Source: Phanerochaete sordida (Eukaryota > Basidiomycota > Agaricomycetes > Polyporales > Phanerochaetaceae). From it: a stretch of DNA of 64,000 bases. The position numbers and the translations under genes were made by a program. Every line of letters starts with the position of its first letter. Positions within the stretch are counted from its first letter, which is position 1. Location of the stretch: assembly GCA_019973155.2 (NCBI GenBank), contig BPQB01000033.1:1-64000 (forward strand), written 5' to 3'. Of the stretch, positions 1 to 64,000 are shown piece by piece. The notes under the pieces were generated by a model, which did no database searches, was not told the origin of the DNA, and was given only the letters and a program-made list of their open reading frames with translations.

Positions 1-1262
1 GGCAACGAGATATCCCAACTGTACGCAACATGTTGACTTCTGAGACTAATGCGACTTTCCCTCAATCTATCCCTTCGATGACGCGACAGCGGATATTGTC
101 ACCATACGATCCTACCTCACAAGCATCATCTACGCCCGCGCCCGCTGCTGTTCGTTCTATGCTTCTGTGCGATGTGAAAGCTCTTCCAGAGACCAACACC
201 GCCGGCAGCATTTCTCAGCGACATTTGCACCTTACCGCGTCCGGCACAGGATAACCGAAAGAGCAGAATACGACGTGGACGCTGGGTCCCGCTATAAGGT
301 GCAATCGAGCCTAGTGTTCTTGTCACCCGCTATACCTGACCGTTGGCTTATAGTCGTTGTGCCCTTGAACATGCCCCTTGCCTTCTCCACGATATCTAGG
401 GCGTAGTCATGCGACCAAGCGAAGCTACATACCGCTGTGGTCGGCGGCAGGCACGAAAGCTGCGCGTGTCCGACCTGATTCCTTGCCCCGGAACCTGTGA
501 GGGCGCTCGACAGACCCGTGGTCAACATTCAGACCAGCACTGTACCAGAGAAGTAAGGGTCATCAGCGATAGGACATGACATTTACCCACCATCTTTGCC
601 CCATAGCCCATGTGCCTTCCAAACGATGAATTGTGCCGGGCGCTGCACCAGGACGGAGGCTATGCACGGCCCGGTAGTGCTCTGAGGGCGCAGACGGATG
701 TCAGGGTGAAACACCGCCGTTCGTACCGCTCTGACCTATCGTTCCGTCGTGCCCTTCATACCTGCTTCATACCTGGCATGATCTACCCATGCTTATGAAG
801 TCGGCACCGCAGATCCGACCGAGCTCTGCTCCCGGCTCGCTGGACCAACAAATGAAGATGGCGCAGATCGATCGATCTCGAGCAGTCCGTAAACCAGGAT
901 ATTGCCCTCTGTCTGCCCATGGGCACTGCGACTCCGGCATTGTTAGGAATTTGGGGCTCTCGATGCGCCACAGGAGACTCAGGCTCGTGATACTCGAACA
1001 CCACAACACAGCTACGGGTGGGTAGACGAACCCGCGGCTCGGGGTACTCTGCGCATCTATGATATGTTGCGCAGCTCCAAAACCTCTCCGCGTTTATGGA
1101 CGGTTCTTCAAGCGTCATCGCCCTCTAGTCGCCTGTCCCTGGCGCAGGCCCATGCGTCCATAAAGCTGTTCGCTGGCCTTCGAGATCCATCCCTGATATC
1201 ATCGCTTCACGCCACGCTCCCTGTCAGGCCACGATTATAAGTGAATTATTCACTCCAATTCG
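1..1262. other. Left edge, no supportable gene
   Basis: Only short open frames occur on both strands here, and none shows a domain, a conserved motif or a consistent exon chain. The last part is presumably the promoter side of the DUF6533 gene that starts at 1263. Confidence 0.5.
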
Positions 1263-2926
1263 ATGCAACTTAACGAGCTGTGGGACAACTGTCTGACGAA
1301 CGTGAGTGGTTATCGCCACTACAGGTCTCTTGAACTGATCCAATACGCGACACAGTACGTCTATGGTCAGTACCTGCGTCCAACACTACAGCCGAAATAA
1401 ATCTCTCACAGAGCCGCTGCAGTCATCAGCTGTACTGCTATGGTCAGTTATACCCCGCTGCGTTCGTTCATGACATGATTACTGACAGTGAGTGAACAGA
1501 CTTACGACTTCTTGCTGACAGTCGACAGAGAAGTCATGCTAGTCTGGCTGTCGCCATGGTCAGCAGTCAAAGTTCTCTTCCTCGTCAATCGATACACCCC
1601 GTTCCTCAGCGCTGCTATCCTGCTCTACCGTACGTCGTTTGATACGTCCTGCCACCACGTATGCTAAATAACTCGCTCGCTATCCTACTCTAGCTATGAT
1701 CGCGCCAGCTATTAGTGAAAAGGAGTGTCTCTTTGTCCAGGACAGCACGGCATGTACGTTGGGGACCTCTTGGACGAGTACGCAGACTGACTTCGACGTT
1801 TGCATAGGGCTCAAGACAGTGGGTATGCTGGTCGCGGAAGGTGAGCCTGGGCCGCTGAAGTATCCCGTGTCGCGCTGACTACGACTTAGTGATCCTCGTG
1901 ATCCGTACGTGGGCGGTCTACGAAAGACAAGGCAGCGTAGGCATCGGCTTGACCGCCTGGACGACCGTGATTTGGGTTGGGTGTATGACCAGCGTCGGCA
2001 TCTTTCTGCGGTCGCTGCTATGTGAGTTTGTTCACATCTTCTCCCGCCCGGGTTGAGATAATTTGTGTAGACGAACCCGTCGCTGCTGGGTCAGTAGGTG
2101 CCCTTGAACAGGGCTGCCATGTGGTTCCAGGGAACAACATCGTATTCGTGTCCTGGATACTATTCATGGTGTTCGAGGCTGGTAAATATCTTACATTTAT
2201 TAAAACATGTCTTTCATATATTGACGACGCTGGTTCGCGATTAAACTCCATTCTAGTCATATGTAGCCTCATGGTCTATAAATCTGCGACAGCGTGTACG
2301 AGGTCCTGTCGTGCCTCCCGAGACTGCTTACTGACGCAGCCTCCTTAAGATCGCGCCGATAGGAGCACAGCAATGTTCAAGGCCGTTTTTAGGGATGGTA
2401 CGATCATTACCTTCCTTATGATGCTGTCGCTAAATGCGACGGGCCGGCCGGGCTGCACAGGTACAATGTTCTACGTCTATCTTCTTGCTCTGTCCATCGC
2501 GAACGTCGCCACGATATTCTCTGCACCTGTACGTCGTCACATATACATTATTCTGCGTGTATCTGACGTCGGCTGGCCGTCTCCAGGCAGACCTCGCATT
2601 CGTGCTGTCTATGTCAGTGACCAATGTCATACCAGACCCTGCATCTTCTGACGCGAGCATGCAGGCCTTCGCGTATGATACATTCTGTCCTGACGACGCG
2701 GATGATCCTAACCCTGCGCGAAATCGCGTCCAGCAAAACGCATCTGGGCTGGAGTACCTTCTCGGCGCAGGTTAGAGACGCCATCACAGGAAGTGGCGAG
2801 CTCGAGTTCGCGCCATGTCTCGCCGATGATGGCACAGTCGACACAGATCCTGACGCAGAGGCTACTCTGGAGGAAAATGTCGCACACCAGCGGACTGGAA
2901 GATGTACATCGGGGTACGTAGCTTAA
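1263..2926 (+). CDS. DUF6533-type multi-pass membrane protein, copy 1
   Basis: This looks like a basidiomycete DUF6533 integral membrane protein, a family of unknown function with about seven membrane segments. The start at 1263 gives a first exon of 13 codons (MQLNELWDNCLTN) ending at a GTGAGT donor, matching the first exon of the paralogue at 5492. The diagnostic region reads TYDFLLTVDREVMLVW, then SPWSAVKVLFLVNRY. Later exons carry VILVIRTWAVYERQ, a Cys-containing loop, MFYVYLLALSIANV and the terminal signature HSVLTTRMILTLREI with GWSTFSAQVRD. At least nine short exons are needed, with introns of about 50-70 bases. The C-terminal 60 residues are polar and probably cytoplasmic. Individual exon joins are by eye; a broken exon cannot be excluded near 2290-2620. 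Confidence 0.75.
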
Positions 2927-3250
2927 TCGAGTTGATAATGAATGTACCTTTGCAACCGATTATTGGCGCATTAGGGCGACGCTATCTGGCTGAACACCTT
3001 CCGTCTGATCTAGACGAGATTTCATGACGCGCCGGGGGCCTGCCACACAGATTCGAGTCATGATGGAACGCTGCTCGGCCTTACAATGATATAGCCGAAA
3101 GCAGCCAGCTTCAGAATACGATTGTCTGCCTTGGTCGCCGTCTGCCCGGGATTGATTGCGCGACGAACTCTGAACACACCAGATCATGTGGATATACGTA
3201 TATTGTTGGTGAAGATTAGCTTTGAGAAGGTACATAGATGGGACGATCCT
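2927..3250. other. Convergent intergenic spacer
   Basis: The 324 bases lie between the 3' ends of the first DUF6533 gene (plus) and the BTB gene (minus). I see no coding signal or repeat here. Confidence 0.5.
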
Positions 3251-4400
3251 TTAGAGGTACACGGGTAAGACCAGAGATACAGTGATCACCGCCGAGATGA
3301 AAACACGCACCAATGAGAAAGCGGCAGGAAGCGAACCCCACACCCGCTCGATCGCACGTCGACAGTCCGTGCGGAAATCATTCGAGCATAGTGCACAGAA
3401 CTTGACGTTATTCTTGTCTTCTTCGTATATTTCGAGGATCGCTTGGATCGGATCGGCACGTCTCATCGCCTCGAAGTTGGTGATACTGTCGCCAAATTTG
3501 CCTTCCCACTTCTTCTTTGCGCTTGCCATCTCCCGACGACACACTGAACTCTCCCTCGGGTCCCCTTCGTACCAGTCGTAGTCTGAAAACAGCGTCTCGC
3601 ACCACTCCTGGAGGTTCGGAGGGTCGTATACCGCTGCCGAAAATGCGAAGCGGCGTTCGAGGCGGCGCTTGCCCTGATAGTAGCGCAGCAGCTCCTCTGG
3701 ACGAAGGAGGTTCCAGCGTATCAGGTTCGTGGATCCAGTTGTGATATCGTGCATCGCCAATTCGTAGTATGCCGAGGGGAGCACTTCCGGAATATTGAAA
3801 TCTGTTGCAAGCCGTATCGCGGAAGCGGGTTCTCGCGGAGACTGTGCTGCTTCGCTATAGAATAGCTCCGAAGGGGGCTTTCTGGTCTTCGCCTCAATGA
3901 ACTCCACAAGTGTCGTTGGCCACTGTGCCTTCAGACAGTTGGTTAACGCGGTACAGACTGAGTCAACCTGATATTTGTTGGCGATAGCCATCAGAGCGTA
4001 TGCTTCCGCGGCCCAGGTACGCCCCGCTGCGTTGAGAACTGAGGACCTGGGCATTCGCGTGAAATCAACATTTATGCGGATGGATATGAAAGGTAATGAC
4101 TCGCTCTAGCGTATACAAGTACTCCAGTAGAGCTCCTACGTCCTTGGCATTGTCCGGGAGATGCACGATGGGTACCCCATCGTACTTCTGTGCAGCAGCG
4201 TCTTCTACAGGCAGACTGAGCATCCCAGAGAACACAGGAGAGTGCTCTGCAATGACGACGGCGTGTACCCGGAAGATATGAGTTACGTCCTCGCTAATCG
4301 CTGAAATGACCAGATCGCCGGTGGCTTTGTAGAGCCTTGGATGGCGCCGTTCCTCTCTCGCTACCTCTGCCATCGCGGATAGCGCACTAGAACGACGCAT
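3251..4400 (-). CDS. BTB/POZ domain protein
   Basis: The N-terminal half is a BTB/POZ fold of the kind expanded in Agaricomycetes: GDLVISAISEDVTHIFRVHA, then VIAEHSPVFSGMLSLP and DAKDVGALLEYLY-like helices (residues about 25-105). These domains mediate dimerisation and often recruit Cullin-3; the specific partner is unknown. After one intron (best read as about 4123 down to 4055) the second exon continues with TWAAEAYALMAIANKYQVDS, the helical BACK-like continuation. It contains a Cys pair (KFCALCSNDFRTDC) and ends in a hydrophobic stretch (VFISAVITVSLVLPVYL) that could be a membrane tail. The protein is about 360 residues. It sits inverted between the two DUF6533 paralogues. The BTB call is firm, the intron edges less so. 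Confidence 0.8.
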
Positions 4401-5491
4401 GTTAGGACGTTCTTTTCACGTCGTATGGCCAAGAGGGCTCTTGCCTCTGTAGCCTATTTGTGAAGTTGTTGGAAGAGAAGGTATCGAATTTTAGGGGCCC
4501 GCGGTCCTTAGAGTCCGCCAGTCGGCGCAGGCAATCTCGAGATCCATCGCAGATTACAGACAGACTCCGATCGGAGTCCGAAACAGTCCACTACCGCAGT
4601 CTACAGGTCTACCGCTGCGTAGCCACCACATGCAGGCCTTGTGCAGGCCCAACAACAACTGCAGTAAATTAGGATTTGGTATTCCAGCCGCAGCACGGCA
4701 GTGTCAAAACTTAGGAAGCAATTATGGCGCATCAAACCGACATTTGGGCGGGACCTGCTGAGACTCTCGAGGTCGTATTGCGCGTCGAGGCAGCGACTTA
4801 CGCAGCGGCTTGGAACGTCCATGTACGGTCAGTGCTAAAGGATATTGGGAGTATAACGTCACCTACTGACGCTCGACACCTTCTATTTCTCAGAGATTGC
4901 GCCCATACACCTCTATGCAGTCGGTGCTCAATGGCACGAGGGACGCGGTATGACCCCTCACGAAGGCATCGTAGATTTCTGCAGTGCTCGGAGACTGGAG
5001 GGAGGCTAAGCTCAAGCTCCTTGTCGGATACGCTGAGTAACACGTCCCATGCGGTGCGTCTGCTCCCGACCCGTCTCCTTCCTATCCAAGTGACGGAGAT
5101 CCGCCACTGAGTACAGCATATTTATTTCGAGGTCGGTATCTCGCTTGCAAGGCTCATTTGCTCCAAGAAGATCTTGATGCCGCTCTCAATTACACTTCCT
5201 TGTCGACTCTCATTGTCCCGCGATGCAAGGAGATATGCGATGCAAACTCGGGCTTGAATGATTCATGCTACCTTTCTTTATTGCACGAACTATATCAATA
5301 CTTCCATGACGGCCGTCCACATCGGAGGTTCACTATCGCTTCGAAAGCGCCTCAGCTGCCGTATCGATGGGTGTCTCTGCCACGGAGCCTTATATGACAC
5401 TCACACTCTAGATAGATTAAGGGCTCGAGAATCGTGTGCCCTACACTCCCTGCGGTTCCCGCTGCCTCCCTCCGCCTCGTAGCCTCCACTC
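4401..5491. other. Gene-free spacer upstream of the second DUF6533 gene
   Basis: About 1.1 kb lies between the start of the BTB gene and the start of the second DUF6533 gene. The longest open frame (128 codons on plus from 4724) has no recognisable domain and no splice partners. I see no repeat or RNA gene. Confidence 0.45.
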
Positions 5492-7148
5492 ATGGATAAC
5501 TCACCGGACAACCAGCTGAGAGACAACCGCCTCTCCAATGTGAGTAGACTCCTTTTGTTCTCCGGGAACGTAGTGCTGACTTGGGCCTGTGTGCAGTACT
5601 TTGACAGTACGCACCGTTATCCATGCCCAGCTATGGATATAGCCTAGGACACTTATGCCTACTCAGTGATTAGCTGCACGCTTGCTGTGCGTTCTCCCTC
5701 TTTTGGCCAGCGATGTGATACTCATAACAGGCCACAGGTCTATGATCTGATCCTTACATTTGATCGTGAGGTCGCCTTGGTCTGGCAATCGCCCTGGTCG
5801 ATCATCAAGGCTCTCTTCCTTCTCACACGATACAGCACCTTCATTGACATCATCATAGTAATCTGGCGTGAGCGCATCCCGCACATTTACATGATACAGT
5901 TTAATCGCCTTGTACGCAGAGTTTCTTCGGCCGCATATCAGCGAGAAGGAATGTCAGTTTGTGTACGAAAGCACTGGCTGTATGTCTCATTTCACTTATG
6001 GCAATACATGTCTTTAACGCGCTCAAGGGCTGCTCCTGTCAGGAATATTCATCGCGGAAGGTAAGACCTCAATCGCTACTTCATAGAGTTTGAGATGTGA
6101 CTCAGAACAACTGCAGTTATCCTCATGATACGCACTTGGGCCGTGTACCAGCAGCGACGTGCGATAGCAATCGGTCTGGCTATTTGGACAATCGTGACAT
6201 GGGTACCCAACATGGCGAGCCTTGGCATTTTCCTGAAATCTTTGCGATGTAAGAGATCTCATGCTATACTTACACCTCTTCTCACGGCCATCTCGCAGAC
6301 GGCCCTGTCCCGCAAGCGGAGCGGGATGTACCTGGCTCGGGGTGCTTTGTTGTATCCGACAGTCCGATTGTCTTCGTATGTTGGGCACTGCTAATGATCT
6401 TCGAAGCTGGTGAGTACAGCTGCTAACATCTCCGACGAACCGTTCTGACAGTCTGGGCAGGAATTCTCGGGATGATGATATACAAAGGCACCAAAAGCTG
6501 TATGTATACCACGCTATCCGAATTTATCACCGGTGGTACATATATCAGTTCTTTCAGACAGAATCGGTAGGGATTCCTCATCCGTGATATTCAAGACTGT
6601 GTTCAGGGACGGTACGTACGCAGATGTACGCTCACTCCTGGAATCCTGATATGCCCTACTCCAGGGACTGTGTTCTACTTATATCTATTCGTCTTGTCGA
6701 CAGCGAACGTGATAGTTATTGTGACCGCGCCGGTAAGGCTGTGTCATCATCTTCGTATGGATGTTTCGCCGACTAGTAAATCTAGGCCGACCTCGCAAAT
6801 CTTCTCTCATTGTAAGTGATCGGTGTCACTTCTTCTCCATATCACAAGCAAGCTTGACGTGTCGCTCTCATCAGGCCTGAGCGCATGATTCATGCCATCC
6901 TCACCGCGAGGATTATCCTCAATCTACGTGAAATAGGGTCGAAAGACCGCTCTGGTTGGAACACGCTCTCAGCCAGAGTTAGCGATACAGGCTCCACCGC
7001 TATCGGCGGCGTGGAATTTGCGCCTGACACCACGGATGGTAGTGATACTTTTGCGGATCGCCCTGCCATCAGCGACGGGACCATCGCAGTAGACGAAGAA
7101 CTCGGGGCTCCGTACACAGTAGCGGAAATTCCGAGAGATGAGGTCTGA
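5492..7148 (+). CDS. DUF6533-type multi-pass membrane protein, copy 2
   Basis: This is a tandem paralogue of the gene at 1263 with the same exon plan. The first exon MDNSPDNQLRDNRLSN (5492-5539) ends at a GTGAGT donor in the same phase. The core reads VYDLILTFDREVALVW, SPWSIIKALFLLTRYSTF and DIIIVIW. Next come VILMIRTWAVYQQRRAIAIG, a VFYLYLFVLSTANVIV-like segment and the end signature MIHAILTARIILNLREIGS with SGWNTLSARVSD. The product should be an integral membrane protein of unknown role. Its last exon aligns residue for residue with copy 1 over the H...W interval. It may be a functional duplicate; I saw no stop inside the conserved blocks. Confidence 0.75.
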
Positions 7149-7258
7149 TATTCGAGACTACCATGTACACGCCCTTGCCTTCTTTACTACCGTTCTCGAA
7201 CTTAGAACCAGAAATTCACCGACCAGACATGCACTGTACACCGCATCCACGCTCGTGA

Positions 7259-7981
7259 TTAGACCGCAACGGGGTTCTCCTTGTCATCGAGCGCGAGAAC
7301 GAGGCGCAAGTACGCATGATCGTTGTACGCATCCGCCTGCGCATCCTCATCCCCCGACTCTTTCACCCGCGCGTCTTCGTGCGCGATGCGCGCGGCGACC
7401 GCCGCCGCGACGGACGCCTTCTCCTTCGTCCATCCTCCGCCACGCCAGACGACCTTGTCGAGCGGAACGTCCCCGTCCTCGAGCCCGTGCGCGATCTCGG
7501 CGATGTACGCGTAGTCGTTGGCGTCCCAGCCGTCGACGGGCGTGCCCGCGTGGACGACCGCGACGAGCGCGCCGTACACGAAGCGCGTCGCGCGGTCGGC
7601 GTGCGTGGACTGCGCCTTGAGCGGGCGCGGCGCCGGCGCGGGCTCGTCCGCCCTGAGCGAGAGGCGGTCGTAGCGCACGGCGAGCGGGTTGAGCTGCGTG
7701 AGGTAGCTGACGTACGTCGCCATCGGCATCTGGGCGGCGGGCTCGATGGACCAGTGGTTCCCAAGGTCGTTGCGGGCCTGCAGGCCCGGCGGCAGCACCG
7801 TGGTGTCCAGCAGGACCCACGTCTTGTTGTTGTCCCAGCAGGCGTTCTTGACGGAGAACGTCGAGATGCCGCCTGTGCCTGCGGGCCCCGTCAGCTCGTG
7901 AAGGTGGGAGAAGGAACGAGGTGCGCCCACCAGGGTGGACATTGCCATCGCCATCAGTTTGGATGTCGTTGGGGCGGACAT
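7259..7981 (-). CDS. Hypothetical protein, about 240 residues
   Basis: A GC-rich single exon encodes a protein I do not recognise. I chose the start at 7981 (MSAPTTSKLMAMAMSTLVGA) rather than the upstream in-frame ATG at 8056, because strong coding bias begins near here. An upstream exon in another frame (MSHPHPRLYRGGNLSSP, about 8034 downwards) is also possible. Recognisable stretches are CWDNNKTWVLLDTTVLPPGL, NHWSIEPAAQMPMATYVSYL and GWDANDYAYIAEIAHGLEDG, followed by an alanine-rich helix and an acidic tail ending DDKENPVAV. There is no clear signal peptide or membrane span. It is convergent with the second DUF6533 gene, with a gap of 110 bases. Confidence 0.55.
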   Translation of the reverse strand: MSAPTTSKLMAMAMSTLVGAPRSFSHLHELTGPAGTGGISTFSVKNACWDNNKTWVLLDTTVLPPGLQARNDLGNHWSIEPAAQMPMATYVSYLTQLNPLAVRYDRLSLRADEPAPAPRPLKAQSTHADRATRFVYGALVAVVHAGTPVDGWDANDYAYIAEIAHGLEDGDVPLDKVVWRGGGWTKEKASVAAAVAARIAHEDARVKESGDEDAQADAYNDHAYLRLVLALDDKENPVAV

Positions 7982-9950
7982 TATCGAACTTAGGCGAACT
8001 GAGGTTTCCGCCACGGTAGAGTCTGGGGTGGGGATGAGACATCGTGCAGGTGTCAAACAAAGGTGAGTAGGACGCGTTCAGATCCTGATGAGGAGCACTA
8101 GCTGTAAGCGTACTTATACCTTGCACGTCCCGTCGTCGACTACCGCGGGACGATTCTGAGGCGGGGCAATGTATTATGGCGGTGTTGCTAGCTGACTGTG
8201 TGGCGTGCCTGTGGAGGTGGGCCATTCAATTCTTATCGCGACGTCGTAACAAGGCTCACCATTGTTGTGGACCCACTGTGATCCTGATCTCGTACAACAA
8301 CTACTGACAGATCGTCACAGGAGGCAGGGTGACTTGGCGCGATCCAGAACTCCCGTAGACCAATAGGTGCTCCTACGAGCGCGACGTCAACGATCTCCGA
8401 CAGGGCGAGTGCGTCAGCCATTGACAGTGGGCGGGATTCAAACGCTCGAGGAAAGCTGGTCATTGGACACCAGGCGAGAGACAACGTCGACAGAGTTGAG
8501 GATAGCCCAGTCGGTGGTTTGAACTCGCCGACCAGGAACGTCGTCTACTACTGCCACCGCCATATTGACAGATCTGGAAATGTTCGCTGGCCCCCGTGAC
8601 GAAAGATTTGCGTGATTACTGCTGATACAAAGCTTCAGGGGACCCTTCCGTAGCCGACTCCTGCTGCAGTCTGTGAGTTGAGCTAAGCGCGGGAAGATGA
8701 TAAAGTAGCAACACACCTTTTAGACATGTATGCATGCCACGGACTGCGTGACAGGCGGAGTCCCACGAGCCTTCGTAGATCCAAGCTTGGACTCTGCCTG
8801 TGACGCGAGCATCTCTGATCGCTGAACGGTTAGGAACAAGCGTTACAGAACATCCATCGTCAAACCCATGCCCTCCAAAGAGCAAGAACTCCCTTCGTCG
8901 TAATCACCGCTGCCAGATGGGTTTGTACAGTCGTCTTCCTTCTCTCATGTAAGTCAGATGCTGGTTGGGCACTTGAGGGGGAAATATCACGCACAACAGT
9001 GAACAGCCGCTCCACCAACAGCACGACTGGCGCACCAACAGTGTTCACCGATGGTCCAGGAAGCGGTCCTGCGAGCGCCACCTGCATGAACACCGTCGTT
9101 CTAAGCCGATGAGTGACTTCGCATGGTGAACAGCAAGTCATATCGATATTTGGTGAATCCCACTAGCGAAGAAGAGCAGGATGGAATCTACGCTATGAGT
9201 GGGCCGCCAGTATTGACGGAAAGCATTCAGCACGAGCATCCGTGCTTGAGGCCTGAGGTTTGGGCGACGGATTAGTCGGGACAAAAGCTGGGACTCGAGT
9301 GAAGGAGCAGGTAGCACATTCGGGGTAGCCGCTTGGGGTCTGGGTGCCGCATGCAGTCTTGCGTTGAGAGCTCGCCGCTCAAGCTCAACGAGTTCGGTGA
9401 ATAGCGCCTTAACCTCCGAGATCGCTGCTGAATCTCCCACAGAGCGGTGCCTTGAGTTATGCCTTGAGTTACTTCTGATCTAGACGAGCTGTGCAGCTCA
9501 AAGATACAAAGCTCAGTCATAGCTCAAGCGCAAGGATACCTTGCAAGTTGGAAGAGATAGATGGTCGACGTGGTTGTGGTCAAGGACGCTCTCCGCTCTT
9601 TTGAGTCGGAGCTCCGTGACTACGGCGCTTGCCGAGGCCTATGCCGAAGACCGAACATGTCCGCGAACGTCTTTCACTTTGGTGGGTGCAATGTTAGAAC
9701 CCTCCTCATGGGCCTGCTTTTGCAGGAGCATATTGCCATGGTGCTCTAGTGTATACTTTGACCGCTGATTCTACCCCTGACAGTAGTATTTGCTCCCATG
9801 CAGCGACGTGACAACCTTCGTCCTGTTCGAGTTGCACGACGCGGCGTCGTCTAGACCCACCGTTTGCCCCTTCTCCGGTACAAGGGGCGGAGGGGAGAGT
9901 AGAGGATACTCACAAGCCTCGGTAGCATACAACAAATCGACGGAAAGACT
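7982..9950. other. No supportable gene
   Basis: About 2 kb has only scattered short frames. A 100-codon minus frame at 9138-9440 has a helix-like stretch (SEVKALFTELVELERRALNA) but no start context, splice partners or family resemblance. I leave it uncalled. Confidence 0.4.
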
Positions 9951-11050
9951 TGCCGACTTTCTGGCTTCCCTTCCCCGTCTCATACCACTCGCAATATCAG
10001 CGGCCAACCGGGCTACGAGTCGCAGACATGACGGGGGTCTATGAACGACTTGGGACCGAGGTGCTGCCCAGATGCCTCTTGCATGGTATGTGGACGTGCG
10101 TCCTCCAAACTCGTGATCGATTCTCACAGTGCTGCAGTCCAAAAAGGCGCGACGGTTGAAGAGTACCCGTCGCGGATGCATTGTTGAGGAGTCAATGCTA
10201 GAGTATACTACGTCGCTGCATTCTGTTCAGCATGAGACGAGCTGCTGGAGGACCCTTTCCGTAAGTCACGGGCGCGGCATCTTCTCGTCAGTCCAGCACG
10301 ACATAGCTAACTCTATTCTCGAGCTTCCATGCAGCAGTGGACGTCTTCGAGGCCCTTCTTCTCCCGCTGCGTGTCTCTGAACCTTGTCACAACTTGAAAT
10401 GCTGATTGGACCTGAGTCGGGCACGCTAATGGTGTTCGCACCGTATGCCCTTCTTGCAGTTCTGCTCGTGCTAGCGCGTCTCGTTTAGCACTGCGTACGC
10501 TGCGTCACCGCGATGGCAGGGCTGCGAAGACAGCACACGAGACGTACTCGCTACTAAAGAGTGTGAAGTTGATTATGACGGCCTTACAGAAGGGTTACGG
10601 TAGGTCTTATAATCATTTGCAGCAATCCCACCGCTTATTTGCTCTAATAAGCATGCTTCCACGATGCTGGGCCTTTCACGTTCAACATAGACCACAGGAC
10701 CGGGTTCCATATTCACCAGGACCCTTTCAGGAAGCTGGCATGCGCCAGTGCATGCAATTCCAGTACGTTGCCATCGAAGGATTGCTATCTTGTCCGATCC
10801 ATGTACTACTTATTCGCGTCGTGAGCTATGCCCCGCAATCTGAGTTGCAGAATTTGAATCGTCAAACCTCGGCCAGCGACGTTCGGCCTATGGCTTTGAC
10901 AGACATGTCAACAGGTGCGGCTGTTTTACCTCGACGTACCCTCCTCAGTTTACTGAATAGCCCGATGACTGCCAGGATCACACTCGGACGAGGGCTATAA
11001 CGGTCCATGTATTGGAGGACCCTTGCCGGAAGCCACAAGCGAATTTGACT
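9951..11050 (+). pseudogene. Probable decayed DUF6533-like sequence (one or two relics)
   Basis: Short pieces resemble landmarks of the two DUF6533 genes at the left end but cannot be joined. Near 10034 the frame reads MTGVYERLGTEVLP, compared with TWAVYERQ. Near 10235-10265 it reads HETSCWRTLS. Near 10963-11040 it reads PMTARITLGRGL, a stop codon, then YWRTLAGSHK. Both WRTL blocks correspond to the W-[SN]-T-[FL]-[ST]-A block at the C-terminus of the intact copies, and TARI-L corresponds to TARIILNL. Stops and frame changes separate the pieces, so a functional product is unlikely. The resemblance is weak and by eye. Confidence 0.35.
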
Positions 11051-11280
11051 TTGACATTCTGAACAGCTTCATCGCATGGTATACAGCTCCCGGCCGCAGG
11101 TACTGTGAATTATTTCCGTTTTGAAAGCTTCGCTACTCACTGACTCCCAAGCTGAACCTAGCACTTGTCGCATGATGCTATCCTGTGTCTCGATGCCACA
11201 ATGTTGAGGCATGTGTGCCAACGAATATACCGCATGCATATCGGTCATGTACCGCCGCCGTATGCGCAGCTTGGTAGAGG

Positions 11281-11288
11281 TATAAAAG
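11281..11288 (+). promoter_or_regulatory. TATA box
   Basis: TATAAAAG lies 157-164 bases upstream of the ATG at 11445. This is compatible with a transcription start near 11310-11320 and a 5' leader of about 130 bases. Confidence 0.6.
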
Positions 11289-11444
11289 CCCTGGCTGCTT
11301 GTGTCTGCAGCCCAGCATCGAAACCCCGTTTCGAATTTGCCCCTCAGACAACAGAACTCTTCACAACTCACCGTAAGCAACACCCCCGCCGTACCGCAAA
11401 CTCCTACTCATGCCATCTCTGGCCTGTCCAGAAAGACCTGCACC

Positions 11445-11777
11445 ATGTCCACGACCATCGTCGGCACTGCCCAGAAGTCCGACTCCCTCACCTTCTACGC
11501 CGCGTTCATGCTCAACAAGGACACCCTGCGCGTCTACGTCGGCAACTCCGACACCGCCCTGCCCGACTTCCGCGTCAGCGACGCCAAGCTGACGTACACG
11601 TCGGAGTCGGACCTGATGGGGAACTTCGACCACGACATCAAGGTCGGGAACGACCTCGTCATCGAGATCAGCAGCGGCGCGACGATTCGCGGCAAGCTCA
11701 CGGGCTTCGGGGCCGCCTCGATGTCGGGCACTGGCCACTGGATCGACGTGCCGCTGGATCCCAAGTCTCCCGACTGA
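11445..11777 (+). CDS. Small hypothetical protein, 110 residues
   Basis: This is one uninterrupted exon with a good Kozak context (CACCATGTC) and strong third-position GC bias. The protein begins MSTTIVGTAQKSDSLTFYAA and looks like an all-beta soluble protein with alternating hydrophobic residues (TLRVYVGNSDTALPDFRV, LVIEISSGATIRGKL). It has no signal peptide, membrane span or cysteines, and I do not recognise a family. I prefer this ATG to in-frame upstream codons because coding bias starts here and a TATA box sits at an ordinary distance upstream. A highly expressed small cytosolic protein is plausible; the function is unknown. Confidence 0.6.
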   Translation: MSTTIVGTAQKSDSLTFYAAFMLNKDTLRVYVGNSDTALPDFRVSDAKLTYTSESDLMGNFDHDIKVGNDLVIEISSGATIRGKLTGFGAASMSGTGHWIDVPLDPKSPD

Positions 11778-12094
11778 GTGAGCCGCCTCCGCCGCTGGCG
11801 CAGCTACCGTACCACTAACACTGCCCAGTCTGGCTCGTGTCGCGCCAGATTCTTGATTGTGCCGAAAGGGGAGGGGCAGCGGTGTGGGGCTCGCACAGCC
11901 GAGGATCTGGTGCTACTCAGGCTTGTATTTGTACCATTGTCCCAATGAAGGCTGCAGTAGCCTGATATGCTATGATTTAAACGTTCGACGACGACACTGT
12001 GTGTAGGCATTGATCGCATGTGCTCCATAATGTCAGAAGTACAACCATTGGATCAGGGTTATGTGTTTTCATAATATTCAGTAGGCTAGCCGTA

Positions 12095-12291
12095 CAGTCA
12101 TTAGCCGCCTTATGAGACACGACCGTCCAGTGAGACACCTGCCTTATGCGGGAATTGGGCGCCCAGTCCCGAGAGGATTTCATTGGGAGCTTGGCGCCAC
12201 GGTTGCCCCAGCGTCGGGATGGGGCGGCTGATTGCCTCATAAGGCAGGTGTCTCACCAGACGGTCGTGTCTCACAAGGCGGCTAATGACTG
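12095..12291. mobile_element. 197-bp MITE with 54-bp terminal inverted repeats
   Basis: The left arm 12095-12148 and the right arm 12238-12291 are inverted copies matching at 51 of 54 positions by eye. Both ends begin CAGTCATTAGCCGCCTT. The element is flanked on each side by TA (12093-12094 and 12292-12293). That is the target-site duplication expected of Tc1/mariner or pogo-type elements. The 89-bp core has no open frame, so it must be a non-autonomous derivative moved by a transposase encoded elsewhere. Within each arm the heptamer GAGACAC occurs twice. It lies in the 1-kb gap between the small gene at 11445 and the Rab cluster. Confidence 0.85.
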
Positions 12292-12293
12292 TA

Positions 12294-12810
12294 GTTGAAA
12301 GGCACACGAAGCATCACAGTACCCTGAGGACTTGCAGATCCTTGGAAGTCCTCACCGCCGCCGCCCTCCACTGCCTAGCCATGTCGTCGCCGCTACGATG
12401 CGTCCACGCCGTGCTCAAGCGAGTGGGAATGAGCCCCTAGTTAACGACGCACAAGAACGTTCATACAACTTAGAGGTGGTCCCAGATGTCTGTCACGTGC
12501 GTCGGCCTCCGCGCAGGCGCACCACTCTTGCCGGCGCACGACTTGCAGATGAGCTTGTCCCCGTTCCAAGATACAAAGACCGACAGAGTGAGGCAGTGAG
12601 CCGGTCGAAGCAAGGTGTATGTGCATTAGTAGAACTACAATGTGCGGTGCGCATAGGGAAGGAACAGAAATGGAGAGGTATAGAGTAGGGTATCGTCAGG
12701 GTTCGTATCGGGAGTCATGAGGGTCGTAACAAGGAATCTATCAACACAGGAAGGAGAACTTGGGTGAGCTACAGCGGAGATGCAGCACCTGGGCTGTACG
12801 CACAATCACA
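12294..12810. other. Spacer between the MITE and the Rab cluster
   Basis: I see no coding signal in these 517 bases. They contain the 3' side of the Rab18-like gene, which ends at 12811 on minus. Confidence 0.45.
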
Positions 12811-13743
12811 CTAGCACGCGCATCCGCCCCCCTCGACGTTCTCCTCGCCATCGTCGAGGTTGATCGTGCCAGGCATGTCCGTGCGCGTCTGGTTCTTCGC
12901 CGCGGCACCGCCGGTGGCCTTGGCGGCGGGCGCGGGCCGGCCCGTCTTGGGCTTCTCGCCGCCGACGAGCTCGGGCTCGGCAACGATGCGGCGCACGACC
13001 TCCTTGAACGCGTCCGCGACGCCGACGGCGGTCTTCGCGCTCGCCTCGAAGAAGAGCGAGCCCATGCGCGTCGCGAAGTGCTGGCCCTCGGAGTACGTCA
13101 CCTGGCGCGAGTATTCCTGCCGATCACAGGTGAGCGAGCGCGGGGACGCGGGGAGGGCAGGCGCACCTTGTCCACCTTGTTGCCGACGACCATCTTGACG
13201 ACCTTTGGGTTCACGTATGTCTCGAGCTCGCCGTACCAGCGCGGGAGCGCGTCGAAGGACTCGCGGTTCGCGACGTCGTACACGAGGATGACGCCGTGCG
13301 CGCCGCGGTAGTACGAGGACGTAATCGTACGGAAGCGTTCCTGTCCGGCGGTGTCCTGTGCGAATGTTCATGAGGCTCTACGAGCAGATGGCAGCGGCTG
13401 TGGAGCACGCACCCAGATACTCAGCTTGACCTTCTTGCCGTCAACATCCATCTTGTGTACCTATAGAGCAAACGATTCAGTAACTTGACTTCGGTCTCGA
13501 GTCCTAGAGCAATTGCATGTTCTTCTGGCGATGACTGGGGTGCGACGGTGCAAGACATGCAAATTAATTCGCGCCACCACTCACCCGGAAGTCTACGCCA
13601 ATCGTCGCGCTCGCCTCGTCCTCCGGCACCCATTGTTCGTCCGAAAATCTGAGCAGCAGGCTGCTCTTGCCTACTGACGAGTTTCCAATCAAGAGAAGCT
13701 TGACGTTTATCGGCTGTGTCGCCGTCTGCGAGGAGGAGGCCAT
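12811..13743 (-). CDS. Rab18-type small GTPase
   Basis: This is a membrane-trafficking GTPase of the Rab family, closest by pattern to Rab18 (ER and lipid-droplet traffic). Four exons join in frame: 13743-13585, 13460-13413, 13355-13167 and 13116-12811, giving 233 residues. All switch and nucleotide motifs are intact: P-loop GNSSVGKSS, switch [20 protein letters not shown] with the catalytic Gln, GNKVD and EASAK. The C-terminus has a long Ala/Pro/Lys-rich linker and ends GGGCAC, a CXC double-geranylgeranylation signal. It is transcribed divergently from the Rab-like gene at 14468 and shares exon sizes with both neighbours (exon 2 exactly 48 nt), so the three genes are paralogues. This copy looks like the ancestral, functional one. 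Confidence 0.92.
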
Positions 13744-14467
13744 GGTCTATGTGTCCGTGAATCCGAAAGAGGCTGCTGCGGGTGGTGTGTTGGCTCCGAA
13801 CAGCCGAGACAAATACGAGCGAGAGTGCGTCGTCTGGAACAAGTATGGTGCTCGTCGTGGTACGTGGTAGACGGGCGTGAGTAGGCGGGGAGAGGTGCGG
13901 GCAGGTGGAGGTGCTGAACGTAAAGCAGTGTGCGCCAGGCGCGTGTGGCCGGAGCTCCATGCGTCGGCCCGCCACGCCTGATGCGCCCTCGTGATGCGCC
14001 CCGGGAGAGCACACGGAGCGGACGCTTTGCCTCTTGCCACCGTACAGCACATCCTCCACGCGAAACCTCGCGCCTCTGACCCTGCAATCCGACTCTCGTC
14101 TGTGCAATCGCCGCCAACGCCCTGATTACTCGCCGTGCAGCGCCCGTGGAGCCTGTCGCCCTCCAGCCAGCATCGCCTTGTCGACATGCACAGACAAGCA
14201 GGCAAGCGTGCCATGTTCGCGATACCCTGGGAGGACCGCAGCTGCCGAAGCCGGGGGCTGTATCATCATGAACTGCTACCCTTGACCTGTGCACGTGCAC
14301 TGTAATAGGGTGTGCTTGTGCTGCGCGAGCGAGTCTCTCCTGCCTTGTTTCCCCTCCACGAGCTCAGACTCCCAAACCCTGGGGACTGTCCCCACCTGGT
14401 GAGCTGCAATGCACACAGACTCATGTTTCGTCTCTGACTGGAACGGTAGACTTAACATCGCGCCACT
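13744..14467. promoter_or_regulatory. Divergent promoter region between two Rab genes
   Basis: These 724 bases separate the start of the Rab18-type gene (minus) from that of the second Rab-like gene (plus). Neither strand carries a supportable coding exon; the long frames here are products of GC content. The segment should hold the two divergent promoters, but I see no canonical TATA box. Confidence 0.45.
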
Positions 14468-15335
14468 ATGGTCGAGACGAACGCGCCGGCGAGAGAGCGA
14501 ACGAGACCTGCGGAAGAGCAAGCGAACACCGTGCAGTGTATCAACGTCGCCGTCATTGGCGATAGATCAACTGGGAAGAGCTGCTTGTCGTTGCGCTTTA
14601 CAGAAGGAGATGGAATGGATCCTGAGATTCTGAAGGCCACGACCGCGACAATAGGGATAGGGACCCTGGTGAGTGGCAGTGTCCGCCGCATACCTGCCTT
14701 CGGCGCTGACCTCACGGCTGCGACATAGACGAAAGACCTTGTCCTCGACGGAAAGAAGATTAACGTGCTACTATGGGTATGTCTCAGCTCTGCAATCATA
14801 TCCAGATTCTCGTACTGACTGCGGTACCGTACCAGGACACAGCAGGCCAAGAGCGCTTCCGCTCACTCACGCGCAGCTACTACCGCCGTGCAGACGCAAT
14901 CATGCTCGTCTACGACATCACGAACCGCGCCAGCTTCGACGCGCTCCCGTCCTGGTACCGCGAGCTGCAGGACCACGCAGGCGAGCACGTCGCGCTCGCG
15001 GTCGTCGGCACAAAGGTCGACCAGGTGCGTTTCGCCCGCCCCCGTCCAGCCCTCACGCTGACTGCAAACCTGACCCACAGGAGGAGGCGCGCCAGGTCCA
15101 GTACCAGGAGGGCCACCGCTTTGCGCAGATGCACGACAGCCTCTTCTTCGAGACGTCCGCGATTTCTGGGCAGGGCGTCGCGGAGCCGTTCGTCGAGCTC
15201 ATCCAGCGCGCCCTCGCCGCGAAGCGGGCGGCGTATCCCCCGCGCGGACGTGGTGCGCGTGCGCCCCCGAGGGTCCGCCTGAGCAACCCGCCACCGGCAC
15301 CCATGATCAAGGCTGTGCCGGGGTGTCAGTGCTAA
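14468..15335 (+). CDS. Rab18-like small GTPase, diverged paralogue
   Basis: Exons 14468-14668, 14729-14776, 14836-15024 and 15081-15335 give 230 residues. The layout matches the Rab18-type gene (exon 2 of 48 nt, exon 3 of 189 nt). The P-loop is GDRSTGKSC and switch II is [20 protein letters not shown], with the catalytic Gln kept. The guanine-specificity motif is TKVD instead of NKVD, as in Rho-family proteins. The G5 motif is ETSAI instead of a SAK type. Switch I (ATIGIGTL) differs from the normal Rab effector loop. An extra N-terminal stretch of about 14 residues precedes the G domain. The C-terminus ends PGCQC, a CXC prenylation signal. It is probably membrane-attached and able to bind GTP, with changed effector or regulator specificity. 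Confidence 0.85.
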
Positions 15336-15878
15336 TGAGCTGTGCATGCTGCAAGGATGTATTGTATTATAGCGAATGGTTGTATGATTTGCTGAATGGA
15401 CTCTCAGGAATGATCAAGGATTTGCGATGGCTCGCCCGGACCGCGGAGAGGAACGAGATACCGCCTCTTTCGCAATCCAAGAGGTTGGAGGCGAGCCTGT
15501 GTAATGCATCCTGTATGCAGCACAAGCTAGATCAGTCGCTGAGGCCACGATGACCCTGACCCGCTGGTGACCGTGGCTCAGCCATCCCTCGCGACGCCGC
15601 GGCCATCGATGTCGATTCCGAAGCAGAAGTCGGGCGGACGAGTTGGGAAAGAAATTGCAGCTCGATTGCCATGCTTGCCACACGTTCCCATCGCAGTCTG
15701 TTCTCAGGCCTCAGGGTTGGGCTGCGTTGGATCTTGCCCCACGACCACCACATCGCGTCGCTCAACCGTCAAAGCCTCACAGCCGAGACAACCCGGTGAG
15801 TCTTTATGCGGTAGATAGGATCTAGCTCAGTGATATGCCGACACCAACTCAGCGCGCCGTGCGCAATTTGGTATCATC
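15336..15878. other. Spacer between tandem Rab-like genes
   Basis: These 543 bases have no coding signal on either strand. They presumably carry the terminator of the gene ending at 15335 and the promoter of the gene starting at 15879. Confidence 0.45.
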
Positions 15879-16676
15879 ATGGTCGCAGTGGACCCGCCGG
15901 AAGAAGTACGGGAGGCCAAGGATTGCGTCAAGATTATCGCTATCGGGGACAGCAGTGTCGGGAAGAGTAACCTGCTGCGATCCTTTGTGCAGGATTCCAA
16001 CAACGCATGGGGAGACAGGCCTGCGAACACAGGTATCGAGACACTAGTGAGCAGCCCGTCATATTTTTCCTGTACAACTCTTAAATTTGGTGCAGGTAAA
16101 GAAAGTCGTTACGGGAGGGACGAATATTGACGTGATGCTATGGGTGCGTGCCAGACGCGGATGCTGTGGGAAGGTGCTGCTGATCTCGCTGCCATAGGAC
16201 ACCGCAGGCTCAGAACGCTTCCGCACGCTCACCCGCAGCTTCTACCATCTCGTCGATGGGGTAATCCTCGCGTACGACATCGCATCGCGTGAAAGCTTCG
16301 ACTCGCTCGCCTCCTGGTTCACCGAACTGCAACACTCTCGCGCCCCAAAGCATGCCGTACTCGCGGTCGTCGGCACGAAGGTCGATCGGGTGCGTACCCT
16401 AGCATAGCTGCGCTGGACATGACTCTGATAGCTGCGCACCAGGACGACCGCTGCGTATCGTACCAGGAGGGGCACGCCTTCGCACAGAAGCACAAAAGCC
16501 TTTTCTACGAGACATCGGCGGTGTCCGGTCAGGGCATTGACACGCTGTTTACAGAACTCGTTGAGCGGGCCTTCGAGGCACAACGAAGTGCCGAGCCCAA
16601 GCCTCAGCCCAAAGTGGTGTACCTGGCTGCTCCACCACCTGAACCCCAGGCGTCGCCTGGCAGGTGTTTGTGCTGA
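15879..16676 (+). CDS. Rab18-like small GTPase with Gln-to-Ser switch II
   Basis: Exons 15879-16046, 16096-16143, 16198-16389 and 16443-16676 join to 213 residues with the same intron phases as the two Rab genes to the left. The P-loop GDSSVGKSN is intact. Switch II reads DTAGSERFRT: the catalytic Gln is replaced by Ser. In the Rab family this substitution is known from Rab24, which has low intrinsic hydrolysis. G4 is TKVD and G5 is ETSAV. Switch I is reduced to ANTGIETLV. The tail is Pro-rich and ends GRCLC, a CXC prenylation motif. By inference it is biased to the GTP state or regulated unusually. It is convergent with the tRNA synthetase gene, with a gap of 199 bases. Confidence 0.85.
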
Positions 16677-16875
16677 ATATCTTCCGTCAATACCGGCGCC
16701 CAGTACCACAGTGTAGACCCCATCTTGACCTTCTTTGACCTGCGTCATCTGGCGGAATTGAACCAAACGTCGAATTGCCGGCCTCTGTCGAAATTGTACC
16801 TTGGCTCAAAGACAGCAGTATACGCTGAGGCGTACATGACTCTACACGTATCGTGTTCCATGCAGAGAACAAAAT

Positions 16876-18959
16876 TTACGGAGTGACGCGGCCGGGCCAT
16901 CTACGTGAGGTCTGTCAGTCACTGGTGATCAGTACATCAGGCCACAGAACAAGGACGCGCCTTGGGTAAAGCGAGCACTCCCTAACGGTGTGGCGATTGG
17001 CCACCCAAGCAAGGAAGCGCTGTACAAGGACTCAGCGGACTGCCATCATCAGCACAAAATCTAGGGACGCACCTCAACGCCCACGCCGTATCCGCCATGC
17101 TCGCAGGTACCGTACTTGCGTTGGTCCGTAAACCAGTAGCACGATGACACGTCGACGCTCTCCTGAGTCTCTAGCGCCGCGAGGAGCTCCTCCTGGCCCG
17201 TCATGCGCATCGAACCCCCGGCGATCTCGCCAACGCCGGGCACGAGCAGGTCGCAGCTCTCGGTGAGGACGTGCGCCGCGCCGTCCTGCGCGGGCAGCCG
17301 CTTCATGTAGAACGCCTTCATCGCCGCGGGGAAGCTGTGTAGGAACACTGGCACGCCGAGGATGTCCGTCATGCGCCGCTCGGCCGCCTCGCCGATGTCG
17401 TCGCCGACGGCGTGCGCGACCATCTCCGTGTTGCCCGCTGCGTCGAGGATCGCGTTCCCGTCCGCGTCTGCCGCCTCGCGTTGGATGCCGTGCGCGTTGA
17501 GCCATTGGATCGCGTCGATGTATGGCATACGTAGGAAGGGCCGTGAGGGGGCGGTGAAGTCGGGGCTGAGCTGCTTGATGAGGGCGGCAGTGGCAGGGTT
17601 GGCCAGTAGACGATCAATGGTTTCGCAGATCTTCACAACGTTCAACAGAAGAATTTGGAACTGCCCAGCTAGACACCTACAATTGTTTCTATGTGGCTCA
17701 TAAGGTCATCGAAGGTGATGAAGGCGAGCTCAGCCTCAAGGTGGGTGTATTCGCTCAGATGGCGACGGGTATGTCTAGGGTAGGGTTCAAGCCGGATTCA
17801 TCAGCGAGGCTGCGAGATCACTTACGCTTGCTCAACACGGAAGCTCTCTTGTACACAGAATACATCTCCCAGAGACGGCAGGCATGTCTCGAGATAAAAC
17901 TGTGAGCTCCGAGTCAAGAACGCGCGCTGGCCATAGTAGTCGAGCTCGAAGTGCGTCGCGCCACCCTCGACCTGTGTCTGTAGGAGACACTGCGGCGTGA
18001 CCTCGAGAAGGTTGTGCGAGACGAGCGAGGTGCGGGCTGAGGCGAGGAGGGCGGCACGGAGTTTCAGGACCGCGGACGCCGTCTCGCCTCGGAGGACAAG
18101 GTGGCGCATGTCCGCCAGAACCGACTGGTCACATTTCTGGGTGGCGTCAGACTACACGAGAGGACGACGCGTCCGGACGCACCTCGTTCAGCTTGTCGGC
18201 GAGCGCATCATCTCCTCCAGGAGCAGCACCGAGCACCTTCCAGAAGTCGACGGAGAGCTCGTGTCCGCCTGGCGCAGTCTTGCTTTCAGGCACAACCTGA
18301 AGGACACCATGTAACTGGACACTGGACTCGAGGGTCAAAGTGAGAGCAGCGTAGGTTTGTGCCTGGAGGGATGAACGCGTTGGTGTCAATATCAAGCCTG
18401 ACGCAGAAGGTCAGGGACATCACTGACCACTTTCCCAGAGAGCGCGCATTGGAGGTAGCCCGTCCCATCACGGAGCACGATGACCATGCTGTCTTCATGG
18501 GAGTGCAGACGATGCACCCATCCAGAGACGAAAACGCGCTGTCCGCGGAGATGCTCGAGGTGCCTGATCTTCGTCTGGTGAAATCGGAGAAATATGTGAC
18601 GACGTGGAGGAAGCACTCGAGCGCGTGCAGCATACCTTCTTTGCCTGAGGGAGGCTCTCGTCCTCGGTGAGGACGATATTCTTGCTCTCTTCGATACGCT
18701 TTGCGCGGCGTTCGCGTTCGATTTTCTCCTTTACCTCGCGCTCAGCTAGCTCCTCGGGCTCCTTGCGCCTCGTATCTAGGCCATCCGCGCCTGACTTCCT
18801 CTTCTTCAACGCTGGGACCTGCACCGGCACCACGTATGTGTCTGCCGCGTCCTTGCGCACGAACGGCTTGACGTCGGCATGCGATGCGACCAGCGCGAGC
18901 GCAAGCGGCTTGCCCGCGTCGCCGGAGCCTGTGGTCTCGAGTACGCGGGTGGTCGACAT
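16876..18959 (-). CDS. DED81: Asparaginyl-tRNA synthetase, cytosolic
   Basis: This class II synthetase charges tRNA-Asn with asparagine in the cytosol. The start at 18959 gives [20 protein letters not shown], then a Lys/Glu-rich helix ([19 protein letters not shown]) of the eukaryotic N-terminal extension. The OB-fold anticodon domain follows ([20 protein letters not shown]). The catalytic domain has [59 protein letters not shown] and the motif 3 region [18 protein letters not shown]. The open frame appears to stop at 17061, but a GTGCGT donor there leads to exon 17019-16961 ([19 protein letters not shown]) and a 25-nt last exon 16900-16876 that restores WPGRVTP and a stop. The last intron has a GC donor. 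About 8-9 exons in all. The symbol is the yeast name. Confidence 0.93.
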
Positions 18960-19983
18960 GGTCGTGGGTATGAAGTCGTCGACGGCCGCGCGACTACTTG
19001 TAGTGGTGCAAGGGTCCAGAGATAAGGGATGGTCACTAGACTTCGTTTTCAGCTCAGCATGCAGGTACTGGGAATTGCTACATACATTATCCATAACGTA
19101 ATGGGCACCTAAGCTCTCCGAGCGCATTGATACGCGGCAATGTCGGTGCTGCGCGAGGGAGAGCCATTTCCACTAGCCGAGGTCAGGTGAAGTACAGGTC
19201 AAGGATGCTGGAAGAGTACAAGCTTCGTATCGCGATCGCAGCGTCTCAGGGGCTCGATAGAGTAACGCATAGATTTGTGGATCGCTACAAGCACAGAGGT
19301 GCTGTCGCGCTGCGTCAGACGTAGGTCAGCGAAGCGTTGCTGGTAGAAGGTAGTAGGGTAATCTCCACCGATGCCACGCGCGGTCATGGCAGACAAGACA
19401 TGCCGCACCATGTGCAATCGTGCTGTCTAGATGCTGCAAAGACAGCGTCCTGGCATGTGGCCCTGGTGGCAGGTGAACATCCGACCACTGAATACTAGAT
19501 TTGTTTCACTGGAGGTTACAAAAATCAGTGAAGATTGTAGATCAAAGACGTAGATTGTCATACCTTATGTCCACGCTTGAGCAGATAGCCCTGCGGCGTG
19601 GCCCGCTATGCCCTGCCTGTTGCGAGTGCTCGTCAGGCGTGCAGCTCAAGAGTCCCAAACCGCTTCGCTCTAGGCCGCCCACAGAGCTCCCACGAGGTTC
19701 TGCACCTAGGCGCCCAAATCGACAGTTCAAAACCTGGCGGTCAAAAATCCAGCAGAGGAACATCCAAATGTGAACAGAGTGTATAGCAGTCATGATAGGC
19801 AAGGTGTACAGGATCCATGAGCTAGTGTACAACGAAAGGCGAGAGCAGCTCTACGCCCTCTACTAATAAGACGAGGGGAAACTAAAATCGAGCGTAGATG
19901 TATGCCAGACGGGGGTATCGTCCGAGGTGGTGGTACAGCACGCGACGCAGGAACAGCGCACGGCGGGGCGGGGTGCAACGCGC
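18960..19983. other. Intergenic, no gene seen
   Basis: About 1 kb lies upstream of the asparaginyl-tRNA synthetase start and downstream of the fungalysin gene. I see only short unsupported frames and no repeat. Confidence 0.45.
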
Positions 19984-22830
19984 TCAGCACTTCGCCGGGA
20001 GCTCGTAGTCGTCGGTGCGGATGCCTCCGCCCCACGGCGTGCGGCCCTCGACGCGCGCGTCGGGCCCGAGGCCGCGCTCGGAGAAGCCCTCCCAGAGCGT
20101 GCAGAAGTTCTCGCCGCCGGTGAGGTGCTCGTCGGCCGCGATGATCGCGTCGCGCGCGTCGAAGAAGCTCGGGCGGCACGGCTGCTGCTTCATGCCCGCG
20201 ACGACGAGGCGCACCGCGAGCGTGTTCCCGTGCACGGGCACGAGCACGCCCTCGGTCGTGTTCCGGTAAAAGTCGCCGAGCGGCACCGTCCCGTTCGCGA
20301 GCGGCTTCGGCGGGAAGAGCGTCTCCGAGAAGCCGTGCTTCTGGATCAGCTTCTGCTCGACGACCCAGAGGATCTCAGCCCAGACTTCGCCGATCGCGTG
20401 TACACCCCAGTATCCGGGCTTGTCGAGAGTCTTGTACGTCGACGGATTGGTGGTCATGTTCTGCGCGGCGAGGTCAGTATATAGCCTGCATGAAGTAGGC
20501 GGATGGACGTACCAAGCTATAGATGTAGTTACGGATACCACCGTCCCTGTTGGCGGCCCAGGCACCCATGGGGTACTCGCGGGGCTCACCAAGACCGTCC
20601 TTCGCGAGCTGAGCGTCCGAAACGCGGTCCTTCACGCTCCGGATGGTCGTAGCCAGGAAGTCACCCCAGCCCTCACCCATGCCGCCGCTCTCGCCCCAGC
20701 CGAGGCAGCCCGAGTTGGCGGGACCACCGGTGAGACGAGTGGAAAGACCGTGCGCAAGCTCGTGGATAACGATACCGGCCTCCATGTCGCCGTCCCTGTA
20801 CGGGTTCGCGGTGTTCCACAGGTACATCCTGCAGCGACCGTTCTGACCGTCTGTGAAGTGAGTTAGCAGAAGTTGCGATGAGTGGATCGATTGCACATAC
20901 CAGGAGGAGTCATGAAGTTCGCGTTGTTGAAGCCGCTGCCGTCCTGAGCATTGGCAATGACTGCATCGTTGCCCTTGCCACCGCGACCGAAGTTGTGCTG
21001 CTGGAAGTTGCCAGACACCTCGTCGAAGCCGTAGCGGTAGAAGAGGTCGTGGACGAGGTTGCTCGTGTAGAAGAGCTGGGTGACGGTCGCGTTGATGTAC
21101 TTGCGCGCCTCGCGCATCGACTCGGAGCGCTCCGTCGCCTGCGGGTCGTATTCAAAGTCGAACACTGCGCGCTCGCCCTTGACGCCGTCCGCATCCTTGG
21201 AAACGCCGACAGCAGCCTCGGGCCGGTAGTTGGTCACCCACGCGTTCTCGCCCTCCCAGTTCTCGTGGGCGAAGACGTTGTTGCCCCATGTCGTCGTCGT
21301 GTTCCTGAAGACAAGCTTCTCCTTGCTGCTCGTCGCTGGGTCGCTTGAGCGCTCAACGACGTGCCAGCCGACGGGGCTGGCGAGACCGTCGAAGTTCTCA
21401 TACTGAACGGTGCGGTTGCTCTCCGAAGGGTCGTTGACACCCCACTCGTGGACGACGTACTTGGCTGGCGCACGGGTGGCGGGGAATGAAGGACGCTCCT
21501 CCGGGATGGGAGCAAGGAAGTCGGAGAAGGCCATCTGGGGCTTGTCGATGAAACCGTCGGCAGCCCAGTCGACCACAGAGACAATCCTATGAGGCTCCGC
21601 GAATGTGACGGCAGTCTCGTACCAGTTGTCGGCCATGGGCACCTCAAACTTCCAGACGAGCTCGAGACCCATCTCGCCGCCCTCGGCCTTAGGGACCTGC
21701 GCCCACGCAAGGCGACCCCGCACCTTATCGGTCGCGTCAGGGACACCGCTGATCTCAAAGGCTGGGCTGGCAGGGGCATCGCTGTTGTGCAAGTGATGCG
21801 CGATGGTCAAGGTCATGCCGTCGACGTACTTGCGCGGAGACGCGTGGATATCAGCCGCAAGCTTCTCAGAAGGGGTGGCGTGGAGCATGAACGACAAGAG
21901 GGCAGTGAGTGGGTTCTCGTCCTCGGATTGAGGTGCGAAGGAGTCGGTAGAAACCCGGCGGAGGCGATGGCAGTTCCAAGTGTGTAGCACTCCCACCTCA
22001 CCAACGACCTCGGTCGCAAGCGCGTCGAGTTGCTCACGAGCTGCTGCGTCGTTGGCGTATGCTGTCCACGCGTTCTTCTCGCGCGAGGGGTTGGGGTACA
22101 AGGCCTGGCTGCGCTCGTGGAGCTCGGTCAAGCGAGCGCTGTACTCCGCACCGAGGTCGCTGCAGACCTTTGCATGGACATGCTCAGAGTCCGACTGCGA
22201 CGAGAAGAACGCTGGTGATGGAAGCTCATTCGTATGTATCTGTGAAGAGCATGATGAGCAAACGCGAAACGAATGACGACTGCTTGCACCAGATAATCAC
22301 GTGCTTTGGACTAGCCGCAGCACACGACCATCGGAGACTCGGAACGTAGACAAGGAAACGGAAGACGTAATGAGACGACTGCTTACCGAACTTCCGTAGG
22401 AAAGCACGCGACCGTCCCGAGCATTGATGTTCACGTTTACGTCTCCGTCCGCGACCTCAATTCCGAACACGGTCTGCCGGAGGTACACGTGGGCGATGCC
22501 AGTGTTCTCGTCGACGTAGGAATCTGGGCGGACGTAGAACGTCACAGCGCCGTCGAGCTCGCCCTTGAGCGAGGACGACTCTGGTACGAGGTTCTTGACG
22601 AACTCCTTCGCGATGTCGAACGGGTGCGGCTGCTCCGAGGCCCGGAACGACGGGGACGGTTGGAAGGTCGGCGGGACGTTCGTCCGGAAGACAGCGTGTG
22701 GGTGCTCAGGACCGAAGCCCATGGTCTTGCGTAGACGGTGGGCGCCGTTGTCGAGCGAAGGCGGTGCTGAGACCGCGAGCGCGCCAGCGAGGCCGGCGGC
22801 GAGAACGGAAGCGACGAGTAAACGACGCAT
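19984..22830 (-). CDS. Fungalysin, secreted M36 metallopeptidase
   Basis: This is a secreted zinc endopeptidase of family M36, made as a pre-proenzyme. The start at 22830 gives a signal peptide [20 protein letters not shown]. The propeptide (FTP-type) includes [20 protein letters not shown] and [15 protein letters not shown]. The mature domain has [40 protein letters not shown], then the zinc motif HELAH (His, His and Glu of HExxH). The downstream glutamate ligand lies in [14 protein letters not shown]. The last exon, from about 20500 down to 19984, carries [17 protein letters not shown] and ends in Cys. Four or five exons are needed, total about 850-900 residues, normal for the family. It likely serves extracellular protein degradation for nitrogen. 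It is divergent from KGD2 across 1.5 kb. Confidence 0.93.
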
Positions 22831-24347
22831 CGTCGGGGGCTGTGGTCGAGTAAAGATTAACAAGAAGAGAGAGGAGAAGATGGAGACCGCCGACGAGTGA
22901 ACGAGGGGGTCGTGGAGGAGGAGAAAGAGAGATAAGGAGGGCGCGACGGTTATAACGTCGGCGGAAGCGCGCGCGGCCTGGAGACAAACATGAGTCAACC
23001 CCGGAATGCGGGGCGCCTCACCGATTACCCGAAACGGAACAGCGCGTCGGAGCCCGAACTCGACGTTTTGGGAAGGTGCCCCGCCGCAATCGCCTTCCTC
23101 TGCCCTGCCACCAGCGCAGGTACGTCGCCTCGAGGAGATACACAGCAGATTGCACAGCGTGCACAAAACGAGGCTGCTCGTGTGCCGTATCGCTATCGCA
23201 CAGTGATTTCCGGAAGCACCATATCTGGGCCGCTCTCCCAGCTTGAAGGTGTATCAGTAACGCGGTGCGCGAGAATGAGACTGGCACAAAGCATGGGATT
23301 ACACTTGGCTCAGTCGACGATGCATCGCTGCGTATGTCCATAGCTACTAGGGTCTGCCCACTGCAGCACATAACGGGCTCTTTAACATCAGCCGTTTGAG
23401 ACAGAATCTACTCACGAGACTCGGTAGGTCTGTCACCGTCAGCACCCGCACAGATGTTCCCGGAAAACGCTTCATGCCGCTTCAAGAGCACGTTCGCGGA
23501 CAAACAAAGCGTTGTCAGATACCGCCCCTTCATGCGGCACAATCGTACGTTCCCCCAACCCGTCGTCTCCATCAACGAGGCTTACTGTCAGTTCTCCTTT
23601 GTGGATATTGCTGACAAGTGTAAACGTGCTCTACACTCTGTCTTTAATCCAACCGACTGTGCTGCGCAGGCAAGCCATGGACAAGAGGTCAAGCTAGAAC
23701 AGGGTCGTGCGAGGACCTCGCTGGTTTCTGTGTGCGGTATAGCTAGTACACCGCAGGTCGAAAATGATACTTTCATCTCATAAGAACGACGTCATCCTCG
23801 ATGCAGTCAATACGATAACCTTACGAATTTTCATTGAAAATCGGCAAAGACATGGATCGCAAGGCAGGGATTGCGGCCAGTCCTTCGATTTCGGTCTTGG
23901 AGACCTGCTCAAGATTTCTTGAGTACCGTTGATGTCTGGATGCCCCAGGAGGTCCCTCTCAATTTCTGCTGTGCGTATGAGTGTATTTCTCTCAGTTTCC
24001 GATGTCCATGTCAGGATAGATGCCTTGGACTTTAAAACCTCAGCTCATCTGGGGGTGACTTTACAATCTTCTTGAGGCTACCAATAGAAAACTACCGTGT
24101 TGGCTCCGCTTGTGGTGCAGAGTACGTCTGGTCTCTCACCTCTACAACACGACAGGTATTTGTTTCCCTTGACCTCCCCGAGGCGAGTGTGAGAGTTTGG
24201 TGAGAGTTGAGTCCAATCACCATCGGACCAATAGCGGCGGGCGCCACTCGCGCTCGGGTTTCTTCGGCGCTCAAAGCAAAGCCGGACCAAACCCGTCGAC
24301 GTCAGGCTTCACTCCGACTTCAACGTCGTCCACCACAGCGAGCAGAC
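22831..24347. other. Divergent intergenic region, no gene
   Basis: About 1.5 kb separates the fungalysin and KGD2 starts, which diverge from here. Pyrimidine-rich tracts lie close to the fungalysin start. I found no coding exon in the middle; the 110-codon frame near 23454 has no domain or splice partner. Confidence 0.45.
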
Positions 24348-25998
24348 ATGCTTTCACAACGCATCATCGCCATCGCGCGCGGGCGGAGCGTCGCACCCGG
24401 CGGCCGCGCGAGCGCGGTCGCCCTCTCGCGAGCATGGTGCGTGCCCATCTCGAAGCGACTTTTCGCGTTGCTCACCGCGGGGCGACGAGCAGGCAGGCGA
24501 CGCACTCGTACACCCGGAAGGCGAACTTCCACTCGTCAAAACTCTTGCAAGGTGCCTCGGCGTGCTGACTGTACACGTGCGCCAGTGCTGACGCTCCTCC
24601 CCAGCTGAGACCGTGAAGGTCCCGCAGATGGCGGAGTCGATCTCGGAGGGCACCCTCAAGTCGTGGCTCAAGCAGCCCGGAGAGTTCGTCAACGCGGACG
24701 AGGAGGTTGCCACTATCGAGACTGACAAGGTGCGTGAGCTGCACCCGACCGCTTGCGCTCCGCGCTGATCCACATACGTGTAGATTGATGTCTCCGTGAA
24801 CGCGCCTGTCTCGGGTACTATCACGGAGCTGCTCGCTGGCGAGGAGGACACGGTCACTGTCGGCCAGGACCTCTTCCGCCTTGAGCCTGGTGAGGATGGC
24901 GGTGCCTCAAAGCCGAAGGAGGCGGCAAAGGAGGAGCAGACCGATAAGACCTCCGAGAAGCCCCCGGCCCCACCAGCGCCCTCAAAAGAGGACGTGAAGC
25001 AGAAGGACACCGCTGGCGTGCAGGAGGGCACTGAGAAGAAGGAGGTCAAGGAGACAACCAAGCCCGCCCAGGAGTCAAAACCGTCGAAATCGAAGGACGA
25101 GGCGAAGCCCAAGTCCGAGGCCCCGCCCCCGCAGGCCGCCTTCAGCCGCAACGAGACTCGCGTCAAGATGAACCGCATGCGCCTCCGCATCGCTGAGCGC
25201 CTCAAGGAGTCCCAGAACGCCGCCGCCTCCCTCACCACCTTCAACGAGATCGACATGTCTGCGCTCATGGACTTCCGCAAGAAGTACAAGGACGAGGTGC
25301 TCAAGGAGCACGAGGTGAAGCTCGGCTACATGAGCGCCTTCGCGAAGGCGTCCTGCCTCGCCCTCAAGGAGATCCCCGTCGCGAACGCGAGCATCGAGGA
25401 GGGCGACATTGTCTACCGCGACTACGTCGACCTCTCCATCGCGGTCGCGACCCCCAAGGGCCTCGTCACCCCCGTCGTCCGCAACGCCGAGAGCATGAAC
25501 ATGATCCAGATCGAGCGCGAGATTGCCAACCTCGGCAAGAAGGCGCGCGACGGCAAGCTCACCATCGAGGACATGGCCGGCGGCACCTTCACCATGTAAG
25601 CTTCCGTCTCTGCCAGCGATGTGGCGTGTGCTCACAAGCGCCCGCAGCTCCAACGGCGGTGTCTTCGGCTCGCTGTACGGCACACCCATCATCAACCTGC
25701 CGCAGGCTGCGGTCCTCGGTACGTCGGCCTTTTGATGCGTTCGTACCCGGTGTCTCACGCGCCTACGCAGGCATGCACTCCATCAGGGACCGCCCCGTCG
25801 TCGTCAACGGCCAGATCGTCATCCGGCCCATCATGATCGTCGCGCTCACGTACGACCACCGTCTCCTCGACGGCCGCGAGGCCACGACCTTCCTTGGTAC
25901 GCGTCCTGCGCTCGCTCAATTTCGGTGCTTCTCTGACGTCTGCCGCAGTCAAGGTCCGCGACTACATTCAGGACCCCGCCAAGATGCTCCTGGCATAG
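24348..25998 (+). CDS. KGD2: Dihydrolipoamide succinyltransferase, E2 of 2-oxoglutarate dehydrogenase
   Basis: This is the mitochondrial core enzyme of the 2-oxoglutarate dehydrogenase complex; it transfers succinyl from lipoyl-lysine to CoA in the citric acid cycle. The start at 24348 gives a basic presequence ([19 protein letters not shown]) and a short second exon ending [16 protein letters not shown]. The lipoyl domain begins [20 protein letters not shown] and contains the lipoylated lysine in IETDK; an intron follows that lysine codon directly. A Lys/Glu/Pro linker replaces the E3-binding domain, as usual for this E2. The catalytic domain begins [20 protein letters not shown] and includes [16 protein letters not shown] and [20 protein letters not shown]. 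The active-site motif DHRLLDG follows. It ends KMLLA. About seven exons. Confidence 0.95.
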
Positions 25999-26554
25999 AG
26001 CACCGTTCTTGGACACTGCAGCAGGCAGCAGACGGACGAAGCCTTTTAATCACAACGTTGAATATGCCCGGTTCTGTACGAGCTCAGGTCTATGCTTTCT
26101 CATTTGTCTACAATACACCATTCTCCAAGGCCTCCGTTCCCGAGCCCGTGTGTCCCGTGCCTGCTTCCTTTCACTTTGCTGCGTCAGCTTTTGTCATCCC
26201 GCTGCATCTCTTCCTGCATTGATGGACGTCGCTGACGGCACAGCTCGGGGACGCAGTAGCAGCCTAATTATACCCTGCATTTCGGCCGCCGACATACGCC
26301 GACGGAAGGGCGATGCGTTCCCGTCGACATCTCGGCGTGATTCTTGATGGTGAGCTTCATAAATCTCAGCGGCCCTAGACCATTGGACTGACGGCACTGC
26401 CCAGGTACCTGGATCCAATATCAGACTCTGAGCTTTGAGCGATCCGCGGCACAAGTGCGATGCGCCCGAGTGATGGTATGCGCTCCCGAGGCTCAGGCAG
26501 ACCGCAGCCCATTGACGACGCATCGGCGAGCACAGGTGTCGGCTGGGTAGAGTG
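25999..26554. other. Intergenic
   Basis: The 3' flank of KGD2 and the upstream region of the small secreted protein gene. No further gene is visible. Confidence 0.45.
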
Positions 26555-26561
26555 TATAAAT
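26555..26561 (+). promoter_or_regulatory. TATA box
   Basis: TATAAAT lies 136-142 bases upstream of the ATG of the small secreted protein at 26697. Confidence 0.55.
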
Positions 26562-26696
26562 CTTGGCGTGTCGATACAAGACCTCTTCACAGAGCTGGAC
26601 TCTTCCTACGAGGTGCGAGCAAGCTTGCGTGAGGCAGTATGACGGCACTTGGCTAACGCGTCCATCAGCGCGGGACTTAGACGCAAAACTCACAAC

Positions 26697-27377
26697 ATGG
26701 CTCGTTCCCTACTATCCCTCACAGCTCTGGTAGCCTTCCTCGCGCTCTCCTCAGCGGCACAGAGCGCCATCCCGGGTCGCGTCGTCTCGACACCATCGAC
26801 TGCCGCCTCATCGTCTGCCAGTTCGTCTGCCCCAGCTTCTCCGACGCGGTCGGCCATGGCGTACGAGGGTGCGCCAGGCGTCGATTTTGCCCTTTTGACT
26901 GCCCTGTGGGCGGACAAACGGCGTGACAGGTGATCATCACCCTACACCAAATTTCTCAAATATGCTGACAGTCTCGCTTACTCGACCAGCATGCCGACCG
27001 CATCTGCGATACCAACTGTCGCACGCCGCGACTCGCCTCTAGCAGGCCTAGTAACGGAAGCGCAAGCCCTGGTTACACCGACGGGTACGGCACTCATCTC
27101 CGGGCCCAGCGGCGTCGTGGGCGCCGACGGCCAGTTCCACCCCATCGGCTGGCACGTCGGCGCGCCCTTCATCGGTGCGCCGCAGATCGACCTCAGCAGT
27201 GTGCAATGGGAGTCTCTCTGGCAGAACCAGAGGCGGGCCAGGTATGAACACTGTTTTTGTAGCTTTGTGACTGGTGCTCAATGTCTTTTGTTCCTGCCCA
27301 GGCGGGAGGTTCGCCGGTCGAGAACGCGGGCTGTGGCTCGCGCGCGGCCCGGGCAGGGAGCACGAGAAGACTCATAA
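26697..27377 (+). CDS. Small secreted protein with dibasic sites
   Basis: Exons 26697-26929, 26972-27241 and 27302-27377 join in frame to 192 residues. The protein starts with a clear signal peptide (MARSLLSLTALVAFLALSSA, then AQSA). A Ser/Thr/Pro/Ala-rich stretch follows that could be O-glycosylated. Dibasic sites at DKRRDSLAY and VARRDSPLAG resemble Kex2 processing sites. A conserved-looking core follows (SGPSGVVGADGQFHPIGWHV, GAPFIGAPQIDLSSV), and the tail is Arg-rich. No cysteine-rich pattern is seen. I do not recognise the family; it may be a cell-wall or effector-like secreted protein. The last exon, with its Arg-rich tail, is the least certain part. Confidence 0.6.
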
Positions 27378-27886
27378 CGCTACAGTATTGCATGGATGCG
27401 CCGTGGGGCTCAAGTGGACAGGCGACGAATATCAGTACGGTATAATGCAGTGGTTGGTGCATCGCTCAATATCTATAATACTTGGTGAACATATATTTTT
27501 TCGCCGTCGGTCAGACTAGGGCTCGGCAAGCTCCGAACGCCACGAAGGTAGCTACCACGTGATCAATCCCGTCGCTCAACATTCGTCCCACTATACTTCA
27601 GCATTATTTTTCTTCTATCGGATTATGGCAGGCCCTGGAGAGTGCGCTTAAGCCTTCGAGAGGATAGGGCGAGATTGATACCCCTAGTCCTCCCCGCCCA
27701 AAGATGGAGTCCTGGAGTCGTCGTTGCGAGCGAATATAGAGTAGTAAGCCAGATGGATTATTTCCGACTGGATATCGAAGCCCCAGAACTAGTCCATTGC
27801 TGCGGCCGGTACTCGGTCATACACCGATAGTACAAATGCTAGCCTACGAATGCAACAATGCCGTCTTCACGTGCAGCTGCTGAGCC
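27378..27886. other. Intergenic
   Basis: The 509 bases between the small secreted protein and the 3' end of ubiquitin-core copy A show no coding signal. Confidence 0.45.
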
Positions 27887-30597
27887 CTACGCGTCGGAAG
27901 AGAGCCCAGATACGCGGTCCGCAGCGCGCAAAAACGTCCCGACGAGGCCCTGTGCAGCACACCTCTCGAGCACGATAATGCGCTCGTCCGCTGTCCCGGC
28001 GGCAGGACAGTCCCAGCCCGCCTCGCTCTCAGCCAGAGCATCCGTGAGCAGCGTCTTCCTCTCGGTGACGTTCCGGCATCGCCTCGGGCACTCATCCACG
28101 GGCAGACCGTCGGCGCAGTCCCAGCAGAGCCGGTGTCCGCATGGACGGAGCTCGAATGACGCGGTGGCGGCGCAGTAGCAGCACCTGTGTTTTGTGGGGT
28201 CCGCGTCCGCGCGTTCTGCGAGCATGTGCTGCAGCGACTTGACCGCCGCGAGTGGGTGGGCCGCCGAGACGTTGTTCGCGGAGGGGATGCCCTCGTCGTA
28301 GAGGTCGAACCACGGGAGGCCAGCCTCGAGGTATGTTTCGATTGAGATCGGCGTCGGAATGGGAGGCTCGCCGGTGAGCCGAGCAAGGGCACCAGGGCTG
28401 AGCACCGAAATGTGCAGCCGGCAGCCCGCGTCGAAGTTGTATGCGGTGGCAGGCAGGCGGTCGCGGACGATCTTCTGCGCGATCTTGCCGCCCGCAGCGA
28501 AGCCAGCTTCGCGGGCCTGGAAGGCGTCGCCGGCTCCGCCCAGCATGCAGATGGATAGGTAAATTGTAGCCCCGTCAGGAATGTTGTAGTCTGTCAGGAT
28601 GCGTTAGTGGCAACCCAGCGCAGAGCAACTCGTAGACGCGATGCGAGGGATTGTAGCACGCACCGCAAAGACGCATGTCATCTTGGAGTCTCTCGCCATC
28701 GAATTGAAATCTTAAGACACCCGAACTAAAGCCTGCCTTGACCTCGACCCGGCTCTTGATCAGCTTGATAGTATCCATGGCGTCCGCGTGCACGGTCAGT
28801 ATGCCGCGGATGCTGTCGAGATACAAGGTCACTGTGGTTTTGGGTGAGAAGCTGAGCGTCCCTTAACAGAGTCGCTTACTTGGCCCAGTCTTCACCTTGA
28901 AAGTCTCTCCAATCGCCGTAAGATGCACCACAGACCCGATACTAGCAAGTTCGGGTTGTCGGGCAGTGAGGGGATGCGGGCTGGTAATGAGCAGGCTAAG
29001 CACTGGAAAAGCAGACAGGGGGACGCCAATAGCACACCTTTTTTCATCGTAGCATGTAATGACTTCGCCGACGAAGAGACCCTGGCTCAGAGCGGAAAAA
29101 TTCCTGTTGAGGCGAGTGTCGGCTGGGTCGTAGAACGACGACGGGGCGTCGAAGGTAGGAAAGACGTCAATTTGTATCCCGCCAATGTCCTACGCCACCT
29201 CAATGGCAAATGAAACGACAGATCAAAGGCGGTCGTACCTCTTTTCTGGTCATCTGAGCCTCAACGGTGAGCCCCTCGCCACTGGGAACCGCAACGAACT
29301 CTGCAGGAGAATCCAATCAGCGGTAAGTTCCTCTTTGGATGTTAGACAATGTACGTCGTACGACACCCCTCTCAGTACTGAATCCATCCTGCAGCCATCG
29401 TTAGTCATGAAATATGAACTAAACGGCCAAGCATCTTACCAGCCACCTGCAGAGCGTTACATGGGAGCTAGAGTTAGCGAATGTATGCAAAGTATCGGGA
29501 CAAAAAATGCGAGGGACTCAACCTACGTTTGCGAGACATATCCCGGAGTGACCGCCAGATAGTCCTGTCTGCCTTCTGTTCTGGCTCCCCGCGAAGCACC
29601 AGTGATGGCGTTCACGCCGCCTGCCGAAATCTTGACTGCGTACGGGGCGTCCGTCGACGCTCCTCGCAGCAGAAAGCTGATCCACATCGCTTCACATTGG
29701 TGCATGCCCTGTATGCAACTTCAGCGTGTTCGCCGATATGTGCGTACGCGAAAGCTCTACCATAAGGACTCCGCCTTTCGCCGCAATTGACGGCGGCAAG
29801 CGAGAGGAGAAGTCGGCAGCGTTTCTGATAGGCCAGTAGGTCAGAAATATGACAAAAAGGGCGTGAATTCATCCGCACAGGACAGGAAACTTTCCCAACC
29901 CTGCGGGTAGGGAGTGGGTCTTCCCGTCATCTGCACCGTAGGATTAGCCTGCTCACGCTCCTGTCAGATGTTTGCGGACGCACCGGGCACCCTGAGCGTC
30001 CTGAGTATGTCGTGAGAACAGGGTTTATAGGAGGAAGATAGGATCCATACCTCATGAAAGCCATGGAAACGCCGCCGACTTCCACGCTGTCCCCGTTGTG
30101 AATCTTGGCGTGGCTGAGTCCAGAAACCGAGCACTGCTGTGTGTCCCGCTGAGCCTTGGGACTGCTCATATTGATCACGCCACGTAGGTGCTCATGGTAG
30201 TACCGGCATAGGGGTTCCTCTCTACAGATGCATTAGGTCTATTTCAACGGATGCGCGCAGTGCACTCACGCGTTGATGCGCCCAGCCAACGTCTCTGCAT
30301 CGAACGCCGACGGCCCGCTCACGACTTCTAGCTTGGCTTTTTTGCGCGTGCTGAACGCTTTCGGCTCGTGGAAACCTATTTGGAGCGTCAGGCCGCGTCA
30401 TATAGCCCAATAATATGTCTATGACACGTACCGTTCCGGCGCATCTGCGCGACGAGATAGTCGAACGTCACCGGGACGGGCACGTCGTGCAGCTCGAGTC
30501 GGCTGGGCTTGCCGACATCGTTGCTTGTGTCGATGACAACCTTAACGACGCGCTTGGATTGTCTGCTTCGTGTCTTGTATGGGTGTCGCGCGAACAT
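27887..30597 (-). CDS. Ubiquitin-core multi-domain protein, copy A (degenerate ubiquitin unit)
   Basis: This is a member of a five-gene family in this window; the function is unknown. I chose the start at 30597 (MFARHPYKTRSRQSK) by alignment with copy B; an in-frame ATG at 30639 is possible. The N-terminal module has [49 protein letters not shown] and [14 protein letters not shown] with [15 protein letters not shown]. The 17-nt micro-exon is 29984-30000 and the 7-nt one 29440-29446. The ubiquitin-like unit (28832-28535) keeps the fold pattern (VTLYLDSIRGILTVHADAMD, DYNIPDGATIYLSI) but ends CMLGGAGD, not LRLRGG. The C-terminal module begins [20 protein letters not shown] and carries a RING-like cluster CCYC-x10-CGHRLCWDC-x8-CPRRC. 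The N- and C-modules are closest to copy B. Confidence 0.85.
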
Positions 30598-31015
30598 TTG
30601 CCGGCTCTGCAAGAAGCCTTCAAGCTTCGAGCGTCGCACTCGGGCAGCTTAGCTTCTGAGACTGCCCAGAGCTGGTGAAAAACTTGGAGTGATGCAGGCG
30701 AATCTTCTGGTCAAAACAAAGAACGGCTGCAGATGTTCTGAACGCGCGACCGTTCTTCAGCCAGAGTGGTCGACTACTACCCGCACACTTTCAACTTTTT
30801 AGGAGGCGCGTGGTAAGCGCGCATGTCAATATTTACAGTACTGGCACTTGTCCAAGTCGTTCGTCGACGTCGAAAATTGCCACCGTGACAAGATACTTAA
30901 GAGTCACAAACGTTCTACGTATACACCAGAAGGTCCGTATTCGACTAAAATAGATGATGAATGCGTTCAACAGTATGAAAGCTTCCAGGTGCAATAAGTA
31001 TTATCATCCTCAAGC
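30598..31015. other. Intergenic
   Basis: This segment holds the 5' flank of ubiquitin-core copy A and the 3' flank of the acidic nuclear protein gene. Nothing else is supportable. Confidence 0.45.
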
Positions 31016-32700
31016 TCAAGAGTCGGTCTGAGTCCCCGCGACCGGCGCGGAAGATTTGTCGCCATCGTGCAGGCCGTTAGCCTCGATCGCGCTGGAAGCA
31101 TCTTCTGGCTTCTGCTCGGGATCCGTACTTGGTCGTGGTTGTGCCCGGGGCCGACGCCGTGGATCTCTCGAAGGGTCGTAATGCGTAGCTGGCAGAGCTG
31201 CGATACCGCCCACCGAAGGTTGAGCCGTAATCGGTACAGCAGCAGCACCACTGACATCGTCGATTGCAGCAGGCGGCGCAAGAGCTGAAGCTGCTTGTAT
31301 GCCCTGCCCAAGCCCTACGACGCCGGGACCCGGTAGCGGCCAGGGGACGGTCGGCACCTTCAGCACGGCCGGGCGCACAAGGAGGCCTCCTGGCAGCGTC
31401 GTCATCGGCGCGCTCGCGGACTCGTCCTCAGACCCTGGTGTCAGCGCGGCCTGGCGCTGTGCCCAGAAGAGTGTCGAGCCGGGCGGGTACACAGGCTGCT
31501 TTCCTTTGTCCTTCGCAACCGGCAGCTCGCCGTCCTCAGTGATATGCCCGGCGCGACTCGTTGGCGGAGACGTGCTGCGTTCTCTCGAGCGTGCCAAATC
31601 TTCAGTGGGACGCTGCCGTTTGTGGCTGCGCTCGTTGTCCGCATCGCCGTCGTCCTCTGGAGTCTCATCTTCGGAGCGTTTACGCTTGGAACGCGCCCCG
31701 GCCTGAACGGGCGGCGTGGTCGGTGCAGTGATGATGCTCGAAAGCAGCAACTCGGCGGCCTCTTCGTGAGCTTGGTTGGGCGACGGCGAAGGGTCACTTG
31801 GTTGGGTCTCCTGTGGCAGCACCTCGAATTCTGCAGGTGGTAGTCTGGTAAAGAAGTGAGCGAAGGCTGAATAGGTATGCAAAGCTCGCTCACGGAGTAT
31901 CCGCCAGCTCATCGTCATCGAGGAACGTTCCGTCAATGTACATCGGGCCTGGCCCCTCATATTCCTCAACATGCCACTCGTCCTCGTCGTAGTCCTCGTC
32001 GTCACCGTCGTCGTCATCCTCGCCTTCGCCGTCCTCGTCCCACTCGTCGTCATCTTCGTCTTCATCCGCCTTCGCATCCTCTTCCCCGTCAAAGTCCAGG
32101 TCGAACTCATCTCCGTCCTCGTCGAACAGCCCCAACTTGCCCTGCGCCTTGTCCGACAAATACGCGACGAACTCGGGGCCCGCGAGGCGTCCAGCGGTGC
32201 GCACGAGCTTAACAATCGCCTTGATCTCCTCCTCGGTCTCCTGCTCGACCAGGGCCGCCTGGGAGAGGAGCCGGTCCGCCTGCGTACAGACGTGTTCGAC
32301 GTGGCGCAGCGCGTCGGCGCGTGCGTCGCGGAGGTGGTCGAGCATCTTGTCGAGCCAGCCCGGATCCGGCGCGTCAAGCCCGGGGAAGGCGAAGGAGGTG
32401 TGCTTAATGCTTGCGGGAGGGGCGCCACTGGGCGCGGCGCGCAGGGTGTGCTCGGGGAACCAGTCGCGGAAGATAGCGTCTTGCTGCGCGCGTCGGACTT
32501 TCTGGCCACGTTTTGCACGCTCCTCGGAGGTTTCTTCTGGTAGAGCCTTCGACGAAGTAAGGTGATGTATGAGCGATGGCGTGTGGCACCAGGGTCCAGG
32601 ACGTGCAACATACTTGTGTTGGTGGGTTCGGTGCTGCATCCTTGCGTCCGGCAGCAGGACTTGCTGCCATGACTGGTCTGTTCAGTTGAGGGGGCGACAT
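31016..32700 (-). CDS. Acidic, probably nuclear hypothetical protein
   Basis: Three exons join in frame to about 500 residues. Exon 1 (start 32700, MSPPQLNRPVMAASPAAGRK; an alternative ATG is at 32670) ends at a GTATGT donor. Exon 2 begins ALPEETSEERAKRGQKVRRA and ends ELADTP at a GTGAGC donor near 31900. Exon 3 continues LPPAEFEVLPQETQPSD to the stop at 31016. The middle has a helical region (LRDARADALRHVEHVCTQAD) followed by an almost uninterrupted Asp/Glu tract of about 50 residues. The C-terminal part has nuclear-localisation-like clusters (RSKRKRSEDE, SHKRQRPTED) and a disordered Pro-rich tail. Acidic tracts of this kind suit histone or chromatin binding, but I recognise no catalytic domain. 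Confidence 0.7.
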
Positions 32701-33028
32701 AAACGAGAGAGAGGTTTGAAGCGAACTGTGGGCGTTGAAGGACAAGAACGTGCAGTGGCCTCAGCCACTCCCCCGGACCCTGCGCCGTATAAGGCAACTT
32801 CACGATCAAAGCGCCTCGAGACAACAACAAAGAAACATCTGTTCCATTTGGGGATGCGTTAGAAGCTACAGATAATACAGGGTCACCAAGGGTATAGCAC
32901 ACGTTACTAGGTATCTATGTCTGGGGACGGAACGCGACGGAGCTCGTCGCGAGAGGAGGCAAGGAGTGTGGCGGTGGCTGGAGGAAGCATTAACTCATCG
33001 GCTAGCGGCCTAAGATGTGGTCAACTAG
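32701..33028. other. Intergenic
   Basis: These 328 bases lie between the acidic protein's start and the 3' end of the zinc-finger gene (both on minus). No coding signal. Confidence 0.4.
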
Positions 33029-34083
33029 TTAGCAGAGTTTCCACCCAGATGTATGTGTAACGCACCCGAAATTGGCACGCAAGACCTCGTCGAGAAGTGC
33101 ATCCTTTCGTTCCCTCCACAGCAGCTCCTCGTGGCGCACCATTTGGAGTTCTTCGATAAGATGGGCATGCTCGCCAAGTAGGTGCGTGTGTCGCGCTTTC
33201 AGCAAAAGATACTTCACCATCTGGGGCGTTCGTCCGAGGATGAGCCCAGTGTTCGGGTCCTGCATGGCGAGGAGATGTGGCGGGATCTCTTCGTCGGGAT
33301 CGCTCTCGTCGTCAAAGTCGGGGCTGAGCGAGCGTCCGTTGCCATTTCCATTGGCGCGGTCGCCATTAGCATCGGGAGGCGACATCCTGTCGTCCATGTC
33401 CCCATTATCTGGTGGGTCAACCTTGAACGTGCTGTATCCGTCGTTGGTCGGCTGCGGGTTTGGCTCCGCGTCGTCACGCTTTCGCTTCCTGTTGCCGCCA
33501 CGTCCAGGTGCAGGCGGCACCATGTTGTGTTGCATGCGCATGTGCTTCGCGAGGGCATCGGAACGGGTGAAAGACTTATCGCACTCTGCGAGACTATGTT
33601 CAGTTTCAGGTGGCGTAAAGAAGTACGCCGTACGAACCTGGTCGCGTGCAGACGAATGGCTTCTCGCCGGTGTGGGATCGAATGTGAGATATAAGAGCGA
33701 AGCGAGACGTCTGTGCTATGCCTCTGCGCGCGCATGTCTTCCACTCGCACGTATAGTTCGACTTGTGCACGCCAATATGATCTGTTACAGATGTTGGAGC
33801 AGGCTCACATGATAAAAGAGGCCGTCTCACCACCGTGTATGTGATCAATGAGCGACGGCAGGTGGTCAAACACTTTGCCACAGTCCTCCCATTGGCAGGT
33901 CATGGTGTCGTCCCCCTCGGTCACCGGAAACTGCCCTTCAGCCGGCAGCGGCGATGCGGGTCGTGACGGCTCTACACCTTCAAAGCCAGCGGATTGGAAC
34001 TCATCTTCAGAGGATGAGTCGGAGACGTGCGAGGACTCGACGCCTGGTGAAGGTGAGGGGGAGTAGTATGGGCTCTGAGCCAT
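33029..34083 (-). CDS. C2H2 zinc-finger protein, INO80 subunit Iec1-like
   Basis: A nuclear zinc-finger protein of about 300 residues. The start at 34083 gives MAQSPYYSPSPSPGVESSHV and a Ser/acid-rich N-terminus. Three C2H2 fingers follow: CQWEDCGKVFDHLPSLIDHI; CEWKTC with FALISHIRSHTGEKPF; and C-x4-C with DKSFTRSDALAKHMRMQH. The linker pattern resembles YY1. The C-terminal helical region has NTGLILGRTPQMVKYLLLKA and EELLWRERKDALLDEVLRAN, which I associate with the fungal INO80 chromatin-remodelling subunit Iec1. That specific assignment is from memory. Three to four exons. It is divergent from TAF11, with only about 330 bases between the two starts. Confidence 0.75.
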
Positions 34084-34414
34084 ATGAACAAGGTCCGAGA
34101 TTTAAGCAAGAGTCGCGATATGTTGAAATGCCTAAGCGAGCAAGCCTCCGCAGTGATTTGGCGAAGAGAATGATATGGCGATAGGGCGAGGGAGGCGAGG
34201 GTGTGCTGAGCAGTGCGGTGGCGGACAAGGACGAGTGGCAGCGTCCAGAATTCATAGCGGATCAGGTCAGTCGGGTAAGTGAGTCGGTCAACTAGAGCAG
34301 ACGCCCGTGCTTACAGGTAAGCAAGCTACTTACCGTGCGAACTTTGCAGCCAACGGCGCTGAAGTTGTGCTCCGGCTTCGTGTCGCCTGCTTCTCCCCAA
34401 CTACCTCGTCAACG
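34084..34414. promoter_or_regulatory. Short divergent promoter region (zinc-finger gene and TAF11)
   Basis: Only 331 bases separate the two divergent starts of nuclear/transcription genes, so the promoter elements are probably shared. I see no TATA box at a suitable spacing. Confidence 0.4.
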
Positions 34415-35433
34415 ATGAGCTCACCGTTTACTACATATCCTACACCTGAGCGCACGTTCCTGCCAGCGAACCCTGCAGCTCGAGCCACAGCGACGTCTAC
34501 GCCCGCCAGAGGCACGGGAGCGAAGCGCGGACGGAAGCCGAAGAACGCAAACCTGACCACAGAATCCACTCGTACATCGCCTCAGACATCTCCGACCACC
34601 AGCCTACCAACACCTTTGCAATGGACTGCCATCCAATCAAACACTGCAGGGCCGAGCACGGTCGCGTATGCTGACAGCAGTAGCAGCTCCGCAGGTCCCT
34701 CGAACGCCAATCAGGAGCCGAATGCTCAGCTCAGCTCCGAGACGGGAGGTGTCATCAGCCTCCCTGGAGTGACCAACTCCTCCGCCGCAGGCGAGGGTGC
34801 TGTGGGCCAGAGGCCAAGTGTCGCGCCTGGTGCTCCTGGTGCTGATGAAGATGGAGACGGAGAAGACGAGCTGCTGCCCGCTATGGCCGACGACGATTAC
34901 TCCGCACAGCTGTCATGGCAGAGTCAGTCCAAGGACAATCTGAAGTGCGTCAGATATATCGAGATACCATGACCTGCATTCTAACCCCAGTCCCCCCACA
35001 GGGTCCTTATGGACAATTTCAGCCCCGCACAATATGACAGGTTCGAGGCGTATCGTCGGCACGCCCTGCCGAAACAAGCTGTTCGTAAGGTACGTGATCT
35101 GCTAGCTAAGCCCGTCTCGCCCGCTCAGCCCCATTTGTCACCAGGTCATCCAACAGACACTAGGACAGCAGGTCTCGCAGCCTGTGGCGCAGATTGTTGC
35201 CGGTTTCTCGAAGGTCTTCGTAGGTGAAATAATCGAGAAAGGTACGCGCATCTACAGCTAGAATGCAGCCTGATGCTTACGGCGGGTCAGCACGGGCGGT
35301 GCAACAGAGGCGAGGAGAGACGGGCCCTTTGTCGCCCGATCACCTCCGAGAAGCATATCGCCTCTATCAGAAGGAGACCGGACGCGTTGGTGCTGCGCGT
35401 CCCCTTCGATCCAAGCGAATATTCGTTAAGTGA
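34415..35433 (+). CDS. TAF11: TFIID subunit TAF11
   Basis: This is a histone-fold subunit of the general transcription factor TFIID, which pairs with TAF13. The start at 34415 gives MSSPFTTYPTPERTFLPANP. A disordered N-terminus of about 170 residues follows, with an AT-hook-like KRGRKPKNA and an acidic DEDGDGEDELLPAMADDD. The histone fold is unmistakable: VLMDNFSPAQYDRFEAYRRH, ALPKQAVRKVIQQTLGQQV, SQPVAQIVAGFSKVFVGEII and ARAVQQRRGETGPLSPDHLR. It ends RPLRSKRIFVK. Four exons, with joins within the codon for K before VLMDN, after RK, and after IEK. Length about 285 residues. Confidence 0.95.
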
Positions 35434-35758
35434 CGACTGTCTCGCCCACGCACATTCGAAGCCGAGAAACCGGCTAGCCGACGACGAAGCGTCATCGGAA
35501 AACGTCTCGGTCTCCGTCTTTTTTGAGCTGGCTCCGTTCAAATATCCTGTGAGTCTGTCAATCATCACGTCCTCATCATGTATAGATCCCAGTCGCTGTA
35601 ATATTGTACCTTGCAATTCACGTATACCTCTCGCAATTACCGTCCTATGATGTCCATCACACACCAAGACCACATCTGCAACGACGGAACGGCCACGGAC
35701 CCATATCACATTCAATGAGGCTCATGGCACAAGTGTGGACACTCCTGTCCTCGGGCAT

Positions 35759-35880
35759 GGCTTGATCCTGCTGTCGCAAGCGTGTCGAAACAATGCGCCG
35801 AGGACTGAACATCGTTGGGCGTGGCGTACGATCACAGCTCAGATACGCGACCACGCATCACGAGTTGAGTACTTCCTTCC
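35759..35880 (+). pseudogene. Fragment of a DUF6533-type gene (3' end)
   Basis: An isolated frame reads HGLILLSQACRNNAPRTEHR, then WAWRTITAQIRDHASRVEYF. It aligns without gaps to the last exon of the two DUF6533 genes at the left end: His to Trp is 22 residues in all, and GWSTFSAQVRD or GWNTLSARVSD corresponds to AWRTITAQIRD. The upstream exons are missing because TAF11 ends only 325 bases before. I read it as a truncated, dispersed copy. Confidence 0.45.
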
Positions 35881-36279
35881 ATGTCAACTTGCTTATTTGA
35901 TAGCCTTTTGGGTACAGGGCTGTACAGGGGCCTCGTTGCAATTGCGCAACGCGCCAGTAGTCATGGGCCGCAATACACGGCGATCGACTTGTGATCAAAT
36001 ACCGGCCTGCGCAGCACCACCATCGCGCTGGAACTGTCATGTCTTCCGCGCCGTTATGGCTGTATTAAATGTTGCGAAGCCTTCGAAGTTCTTCGAAGTG
36101 GGCTGCAGTGGTGCGTGGCGCTGCTGATGGAAGTCAGGCGTGGGCTGCCGCAGTGCGCTCATCGTTCGTCCACAGATCACAAGCGGTTCCTGTACCGAAC
36201 TCCCGGCTACGCAATCGTTCTTGCGTTGAATTAGAGTGAATCACATCGCACACGACGCGACATGCTCTCCGCTTCTGTC

Positions 36280-39200
36280 TCAAACCCCGACGGAGGGTGT
36301 TGGTGTACGCCGGGACGCTAAGCCTTAATGGCGTTCTGATCGCGCCTTGGCGGGCATGCAGTGCGGCGCACGCAGGATCTATCCATTACGCTTCCCCAAC
36401 GTCTCTCCGGGATCGCCCCCACAGCAATGATGAGACGTGTCTCGTCGGCGACACCGCGTCTGTTACCACCTACGGAGTCCGGCACGGTGCGCGACCCCCT
36501 TGACGCACCCGCGCCGCATCTGCCCATCGGGTGATCACGACGCCCCGACGCAAAGCGTACGTCGGGGGTCGACGCTAGAAGACGCGGCTGGCAACCCCCG
36601 GGGCCCCGGACGACCACACGCCCGCCCGCTAGCGTGCCGCGGCACAGCGCAGGCGGCACGCCGGGGCGCGCGCGACTGCCGCCATCAGCGTCGCTGCACG
36701 GGTCGCCGCGCGCGGGCAGCGTCACCAGCGACGTAGCGTCGGCAACAGCGATCGCCCACGCCGCACGGGCGTGCGGCGGAATCTGAGCGTGTCGCACGCC
36801 TATTCATCAAATTCGCGGGGCTTCTGCCGCTGATTTTGACTGCATTTTGACTGGGTGGGGCTCGCGCTGCGTGCGCGGCGCGTCAGGGCTCAACGCTCGG
36901 CTGAACACTCTCTCGGCCGCGGAGGTGTACTGACACCGACGGGCGTGCAGGCAGGGGGTGCGGATGGGCCTCGTTGGGCGCGGCTGTGGGCGGCAGTGCG
37001 ACTGCGTCGGAGATCGCAGCACGTTCGACGGCCGCGGAGCAGCTAGCTCGTCGCGGTGGTCCCCATGGGTCCACAAGCTGTCTCACCAATCGCCCGCCCG
37101 CGCACGTCTTTCACACGCGTGCGCGGGCCATCTCTCGTATCGTGGTGACGACAGAGAGCGGCGGCGAGGAGATAACATATTAGAGGAAATAATACGCGAA
37201 CGTTCTGCCGGGACGCCCCGCCGTTGGTGCCTCGGAACCGGGTGTGTGGAAATGCATCCGCGGGCGTTGGCGCCGAGCCGCTGCGGGAGTGCAGGCGGCG
37301 GGCTTTCTTGGGTGCGCCGCCGCACGGGCGTCGGGCGCACGGCCGCGCCGCTGCGCATGCGCACAGCGTGCCCGCCACGGATGTCGCCCGACGGGTCTGC
37401 GGTGGGCGCGCGGGCGTCGCGATGACCGAGCAGGGGCAGAGGGCGCGCGCGGCTGTCCGCGGACGTGCTGGAGATTTCGAGTGGCCTCGAGTGGCTCGAC
37501 GATCGACGCCCGCGGGTGAGGCCTGGCCCGCGCCCGGCCGCAGACCCGCCGGTGGGTCGACGTATGGGGCAACGCGCGCGGGACGCGGGACGCGGGCCCC
37601 TGTCCGCGCGGGGCCACCGACGCGGGCTGCCCGCCCGCGTCCATATTTGGCTGCCGCTGTTTCACGGGTCGCGAGGGGGCTCGTCGCGACTGCTGCGAGG
37701 CGGCGGCCTGGCTGGCTGCCTGAGGTGAAATTCAGGGCGAAGCCGCAGCGCATGACAGCGGGGGTGCCCGTGCGCATGTGGAGGGCGAGGGAACGTGCCG
37801 CCGCAACGAACTTCCAGGCCGCGGAGGCGCCAGGGTGTGCGCAGCGCTGGGGACGTGGCAGGCGCAGCGGCGCACCGACGCGTTGACAGCTGATCGCCGC
37901 GCGCCGCGCTCTGCTGCACCGGGCGACGAGACACACGCTGCCCGCCGACGCCGAGGGCTGCAGGCTGGCGGGTCGCGTATGAGTTCATGCTGAAACGTAG
38001 GCTGGGGCGTGTCACGCACCGTGGCTGGCGCGAAGTCCGTTCTCGCGTCATGCCCATCGCGCAGAGGGCGCCGCGAGCCGCCAAGAACGCCGTGGGTCGG
38101 GCGGCGCCTGCGCGGTTGCCTGGCACTGCGTCAGCTGAGCGCAGCACGAGCGAGCTGGCGCGGCGGCGTCGCGCGACTAGACCAGGTACACAGGGCGGCA
38201 GGGCGGCAGGGCGGGCGCGCAGCGAGACAGCGACGGGGCGTGCGGGAGCGGAGGCAACCACAGGACCTTCTAAGTTAGTGCAAGCGCCGCACCGGGGCTG
38301 CAGGAAGGTCGAATTTGACATGTGGTGGTGCGATGGCGATCAGGAATTCGCTAGCGCAGGCGGTTACGGCAGCGGTGCAGCAGCCTCGCGACGCAGGGTG
38401 CGATCAGATGGGATGCGCGGATAACTTGGGATCGAAGGGGTCTCGCGGACGCAGGCCACATGCTCGCAGGCGGCGTCCGTGGCGACCCAGGATCGATGGC
38501 GGGCCCTCGTGGGCACCCTGCGCGATCGTTCCCAGCGGCTCGCACTCTGTCCGTGCTGGCCGCAGTGTCGCGGGGGTGCGCTGGGGCTGGCCGAGCCCGC
38601 GGGTTGAATGCTTTCCCGCTGGTACCATCAATATCGGCCGATGGGGCGGGTTACCCGGAATGGGAGTATTGGGCGCCTGCGAGGGCTGGTCTGCCCGCGC
38701 GAGGGCACGTCTGGCAGGGCCGGAGACGCGACGCCGCGGCAGGCGAGCGCGGCGTGCGGCAGCGAGAGGCGGCGCGGAGGCGTCGGAGGCGGAGGCGGTG
38801 GACGGCGCTCCGAGATCTTCGCGGGCAGGCGCGCTGCTGGCGCTGGCATGGGCAGCGTGGACGGTGTGCACGAGTGGATGCCGGAGTGCGCCGAGGCCGC
38901 ACAAGAGCAGCGGCGGGCAACAGGTGCTGTGGGCGAGCGGGCCTCGGAGATGGAGCAGCTGTCGTGTGGGCGGCTGGGAGCGCCGCGTCCGCGCGAGTCG
39001 CGGCTGTGCGAGTCATTCATTAGACAGAGTTCAAGGGTCGGGGGCGCACGACGGAGTGACAAGGACTTGCTGGGAAGCATGGGACAGCCTCGCAACGCAC
39101 CTGGGAACAAACGCGTCACCTTTGCTCAGCGACGCTCGCGCGCGCGTGTACGCGCGGACGCTGCCGCTGCCGCTGCGTAGTGCGCCTGTGGTAGGCTGAA

Positions 39201-39560
39201 CGTTGCGGCGCAACGTTGGCGACGAATGCTGCGCGCACAAAGCGAAGCGCATCCAGAGGCGCGTAGGCGCAGGCCGAGCCGACGTGCCTGTGGGTGGGCT
39301 CGACCATGGGTGAGCGCGGGGGCGGGGGGCGGGGACCATGACCGGGCGGGCGTTGGAGGCCATTCTGGGCCCAGGCACGGTGAGGCCGGCGCAGTGCCCC
39401 CAGGGCTCGTGCAGCTGCCGAAGCTACGAGTCGAGCGGAGGGACAGGCAGTGGCGAGTCAGGGCTGGCGTGATCTTTGCGAGGATCAGTCGTAGGGCTCG
39501 CAGGTTCTCGGAGATCCGATGGGCAAGCGGGAAATCGCGAGGATGACCACGGAGCGGGAC
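36280..39560. other. GC-rich gene-free block
   Basis: By eye this block is much richer in G+C and CpG than its surroundings. Long open frames of up to about 300 codons occur on both strands at once, as expected when stop codons are rare. None shows a domain or splice sites. Short direct repeats (for example GCGGGACGCGGGACGCGGG near 37580) and small hairpins occur. It may be a degenerate element, an unmutated repeat or a structural region. Confidence 0.5.
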
Positions 39561-41263
39561 TTGTAGTGAGATGAGATTGAGCGATGACATGTGACAGTGC
39601 GTCTGTTTAGACGAAGCTAGCGAAGCTCACCAGCATGGCGGACCTGTGCAAGATCCTCGCGCTCTCAGCCTTGAGGAGCGGGAGCGGGAGAACACAGGCG
39701 CGGACACGGACGGGCTGATACGCTCACGATGCAGCGCCAGAACGGAACTGTCAAGGCGTCGGCGCAGGATTCGTAAGACGCTGTCAGAATTGGAGCGACG
39801 AGCCACCATAGGAAGCTCTTGTGTTCGAGGAGGACAGCCAAGCCAAGGTCAGGATAGGCCAGGAGACCCGCGCCTGGGCGCGCGCACATGCTTCCAAACG
39901 GCTTGCTTTGCTGGCAAGCGCAGGTCGGAATGTGGCGAGAGTGTATTCGTGGTGCGAAGAATGCTTATGGGTGCGAGGACCCGAGTCTGGAACAGCTGAG
40001 AGATCGCATGCGTCGATTGGGACTGCGAGCTCCCAGGGCGCAGATGGCTGTGCTGCTGAGTGTCTGGGTTCCAAACTGGTGCCGGTGCCGAAGCCGCAGG
40101 CCCGCAGCAGGGCTCGTCCGGCCGACGGAGTTACAACTGCAAGCGGCGGGACCATCGTTGGGGGCATACGATTTGAGATGTGGGTCAGTGAGAGAGGTGT
40201 TGGGCTGTGCCGACGGAGGTGAGCCTCGCCGGCTTGGAACGTGGTAGGGCCAGGCCATCCGTGGCAAGCTAACGTTAGGGCACGCCCTGCGAAAGTACCG
40301 CCGCGCCTCGTGCTGCCAGTCGCTGCCGTAAGTGGGGGTAGAGCGAGCAGGGATCCAACAGTATCCAGTGCGCGCAGACCTGCGGTACCCACGGTCTCTG
40401 GCCACGGATGGCTCGCTTGGAAGGATCCTGCAGCACGATGTCCAAACGATACGTGGGTGTGCTCTCACGACCTTTGACTCCGCCACAGGGAGAAGCGCAT
40501 CGCAGTGGACGGAGTGTCCGGAAGTCTCTGCCGACTCCGAGGACACAGACTGGGAATGGCGAGATGATTCTGCGCTCGCTGGAGAGTGAGACGAGCGATG
40601 ACTATGTTGGAGAGCAGGCCGCCTGGTCGGCTCGATCATGTTTACCTCCATCCGATCTGCAGACCAGTTACGAGAGCGGATATGGTGCTCTGGTGCCTCC
40701 ACCTATCCCGGAACGTTCTGGGAGCAGCAGGAGCGAGGCTCCGCTGGCTCGCGCTGAAGCTCTGCACGCCGTGAAGCATGGCCCGATATTGCATTGATAG
40801 TGTCAGCAGAGTACAAGGGCTGGTCAGCTACGCTGGCGAAGGCAGTGAGGGCGGTTCGGACGGGAGGATGCGCATTGCCGGCCGCGGGGGGAGGATGTCG
40901 GGTGGGACCCCTGACCGACTGTTTGGTTCTAGCGCGCCTCCGGCGCCAAGTGTCCCCTGGGCACCAAATAGCGCCAAACACAGGGACTAGTCTCACCAGC
41001 TCCGCTCGATTTGGGATACGTGCCACGAGCTATATTACCCGGTCGTGGGTTTCTCCCAAACCACTCTAATTCTCTATCCCCCCGCCCGCCGTCGTCGTCT
41101 ATCACAGCACCGACGCCCCCCGCCGCGACGAACAGGTCTGCGCACGTCCTTCACTCCTAACGACCCCTCCCTCCACGCCTGTTGACACGACCTTCGCCCT
41201 CCTACCCTCGCTTAATAACTGCCTCAGGCGACAGACACACTGGCAAACTCGTACTACCACCCC
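39561..41263. other. Gene-free flank and promoter of the SFP1-like gene
   Basis: About 1.7 kb without a supportable gene. The last 200 bases before the SFP1-like start (about 41060-41230) are strongly pyrimidine-rich, a common feature of promoters of highly expressed basidiomycete genes. Confidence 0.45.
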
Positions 41264-43293
41264 ATGGCCGCCGCCGCCAGTGCCCAGCCCATCGCACTAC
41301 CATCCACCTCCAACAACCACCACCATGACATTGCCATGACCCCTGGCTCCTTCGGAGCCCACAGCGGCTCCTTCAACGCCGGCTCTTATGCCCGTCGCTT
41401 CATAGGCTCGCCCATCTCCTTCAGGGCTGGCTCTTTCGGGAGCCGCTTCTACCCTGGTGTATCGCCAGGGCAGCTTATGGGACCTCTCGAGTGCGTACCG
41501 TTGTCCTTTCGCTTCCGCCGCAAAGCTGACCTCATCTACCTCCACCGCAGCCCCAATGACTTTAGATTTGGCAAGCTCGCCTCTTCGATCGAGAGTGATC
41601 GTGGTGCGTCAATCATGAACGCACTGAACGACTTCCAGCGACAGGAGGAGCTGGTGAGTACTCGCATGTTTCAGATACGTTTCAACGGACCATCTCACGC
41701 CATCTGTAGTGCCGCGACTACCAGTGCTGTGGTGTCAACCTCACCGACATGCACGCCCTCGTGGACCACTTCGAAGAGTGCCATGTTGTGGTCGTCGACC
41801 CTTATGCGCCACAATCGTCGTACCAGAACATGCCCGTGGGAATGGCGGCGAACGGACAGCCGGCTGTCTCGTACTTCCCCGACGCACCTTCTGTCCCCGT
41901 AGCTCCATCTTACACGCAGGGCTCGTTCGATCCGGACGACATGGAGCTTGATCTGGAGAACTCGACGAGCGCGCCGTCAAGCGGATCTTCGTCACCTCCT
42001 GACACGCCGATATCAACGCCGCTCACGTCCTATCCCTCGACGCACCCGCAGCAGGCCATGCCGATGTCCTCCTCTCCAGGTGGTTCTCGGCCTATCTCTG
42101 CCTTCGACACCACCACTGTGATGCCGTCTCGCACAGGCGTAGCGTCGCTCTCCGCGGGTTTCCCAGCCCGCGCTTCCGGTCCTGCGATAGCCCCTCGCGC
42201 GGAAGATGCCTTCAACGCCTACGCTGGCTACTCCGACTACTCGTCGCTCATGCCCGGTACGAACCCGTCAATGATGCAAGGCGGTGAGGACCAGCACTTC
42301 CCGGGAGCTTACACCTCCCGGACCGGTTGCGTCCCGCCCGCGCTCTTGCTCAACAGCAGCGCTACGACACCGGCCAGCACCCCCGACCAGTCTCGGGTCG
42401 CTTCCCCTGTCTCGGGCCAGACTTCGACGTACCCGATCCAGCCTGCCATCGTACCGGCGCCCTCTTCTTCGTCTTCTCAGACGGCTTCTCCGACTTCGTC
42501 GACCAATGCTGCGCAGGCACCCAGAGCGAGCACCACTCTCTCTCGCCCCGCGACTTCGCTGCTTCTGTCGAAGCCCTTCAAGTGCCCGAAGCCGAACTGC
42601 AACAAGTCCTATAAGCAGGCGAACGGTCTGAAGTACCACATGACCCACGGCTCCTGCAACTTCGCGCCGCCGAAGGACTTGGAGCAGCTCCAACAGCTGC
42701 TCGCGTCAAAGCGCAGCCAGAAGAGCGACGAGGGCGAGCCTCTGAGTGATGCCGAGCTGCGGGAAGTCGAGAAGGAAGCCGAGCGCCGTCTCCGTCCATA
42801 TGCTTGCGGCGTTGGCGACTGTCAGCGTCGCTACAAGAACATGAACGGCCTCCGTAAGTTTTCCCCACTAGGACATATTCGGATTAGTCACTGATGCGAT
42901 TGATCTCTAGGGTATCACTACCAGCACTCTGGCGACCATGGCGCGATCGGTCTCGCGCTTCTGGCCAGCGGCCAGCACGAGTGTCTCCAGCACACTCGGT
43001 CGCACTCTCGGCATGTCACACCTGCCAACTCCAACCACGCATCTCAGCATTCTTCGCCTCTCGCAACCCCCAGCGTGTCGCAAGCACAGCCCTCGTCGAC
43101 CTACGGCCAGACTACTAGCGCCCAGCCGTCGTACCAGACGTCCACGATGCACCCGCCGACGTACACCCTGCAGCCGCAACAAGTCATGCCGCAGTCCCAG
43201 GGCCAGCAGTCGCAGCAGCAGACTGCGCCGATGCAGATGCAATACATGATGCAGATGCAGCAGCCCCAGCAGCAGACCCAGCAGCAGCGGTGA
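41264..43293 (+). CDS. SFP1: SFP1-like split zinc-finger transcription factor
   Basis: This is a homologue of yeast Sfp1, a nutrient-responsive regulator of ribosomal-protein and ribosome-biogenesis genes. Exons are 41264-41490, 41551-41653, 41710-42853 and 42911-43293, all in frame. The N-terminus has SPNDFRFGKLASSIESDRGA-like sequence and one C2H2 finger (CRDYQCCGVNLTDMHALVDH, then FEECH). A long Ser/Thr/Pro-rich disordered region follows. The diagnostic split pair of fingers is FKCPKPNCNKSYKQANGLKY with HMTHGSC, and YACGVGDCQRRYKNMNGLRY with HYQHSGDHG, separated by about 60 residues of charged helix. An intron splits the last finger. The C-terminus is Gln-rich (QQQTQQQR). About 600 residues. 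The symbol follows yeast and is by domain pattern only. Confidence 0.88.
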
Positions 43294-46200
43294 TCGCCGT
43301 TACGGGCACCCCACTCGAAATGGGCGATGACGGCCGTTGTAACATTATTCATCTTGTACTCTTGCGTCGACGACAATGACTGGTCCCCTTGCACGCGGCG
43401 TGTGGTTTTGTGATTGGCTCGGGCCCGGACGACGTCGCTGGTTCTCCCCCACCCTACTCGTCCCTCCACGACGCGACGACGTTTGGCTGCCCTCACGCCA
43501 AAAGTACATATTATCTATAATCCCTCGCCTCTCGTCTCCCCTGTTGTCGCACCACTACACTCCCCCTCTGTATTTTTCTCACGTTTTCCTTATCGCTCTA
43601 CTCGGGCTCGACTCGTACATATCCTGAGTCGACATCACGGAATCCGGTTCTTCGTTTCTGTCGTGGTCTCTGTTCTCTCCCTCCTCTCTCTCTTTGCTTC
43701 GCCGTGTTACATATTACATACCTAATGTGCTTCTTGCCCCAAAAGTCCTGCTGCAGAGTCACCCTGTAGCTTCGTACACTGTCACGTAGTCGATAGACCT
43801 GGCTGTCATTGGCACGATTAGATCAGACATCCCGTAATGCAAGTAGTGTACTTACGTAGATCCTGTACGCACCTGTCTCCTGGTCGTACGCCAAAATACA
43901 TCGCGCTTCGAGCGTGGACGGTTACGTTCATTCCTGCCCGCGAAGTGTGCCCACGCTTTGCCGTCGCGCTGACGAGCACATGCACCTGTCGCAGCGAAGG
44001 CCGCGCTTACCAGAGCCAGGCCCGCCGCTCCCTGCACGCTGCCTCAGCATATGGCGTCGCTGCCACAGAAGCCCACCACGAGGACGACGAAGTGAAATTC
44101 GCGGCGCCGCGCAGACGTCCAGGGAGGGCCCCGCCTTCTTGTTGGGAGGCCGACGCCGCCTTCGACGCGCAGCCTCGCGGGACCCTGCGAACCTTCCGCG
44201 CCTGCACCATGATTACCTCTGCACCGCTGGCACCGCTGGCATCCGCCGCAGCCGCGCGCACCGCCCGCGGGAGATCAGGGCACGCGGGCGCCGCGGCGGC
44301 CCCCCCCGGCCGTGCGCAGGGCCCCCACGCCATATCGAGCGGGCTTCGCGACGCGCGCACGCGGGCCCGCGCCCCTCCCTCGCCTGCCTTCGCCCCCCGC
44401 GGGCGCCCGCAGAAGGAACCGCAGAAGGCACCGCAGAAGCACCGCAGAAGCCCGCGGCGCAGGCGACGGGTGAGTGCCGCTGCGCACAGGCAGGGCCGGG
44501 CCCGGCGATAGCGCCGCGCGGGCGCGCATGCGCCTGCGTGGATCGTTGCGGTGCAGCGCCGCGGCCTCGCGCCCTACCCCGGGCTGCACGCGCCGCGCCG
44601 CGACGTGGCACGCGCGAGCTGGCAGAGGCCGGGCAGCGCACATCTGACAGGCCGGGGCAGGGCTGACGGGTCGGGGCACCTCGCTGGCGCTGCGCCCTGA
44701 TCCGCGGGGCGAGAGGCACGGGCGCCGCCGGGGCTTGCGAGCGTCGGGGACGAGGGTACGGGGAATGCTGGTCACGGCGTGCGGTGACCAAGCCGCCGTG
44801 AGGGATGACTGAGGTGGTCATCTGAGGCCGAGCGTGCGTGACCTGGGATGGAGTGGTGTCGCAGCGACGGGCGTGGGCGATGGAGATGGTCGGGTCGGCT
44901 GCCTCACGAGAGACTAGCCCTGGGTGGGGGAGTCTGCAGGACGGGCGAGGCGGTGGGAGCGCACCGGGTGCAGTGGCAAGGACGCTCGTCCACACTCCTG
45001 CCTATAAGTCGGAAAGCCCATAGGCAGCGGCAGTCAAAGACTGCTGGACGGCATAAAAATATTTTCTATTGAATACTAAATTTTTGACTTCGTGTAAGAT
45101 TGTACGCAGAGCGTCCCTGCAGGGTACCGCGTACCCTTCGAGCGTACACAGGAAGACGTAATCTTCCAGGGTAGTGGTGTAAACTGGGAGCTTCGCTACT
45201 CAGCAAGGTAGATGTATGCGCGAAGGTTAACACGTACGCGGTCATAGGGCATAAGAAATTTACTGGATCTAAAAGCCTGGCCTGCTCTCCATAAGAAAAT
45301 AGCTCGACGATAGAAAGAACAGCCTGAAGACCGTACACGAACCTGACATTGCATACCGTCGTGACCAGCTCGACACCGAGCCGCTGAGCTCGCTTGAAAA
45401 GATGCGAGAAGACGACTCTTGGTCTATATTCGCTGAGGACTCCCTTCGATGCTGCACCACAGTTCCATCCATATCCGGAAATGACCTGTAGATTATATGA
45501 TAGGCCTTCCGTGGAGGTACGAAGGCTTCATCCTGCCACCGTCTTCTTCGCGCACTTCGCGGTATGTCGTTCATAACATCGCCGCTCTGTGAGCCGAGAG
45601 GAGCTGCAATTGCGGCTTGGCTGAAACATCTCTAGCCTGATGCGTCACCGAAGTAGTCTGATTGGGGGTATCTGGGAAATATCTCACACTATTGGAAGAC
45701 CCATGAGCCGCGTAGGACGGCCAAAAACACCTGAGGCTCGCCGCTGGACACGTAGGTCGACCAGCCCCTGAGTGCGCGCAGTCAGAGCTGGCTGGTGTGG
45801 CGAGACGCGCAGACACGGTCATGCGACGCGGGAACCGTGCAGAACGCCCCACGAGCGTCGAAGCCCGAGTTCACAGATGACCGATGTTCTCGAACATCCC
45901 GATCGTCTGACGGCATGCGCGCGCAGCCCAGGCGAGATGCCTCCGCCGCCTGGGGGCGGCTGATCACGCTGTATTGCGGCCGCCTTCGGGAATCTTCGCA
46001 GCGCGCCGCGGCCGGCGGCAGGGCACCACGCCGTCGGTCCCTCAGGAGATTGCGCCCGGCAGGTGAGACACCGCCATCAGATACCTGGGACGTGCGCCGC
46101 GAGGCCGCCATTTCGACGAAACGCCGCAGGGGCGGGCTGCCAGCGCGCGCTGGGCCGCGTGCGCTGGCATCGGGTGCGGAGGGCACAGCGCCATTCCGCG

Positions 46201-47092
46201 CCCAGCCGGGGAGGGGGCCTGTGGAGGCCTCCGTGTTTGACGGTCTGGTCGTGTCGTCATTGGGGTAGCGGAAGCAAAGGTAATCGCGCTCGGACGAGAC
46301 CTTTCTCGAGAGGTTGGGGAGCTGATAGCCAGTCTTGGGGTCAATGCTGGAGGTGTGGCGCAGAGATTACAGTCATCCCGCGTCGGCGTTCGTCGGTATT
46401 CTATGCACTAGAGGGGCTGTTCCAGCGGTCGGGCATCTGGTGCGACGCTTATCCGTTATCAGCCCCGCTGGTCACCAAACAAGGGCCGAAAATCTGAGCA
46501 AATGGGACTTGAGCGAACAGCAGGCATTGCACTGTCATGCAGCTGGTTACTCCGGTGACCACGGTGGTACCTCAGACGATGAAAATTCTAGAGCTCGATT
46601 TTGAGACCCCGGTCGCTGTTATCGCTACGCCACTGGTCAGGTACAGGCGGTGAAAAATTGAGATAGAAAAAGGATAACCAACAAACTTGATTGTTGTCTC
46701 ATGGAAGGACGGGGACGGGCGGATGGCTTTCCTGAAATTGACCGAGAATGAGTCAACCACGGCAGAGCACTCCGACCTGCGTCGAATTTCGCGAGAGAAC
46801 AACAGGCTTTGGCACTGGATACCGCCGCCATAGTGCCAATCCATTGAGAAGTAAGCAGGAAGGATCCAGCGACAGGTGGTCTCGAGCCGAACATGTCAAG
46901 CGAGCTCAAGCGAGTTCGGCTCGGCTGGAGACTTTGTGGCGCTCGGCCCGGGATGCCGCAGCCTGCCGAGCCGGCCTAGGCACGCTCCCCACGTGGTAGG
47001 CTAAAGGTGCTCAAGCGCGCCCGGTCCCACGAGCTACCCCACCACGGAGACCAGAGTCTCGTTGTTCCTCTCTCTTTTCTCGCTTTCATGAC
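43294..47092. other. 3.8-kb gene-free region with two further GC-rich blocks
   Basis: A CT-rich 3' flank (43500-43720) follows the SFP1-like gene. Two GC-rich blocks (about 43960-44720 and 45760-46250) have the same appearance as the block at 36280-39560, with long frames on both strands and no domains. At 44408-44455 a unit close to CCGCAGAAGGCA is repeated about four times. An AT-rich stretch occurs at 45050-45090. A possible membrane-like frame on minus (45066-45338) has no supporting features. Confidence 0.45.
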
Positions 47093-49015
47093 ATGACGAC
47101 CGCACGCGCAGCCTACGTCGCGAGCACGCCAGACCGGTCGACCTTCTTTCCGAGCCCCGAACATGACCCCAGCGGCATTCGTCCGCCCACGAACACGCCG
47201 GTTCTCCCAGCTGCGGGCACCGTCAGCTACCTCGACCGAGCCCAGGATTCTTGGAATGTCTTCAAGCGAAAAACGAGAGAGGTCGTCAAGAATAACACAG
47301 GGATGCTCCTGGTTGCAGGATCCCAGGTACGTGCGCGTGTTTTGCGCGAAATTGACGCGTCGTGTGACCGTGTATCCTCTCCGCAGGGCTTCTTCGCGCT
47401 CATGAACGTTGCAGTGAAGACGCTGAACAACCTAGACCCACCTGTTACTGCAATGGAGCTTGTATGCGTTAGGATGGTGCGTCAACTACGCTAATTTGAC
47501 CTCGCAGGGCCGTGCTGAAAGATTGGCTTTGGCGCATTTCAGACTATCACTTGGCTATGCTGCGTATCATACATGTGCGTGCTGTGTCGGCTCCAGCTCG
47601 CCTTGAGCTAATCAGTCATCGTGACAGGTATATCACCAAGGTCCCCGATCCATTCCTAGGCCCGAAGGGCGTGCGACTGCTGCTGGTCCTGCGGGGATTC
47701 TGCGGGTGCGTTTCAACCCGGGCTCCAGTCCAGACCTTCGAGCTAACACCGCAACCAGGTTTTTTGGCCTGTTTGGCGTGTATTACTCCCTCCAATTCTT
47801 GTCGCTATCAGATGCTACTGTCCTTACATTCATCGCGCCCATGTGTGCAACGGTGACTGGTGCCGTCTTCCTCGGGGAGTCGCTTTCCTGGCGACAAGCC
47901 GGCGCTGGATGTACGTCAAAGCTGTCCTTGATTTTCGAGCTGAAGTTGACTATCCCTAGTATGCAGTCTATGTGGCGTCATCTTGATAGCACGGCCGGCC
48001 GCATTGTTCGGGCGTGCTTCTGAAATACCGGACATCACCCTTTCCGACGGGACAGGGAGCATCGTAGAAGACATCTCACCAAGTCACCATGTGACGGCGG
48101 CGCAGCGGCTCGGCGCCGTGGGGTAGGTTCATGAACACTGGGTGGTGCCTACATGATCTCATTTGTGTTGCAGCGTCGCTATGCTAGGCGTGTGCGGTGC
48201 CACGGGAGCGTGTATGCATGTCATTTCGCAGCATGTGCTTCATTCTCTGATATATTGGCCCACAGATACCACCATCCGGGCGATCGGGAAACGTGCGCAT
48301 CCTCTGCACAACATCGTCTCGTTCTCCACACAATGTGTAATCGTCTCCACGGTCTCGTACGTTCCTGTACTACTCCCGTGACGCGCCGCTGACAAGCATC
48401 AGAATGATCGCCATGCGCACGCAGTTCGTCCTGCCAATGCGCCTCGACTGGATCGCCATGCTGCTCATGATCGGCGTGTTCGGGTTCTTTGCACAGGCGC
48501 GCCGCACCCGTAACTGCGGCCGCCGGCAGCAACTGATTGCTTCCCGCGCAGGTGCTCCTCACGATGGGCCTCCAGCGCGAGGCGGTCGGCCGGGGGACGA
48601 TGGCCGTGTACACCCAGGTGCGCCTCGGCCACTCGCCCGCTCGCCCGCTCTGCGTGTGCTCACACGTGCCCAGGTCGTGTACGCGATGACCTTCGACCAG
48701 ATCTTCTTCCACAGCGCGCCGTCGCTCCTGTCCGTCTTCGGCACGCTCATCATCGTCTTCTCGGCCATCTACGTCGCGGTGCGTACCGCTCCTTTGGCCC
48801 GCCTTCCTGATCGCATGCCCGAGGGCTCATGTGGACGCGCCTTGATGCAGGTCACGAAAGAAGACACTGGGAAGCACAAGCGCGCGCGCAGCCAGGCGGT
48901 GTCCGTCGAGGACATCTCCCTCGAGGAGGGCTTGCTCGCAAACCAGGAGGAACCTGCAGAACTTGAGCCTCCATCAAAAGAAGCGCGCCCCTCGCAAGAC
49001 ACCGTCCGCCCATGA
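47093..49015 (+). CDS. Drug/metabolite transporter (EamA / SLC35G-like)
   Basis: A multi-pass membrane transporter of the DMT superfamily with two EamA repeats; the substrate is unknown. The start at 47093 gives a soluble N-terminus (MTTARAAYVASTPDRSTFF), then GMLLVAGSQGFFALMNVAVK with a splice after the Gln. Later exons carry GPKGVRLLLVLRGF, FFGLFGVYYSLQFLSLSDAT and VLTFIAPMCATVTGAVFLGE, the conserved region of the first repeat. Then VAMLGVCGATGACMHVIS, LDWIAMLLMIGVFGFFAQ, LLTMGLQREAVGRGTMAVYT and LLSVFGTLIIVFSAIYVA complete the second repeat. The C-tail is hydrophilic and acidic (DISLEEGLLANQEE). About nine or ten exons, roughly 450 residues. The first and last exons are clear; some middle joins are approximate. 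Confidence 0.85.
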
Positions 49016-49449
49016 TATCGCAGTGTCCAGACCATACGCTTTTTCTTGGTTATATCATGTCTGGAGTACGAATTAGATCTTGATTCTTGGATATATGCGC
49101 TACTGACACTCATAGGCTGTAATACATACACTGATTAGCCTCTGGATGTCCCTGGAACATGTCGTGCGATACGCAGCCGCCTTGGACCTTGGACCTTTTG
49201 GACGACTAAGCTAGTCATAAGGGTGTCGGTAACGCTCTTAATAGGTTCGCGTCCCTAGGTCTACGAAAGGCCACCAGCTCGCGCCTCCCGCCAGGCGTCT
49301 CTCACGCTGACGTACTGACCAATGCAGTAAACCAACCCCCTGTCTCGAGAGTATGAGTGCGTTGGGGATCACAGTCACTGTGACAGGGTACAGGACGTGC
49401 CCCTCGCCCTCACCTCTGCCTCCTGTCTCTCCCCACCGCGCCTCCCAGT
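49016..49449. other. Intergenic
   Basis: Spacer of 434 bases between the transporter stop and ubiquitin-core copy B. No TATA box at a normal distance from 49450 and no gene seen. Confidence 0.4.
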
Positions 49450-52140
49450 ATGTTCGTACCCCCCACTCAATGGTCGCGTTCTGCACGCAAGGTGAAAGTT
49501 ATCGTCGATACGAGCAATGAAATCGGCAAGCCCAGTCGCCTCGAGCTGAGCGACGTGCCGATGCCGGTGTCGTTCGAGTACCTCGTCGCGCAGATGCGTC
49601 GGAACGGTTTGTCAACGAGTCCTGGCTGGCGATTGGCTTGACACTGACGACACAACCAGGTTATCCCGAGCCGACGAGCTTCGCGACGCGCACGCGCGTC
49701 ACGCTCACTGTGGGCAAAGGCCCGTCGTCGTTCGACCCGGATACCCTCAGCGGGAACATCAACGCGTAAGAGCATGGCTACACGCGTCAAATGTCGCCCA
49801 TAACTCACCGCGTTGCAGGGACGAGCCACTGTGCCGATACTACCACCACCACCTTCGCGATACCATCAAGCTGCCGGCAAATGAAACACGGAACAGAACG
49901 AGCAGCGACCTTTCCCCGGGCTTGAGCTGCGCTAGGATTGGTACTACCAATGTTGAAGTCGGAGGCGTCACCATGGCGTTTATGAGGTATGCCCATACGC
50001 TACTATCCACCATACGCGCCTTCCCTGACTGTATACCCAGAACTCTCAGGGTTCCCGGTGCGTCAGAAGGTGGCCGCTTCACATGCTCTCACAGCTCATG
50101 CCGCTCTAGACGACGGCAAGGCGTACTCTCTGCCTGCAGGGATCGGCAAATTTCCTCTCCAGTGCGTGACGCCTCCATTCAGACCCTTGCCCACTCACCG
50201 AGGCGACCTAGCAATGCGGCAGACTTTGCGTCTCGGCTTCCTCCGGCGATTGCAAGGAAAGGCGGAGTGGTCATGGTCGGCATTCCACCCACCCGCATAT
50301 AGCCCTCAATTGTCGCTAATACTCCAAGTTCAGGCAATGCACCAGTGCGAGGCCCTGTGGATAGGGTTCCTCGGAGCAGCGTCGCACGCATCATACGCAG
50401 TCAAGGTGTCAGCAGGAGGCGTGAACGCGATTACTGGTGCGCCTCGCGATGCTAGCAGCGAAGGCAGGCAGGACTACCTGGCAGTAAACTACGCTGGCGG
50501 CGGCGCACAAACGTACGTAGCTCAGTCTGTATTGCTTAGATCTCATCGATTCTCAAACTCGGCGCTGCAGGTGGCTGGTAAGGCCAGTCGCTTGTCTGGA
50601 ATGCGATTTTGCTTACGATTACCTTAGGACGGGTTTAGCACCGAAAGGGGTGTAGTCCGACGTAGGTGGTGATCAATATGCTGGTCTACCTATATTACTG
50701 ATAGCTGTTTGCAGAGTTTGTAGCCGTACCTACTGGCCAGGGGCTTACTGTCGAGGCTCAGATCACTGGGAAAGAGGTATGATATTCAAATCACCAACCT
50801 AGCCACGATAGTATTCTAATTCGGCTTGAATCATAGGACATTGGAGGTCTACAAATAGACGTGTTCCCCACCTATGAAGCTCCTTCGTCCTTCTTCGGAC
50901 GGGGGAACATTCGACTGGATCGGAATCTCTCAGCTCTCGGTCAAGGCCTCGCCGTTGGCTCCAGCATCACATGCATAGACATTGACGGGTATGACACGAA
51001 TGCCTTATTGACATCTATCGCGTCGCTGACTGTGTGATAGCCCGTCTTGTCTGAAAGCTGGAATGCCCGCACTTTCTCGTGCAGGCTCTGTGTTACATTT
51101 GTCAGCAGTTGGTGAAGCTTTCGTCTGCAACGACCAAGCGAGTGAGATTTTTAGAATTACGCTCTGTCTAATTGCTTGCACTGACCTCTGTCGTAAATTC
51201 TAGCCCATATTTACGCAAAGACCCTGACCGGAAAGACCGTCAGCTTGTGTGCCAGTATGATGACAACAGTGCACGACGTCAAGACAATGATACAAGACAA
51301 AGAGGGCATCCCTCCAGACCAACAACGCTTGATATTCGCGGGTGAACAGCTTCAAGATGGCAGACATCTGTTCGGTACGAACTCCATGCTACAATGCATA
51401 TCTATGCGATACGAGGAGTCTGACTGTTTTCGTGACTAGAGTACAATATCTTTCCAGGGGCTGTGTTGCATCTAGTGCTCCGCCTGCGTGGTGGGGGAGA
51501 TGCCTTCATGGGCCGCGGTGCTGGCTTCGCCGCGGGAGGCAAAATCTCACAGAAAATCATCCGCGACCGCCTGCCCGCCGCGGCATACAACTTCGACGCG
51601 GGCAGTCGCCTCCATATCACGGTGCTGAGCCCCGCCGTGCTCGCGCAGCTCACCGGCGAGCCGGCCCTCCCCACGCCGATATCGGTCCAGTCCTACCTCG
51701 CCGCCGGGATCCCGTGGTTCGACCTTTACGACGAGGGCCTGCCCTCCGCGAACAACGTCTCGGCCGCACACCCGCTCGCCTCTGTGAAGTCGCTGCAGCA
51801 GCTGCTCGCGGAGCGCAGGGACGCGAACCCGGCGCGGTACAGGTGCTGCTACTGCACGACCACTGCGTCGTTCCAGCTGCTCCCGTGTGGCCATACGCTC
51901 TGCCAGGACTGCGCAGACGGGCTCTCGCCGCGCGAGTGCCCGAAGGGCTGTCGACTGGTGACGGGCAGGAAGATGCTCGTCTCGGAGGCGCTTGCGGAGA
52001 GCGAGGCGGGCTGGGACTGCCCCGCCGCGGGGACCCCGGACGAGCGCATTGTCGTGCTGAAGCGGTGCGCTGGGAAGGGCATCGTCGGCACGTTCTTGAA
52101 CGCAGGGGATCGTGTCGCCGGGCTATCCTCTGACGCGTAG
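49450..52140 (+). CDS. Ubiquitin-core multi-domain protein, copy B (canonical ubiquitin tail)
   Basis: First of four tandem copies, about 660 residues. The start at 49450 gives [20 protein letters not shown], then [20 protein letters not shown] and [17 protein letters not shown]. Next come [37 protein letters not shown] (through the 17-nt exon 50041-50057), [26 protein letters not shown] with [28 protein letters not shown] (7-nt exon 50571-50577) and [20 protein letters not shown]. The ubiquitin unit (51204-51495, one intron) has [34 protein letters not shown] and [11 protein letters not shown], followed by GD. The C-module is [20 protein letters not shown]..., with RING-like [13 protein letters not shown] and CPKGC at 51844-51951. 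Position 48 is Glu instead of Lys. Function unknown. Confidence 0.88.
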
Positions 52141-52269
52141 AGGTCCGTAGATGTGTAGAAGAGCAGGTGGTCGGCTTGACGGTCGGCGGCCCCTTCTCTC
52201 AAGAGAGCAGATGAGGTAGTGCGTTGATCTTGCTTCATATAGGACAGTTCTTTCCCTTCCCCTTCCCTG

Positions 52270-52560
52270 TAATTGTATTGCCTGCCTACGAGGAGCTTCT
52301 TGCTACTAATCTTCGTCATGGGCGGCGGGTACGTCGACCACAGGCAGGATCCCTACTACCTTTCCGCAGGCGGCACCATCGCGCAGACGATAATGCGCGA
52401 CAGCCTCGATGCCGCTGCGTATAGTTATCTCTTGACTCGGGCACCTGCGTCCATGTCGCGATGTCCACTGCTCCTCTCGCGGATCACTGGCTGCTCAGCG
52501 GTCCCAACGCGTCCACCCTCCTGTTTTGCTACGCCCACTTGTCAGCGCAATGCGATACAA
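52270..52560 (+). pseudogene. Broken ubiquitin-core copy (tail plus C-module fragment)
   Basis: A frame from about 52282 reads RSFLLLIFVMGGGYVDHRQD, which matches the ubiquitin tail [14 protein letters not shown]. It continues LSAGGTIAQTIMRDSLDAAA, matching [20 protein letters not shown] of the intact copies. After about 52425 the match moves to another frame (DSGTCVHVAMSTAPLADHW against [19 protein letters not shown]). This is a frameshift. No N-terminal module or RING cluster is recognisable nearby. It is a decayed sixth copy between B and C. Confidence 0.65.
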
Positions 52561-52916
52561 AGGCTATGCTGATCTATTTTCGACCGCAGTACGCAGACCA
52601 GCGCTTCGTTCACGACACGAGTCTATCCTCAGGCGGTGCGGCTTGTGAGACTCAGGAACGCTGACGATGAGCCTATACTCTCGGGGGCTTTAGTAGACAC
52701 TATAGCGATGCACTCAAATGAAATAAGCCCACCGCGCTGTTCTCATGGGAGCGCAGGGCTCGACAGGAGGCAGTCCACTGATGATTCATTGATATTAGGT
52801 TTGGAACACTGCATGCAGGGCCTGTCGCTTTATAGGCCAATCCTCCGCGCTGCACAACTGCAGCATCGACTCACCGACGCACCCCAGGTTTCCTCGGCGA
52901 ACGCTCACACATACCC
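52561..52916. other. Spacer upstream of copy C
   Basis: Probably further decayed sequence plus the promoter of copy C. I can align nothing more to the intact family members. Confidence 0.4.
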
Positions 52917-55623
52917 ATGCCCGTAGATGCGCCGCCGAAGACCGTCAAGGTCATCATCGACACCAACAACTGGGTGCGCAAGCCGCTGCAGCTCGAGCTC
53001 GAGGATGTGCCATGGCCTATGACAAATGATTACCTTGTTGAGAAGATGCGCGAGAATGGTCGGTGCAGATTGTCCCGAGGCGATTCGGTAGGCTAATAAA
53101 CTCCTATAGATTTCCCCGAGCCAACGGGATTTAGCACACGAAGGCAGGCGATCCTCCGGGTCGTCGACGGCCCATCGCTATTCGACGCTAATACGCTCAA
53201 CGGCTCTATCAACTCGTACGTACATCTACTCATGCGCTGTAGCGGTTCTGCGCTGACTGCGTTTGCGTGTAGAGACGAACCTTTGTGTCGGTACTACCAC
53301 CACCACCTGCGCAATGTCATCAAGCTGGAAAGCCTCGCAATCGAGGGGGAGAAGGATAAGGCCGACGTGCTTGGCTTGAGCCATGCCAAGATCGGCCAAA
53401 ATGAAGACAGAGTCCAGGTCGGAGATGTAACGGTCGCTTTCATGCGGTGAGTCAAGTCGAGATCAGCGTCTCCGAGCTTGCTGTCTCTAAATGAATTATC
53501 GTAGAACACTCCGTGTGCCTGGTATGTCGCGACATGAATACATCGCCGTCCATCGCGTGTGACGCTGAGCCTGCCCTCCCCAGACGACGGGAAGACCCAT
53601 GCTTTGCCAGCGGGCCTTGGCAAGTTTCCACTGTAGTTCGTCTATCTGCTTCCTTTCATGCCTGTACCTCCTCGCTGACTCCACAAGCAGCAATGCAGCA
53701 GCCTTCTCACCCCACCTCCCTCCTGGGATCGCGCGCAAGGGCGGCGTCCTCATGGTACGCGCACGATCTGAGCCGATTCTACCTTGATAGATGCTTACAG
53801 ACGGTTGATCAGGGGATGCACCAGTGCGAGGCAATGTGGCTGAGTTTCCTCGCATCATCACGCTACCCATCGTACGCGGTCAAGGTGTCCGCAGGCGGCG
53901 TCAACGCCCTCACGGGCACGCCGCGCGGTGCGAAGAGTGAGGGCCGGCAAGACTACTTGGCCGTCGCGCCGCGTGATACGGCTCAGATGTGAGCGATTTT
54001 TGAAGCCCGCGAGAATGTAGTCTCATCATGGGATTTGGATGTCAAGTTGGCTGGTGAGCTTGGGCGCGCGGTGGCATCATTATGATTGCTGAAGGTTGTC
54101 CAGGATGGGTTCTGCACTGAAGAAGGGGTCGTCCGACGTGAGTGATAATATCCAGAGCCTCGTTGCTCTTCGCATGACCCTGGCGTGCAGAGTTTGTCGC
54201 AGTTCCGCTTGGAGAAGGCCTCACAGTCGAAGCTCAGCTAACAGGCAAAGAAGAAGTTGGCGGGATACAGCTCGACGTGTTCCACCCCTACGATGCGCCG
54301 TCATCATTCTACGACATGAGAGAGATCGCGCTCGATGTTAACCTTTCCGCCGCCGGCCAGGGTATTCAAATCGGCCAAACTATCAGATGTGTCGACGAAC
54401 ATAAGTGCGCGTTTTTCCACGATTTCTGTCTCGCGGCATCACTAATCGTCCGCAGTGCTGTAGCTTTGTCTAGTTCTGGTGTACTCCACATACCGAATGT
54501 CGGCTCTACAGTTTATTTGTTTGCGCTGGGCGACCCCTACAGCAACAGGGGTAGGCTACCTGCATTCGCTGTTATCCCGCCCTCACTAATTGCCAAGTCT
54601 ACAGGTCAGATCTTTGTCAAGACTTTGACGGGATACACGATAACGCTGGAGGTGACCAGTCGCGACACTATTGCCCGTGTCAAAGCCAAGTGTTTCGAGA
54701 AGCAGGGCATACCTGTTGACCAGCAGCGGCTGATATTTGCTGGGAAACAGTGGGACGATGGAAAGACGCTCGCAGGTATGTATTGTGTACCACACTGAGG
54801 TCTCTCGCGTTCATTTTGCTGACACAAATATTTCCACGAAATAGAGTGTGGAATAGGTAGAGAATCTACCCTGCACATGGTCCTCAGGATGCGGGGTGGC
54901 GGAGACAGCTTCGAGTCACGCGGTGCGGGGTTCGCCGCGGGTGGCAAGGTCGCGCAGAAAATCGTCCGCGATCGCCTGCCCGCTGCGGCCTACGATTTCG
55001 ATGCCGGTGCCCGCCTGCATGTCACAGTGCTCAGCCCCGCTTTTCTCGCGCGCCTCACTGGCCGCCCGCCGCTCCTGACGCCAATCTCCGTGCAAACGTA
55101 CCTCGACGCGGGCCTCCCGTGGTTTGCGCTCTACGATGAGGACCTGCCCGCTGCAGACAACGTCGCGGCACCGCCAAAGCACCGGCTCGGCTGGGTCAAG
55201 TCCCTCGGACAGCTGCTCGCACGCCGCCGCGAGTCCGCGCATCCGGCGCTGCACCGCTGTGCGCGCTGCAGCGACACCGCGAGCGTGCAGCTCGTCCCAT
55301 GCGGGCACCTCATCTGCACGGCCTGTGTGCGCGGGCTCGCAGATACCGAGTGTCCGATGCACTGCCGCCTCGTCATGCGCCGCAAGACGGTGCTCGGCGA
55401 CGTACTCGCGGAAGCCGAGCTGGCGTGGGACTGCCCCGCTGCGGGCTCGGCGGACGAGCGTGTTCTCGTGCTGGTGCGGTGTGCGGAGGCGGGCCTCGTC
55501 GGGACGTTTGTGTGCACGTCCGACGACGTGTCGAGCCTATGTTCTGGTGTCAGTGACTTCACTGACCTTGTTAGTCTCGTTCCCCTCTGCTCCAGCGCTC
55601 GCTCGGACAAGGCCGAGCGGTGA
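52917..55623 (+). CDS. Ubiquitin-core multi-domain protein, copy C
   Basis: The start at 52917 gives [20 protein letters not shown]. The N-module continues [58 protein letters not shown] (17-nt exon 53505-53521), [29 protein letters not shown] with [29 protein letters not shown] (7-nt exon 54047-54053) and [20 protein letters not shown]. The ubiquitin unit (54605-54900) is [40 protein letters not shown] and [12 protein letters not shown], followed by GD. It keeps K6, K27, K29, K33 and K48; K11 is Tyr and the tail has Met for one Leu. The RING-like cluster is [13 protein letters not shown] and CPMHC. The C-terminus is longer than in other copies ([16 protein letters not shown]), and its stop lies eight bases before an inverted repeat. 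Confidence 0.88.
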
Positions 55624-55630
55624 ATCCGTC

Positions 55631-56799
55631 GGACTTCGAAAAAGCGAAGTGGATTCACCTGCTTAAGCGTCTGGTGACAATCGCTTAGGCGGGTGGGGGT
55701 CGTTGACACGTGACCTGGCGCGTCCCTCGCGAGGCATCGACGTCCGACCCTCGTCCGTCCCGTTTCTCGTCGTCTTCGCCTCAAACGACCTCCGAACCCT
55801 TCCGTTACATGTCCCAAAATATATGCCGAATTTTATTGATGTCATTGGCCGTGTGGAACACCGTATCTCGGTACTATAAGCCCCGGCGGCAGCTCAACAC
55901 ACGCGGTGTGCGCGGTATCAGTCGAGCAACAACTGCGAGAAGACTCGAAGAGCATCGCAATGGTCGCCCTCAAAGCGGGCTATCGCTTTGACTCCTGGCA
56001 CGACGAGGACGCGACCGAGGGCGAGGTCTCGGGCAAGCGCATTTGGAAGGCACGCGCGTGTGCGGGAAGACGGCGCATGTCGACAGTAGACAGGCAGAGA
56101 CAGCCCATGAAATGCTGGCGCAGCCCCTATATGCTGCGGCAGTGCACTGGAGAGCAAACCGTGTGCGTGCCGAATATGTCCTCGGGGATTGTAGAGAAGT
56201 TGGGTGGGGAAGGCTCGAACTCGAGGTATCTGGCACATCCGGGTGCACGACGCGGATGCTCTGCAATGCCTCATGTTCTGGTTCGAGGGTTTGAGCGCGC
56301 CGCGGCGTGAATATACTGCTCGCGGGGCGCGATGCTGGGAGGGCTGCGCAGACAAAGTCTAGCATATACTCACCTGACACCTACGCAGATCTCCCTCGCT
56401 CTCCCAGCTCACAGCTCCTCATTCGCGACTCTCCAAGTGCCATAGGAGTCCTTGCACGCTGCTTCGCATTCAACGGTGTTGCTAGGGCGCGTTCGAAGCG
56501 TGTGTAGGTGGCCGTGTCTGAGGTCGCCGAGGGGCCGCCTCTCGATGCACTGTCCGGGTCCGGAACGCTCTGAATCGTGTTATACGACACTGTAAGGGAC
56601 AAGAGTGAACCCTACGTGCCGCTGAGGGAGTAGGTCTGGAAGAGCAACTGGGGGCAGGGGGTGGAGGGAGTCCGAGGGACGACTGGCGCGGTACGCGGGG
56701 AGGTGTGGGGAAGGGGTCACGTGTCAACGACCCCCACCCGCCGAAGCGATTCTCACCAGACGTCCTGGTACGGGAATGCTCTTCGGTTTTTCGAAGTCC
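55631..56799. mobile_element. 1.17-kb segment bounded by 85-bp inverted repeats
   Basis: The left arm 55631-55715 and the right arm 56715-56799 are inverted copies of equal length, about 72 of 85 positions matching by eye and no gaps. Both outer ends begin GGACTTCGAAAAA, and the inner 25 bases (around GGGTGGGGGTCGTTGACACG) are identical. The roughly 1-kb interior has no recognisable transposase; its open frames lack domains. I read it as a non-autonomous transposon, or a pair of facing copies of one short element. No clear target-site duplication is visible. It fills most of the gap between copies C and D. Confidence 0.6.
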
Positions 56800-57133
56800 G
56801 CCCTGCATTCCGCCCGGCGAAGCCCGGGCGTGCCAGGGCGGCTGGGAACGAGACTATGACCTTGTCTCTCCTCCCGAAATCGAGCTTTCATAATGTATTG
56901 ATCCGTTAATTACTTCCGCTGACCGGATCAGAAAGCTCTGTTATCGCATGATAATTGTAGCGTGTTTACTTCTGTCCAATCTCTCACTTTGACCACCACG
57001 GTTCGCGACTGCCCCAGAGAACCTTCGACTTTCACGCCCAGGTGGGTCAGGTATATGGCTATGTCAGTGGCGCAGATTATTTCCAAGCTAAAAGCTCCGG
57101 ATATTAGTGTTCAGTCGCCGAGCGAACTTGAAC

Positions 57134-57140
57134 TATATAA
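57134..57140 (+). promoter_or_regulatory. TATA box of copy D
   Basis: TATATAA lies 46-52 bases upstream of the ATG at 57186, so the mRNA leader would be very short (about 20 bases). Confidence 0.6.
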
Positions 57141-57185
57141 ACCTGCCTCGTTCTCGGATATGGCTCTTTGCATCCCTTCTCTTGC

Positions 57186-59960
57186 ATGGCGACGCCTCCG
57201 ACGATCTTCCAACGCGTAACGACGAAGTTGGGCTGGCGACGCTCGACAAGCACGGTCGCAGCTTCCCAACCAGTGAACGCACTTGAGACACATGACGCGA
57301 CAAGGACTACCGACCTCGCAAACCGGACTATCGACGTGGTCGTCGACACGTCGTCGTTCTATGGGAAGCCTGGAGAGATCGTGATGAAGGATGTGCCTCT
57401 GCCGCTGTCGTTCGCGTACTTGGCAGAACGGCTGAAAAGCAGCTGTGAGGCTCGTCTCGCATCTTCGCCACTCCTATCAGCTTACAGCTGGTATTATAGG
57501 TCATCCCACGCCGAAGAACTTTGTCACGCGTTCGCAAGATGTCACTATCCAAGTGGCGAATGGCCCTTCGTCACTCAATCTCTCCACGATGACTGGCTCT
57601 GTTAACATGTGCGTGTCATTTGTCTCATCACGAGAGCGCGTCTGATATTGTCTTGCAGCAATGAACCGCTGTGTCGCTTCTATCACTATCAGTTCCTGCA
57701 GCCCACCGGGCTCGTGAACGCACCCAACAAGAGCAAAAACGCTGAGCTGCCCGCAGGTGTCGACTCTGCCGACCTCGGGTGGGAAAACGACGACGTGACC
57801 GTCGGCGACGTCAATATTAGCTTCATGCGGTATGTTATCTTATATTCGTTCAATACAGGTGCTTACCCGTTTGCCAAGCAGAACAGTCAGAGTACCTGGT
57901 GAGCGTCATTGACCACGTGCCTGCGAGCAATAGTGACAGGCGTGCGCCGTAGACGACGGCAAGACACACCCTCTACCCGCTGGCCTTGGAAAATTCCCTC
58001 TACAGTATGTAGCCTCTTGATGTGTATGCATTTCGGGCTTATTGACCCCCATTTTCACGGTCAGCAACACTGCTACTTTCGCCGACCACCTTCCCCGCTC
58101 GATCGCCTCCAAAGGTGGTATCCTCTTGGTCTGTCCCTTGCCACTTGTCGAGACTCTGAGCTGATGCCGCACGTCTGCAGGGCATGCACAAGTGCGAGGC
58201 GATGTGGATGGACTTCGAAGTCCGCGGCCGCGGGCCGTCGTGCGCTGTCAAGGTCTCTGCCGGCGGCCTGAACGCGCTCACCGGCGAGCCCCGCAGTGCT
58301 GTCGTGAAGAACCAGCAGGACTATCTGGCTGTTAGGGCTGATGACAATGGACAGCCGTGCGTGATTTTCGTTCGAGTGAGGTTCGATGCGTGTTGATAGA
58401 TTTTCAGCTGGCTCGTACGTGATGTTGAACGGTGGATGGGGTCATGACTGAATCTACATGCAGGATGGCTTTAGCACCAAGCAAGGCATCGTTAGACGTG
58501 AGGTGTTTGGCTGCGATGGGGCTTTGCGATGGCTTATCATGCCCCGACAGAATTCGTGGCTGTACCTCTCGGCCAGGGTCTTACGGTCGAGGCGCAGCTC
58601 ACTGGGCGCGAGGTAGACATACAGCCATTAGATCGTACCCGATAAACTCACATGTCGCCAGGATGTCGGAGGCATCCAAATCGACGTGTTCCCGCTTTAC
58701 GAGGCGCCATCCAAGATCTACACCGAGGACGGCAAGCTGCTCGATTCCTACAAGTCTCCGCGTCAACAAGGCTTGCGGGTCGGACAGAAGATCAAGTTTG
58801 TTGACCCGCAGACGTGCGTCGCCGTGTTCCTGTAGCATGTGCAAACATATTAATGGGCTCGGTCTAGGACTGGCCAATTCCTGGCCGACGACAGCAAGAG
58901 CGGCACATACATCGAGAACCCGCCACTGTATGTACATACGCTGCACCTCTCCGCGCGCCCTGAGTACCTCGGTACGCCTCCGCTGCCACATGTCGACTAT
59001 CTCGACTGACGCCGACGCGCACTACCCAGTTTACGTCAAGACCTTGACGGGCAAGACCATCGTCCTCTTCGTGCGCCCATCCAACACCATCGACAACGTG
59101 ATGTACATGATCCAGGACGACGAGGGCATCCCGCGTGACCAACAGCGCCTGATTTTCGCGGGCAAGCAGCTCGAGGACGGCCGTACCCTCTCGCGTATGT
59201 CCATCCGCGCGCCTTGTTCGACCTGCTGACACACCTAGCAGACTACAACGTGCGCAACGGCGAGACACTGCACCTCGTCCTGCGTTTGCGCGGCGGCGGC
59301 GGTCCCGTGTCGGCCATGCTGGCGCGCGCACCCGAGGGGGCCGCCCAGGGCTTCGCGGCCGGCGGGCGCATCGCGCAGAAGATCGTGCGCGACCCGCTGC
59401 TGCCGAGCGCGTACGACTTCGCGCGGGGCACGCGCTTGCACGTCGGCGTGTTCGACGCGCGCGCGCTCGCACAGCTCACCGGCGCACCGCCGCCGCCGTC
59501 GCCCGTGTCCGCGGAGACGTACAGCCGCCTGGGCCTGCCGTGGTTCGACTTCTTTGACGAGGGCGTGCCCGCGGCGGACAACGCGCCGGCGGACGGGAAC
59601 GCCCTGGCGGACGTGCGCTCGCTGCGCGAGGCGCTCGAGGGGCGCGCCTGTGCGTACTGTGGTGGGCCCGCGGGCTTTGCAGTGCGGCCGTGCGGGCATC
59701 TCCTGTGCCAGAAGTGCTCAGATGGGTTGCCGGAGGACCAGTGCGCTAAGAAGTGCCCTGGCGTCACGGGGCGCGAGAGCGTCCTCGGCGCGGACGTCTT
59801 GGAAGAGGGTGATAGTGATTTTGAGTGCCCGGAGGCGGGGTCGGTGGATGAGCGCATCGTGATCTTGAAGAGGTGTGCGGACAGGAACGTCGTGGGCACG
59901 TTCAGACGTGAGGCGGACAACGTTTCGATACTTTCTGCTGCGTCGACTCTGGTGGGATGA
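57186..59960 (+). CDS. Ubiquitin-core multi-domain protein, copy D (best ubiquitin unit)
   Basis: The start at 57186 gives [20 protein letters not shown], a longer N-terminus shared in type with copy E. The module continues [74 protein letters not shown] (17-nt exon 57882-57898), [57 protein letters not shown] (7-nt exon 58408-58414) and [20 protein letters not shown]. The ubiquitin unit (59022-59297) is [40 protein letters not shown] and [11 protein letters not shown], followed by GG. The C-module begins [20 protein letters not shown]; the RING-like cluster is [13 protein letters not shown] and CAKKC. The gene ends SAASTLVG. Canonical tail; a member of the D/E subgroup. Confidence 0.88.
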
Positions 59961-60373
59961 GAGATCTGCGCATCCGTCCCATCTTCCTAACACACGCGAT
60001 ATTTACATGCATCGATTTCAGGGTGTCTTGGGTCATTTTATCATCGTTCTCTCGTCCTTACTGTTGCATTGTATGATACTCTGATCCGCTATGAACCTGC
60101 CGTCTTCCGTTGATCGGAACACCCACATTGCGCTAGCGTACGCTAAATGTTGCACGCGTTTCTTTCTTCTTCCATCTCGACCTCCAGGTGCCTCCAGGAG
60201 TCTTTGCAAAAGCTTGAAGTGCACACCCACAGGTATGAAGATCTGTGGCTGGCATGAGGCGATGCGACTGATGCTCAGGGTCCCGTGTGTCCCCGTTCTA
60301 TTATCGCTGTCAGGGAGGCCCGCATATAAACCATGACCTCAGTGCACCCGCGCCCCTCACAGATCCACTCAGC
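59961..60373. other. Spacer between copies D and E
   Basis: These 413 bases hold the 3' flank of D and the promoter of E (TATA box at 60325). No other gene. Confidence 0.45.
60325..60330 (+). promoter_or_regulatory. TATA box of copy E
   Basis: TATAAA lies 44-49 bases upstream of the ATG at 60374, the same short spacing as in copy D. Confidence 0.6.
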
Positions 60374-63213
60374 ATGTCCTCGCCGCGGGGCCTCTACAGA
60401 CGGCTCACGTCGAGCCTCCGCTGGCGGCGCTCTAGCGTCGCAGGTGCAAAGTGCGAGACTGAAAGCACGATAGCGCAGAACACCGACGGCACCGGAGGGC
60501 AGAAGACAGAAGGCCGCACTATCGACGTCGTCGTCGAGACCTCCGCGTTCCTGGGAGCGCAGATGCAGCTCGTGCTCAAGGACGTCCCTGTGCCGGTGTC
60601 GTTCTCGTACCTGGCCAGGCGGCTGGAGCCCTATGGTAGGCTTTCCCGTGTATTCACATGGGGCGCCAGGCTTACGAAGCTGCAGGCATTTTTGCACCTG
60701 TGAACTTCGTAGCGTGCGCAGAGGTGGTGACGGTAGAGGTCACCGATGGGCAGCCAGGCCTTGACGTCGGCGACATGGCTGGGCTCGTCAGCATGTAAGT
60801 TATGTGCCTCAGGGTGGGCGTGTCTGACAGAGGGGCTTTGTACAGTGACGAGCCGCTCTGTCACTTCTATCACCACCACTTCCTGGTACCAGCTGGGATA
60901 ACGAGGCCGACAGGCTCTTACGACCTTCCTGACGATGTCAGCACTGCCCGGCTCGGCTGGAGCAGCGACGACGTCAACGTCGGCGGCGTCAATATTACCT
61001 TCATGAGGTGCGCGGCATCCTCGGTAGTATGAACGCTTCCCAGCATGCTGATATCGAGACGTCAGGACCACCAGAATTCCAGGTCAGTCACGCTGCTTGT
61101 AGGTAGGCAACCCTGGATGCTTACCACGCTCGAAACTCCAGACGACGGCAAGAGCTACGAGCTTCCGACAGGCCTCGGGCAATTCTCGCTGTAGTACGCC
61201 ATTCCGTGCTCCAATGTCCGCATCATGTACTCATGGAAGCTTCAGTAACACTGCATCGTACGCCGATCGCCTGCCCTCTGCGCTCGCCGACAAGGGTGGG
61301 GTCCTTATCGTGAGCATACCGGACACTTCCTCTCGCTCATGCTGAATATACGTGCAGGGCGTGCATCGCTTCGAGTCGATGTGGCTCGCGTTTGAGGTCC
61401 GAGGCCGCTCCCCGGCCTATGCTGTCAAAATCTCTTCGGGAGGCTTGAACGCGCTCACCGGCCTGCCAGTCAAAACCGTGGCCGGTGAGAGACAGGACTA
61501 TTTGGTGGTACGGCAGGATGGACAGGGACAGACGTGAGTCCTGCAAAGGCTGGCTATATGCGCTCGTTTGGCTCACAAATTTGTGTCAGGTGGCTCGTAC
61601 GTCGCGCGGTGGTAATGACGATGATGCCCTGCTGACCTGAACTTGTTCGCCAGGATGGGTACTGTACGGCAAAAGGCGCTGCTAAACGTAGGTGTTGGCA
61701 TGAAAGCTGTCATGCAGGAGGCTGAGCGTGCTTCTGCAGAATTCGTGACCACACCTTCAAGCGAAGGGCGCACTGTGGAGTCGCAGCCGGCCGAACAGGA
61801 TGTGAGTCTACGATGCTGCGCCGGGATCGAGCGATGGTCTTATGTTCTTCCAGGACATCGCGGGCATCCAGATCGACGTTTTCCCGCTGTACGGCACGCC
61901 GTCCAAGTTCTACACCGAAGACGGACGTGAGCTCGATCCCTATCAGTCTCCGCGCCAGCAAGGATTGCACGTGGGGCAGAAAATCGTATTCGTCGATCCT
62001 CGAAGGTAGGCTCAAGAGTCGGGCAGAGATAGACGACCTGATAATTACAAGAGAATAGCGAGAACCAATTTTTGGCTGAAGACACGAGCAGCGGGACGTA
62101 CATCCAGAATCCGCCGGCGCACATGCGCACGCTGCGCTTGTCCGCGCGGCCGGATATGCTGAGTAGGTCACGCGGACGAGCCTCTGCTCAGTACGCTGAC
62201 CCCTTTGTGGCCCATAGTCGTCGTGAAGTCGCTCACTGGCACAGTCAACACGCTGTTCGTAGACCCGTCGTGCACCATCGAGGGCGTCAAGTGCATGATC
62301 CAGAGCGAAAACGGCGTCCCTCCGGACCACCAACGCCTGATATTCGCGGGCAAGCAGCTCGAAGACGGCATGCGTCTGTCAGGTGTGCCTCTTGCCAAAT
62401 ACGTGCTTCCACCCGTCAGACCGACATTCGCACCCAGATTACTACGTCGGCAACGGCGCCACGCTCTACCTCATCCAAATCCTGCGCGATAACGGACCAT
62501 CCACAGACCCCGCCTCCGCTCCCATCCCCCTCACCGCCGGCGGGCGCGCCCTCCAGAAACTCGTGCGCGACCCGCTCCTCAGGCAAGCGTACGACTGGCG
62601 GCGGGGCACGCGCCTGCACGTCGCGCTGCTGGACCCCGCGTCGCTCGCGCAGATCACACGCGCACCGCCATCGGCGTCGACCGTCACGCTGTTCACATAC
62701 GTCCGCGCACGGCTGCCTTGGTTCGACTTCTTCGACGAAGGCTCCGCGAGCGGGCGGAGGCTGGGCTATGCGGGCTCGGACCTCTCGCGGAGGGACGGCG
62801 AGTCTCTCGCAGAGCTATATGGCGAGAGCATAGAGGACGCGGACCACTCGGAGTTGCGCGAGCGCGAAGGCGAGGAGACACCACGCAACCTGGACGGGGA
62901 GCACGGAGATGGTGGAGGCGGGATCAGGTGCAGCTACTGCTCTGGCGTCGCGCGCTTCATGGCGAAGCCGTGCGGACACCCGCTCTGCCGTGGGTGCGCG
63001 GCGGGCCTACCCGACGACGAGTACGTCGCGATGGACCTGGGAGCGGCGCGGGCCAAGGCCTCGTGTGAAGACAGGGCGCTGGGCTCGACGGCTGGGCCTG
63101 CAAACGACCGCGTCGCGGTGCTGAAGCGCTGCGCCGGGCGCGGGCTCGTGGGCACGTTCAGGGGGGCCGTGGACGACGACTCAGGGCCTTCGTTCGCAGC
63201 TGTCCCGGGCTGA
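60374..63213 (+). CDS. Ubiquitin-core multi-domain protein, copy E (degenerate ubiquitin tail and RING)
   Basis: The start at 60374 gives [20 protein letters not shown]. The N-module continues [58 protein letters not shown] (17-nt exon 61066-61082), [58 protein letters not shown] (7-nt exon 61590-61596), and [20 protein letters not shown]. The ubiquitin unit (about 62202-62495) keeps the core [18 protein letters not shown] and [18 protein letters not shown], but its end reads [14 protein letters not shown]: the di-glycine tail is gone. The C-module ([19 protein letters not shown]) has an inserted acidic stretch. The RING-like cluster keeps CSYC and CGHPLCRGC but lacks the last Cys pair ([11 protein letters not shown]). 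Probably catalytically inert, or diverged in role. Confidence 0.85.
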
Positions 63214-63923
63214 GATGTTACTGCGCAGCGAAAGACGTTGTATTTGCGGTGCCCCGCGTTGAATGTAGAATCCCTGGGCTCTGTACAAATCCACGGTCGC
63301 ATCCCCGTATGGCCGGGACTAGCGAGCAGCGATCTAGATGAGCATGAGCTTCACGTCCGGGGACAATTGGCTGGGACTTACCCAACAACGGGACGAGGCG
63401 GCACGTTGCAAGTGCCTCAAAGCTGTCCCTATAGTTGTCCCCTCATCAGAGATGTAGGAAGCGTACCTTGGCCTTTAATGGTGAGTAAAATGGTAGAGAT
63501 ATTCAGCACGCGCAGATACACCAACTAGTGTGCGTAGAGAGTGTATGAAATCGATTATGATTTTTTGGGAGGATGTGGAGGAGAAGGAGAAGGCTGGTTC
63601 GCCCGCGGGGCGAAGCGCTGGGCTGATCGGAGAAGGAAATTGTGTGATGGGCGCCCATGTTGCTTTGGGCGGAGCTGCAACGAAAGCGTGGGAAGAAACA
63701 GGCGTGGTCTAAGGGCTTAAGATTGTGAAAGTCGTTTTCGACCTCGTCCCACATCGCCATCCCGACCAATACCCTCACCACTCCTTCACCAAGTCTATCA
63801 TGTACGTCGCTTCGCCCCCCTTGTCGCTATGGTCGCGTTTTCCGGGCTCGATCCCTCGGACAACGCGGTCAAAACGCGACCTGTCTTTTGGTTCGGATCG
63901 ACGTGCTGACGTTGCACTCACAG
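63214..63923. other. Intergenic and beta-tubulin promoter
   Basis: About 700 bases between copy E and the beta-tubulin start. A CCAAT sequence at about 63763 and a pyrimidine-rich leader (63740-63800) suit a strong promoter. An upstream ATG at 63829 opens a 26-codon frame ending before the tubulin ATG. Confidence 0.45.
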
Positions 63924-64000
63924 AATGCGTGAAATCGTCCACCTCCAGACCGGCCAGGTGCGTCTCATGTCCCCCGCACGCGTCCCCATACTCATGCACG
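63924..64000 (+). CDS. TUB2: Beta-tubulin, first exon only (cut by window edge)
   Basis: The ATG at 63924 opens MREIVHLQTGQ, which is the invariant beta-tubulin N-terminus, and stops at a GTGCGT donor after codon 11 (63956|63957). The expected next residues CGNQIG would be encoded beyond the window. Beta-tubulin forms alpha/beta heterodimers and microtubules. Only the first 11 residues are visible, but they are diagnostic: alpha and gamma chains begin differently. The TUB2 symbol is the general fungal name. Confidence 0.8.

What the first reader, a model, noticed from the sequence alone, without database searches (positions are those of the whole stretch)
27887..63213. Five-gene family with a ubiquitin unit embedded between a conserved N-module and a RING-like C-module
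Copies A (27887-30597, minus) and B-E (49450-63213, plus) share one architecture: an N-module of about 370 residues with unique motifs (DEPLC-x-[FY]YH, VPDDGK, SAGGVNA, WLDG), a complete ubiquitin-like domain, then GFAAGG...IVRD...PISxxTY...PWFD followed by a RING-like Cys/His cluster. I recall broadly similar uncharacterised proteins in Agaricomycetes, but know of no assigned function. A ubiquitin moiety and a RING-like zinc cluster in one chain suggest a self-contained tagging device. In B, C and D the ubiquitin tail runs into further sequence like a precursor, so cutting after GG would release an N-terminally tagged, conjugatable ubiquitin and a free RING-like fragment.
Basis: partly seen in the sequence, partly recalled or inferred. 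Interest (0 to 1): 0.88.

Follow-up and report, generated by a model that had tools for sequence, protein, structure and literature searches.

The report
Ubiquitin nested inside an ancient protein
Five neighbouring genes of a wood-rotting fungus encode a protein that carries ubiquitin, the cell's protein tag, in the middle of an ancient domain shared with bacteria, and the tag's reactive end is so well kept in distant relatives that the protein is probably cut there to make a ubiquitin with cargo attached.

Summary
Copies A-E are intact 13-14-exon genes at the stated coordinates in a Phanerochaete sordida genome; no further copy was found in the assembly. The N- and C-modules are not fungal inventions: together they match a bacterial protein of about 320-380 residues (463 encoding stretches in GTDB genomes) whose halves are predicted as one beta-rich domain without a convincing PDB match. 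Ubiquitin sits between the halves in fungi, protists and giant-virus records. The fusion is in print as 'ubiquitin-IMP' (Sibbald 2019, PMC6332867), without a mechanism in what I read. New here: Gly75-Gly76 occur in 158 of 164 members (RGG in 143; about 50 pairs expected from the rest of the domain) and are its most conserved positions in diverged members. Four unnamed metagenome members carry a Hint (self-cleaving type) domain whose first Cys directly follows Gly76, as in the ciliate BUBL system. Best reading: a precursor cut after Gly76, leaving conjugatable ubiquitin tethered to the N-half and parting it from a C-half with a RING-like cluster. B, C, D fit; A's ubiquitin is decayed, E lost the GG and a RING Cys pair. 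Cleavage, conjugation and ligase activity are inferred.

The parts
27887..30597 (-). Copy A, whole coding region (14 exons, 661 aa)
   Evidence: hand-built spliced model, introns GT-AG, no stop
28535..28880 (-). Copy A: decayed ubiquitin-like insert, ends ICMLGG (crosses an intron)
   Evidence: 30% identity to ubiquitin, residue 72 Cys, 44 Gln; 29% to B's unit while core1 and core2 are 77% and 79% identical; coordinates
28049..28186 (-). Copy A: RING-like Cys/His cluster
   Evidence: eight candidate ligands by eye; Pfam RING below cut-off
49450..52140 (+). Copy B, whole coding region (14 exons, 656 aa)
   Evidence: identical to deposited P0001
51206..51495 (+). Copy B: ubiquitin insert, ends LRLRGG then G (crosses an intron)
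51523..51840 (+). Copy B: core2 half of the bacterial-type domain and the stretch up to the RING-like cluster
   Evidence: profile search, coordinates
51841..51978 (+). Copy B: RING-like cluster
   Evidence: zf-RING_5 E 0.0011, below curated cut-off
52276..52518 (+). Decayed remnant of the last exon (core2) of a sixth copy
   Evidence: tblastn E about 2e-4 to 3e-4 with A, B and C
52917..55623 (+). Copy C, whole coding region (13 exons, 669 aa)
   Evidence: deposited P0003 differs in a few splice choices
54607..54900 (+). Copy C: ubiquitin insert, ends LRMRGG then G (crosses an intron)
55255..55392 (+). Copy C: RING-like cluster
   Evidence: ligand pattern by eye; motif test on deposited P0003
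57186..59960 (+). Copy D, whole coding region (14 exons, 696 aa)
   Evidence: identical to deposited P0006
58971..59297 (+). Copy D: ubiquitin insert, ends LRLRGG then G (crosses introns)
   Evidence: PF00240 E 4e-23
59649..59786 (+). Copy D: RING-like cluster
   Evidence: zf-C3HC4_3 E 0.01, below cut-off
60374..63213 (+). Copy E, whole coding region (14 exons, 712 aa)
62162..62493 (+). Copy E: ubiquitin insert without GG (ILRDNG)
   Evidence: 59% body identity, tail lost
62926..63063 (+). Copy E: degraded RING-like cluster (last Cys pair missing)
   Evidence: alignment of the five copies; coordinates

Best explanation
Each gene encodes a two-half beta domain of bacterial ancestry (core1 and core2) with a ubiquitin inserted between the halves and, here, a RING-like cluster after core2. 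In the working copies (B, C, D) the ubiquitin tail is a processing site: ordinary deubiquitinases (in some protists a built-in Hint domain) cut after Gly76. Ubiquitin then has a free, activatable C-terminus while its N-terminus stays joined to the core1 half, so the core1 half becomes a payload that can be attached to targets through ubiquitin; core2 plus the RING-like cluster is freed or stays bound to core1, where it could bring an E2 near. Shown: gene structure, order of parts, kinship of the cores to bacterial proteins, strong conservation of Gly75-Gly76 (with Arg72-Leu73-Arg74), Hint placed exactly after Gly76 in four relatives. Inferred: that the cut happens in Phanerochaete, that the product is loaded and conjugated, that the cluster is an E3, and the biological use (a role in non-self or stress response is only hinted at by relatives).
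For: GG present in 158 of 164 core2-proximal ubiquitins, 49.7 expected if the pair were kept as well as the body; RGG in 143 of 164. Among 60 with body identity under 50%: G75 98%, G76 97%, R74 80%, L73 80%, mean of all positions 40%; pair G75-G76 95% against at most 47% for adjacent pairs outside the tail. Detection by the body alone: GG in the expected 16-residue stretch in 148 of 161, against 540 of 3280 random stretches. RGG in 108 of 126 ubiquitin-bearing spacers, in 5 of 43 long ubiquitin-less ones; RGG lies 5-24 residues before core2 in 107 of these 108 (the one at 180 is a Hint-bearing member), so the GG is not part of core2. [quoted passage not shown] The stretches on either side of ubiquitin in B have pLDDT under 50 (residues 359-363 and 439-447), so a protease could reach them. 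Split members P0065 and P0077, and P0246 which looks the same, have the first half of ubiquitin before core1 yet keep the tail half with RGG just before core2.
Against: No cleavage or expression data. The window copies have no Hint domain. A has lost Arg72 and Arg74 and E has lost GG, with core1 intact, so part of the family does without the site. If core1 and core2 stay packed, a cut may release nothing. 64 of 190 members in one set have no detected ubiquitin, so the core has a job of its own. P0077 has Pro after GG, which many deubiquitinases cut poorly (recalled). Fifteen of the 158 GG are not RGG; in P0008, P0126, P0140, P0168 and P0258 the context is not ubiquitin-like, so these may be alignment accidents (P0258's true ubiquitin, upstream, does end RGG). 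P0064, a fourth split form, shows neither RGG nor core2.
Confidence: 0.5

Rival explanations
1. The ubiquitin is never cut. It is a built-in docking surface (for ubiquitin-binding proteins, E2 back sides or the proteasome), like the UBL domains of Parkin or UHRF1, and the protein works as a one-chain scaffold or ligase.
For: RING-like cluster in the same chain; residue 44 is Ile or Val in 88 of 126 members; spacers that look like degenerate ubiquitin folds by eye, without a tail, exist in some Ascomycota.
Against: Docking does not need Gly75-Gly76, yet these are the most conserved positions; a Hint domain directly after Gly76 makes no sense for an uncut module.
Confidence: 0.2
2. Tripwire or decoy: the embedded ubiquitin is bait. 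A foreign or regulated deubiquitinase that cuts after GG splits the core domain and sets off a response, in the manner of protease-sensing immune receptors.
For: Some Agaricomycete relatives have an N-terminal MLKL-type helical region before the same core (P0015 listed with PF22215; P0023 weak, below cut-off; P0042 by eye only); bacterial relatives lie beside zincin peptidases (9 of 38 scanned downstream neighbours) or carry a trypsin domain (P0046).
Against: The three MLKL-type members looked at (P0015, P0023, P0042) have no detected ubiquitin, so bait and executioner do not occur together there; house deubiquitinases would cut such bait all the time.
Confidence: 0.12
3. A plain ubiquitin fusion: ubiquitin was captured by a bacterial-type gene and, like the ribosomal-protein fusions, only helps folding or adds to the ubiquitin pool; its GG is kept because unprocessed fusions are harmful.
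For: Ubiquitin fusions of many kinds exist in eukaryotes (PMC6332867, one section part and passages).
Against: An insert whose N-terminus stays joined to core1 cannot release free ubiquitin with one cut; where a second unit precedes it, it often lacks a clean tail. The bodies have diverged: all 126 of the first set lie below 80% identity to ubiquitin, unlike pool ubiquitin.
Confidence: 0.1

Closest known systems
Ubiquitin-IMP fusions (Sibbald et al. 2019, PMC6332867; section 6 part 1 of 2 and passages seen)
   Same: Fusion of ubiquitin with a bacterial protein annotated 'integral membrane protein', reported from B. natans and 87 further species; for fungi the paper writes 'found in 63 of the 88 species examined', which may mean 63 of the 88 fusion-bearing species. 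In most fungi ubiquitin is in the middle; split forms occur; fungal sequences branch together, as the named fungal rows do in my tree.
   Different: In the parts I saw they report no conserved GG, no Hint or RING link to this fusion, no fold and no mechanism. The 'membrane' label is not supported here: highest 19-residue hydropathy mean in the window copies 1.77 (C), others 0.92-1.58. That their IMP is this family rests on names and description; their sequences were not compared.
BUBL loci of ciliates with BIL domains (Dassa 2004 and Chiarini 2021 as cited in PMC8616854; passages seen, the two papers themselves not)
   Same: Ubiquitin-like domain followed directly by a Hint/intein-like self-processing domain; four relatives of the window genes have this layout.
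   Different: No core1/core2 is described there; the window copies have no Hint domain.
UBL-plus-RING proteins such as Parkin, UHRF1, HOIL-1 (recalled)
   Same: Ubiquitin-like domain and RING in one chain.
   Different: Those UBLs have no conserved, internal, cleavable GG and do not interrupt a split domain (recalled).
Ubiquitin-ribosomal protein fusions and polyubiquitin (recalled)
   Same: Ubiquitin followed by GG and more sequence.
   Different: There ubiquitin comes first and is released; here something precedes it, so it would remain tagged.

Membership tests
Ubiquitin-IMP fusions (Sibbald 2019) | homology of the partner to the bacterial protein family called IMP | tested here: inconclusive
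   bacterial homologues of both halves and several fungal homologues named 'integral membrane protein' fit; direct comparison with the authors' sequences was not possible
Ubiquitin-IMP fusions (Sibbald 2019) | ubiquitin in the middle of the partner in fungi | tested here: met
   all 126 proteins of the first set that have both cores and a ubiquitin hit have a hit between the cores; two of the split forms have a further hit before core1
Integral membrane protein | transmembrane segments | tested here: not met
   19-residue hydropathy maxima 0.92-1.77 in A-E (C borderline), 1.11 in a bacterial member; longest helix of the B model 13 residues; no dedicated TM predictor was run
Processable ubiquitin precursor | ubiquitin fold with ...RGG followed by further sequence | tested here: met
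   B, C, D; not met in E, weakened in A
Processable ubiquitin precursor | actual cleavage after Gly76 | not testable with these tools
   needs expression
Conjugatable ubiquitin | Arg42, Ile44 and Arg72 kept for E1 contact (importance recalled) | tested here: met
   all three present in B, C, D; A lacks 44 and 72, E lacks 72
RING E3 ligase | eight Cys/His zinc ligands and a Pfam RING match above cut-off | tested here: inconclusive
   pattern present in A-D with C-x3-C at the end, Pfam below cut-off in A, B and D (C and E not scanned); broken in E
BUBL | BIL/Hint domain after ubiquitin-like unit | tested here: not met
   no Hint in A, B or D by Pfam, and too little space between tail and core2 in all five copies. 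In relatives: PT-HINT above cut-off in P0250, P0258, P0265, Hint below cut-off in P0063
Known fold class for core1+core2 | significant match to a solved structure | tested here: inconclusive
Fungal HeLo/MLKL-type cell-death proteins | N-terminal four-helix executioner domain | tested here: not met
   absent from A, B and D by Pfam; C and E not scanned; only relatives have it

The most novel reading that the evidence does not exclude
Eukaryotes and giant viruses share a ubiquitin variant that carries an ancient bacterial domain as payload: the precursor is cut or self-cleaved after Gly76, in some lineages by a Hint domain that would give a ubiquitin thioester without E1 or ATP, and the payload-bearing ubiquitin is then attached to targets, possibly by the RING-like fragment made from the same chain, as part of a defence or non-self response.
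Probability: 0.27. Interest if true: 0.88.

Novelty: new variant of a known kind. Interest (0 to 1): 0.66.

Why it matters
Ubiquitin is normally made free and sent to targets; here it is nested in a domain shared with bacteria, and the part of it that changes least is its reactive end. If the cut product is conjugated, cells would own a tag that carries a whole protein half-domain, a kind of modifier of which I found no report in fungi (ten paper searches). The Hint-bearing relatives give a direct test, and the paralogues A and E supply natural losses of tail or RING.

Tried and rejected

Chance explanation of the GG: rejected by body-only detection, random stretches and ubiquitin-less spacers. 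In the 13 misses the window was displaced by indels in several; P0085, P0208, P0066 and E look like real losses as read. Members without GG: P0090, P0121, P0066, P0208, P0118, E.

Search for Hint-bearing members in viral contigs by a degenerate DNA pattern: 48 stretches, none with a ubiquitin tail before core2; three phage-like chance matches to the tail motif. In the 23 related viral loci no ubiquitin tail was seen in the DNA held.

Literature: FGSG_08156 gave no paper; ten searches in all; among their listings only Sibbald 2019 turned out to describe this fusion, but most listed papers were not opened. Opened: PMC6332867 (section 6 part 1, passages), PMC8616854, PMC7159879, PMC9815663 and PMC6243002 (passages only). 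Most subscription papers are not in the library; supplements could not be read.

Tree: 135 rows chosen from 313 usable ones, quick method; ubiquitin/no-ubiquitin changes 10 times, an over-count because split forms P0065 and P0246 were scored 'no'. Root uncertain; a bacterial clade of 25 rows sits among the eukaryote branches. One deep gain with later losses is a reading, not a proof.

dN/dS between copies: dS is saturated in many modules; used only to compare modules within a pair.
Full report
What is there. The window is part of contig C33 of a 40.8-Mb assembly; deposited proteins identical to copies B and D are from Phanerochaete sordida. The five genes were modelled by hand; every model is continuous, with GT-AG introns at matching places, down to a 7-base microexon. 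A search of the whole assembly with B gave 47 matches; those outside the cluster are to ubiquitin and its close flanks, so no further copy of the cores was seen (counts there are lower bounds). Just after B lies a decayed last-exon remnant, 52276-52518.

The two modules are halves of one bacterial-type family. A search with residues 1-366 of B (106 proteins at E <= 0.001; only the 7993 candidates sharing most words were scored) returned, beside fungi, proteins of about 360-470 residues, one named as from a Pyrinomonadaceae genome. A profile of 21 of them found 463 encoding stretches in GTDB species genomes; the 80 kept come from Cyanobacteria, Chloroflexi, Acidobacteria, Myxococcales, Gemmatimonadota, Desulfobacterota, Planctomycetota and others. 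AlphaFold gives one of them (318 aa) pLDDT 90.8 and pTM 0.89, with the stretch 181-194 between the halves under 50. So core1 and core2 most likely form one beta-rich domain, and ubiquitin was inserted into its spacer. No solved structure matches convincingly.

Where the ubiquitin is. In 217 proteins (215 found plus A and E), core1 was found in all and core2 in 190; in 126 of these 190 a ubiquitin hit lies between the two, and 64 have none. Of 142 proteins with any ubiquitin hit, 14 have two hits and two have three, split forms included. A third search, seeded with P0106, gave 4499 homologues, 120 listed: core1-ubiquitin-core2-RING recurs in giant-virus records (Hyperionvirus, Harvfovirus, Homavirus), in Heterosigma and in eukaryote transcriptomes; a Streptomyces protein has both cores without ubiquitin, an Anaeramoeba protein core1 without a ubiquitin match. 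In a tree of 135 cores the named fungal rows fall in one clade of 64 rows (SH-aLRT 99), with Basidiomycota and Ascomycota apart within it, and ubiquitin-less MLKL-type members nest among ubiquitin-bearing Basidiomycota, which looks like loss.

The tail is what selection keeps. Over 336 proteins, 306 had both cores and 164 a ubiquitin between them. Gly75-Gly76 are present in 158; if the pair were kept as well as the body of each domain, about 50 would be expected. RGG is present in 143; of the other 15, five (P0008, P0126, P0140, P0168, P0258) have a context unlike a ubiquitin tail and may be accidents of alignment. In the 60 units with body identity under 50%, Gly75 and Gly76 stand at 98% and 97%, Leu73 and Arg74 at 80%, the mean position at 40%; the best adjacent pair outside the tail reaches 47%, Gly75-Gly76 95%. 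Choosing units by their body alone gives 148 of 161. The residue after GG is Gly in 96 of 120 in the first set. Without GG are P0090, P0121, P0066, P0208, P0118 and E.

A self-cleaving type of domain at the same bond. In P0250, P0258, P0265 and P0063 the sequence runs ...LRLRGG-CF..., and the Cys is the first residue of a Hint-type domain that ends in HN, after which core2 (in P0258 first another ubiquitin-like stretch) follows. PT-HINT scores above its cut-off in the first three (37-41 bits against 27.7); in P0063 the Hint scores are below cut-off (23.0 against 29.7), but the first Cys, a TxxH motif and the late HN are readable. That these mark an active Hint domain is recalled knowledge. The four come from unnamed metagenome contigs; on the tree three form a clade and P0258 stands apart. 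In Tetrahymena BUBL1 a comparable domain, BIL2, attaches a ubiquitin-like unit to substrates without ATP (PMC8616854, passages). A Hint domain placed exactly there is hard to explain unless the bond after Gly76 is meant to break.

Split forms. In P0077 and P0065 ubiquitin residues 1 to about 50 lie before core1 and the rest, with RGG, lies just before core2; P0246 looks the same; P0064, which has the first half, shows neither RGG nor core2. Sibbald et al. report split forms too (PMC6332867, section 6 part 1). The tail stays in place even when the body is torn in two.

The paralogues. B, C and D keep ...R[LM]RGG-G, Arg42, Ile44 and Arg72. In A the ubiquitin is only 29% identical to B's while core1 and core2 are 77% and 79%, and Arg72 and Ile44 are gone. 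E keeps the body (59%) but ends ILRDNG, and its last RING Cys pair is missing. All five keep core1. So core function can be separated from the ubiquitin, and A and E are natural controls.

Context. In bacteria the gene is followed by an astacin/M10-type peptidase gene in 9 of 38 scanned downstream neighbours and by a protein kinase gene in 5, and preceded by a helix-turn-helix gene in 12 of 46 scanned upstream neighbours; one metagenome member carries a trypsin domain (P0046). Some Agaricomycete relatives have an MLKL-type N-terminus (P0015 by database annotation; P0023 weak). This hints at regulated proteolysis and cell death, but does not fix the function. Ten large ORFs between A and B, and just before B, have no Pfam family.

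Mechanism and verdict. The cut after Gly76 is the best-supported inference (I give it 0.6). What follows is less sure: a free C-terminus on a ubiquitin that remains tied to core1 could be charged by E1, since N-terminally extended ubiquitins are conjugated well (recalled); the RING-like part could act as E3, but the window's clusters are weak matches. The overall statement gets 0.5.

Novelty. The fusion as such was described in 2019 as ubiquitin-IMP, common in fungi and with ubiquitin in the middle there (PMC6332867). In the parts I saw (section 6 part 1 and passages; supplements not held) there is no mention of a conserved GG, a Hint domain or the fold; 'glycine' occurs 0 times in the main text and 'intein' 0 times. 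I therefore file this as a new variant of a known kind.

Noticed in passing
window 52276-52518 (+): Decayed remnant of the last exon of a sixth copy, between B and C.
   Followed up: partly
bacterial loci L011, L012, L013, L018, L037, L045, L048, L051, L065 (core protein) and L015, L069, L072, L073, L076, L078, L080, L081, L082, L085, L086 (gene upstream): A C-terminal tail DGDW ends either the core protein (9 of 80 loci) or the gene just upstream, many of them helix-turn-helix proteins (11 of 80), never both in one locus: perhaps a shared recognition tag or degron.
   Followed up: partly
L010, L021, L025, L026, L028, L030, L046, L056, L058, downstream of the core gene: Astacin/M10-type peptidase gene beside the core gene in several bacterial phyla (9 of 38 scanned by Pfam; loci picked out by identity to L010's gene; HExxH-type motif in the next gene of 10 of 80 loci).
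   Followed up: partly
BFVD search of the bacterial core model: Weak structural matches to uncharacterised proteins of nudi-, asco-, irido- and granuloviruses (E about 2e-4 to 4e-3, target TM-score about 0.4-0.5 but rmsd above 8); the core may have distant kin in arthropod DNA viruses.
   Followed up: no
window exon 8 of each copy, e.g. 50571-50577: A conserved 7-base exon in all five genes.
   Followed up: yes
L109-L131: Core proteins, with no ubiquitin tail seen, on IMG/VR contigs, many of them over 100 kb, so large viruses may carry the core as well.
   Followed up: partly
window 31019-49012: Ten large ORFs between copies A and B without any Pfam family.
   Followed up: no
P0040, P0053, P0054, P0120, P0211: Members with tandem ubiquitin units joined ...RGG-M or LQGG-M in the spacer, like a short polyubiquitin.
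   Followed up: partly
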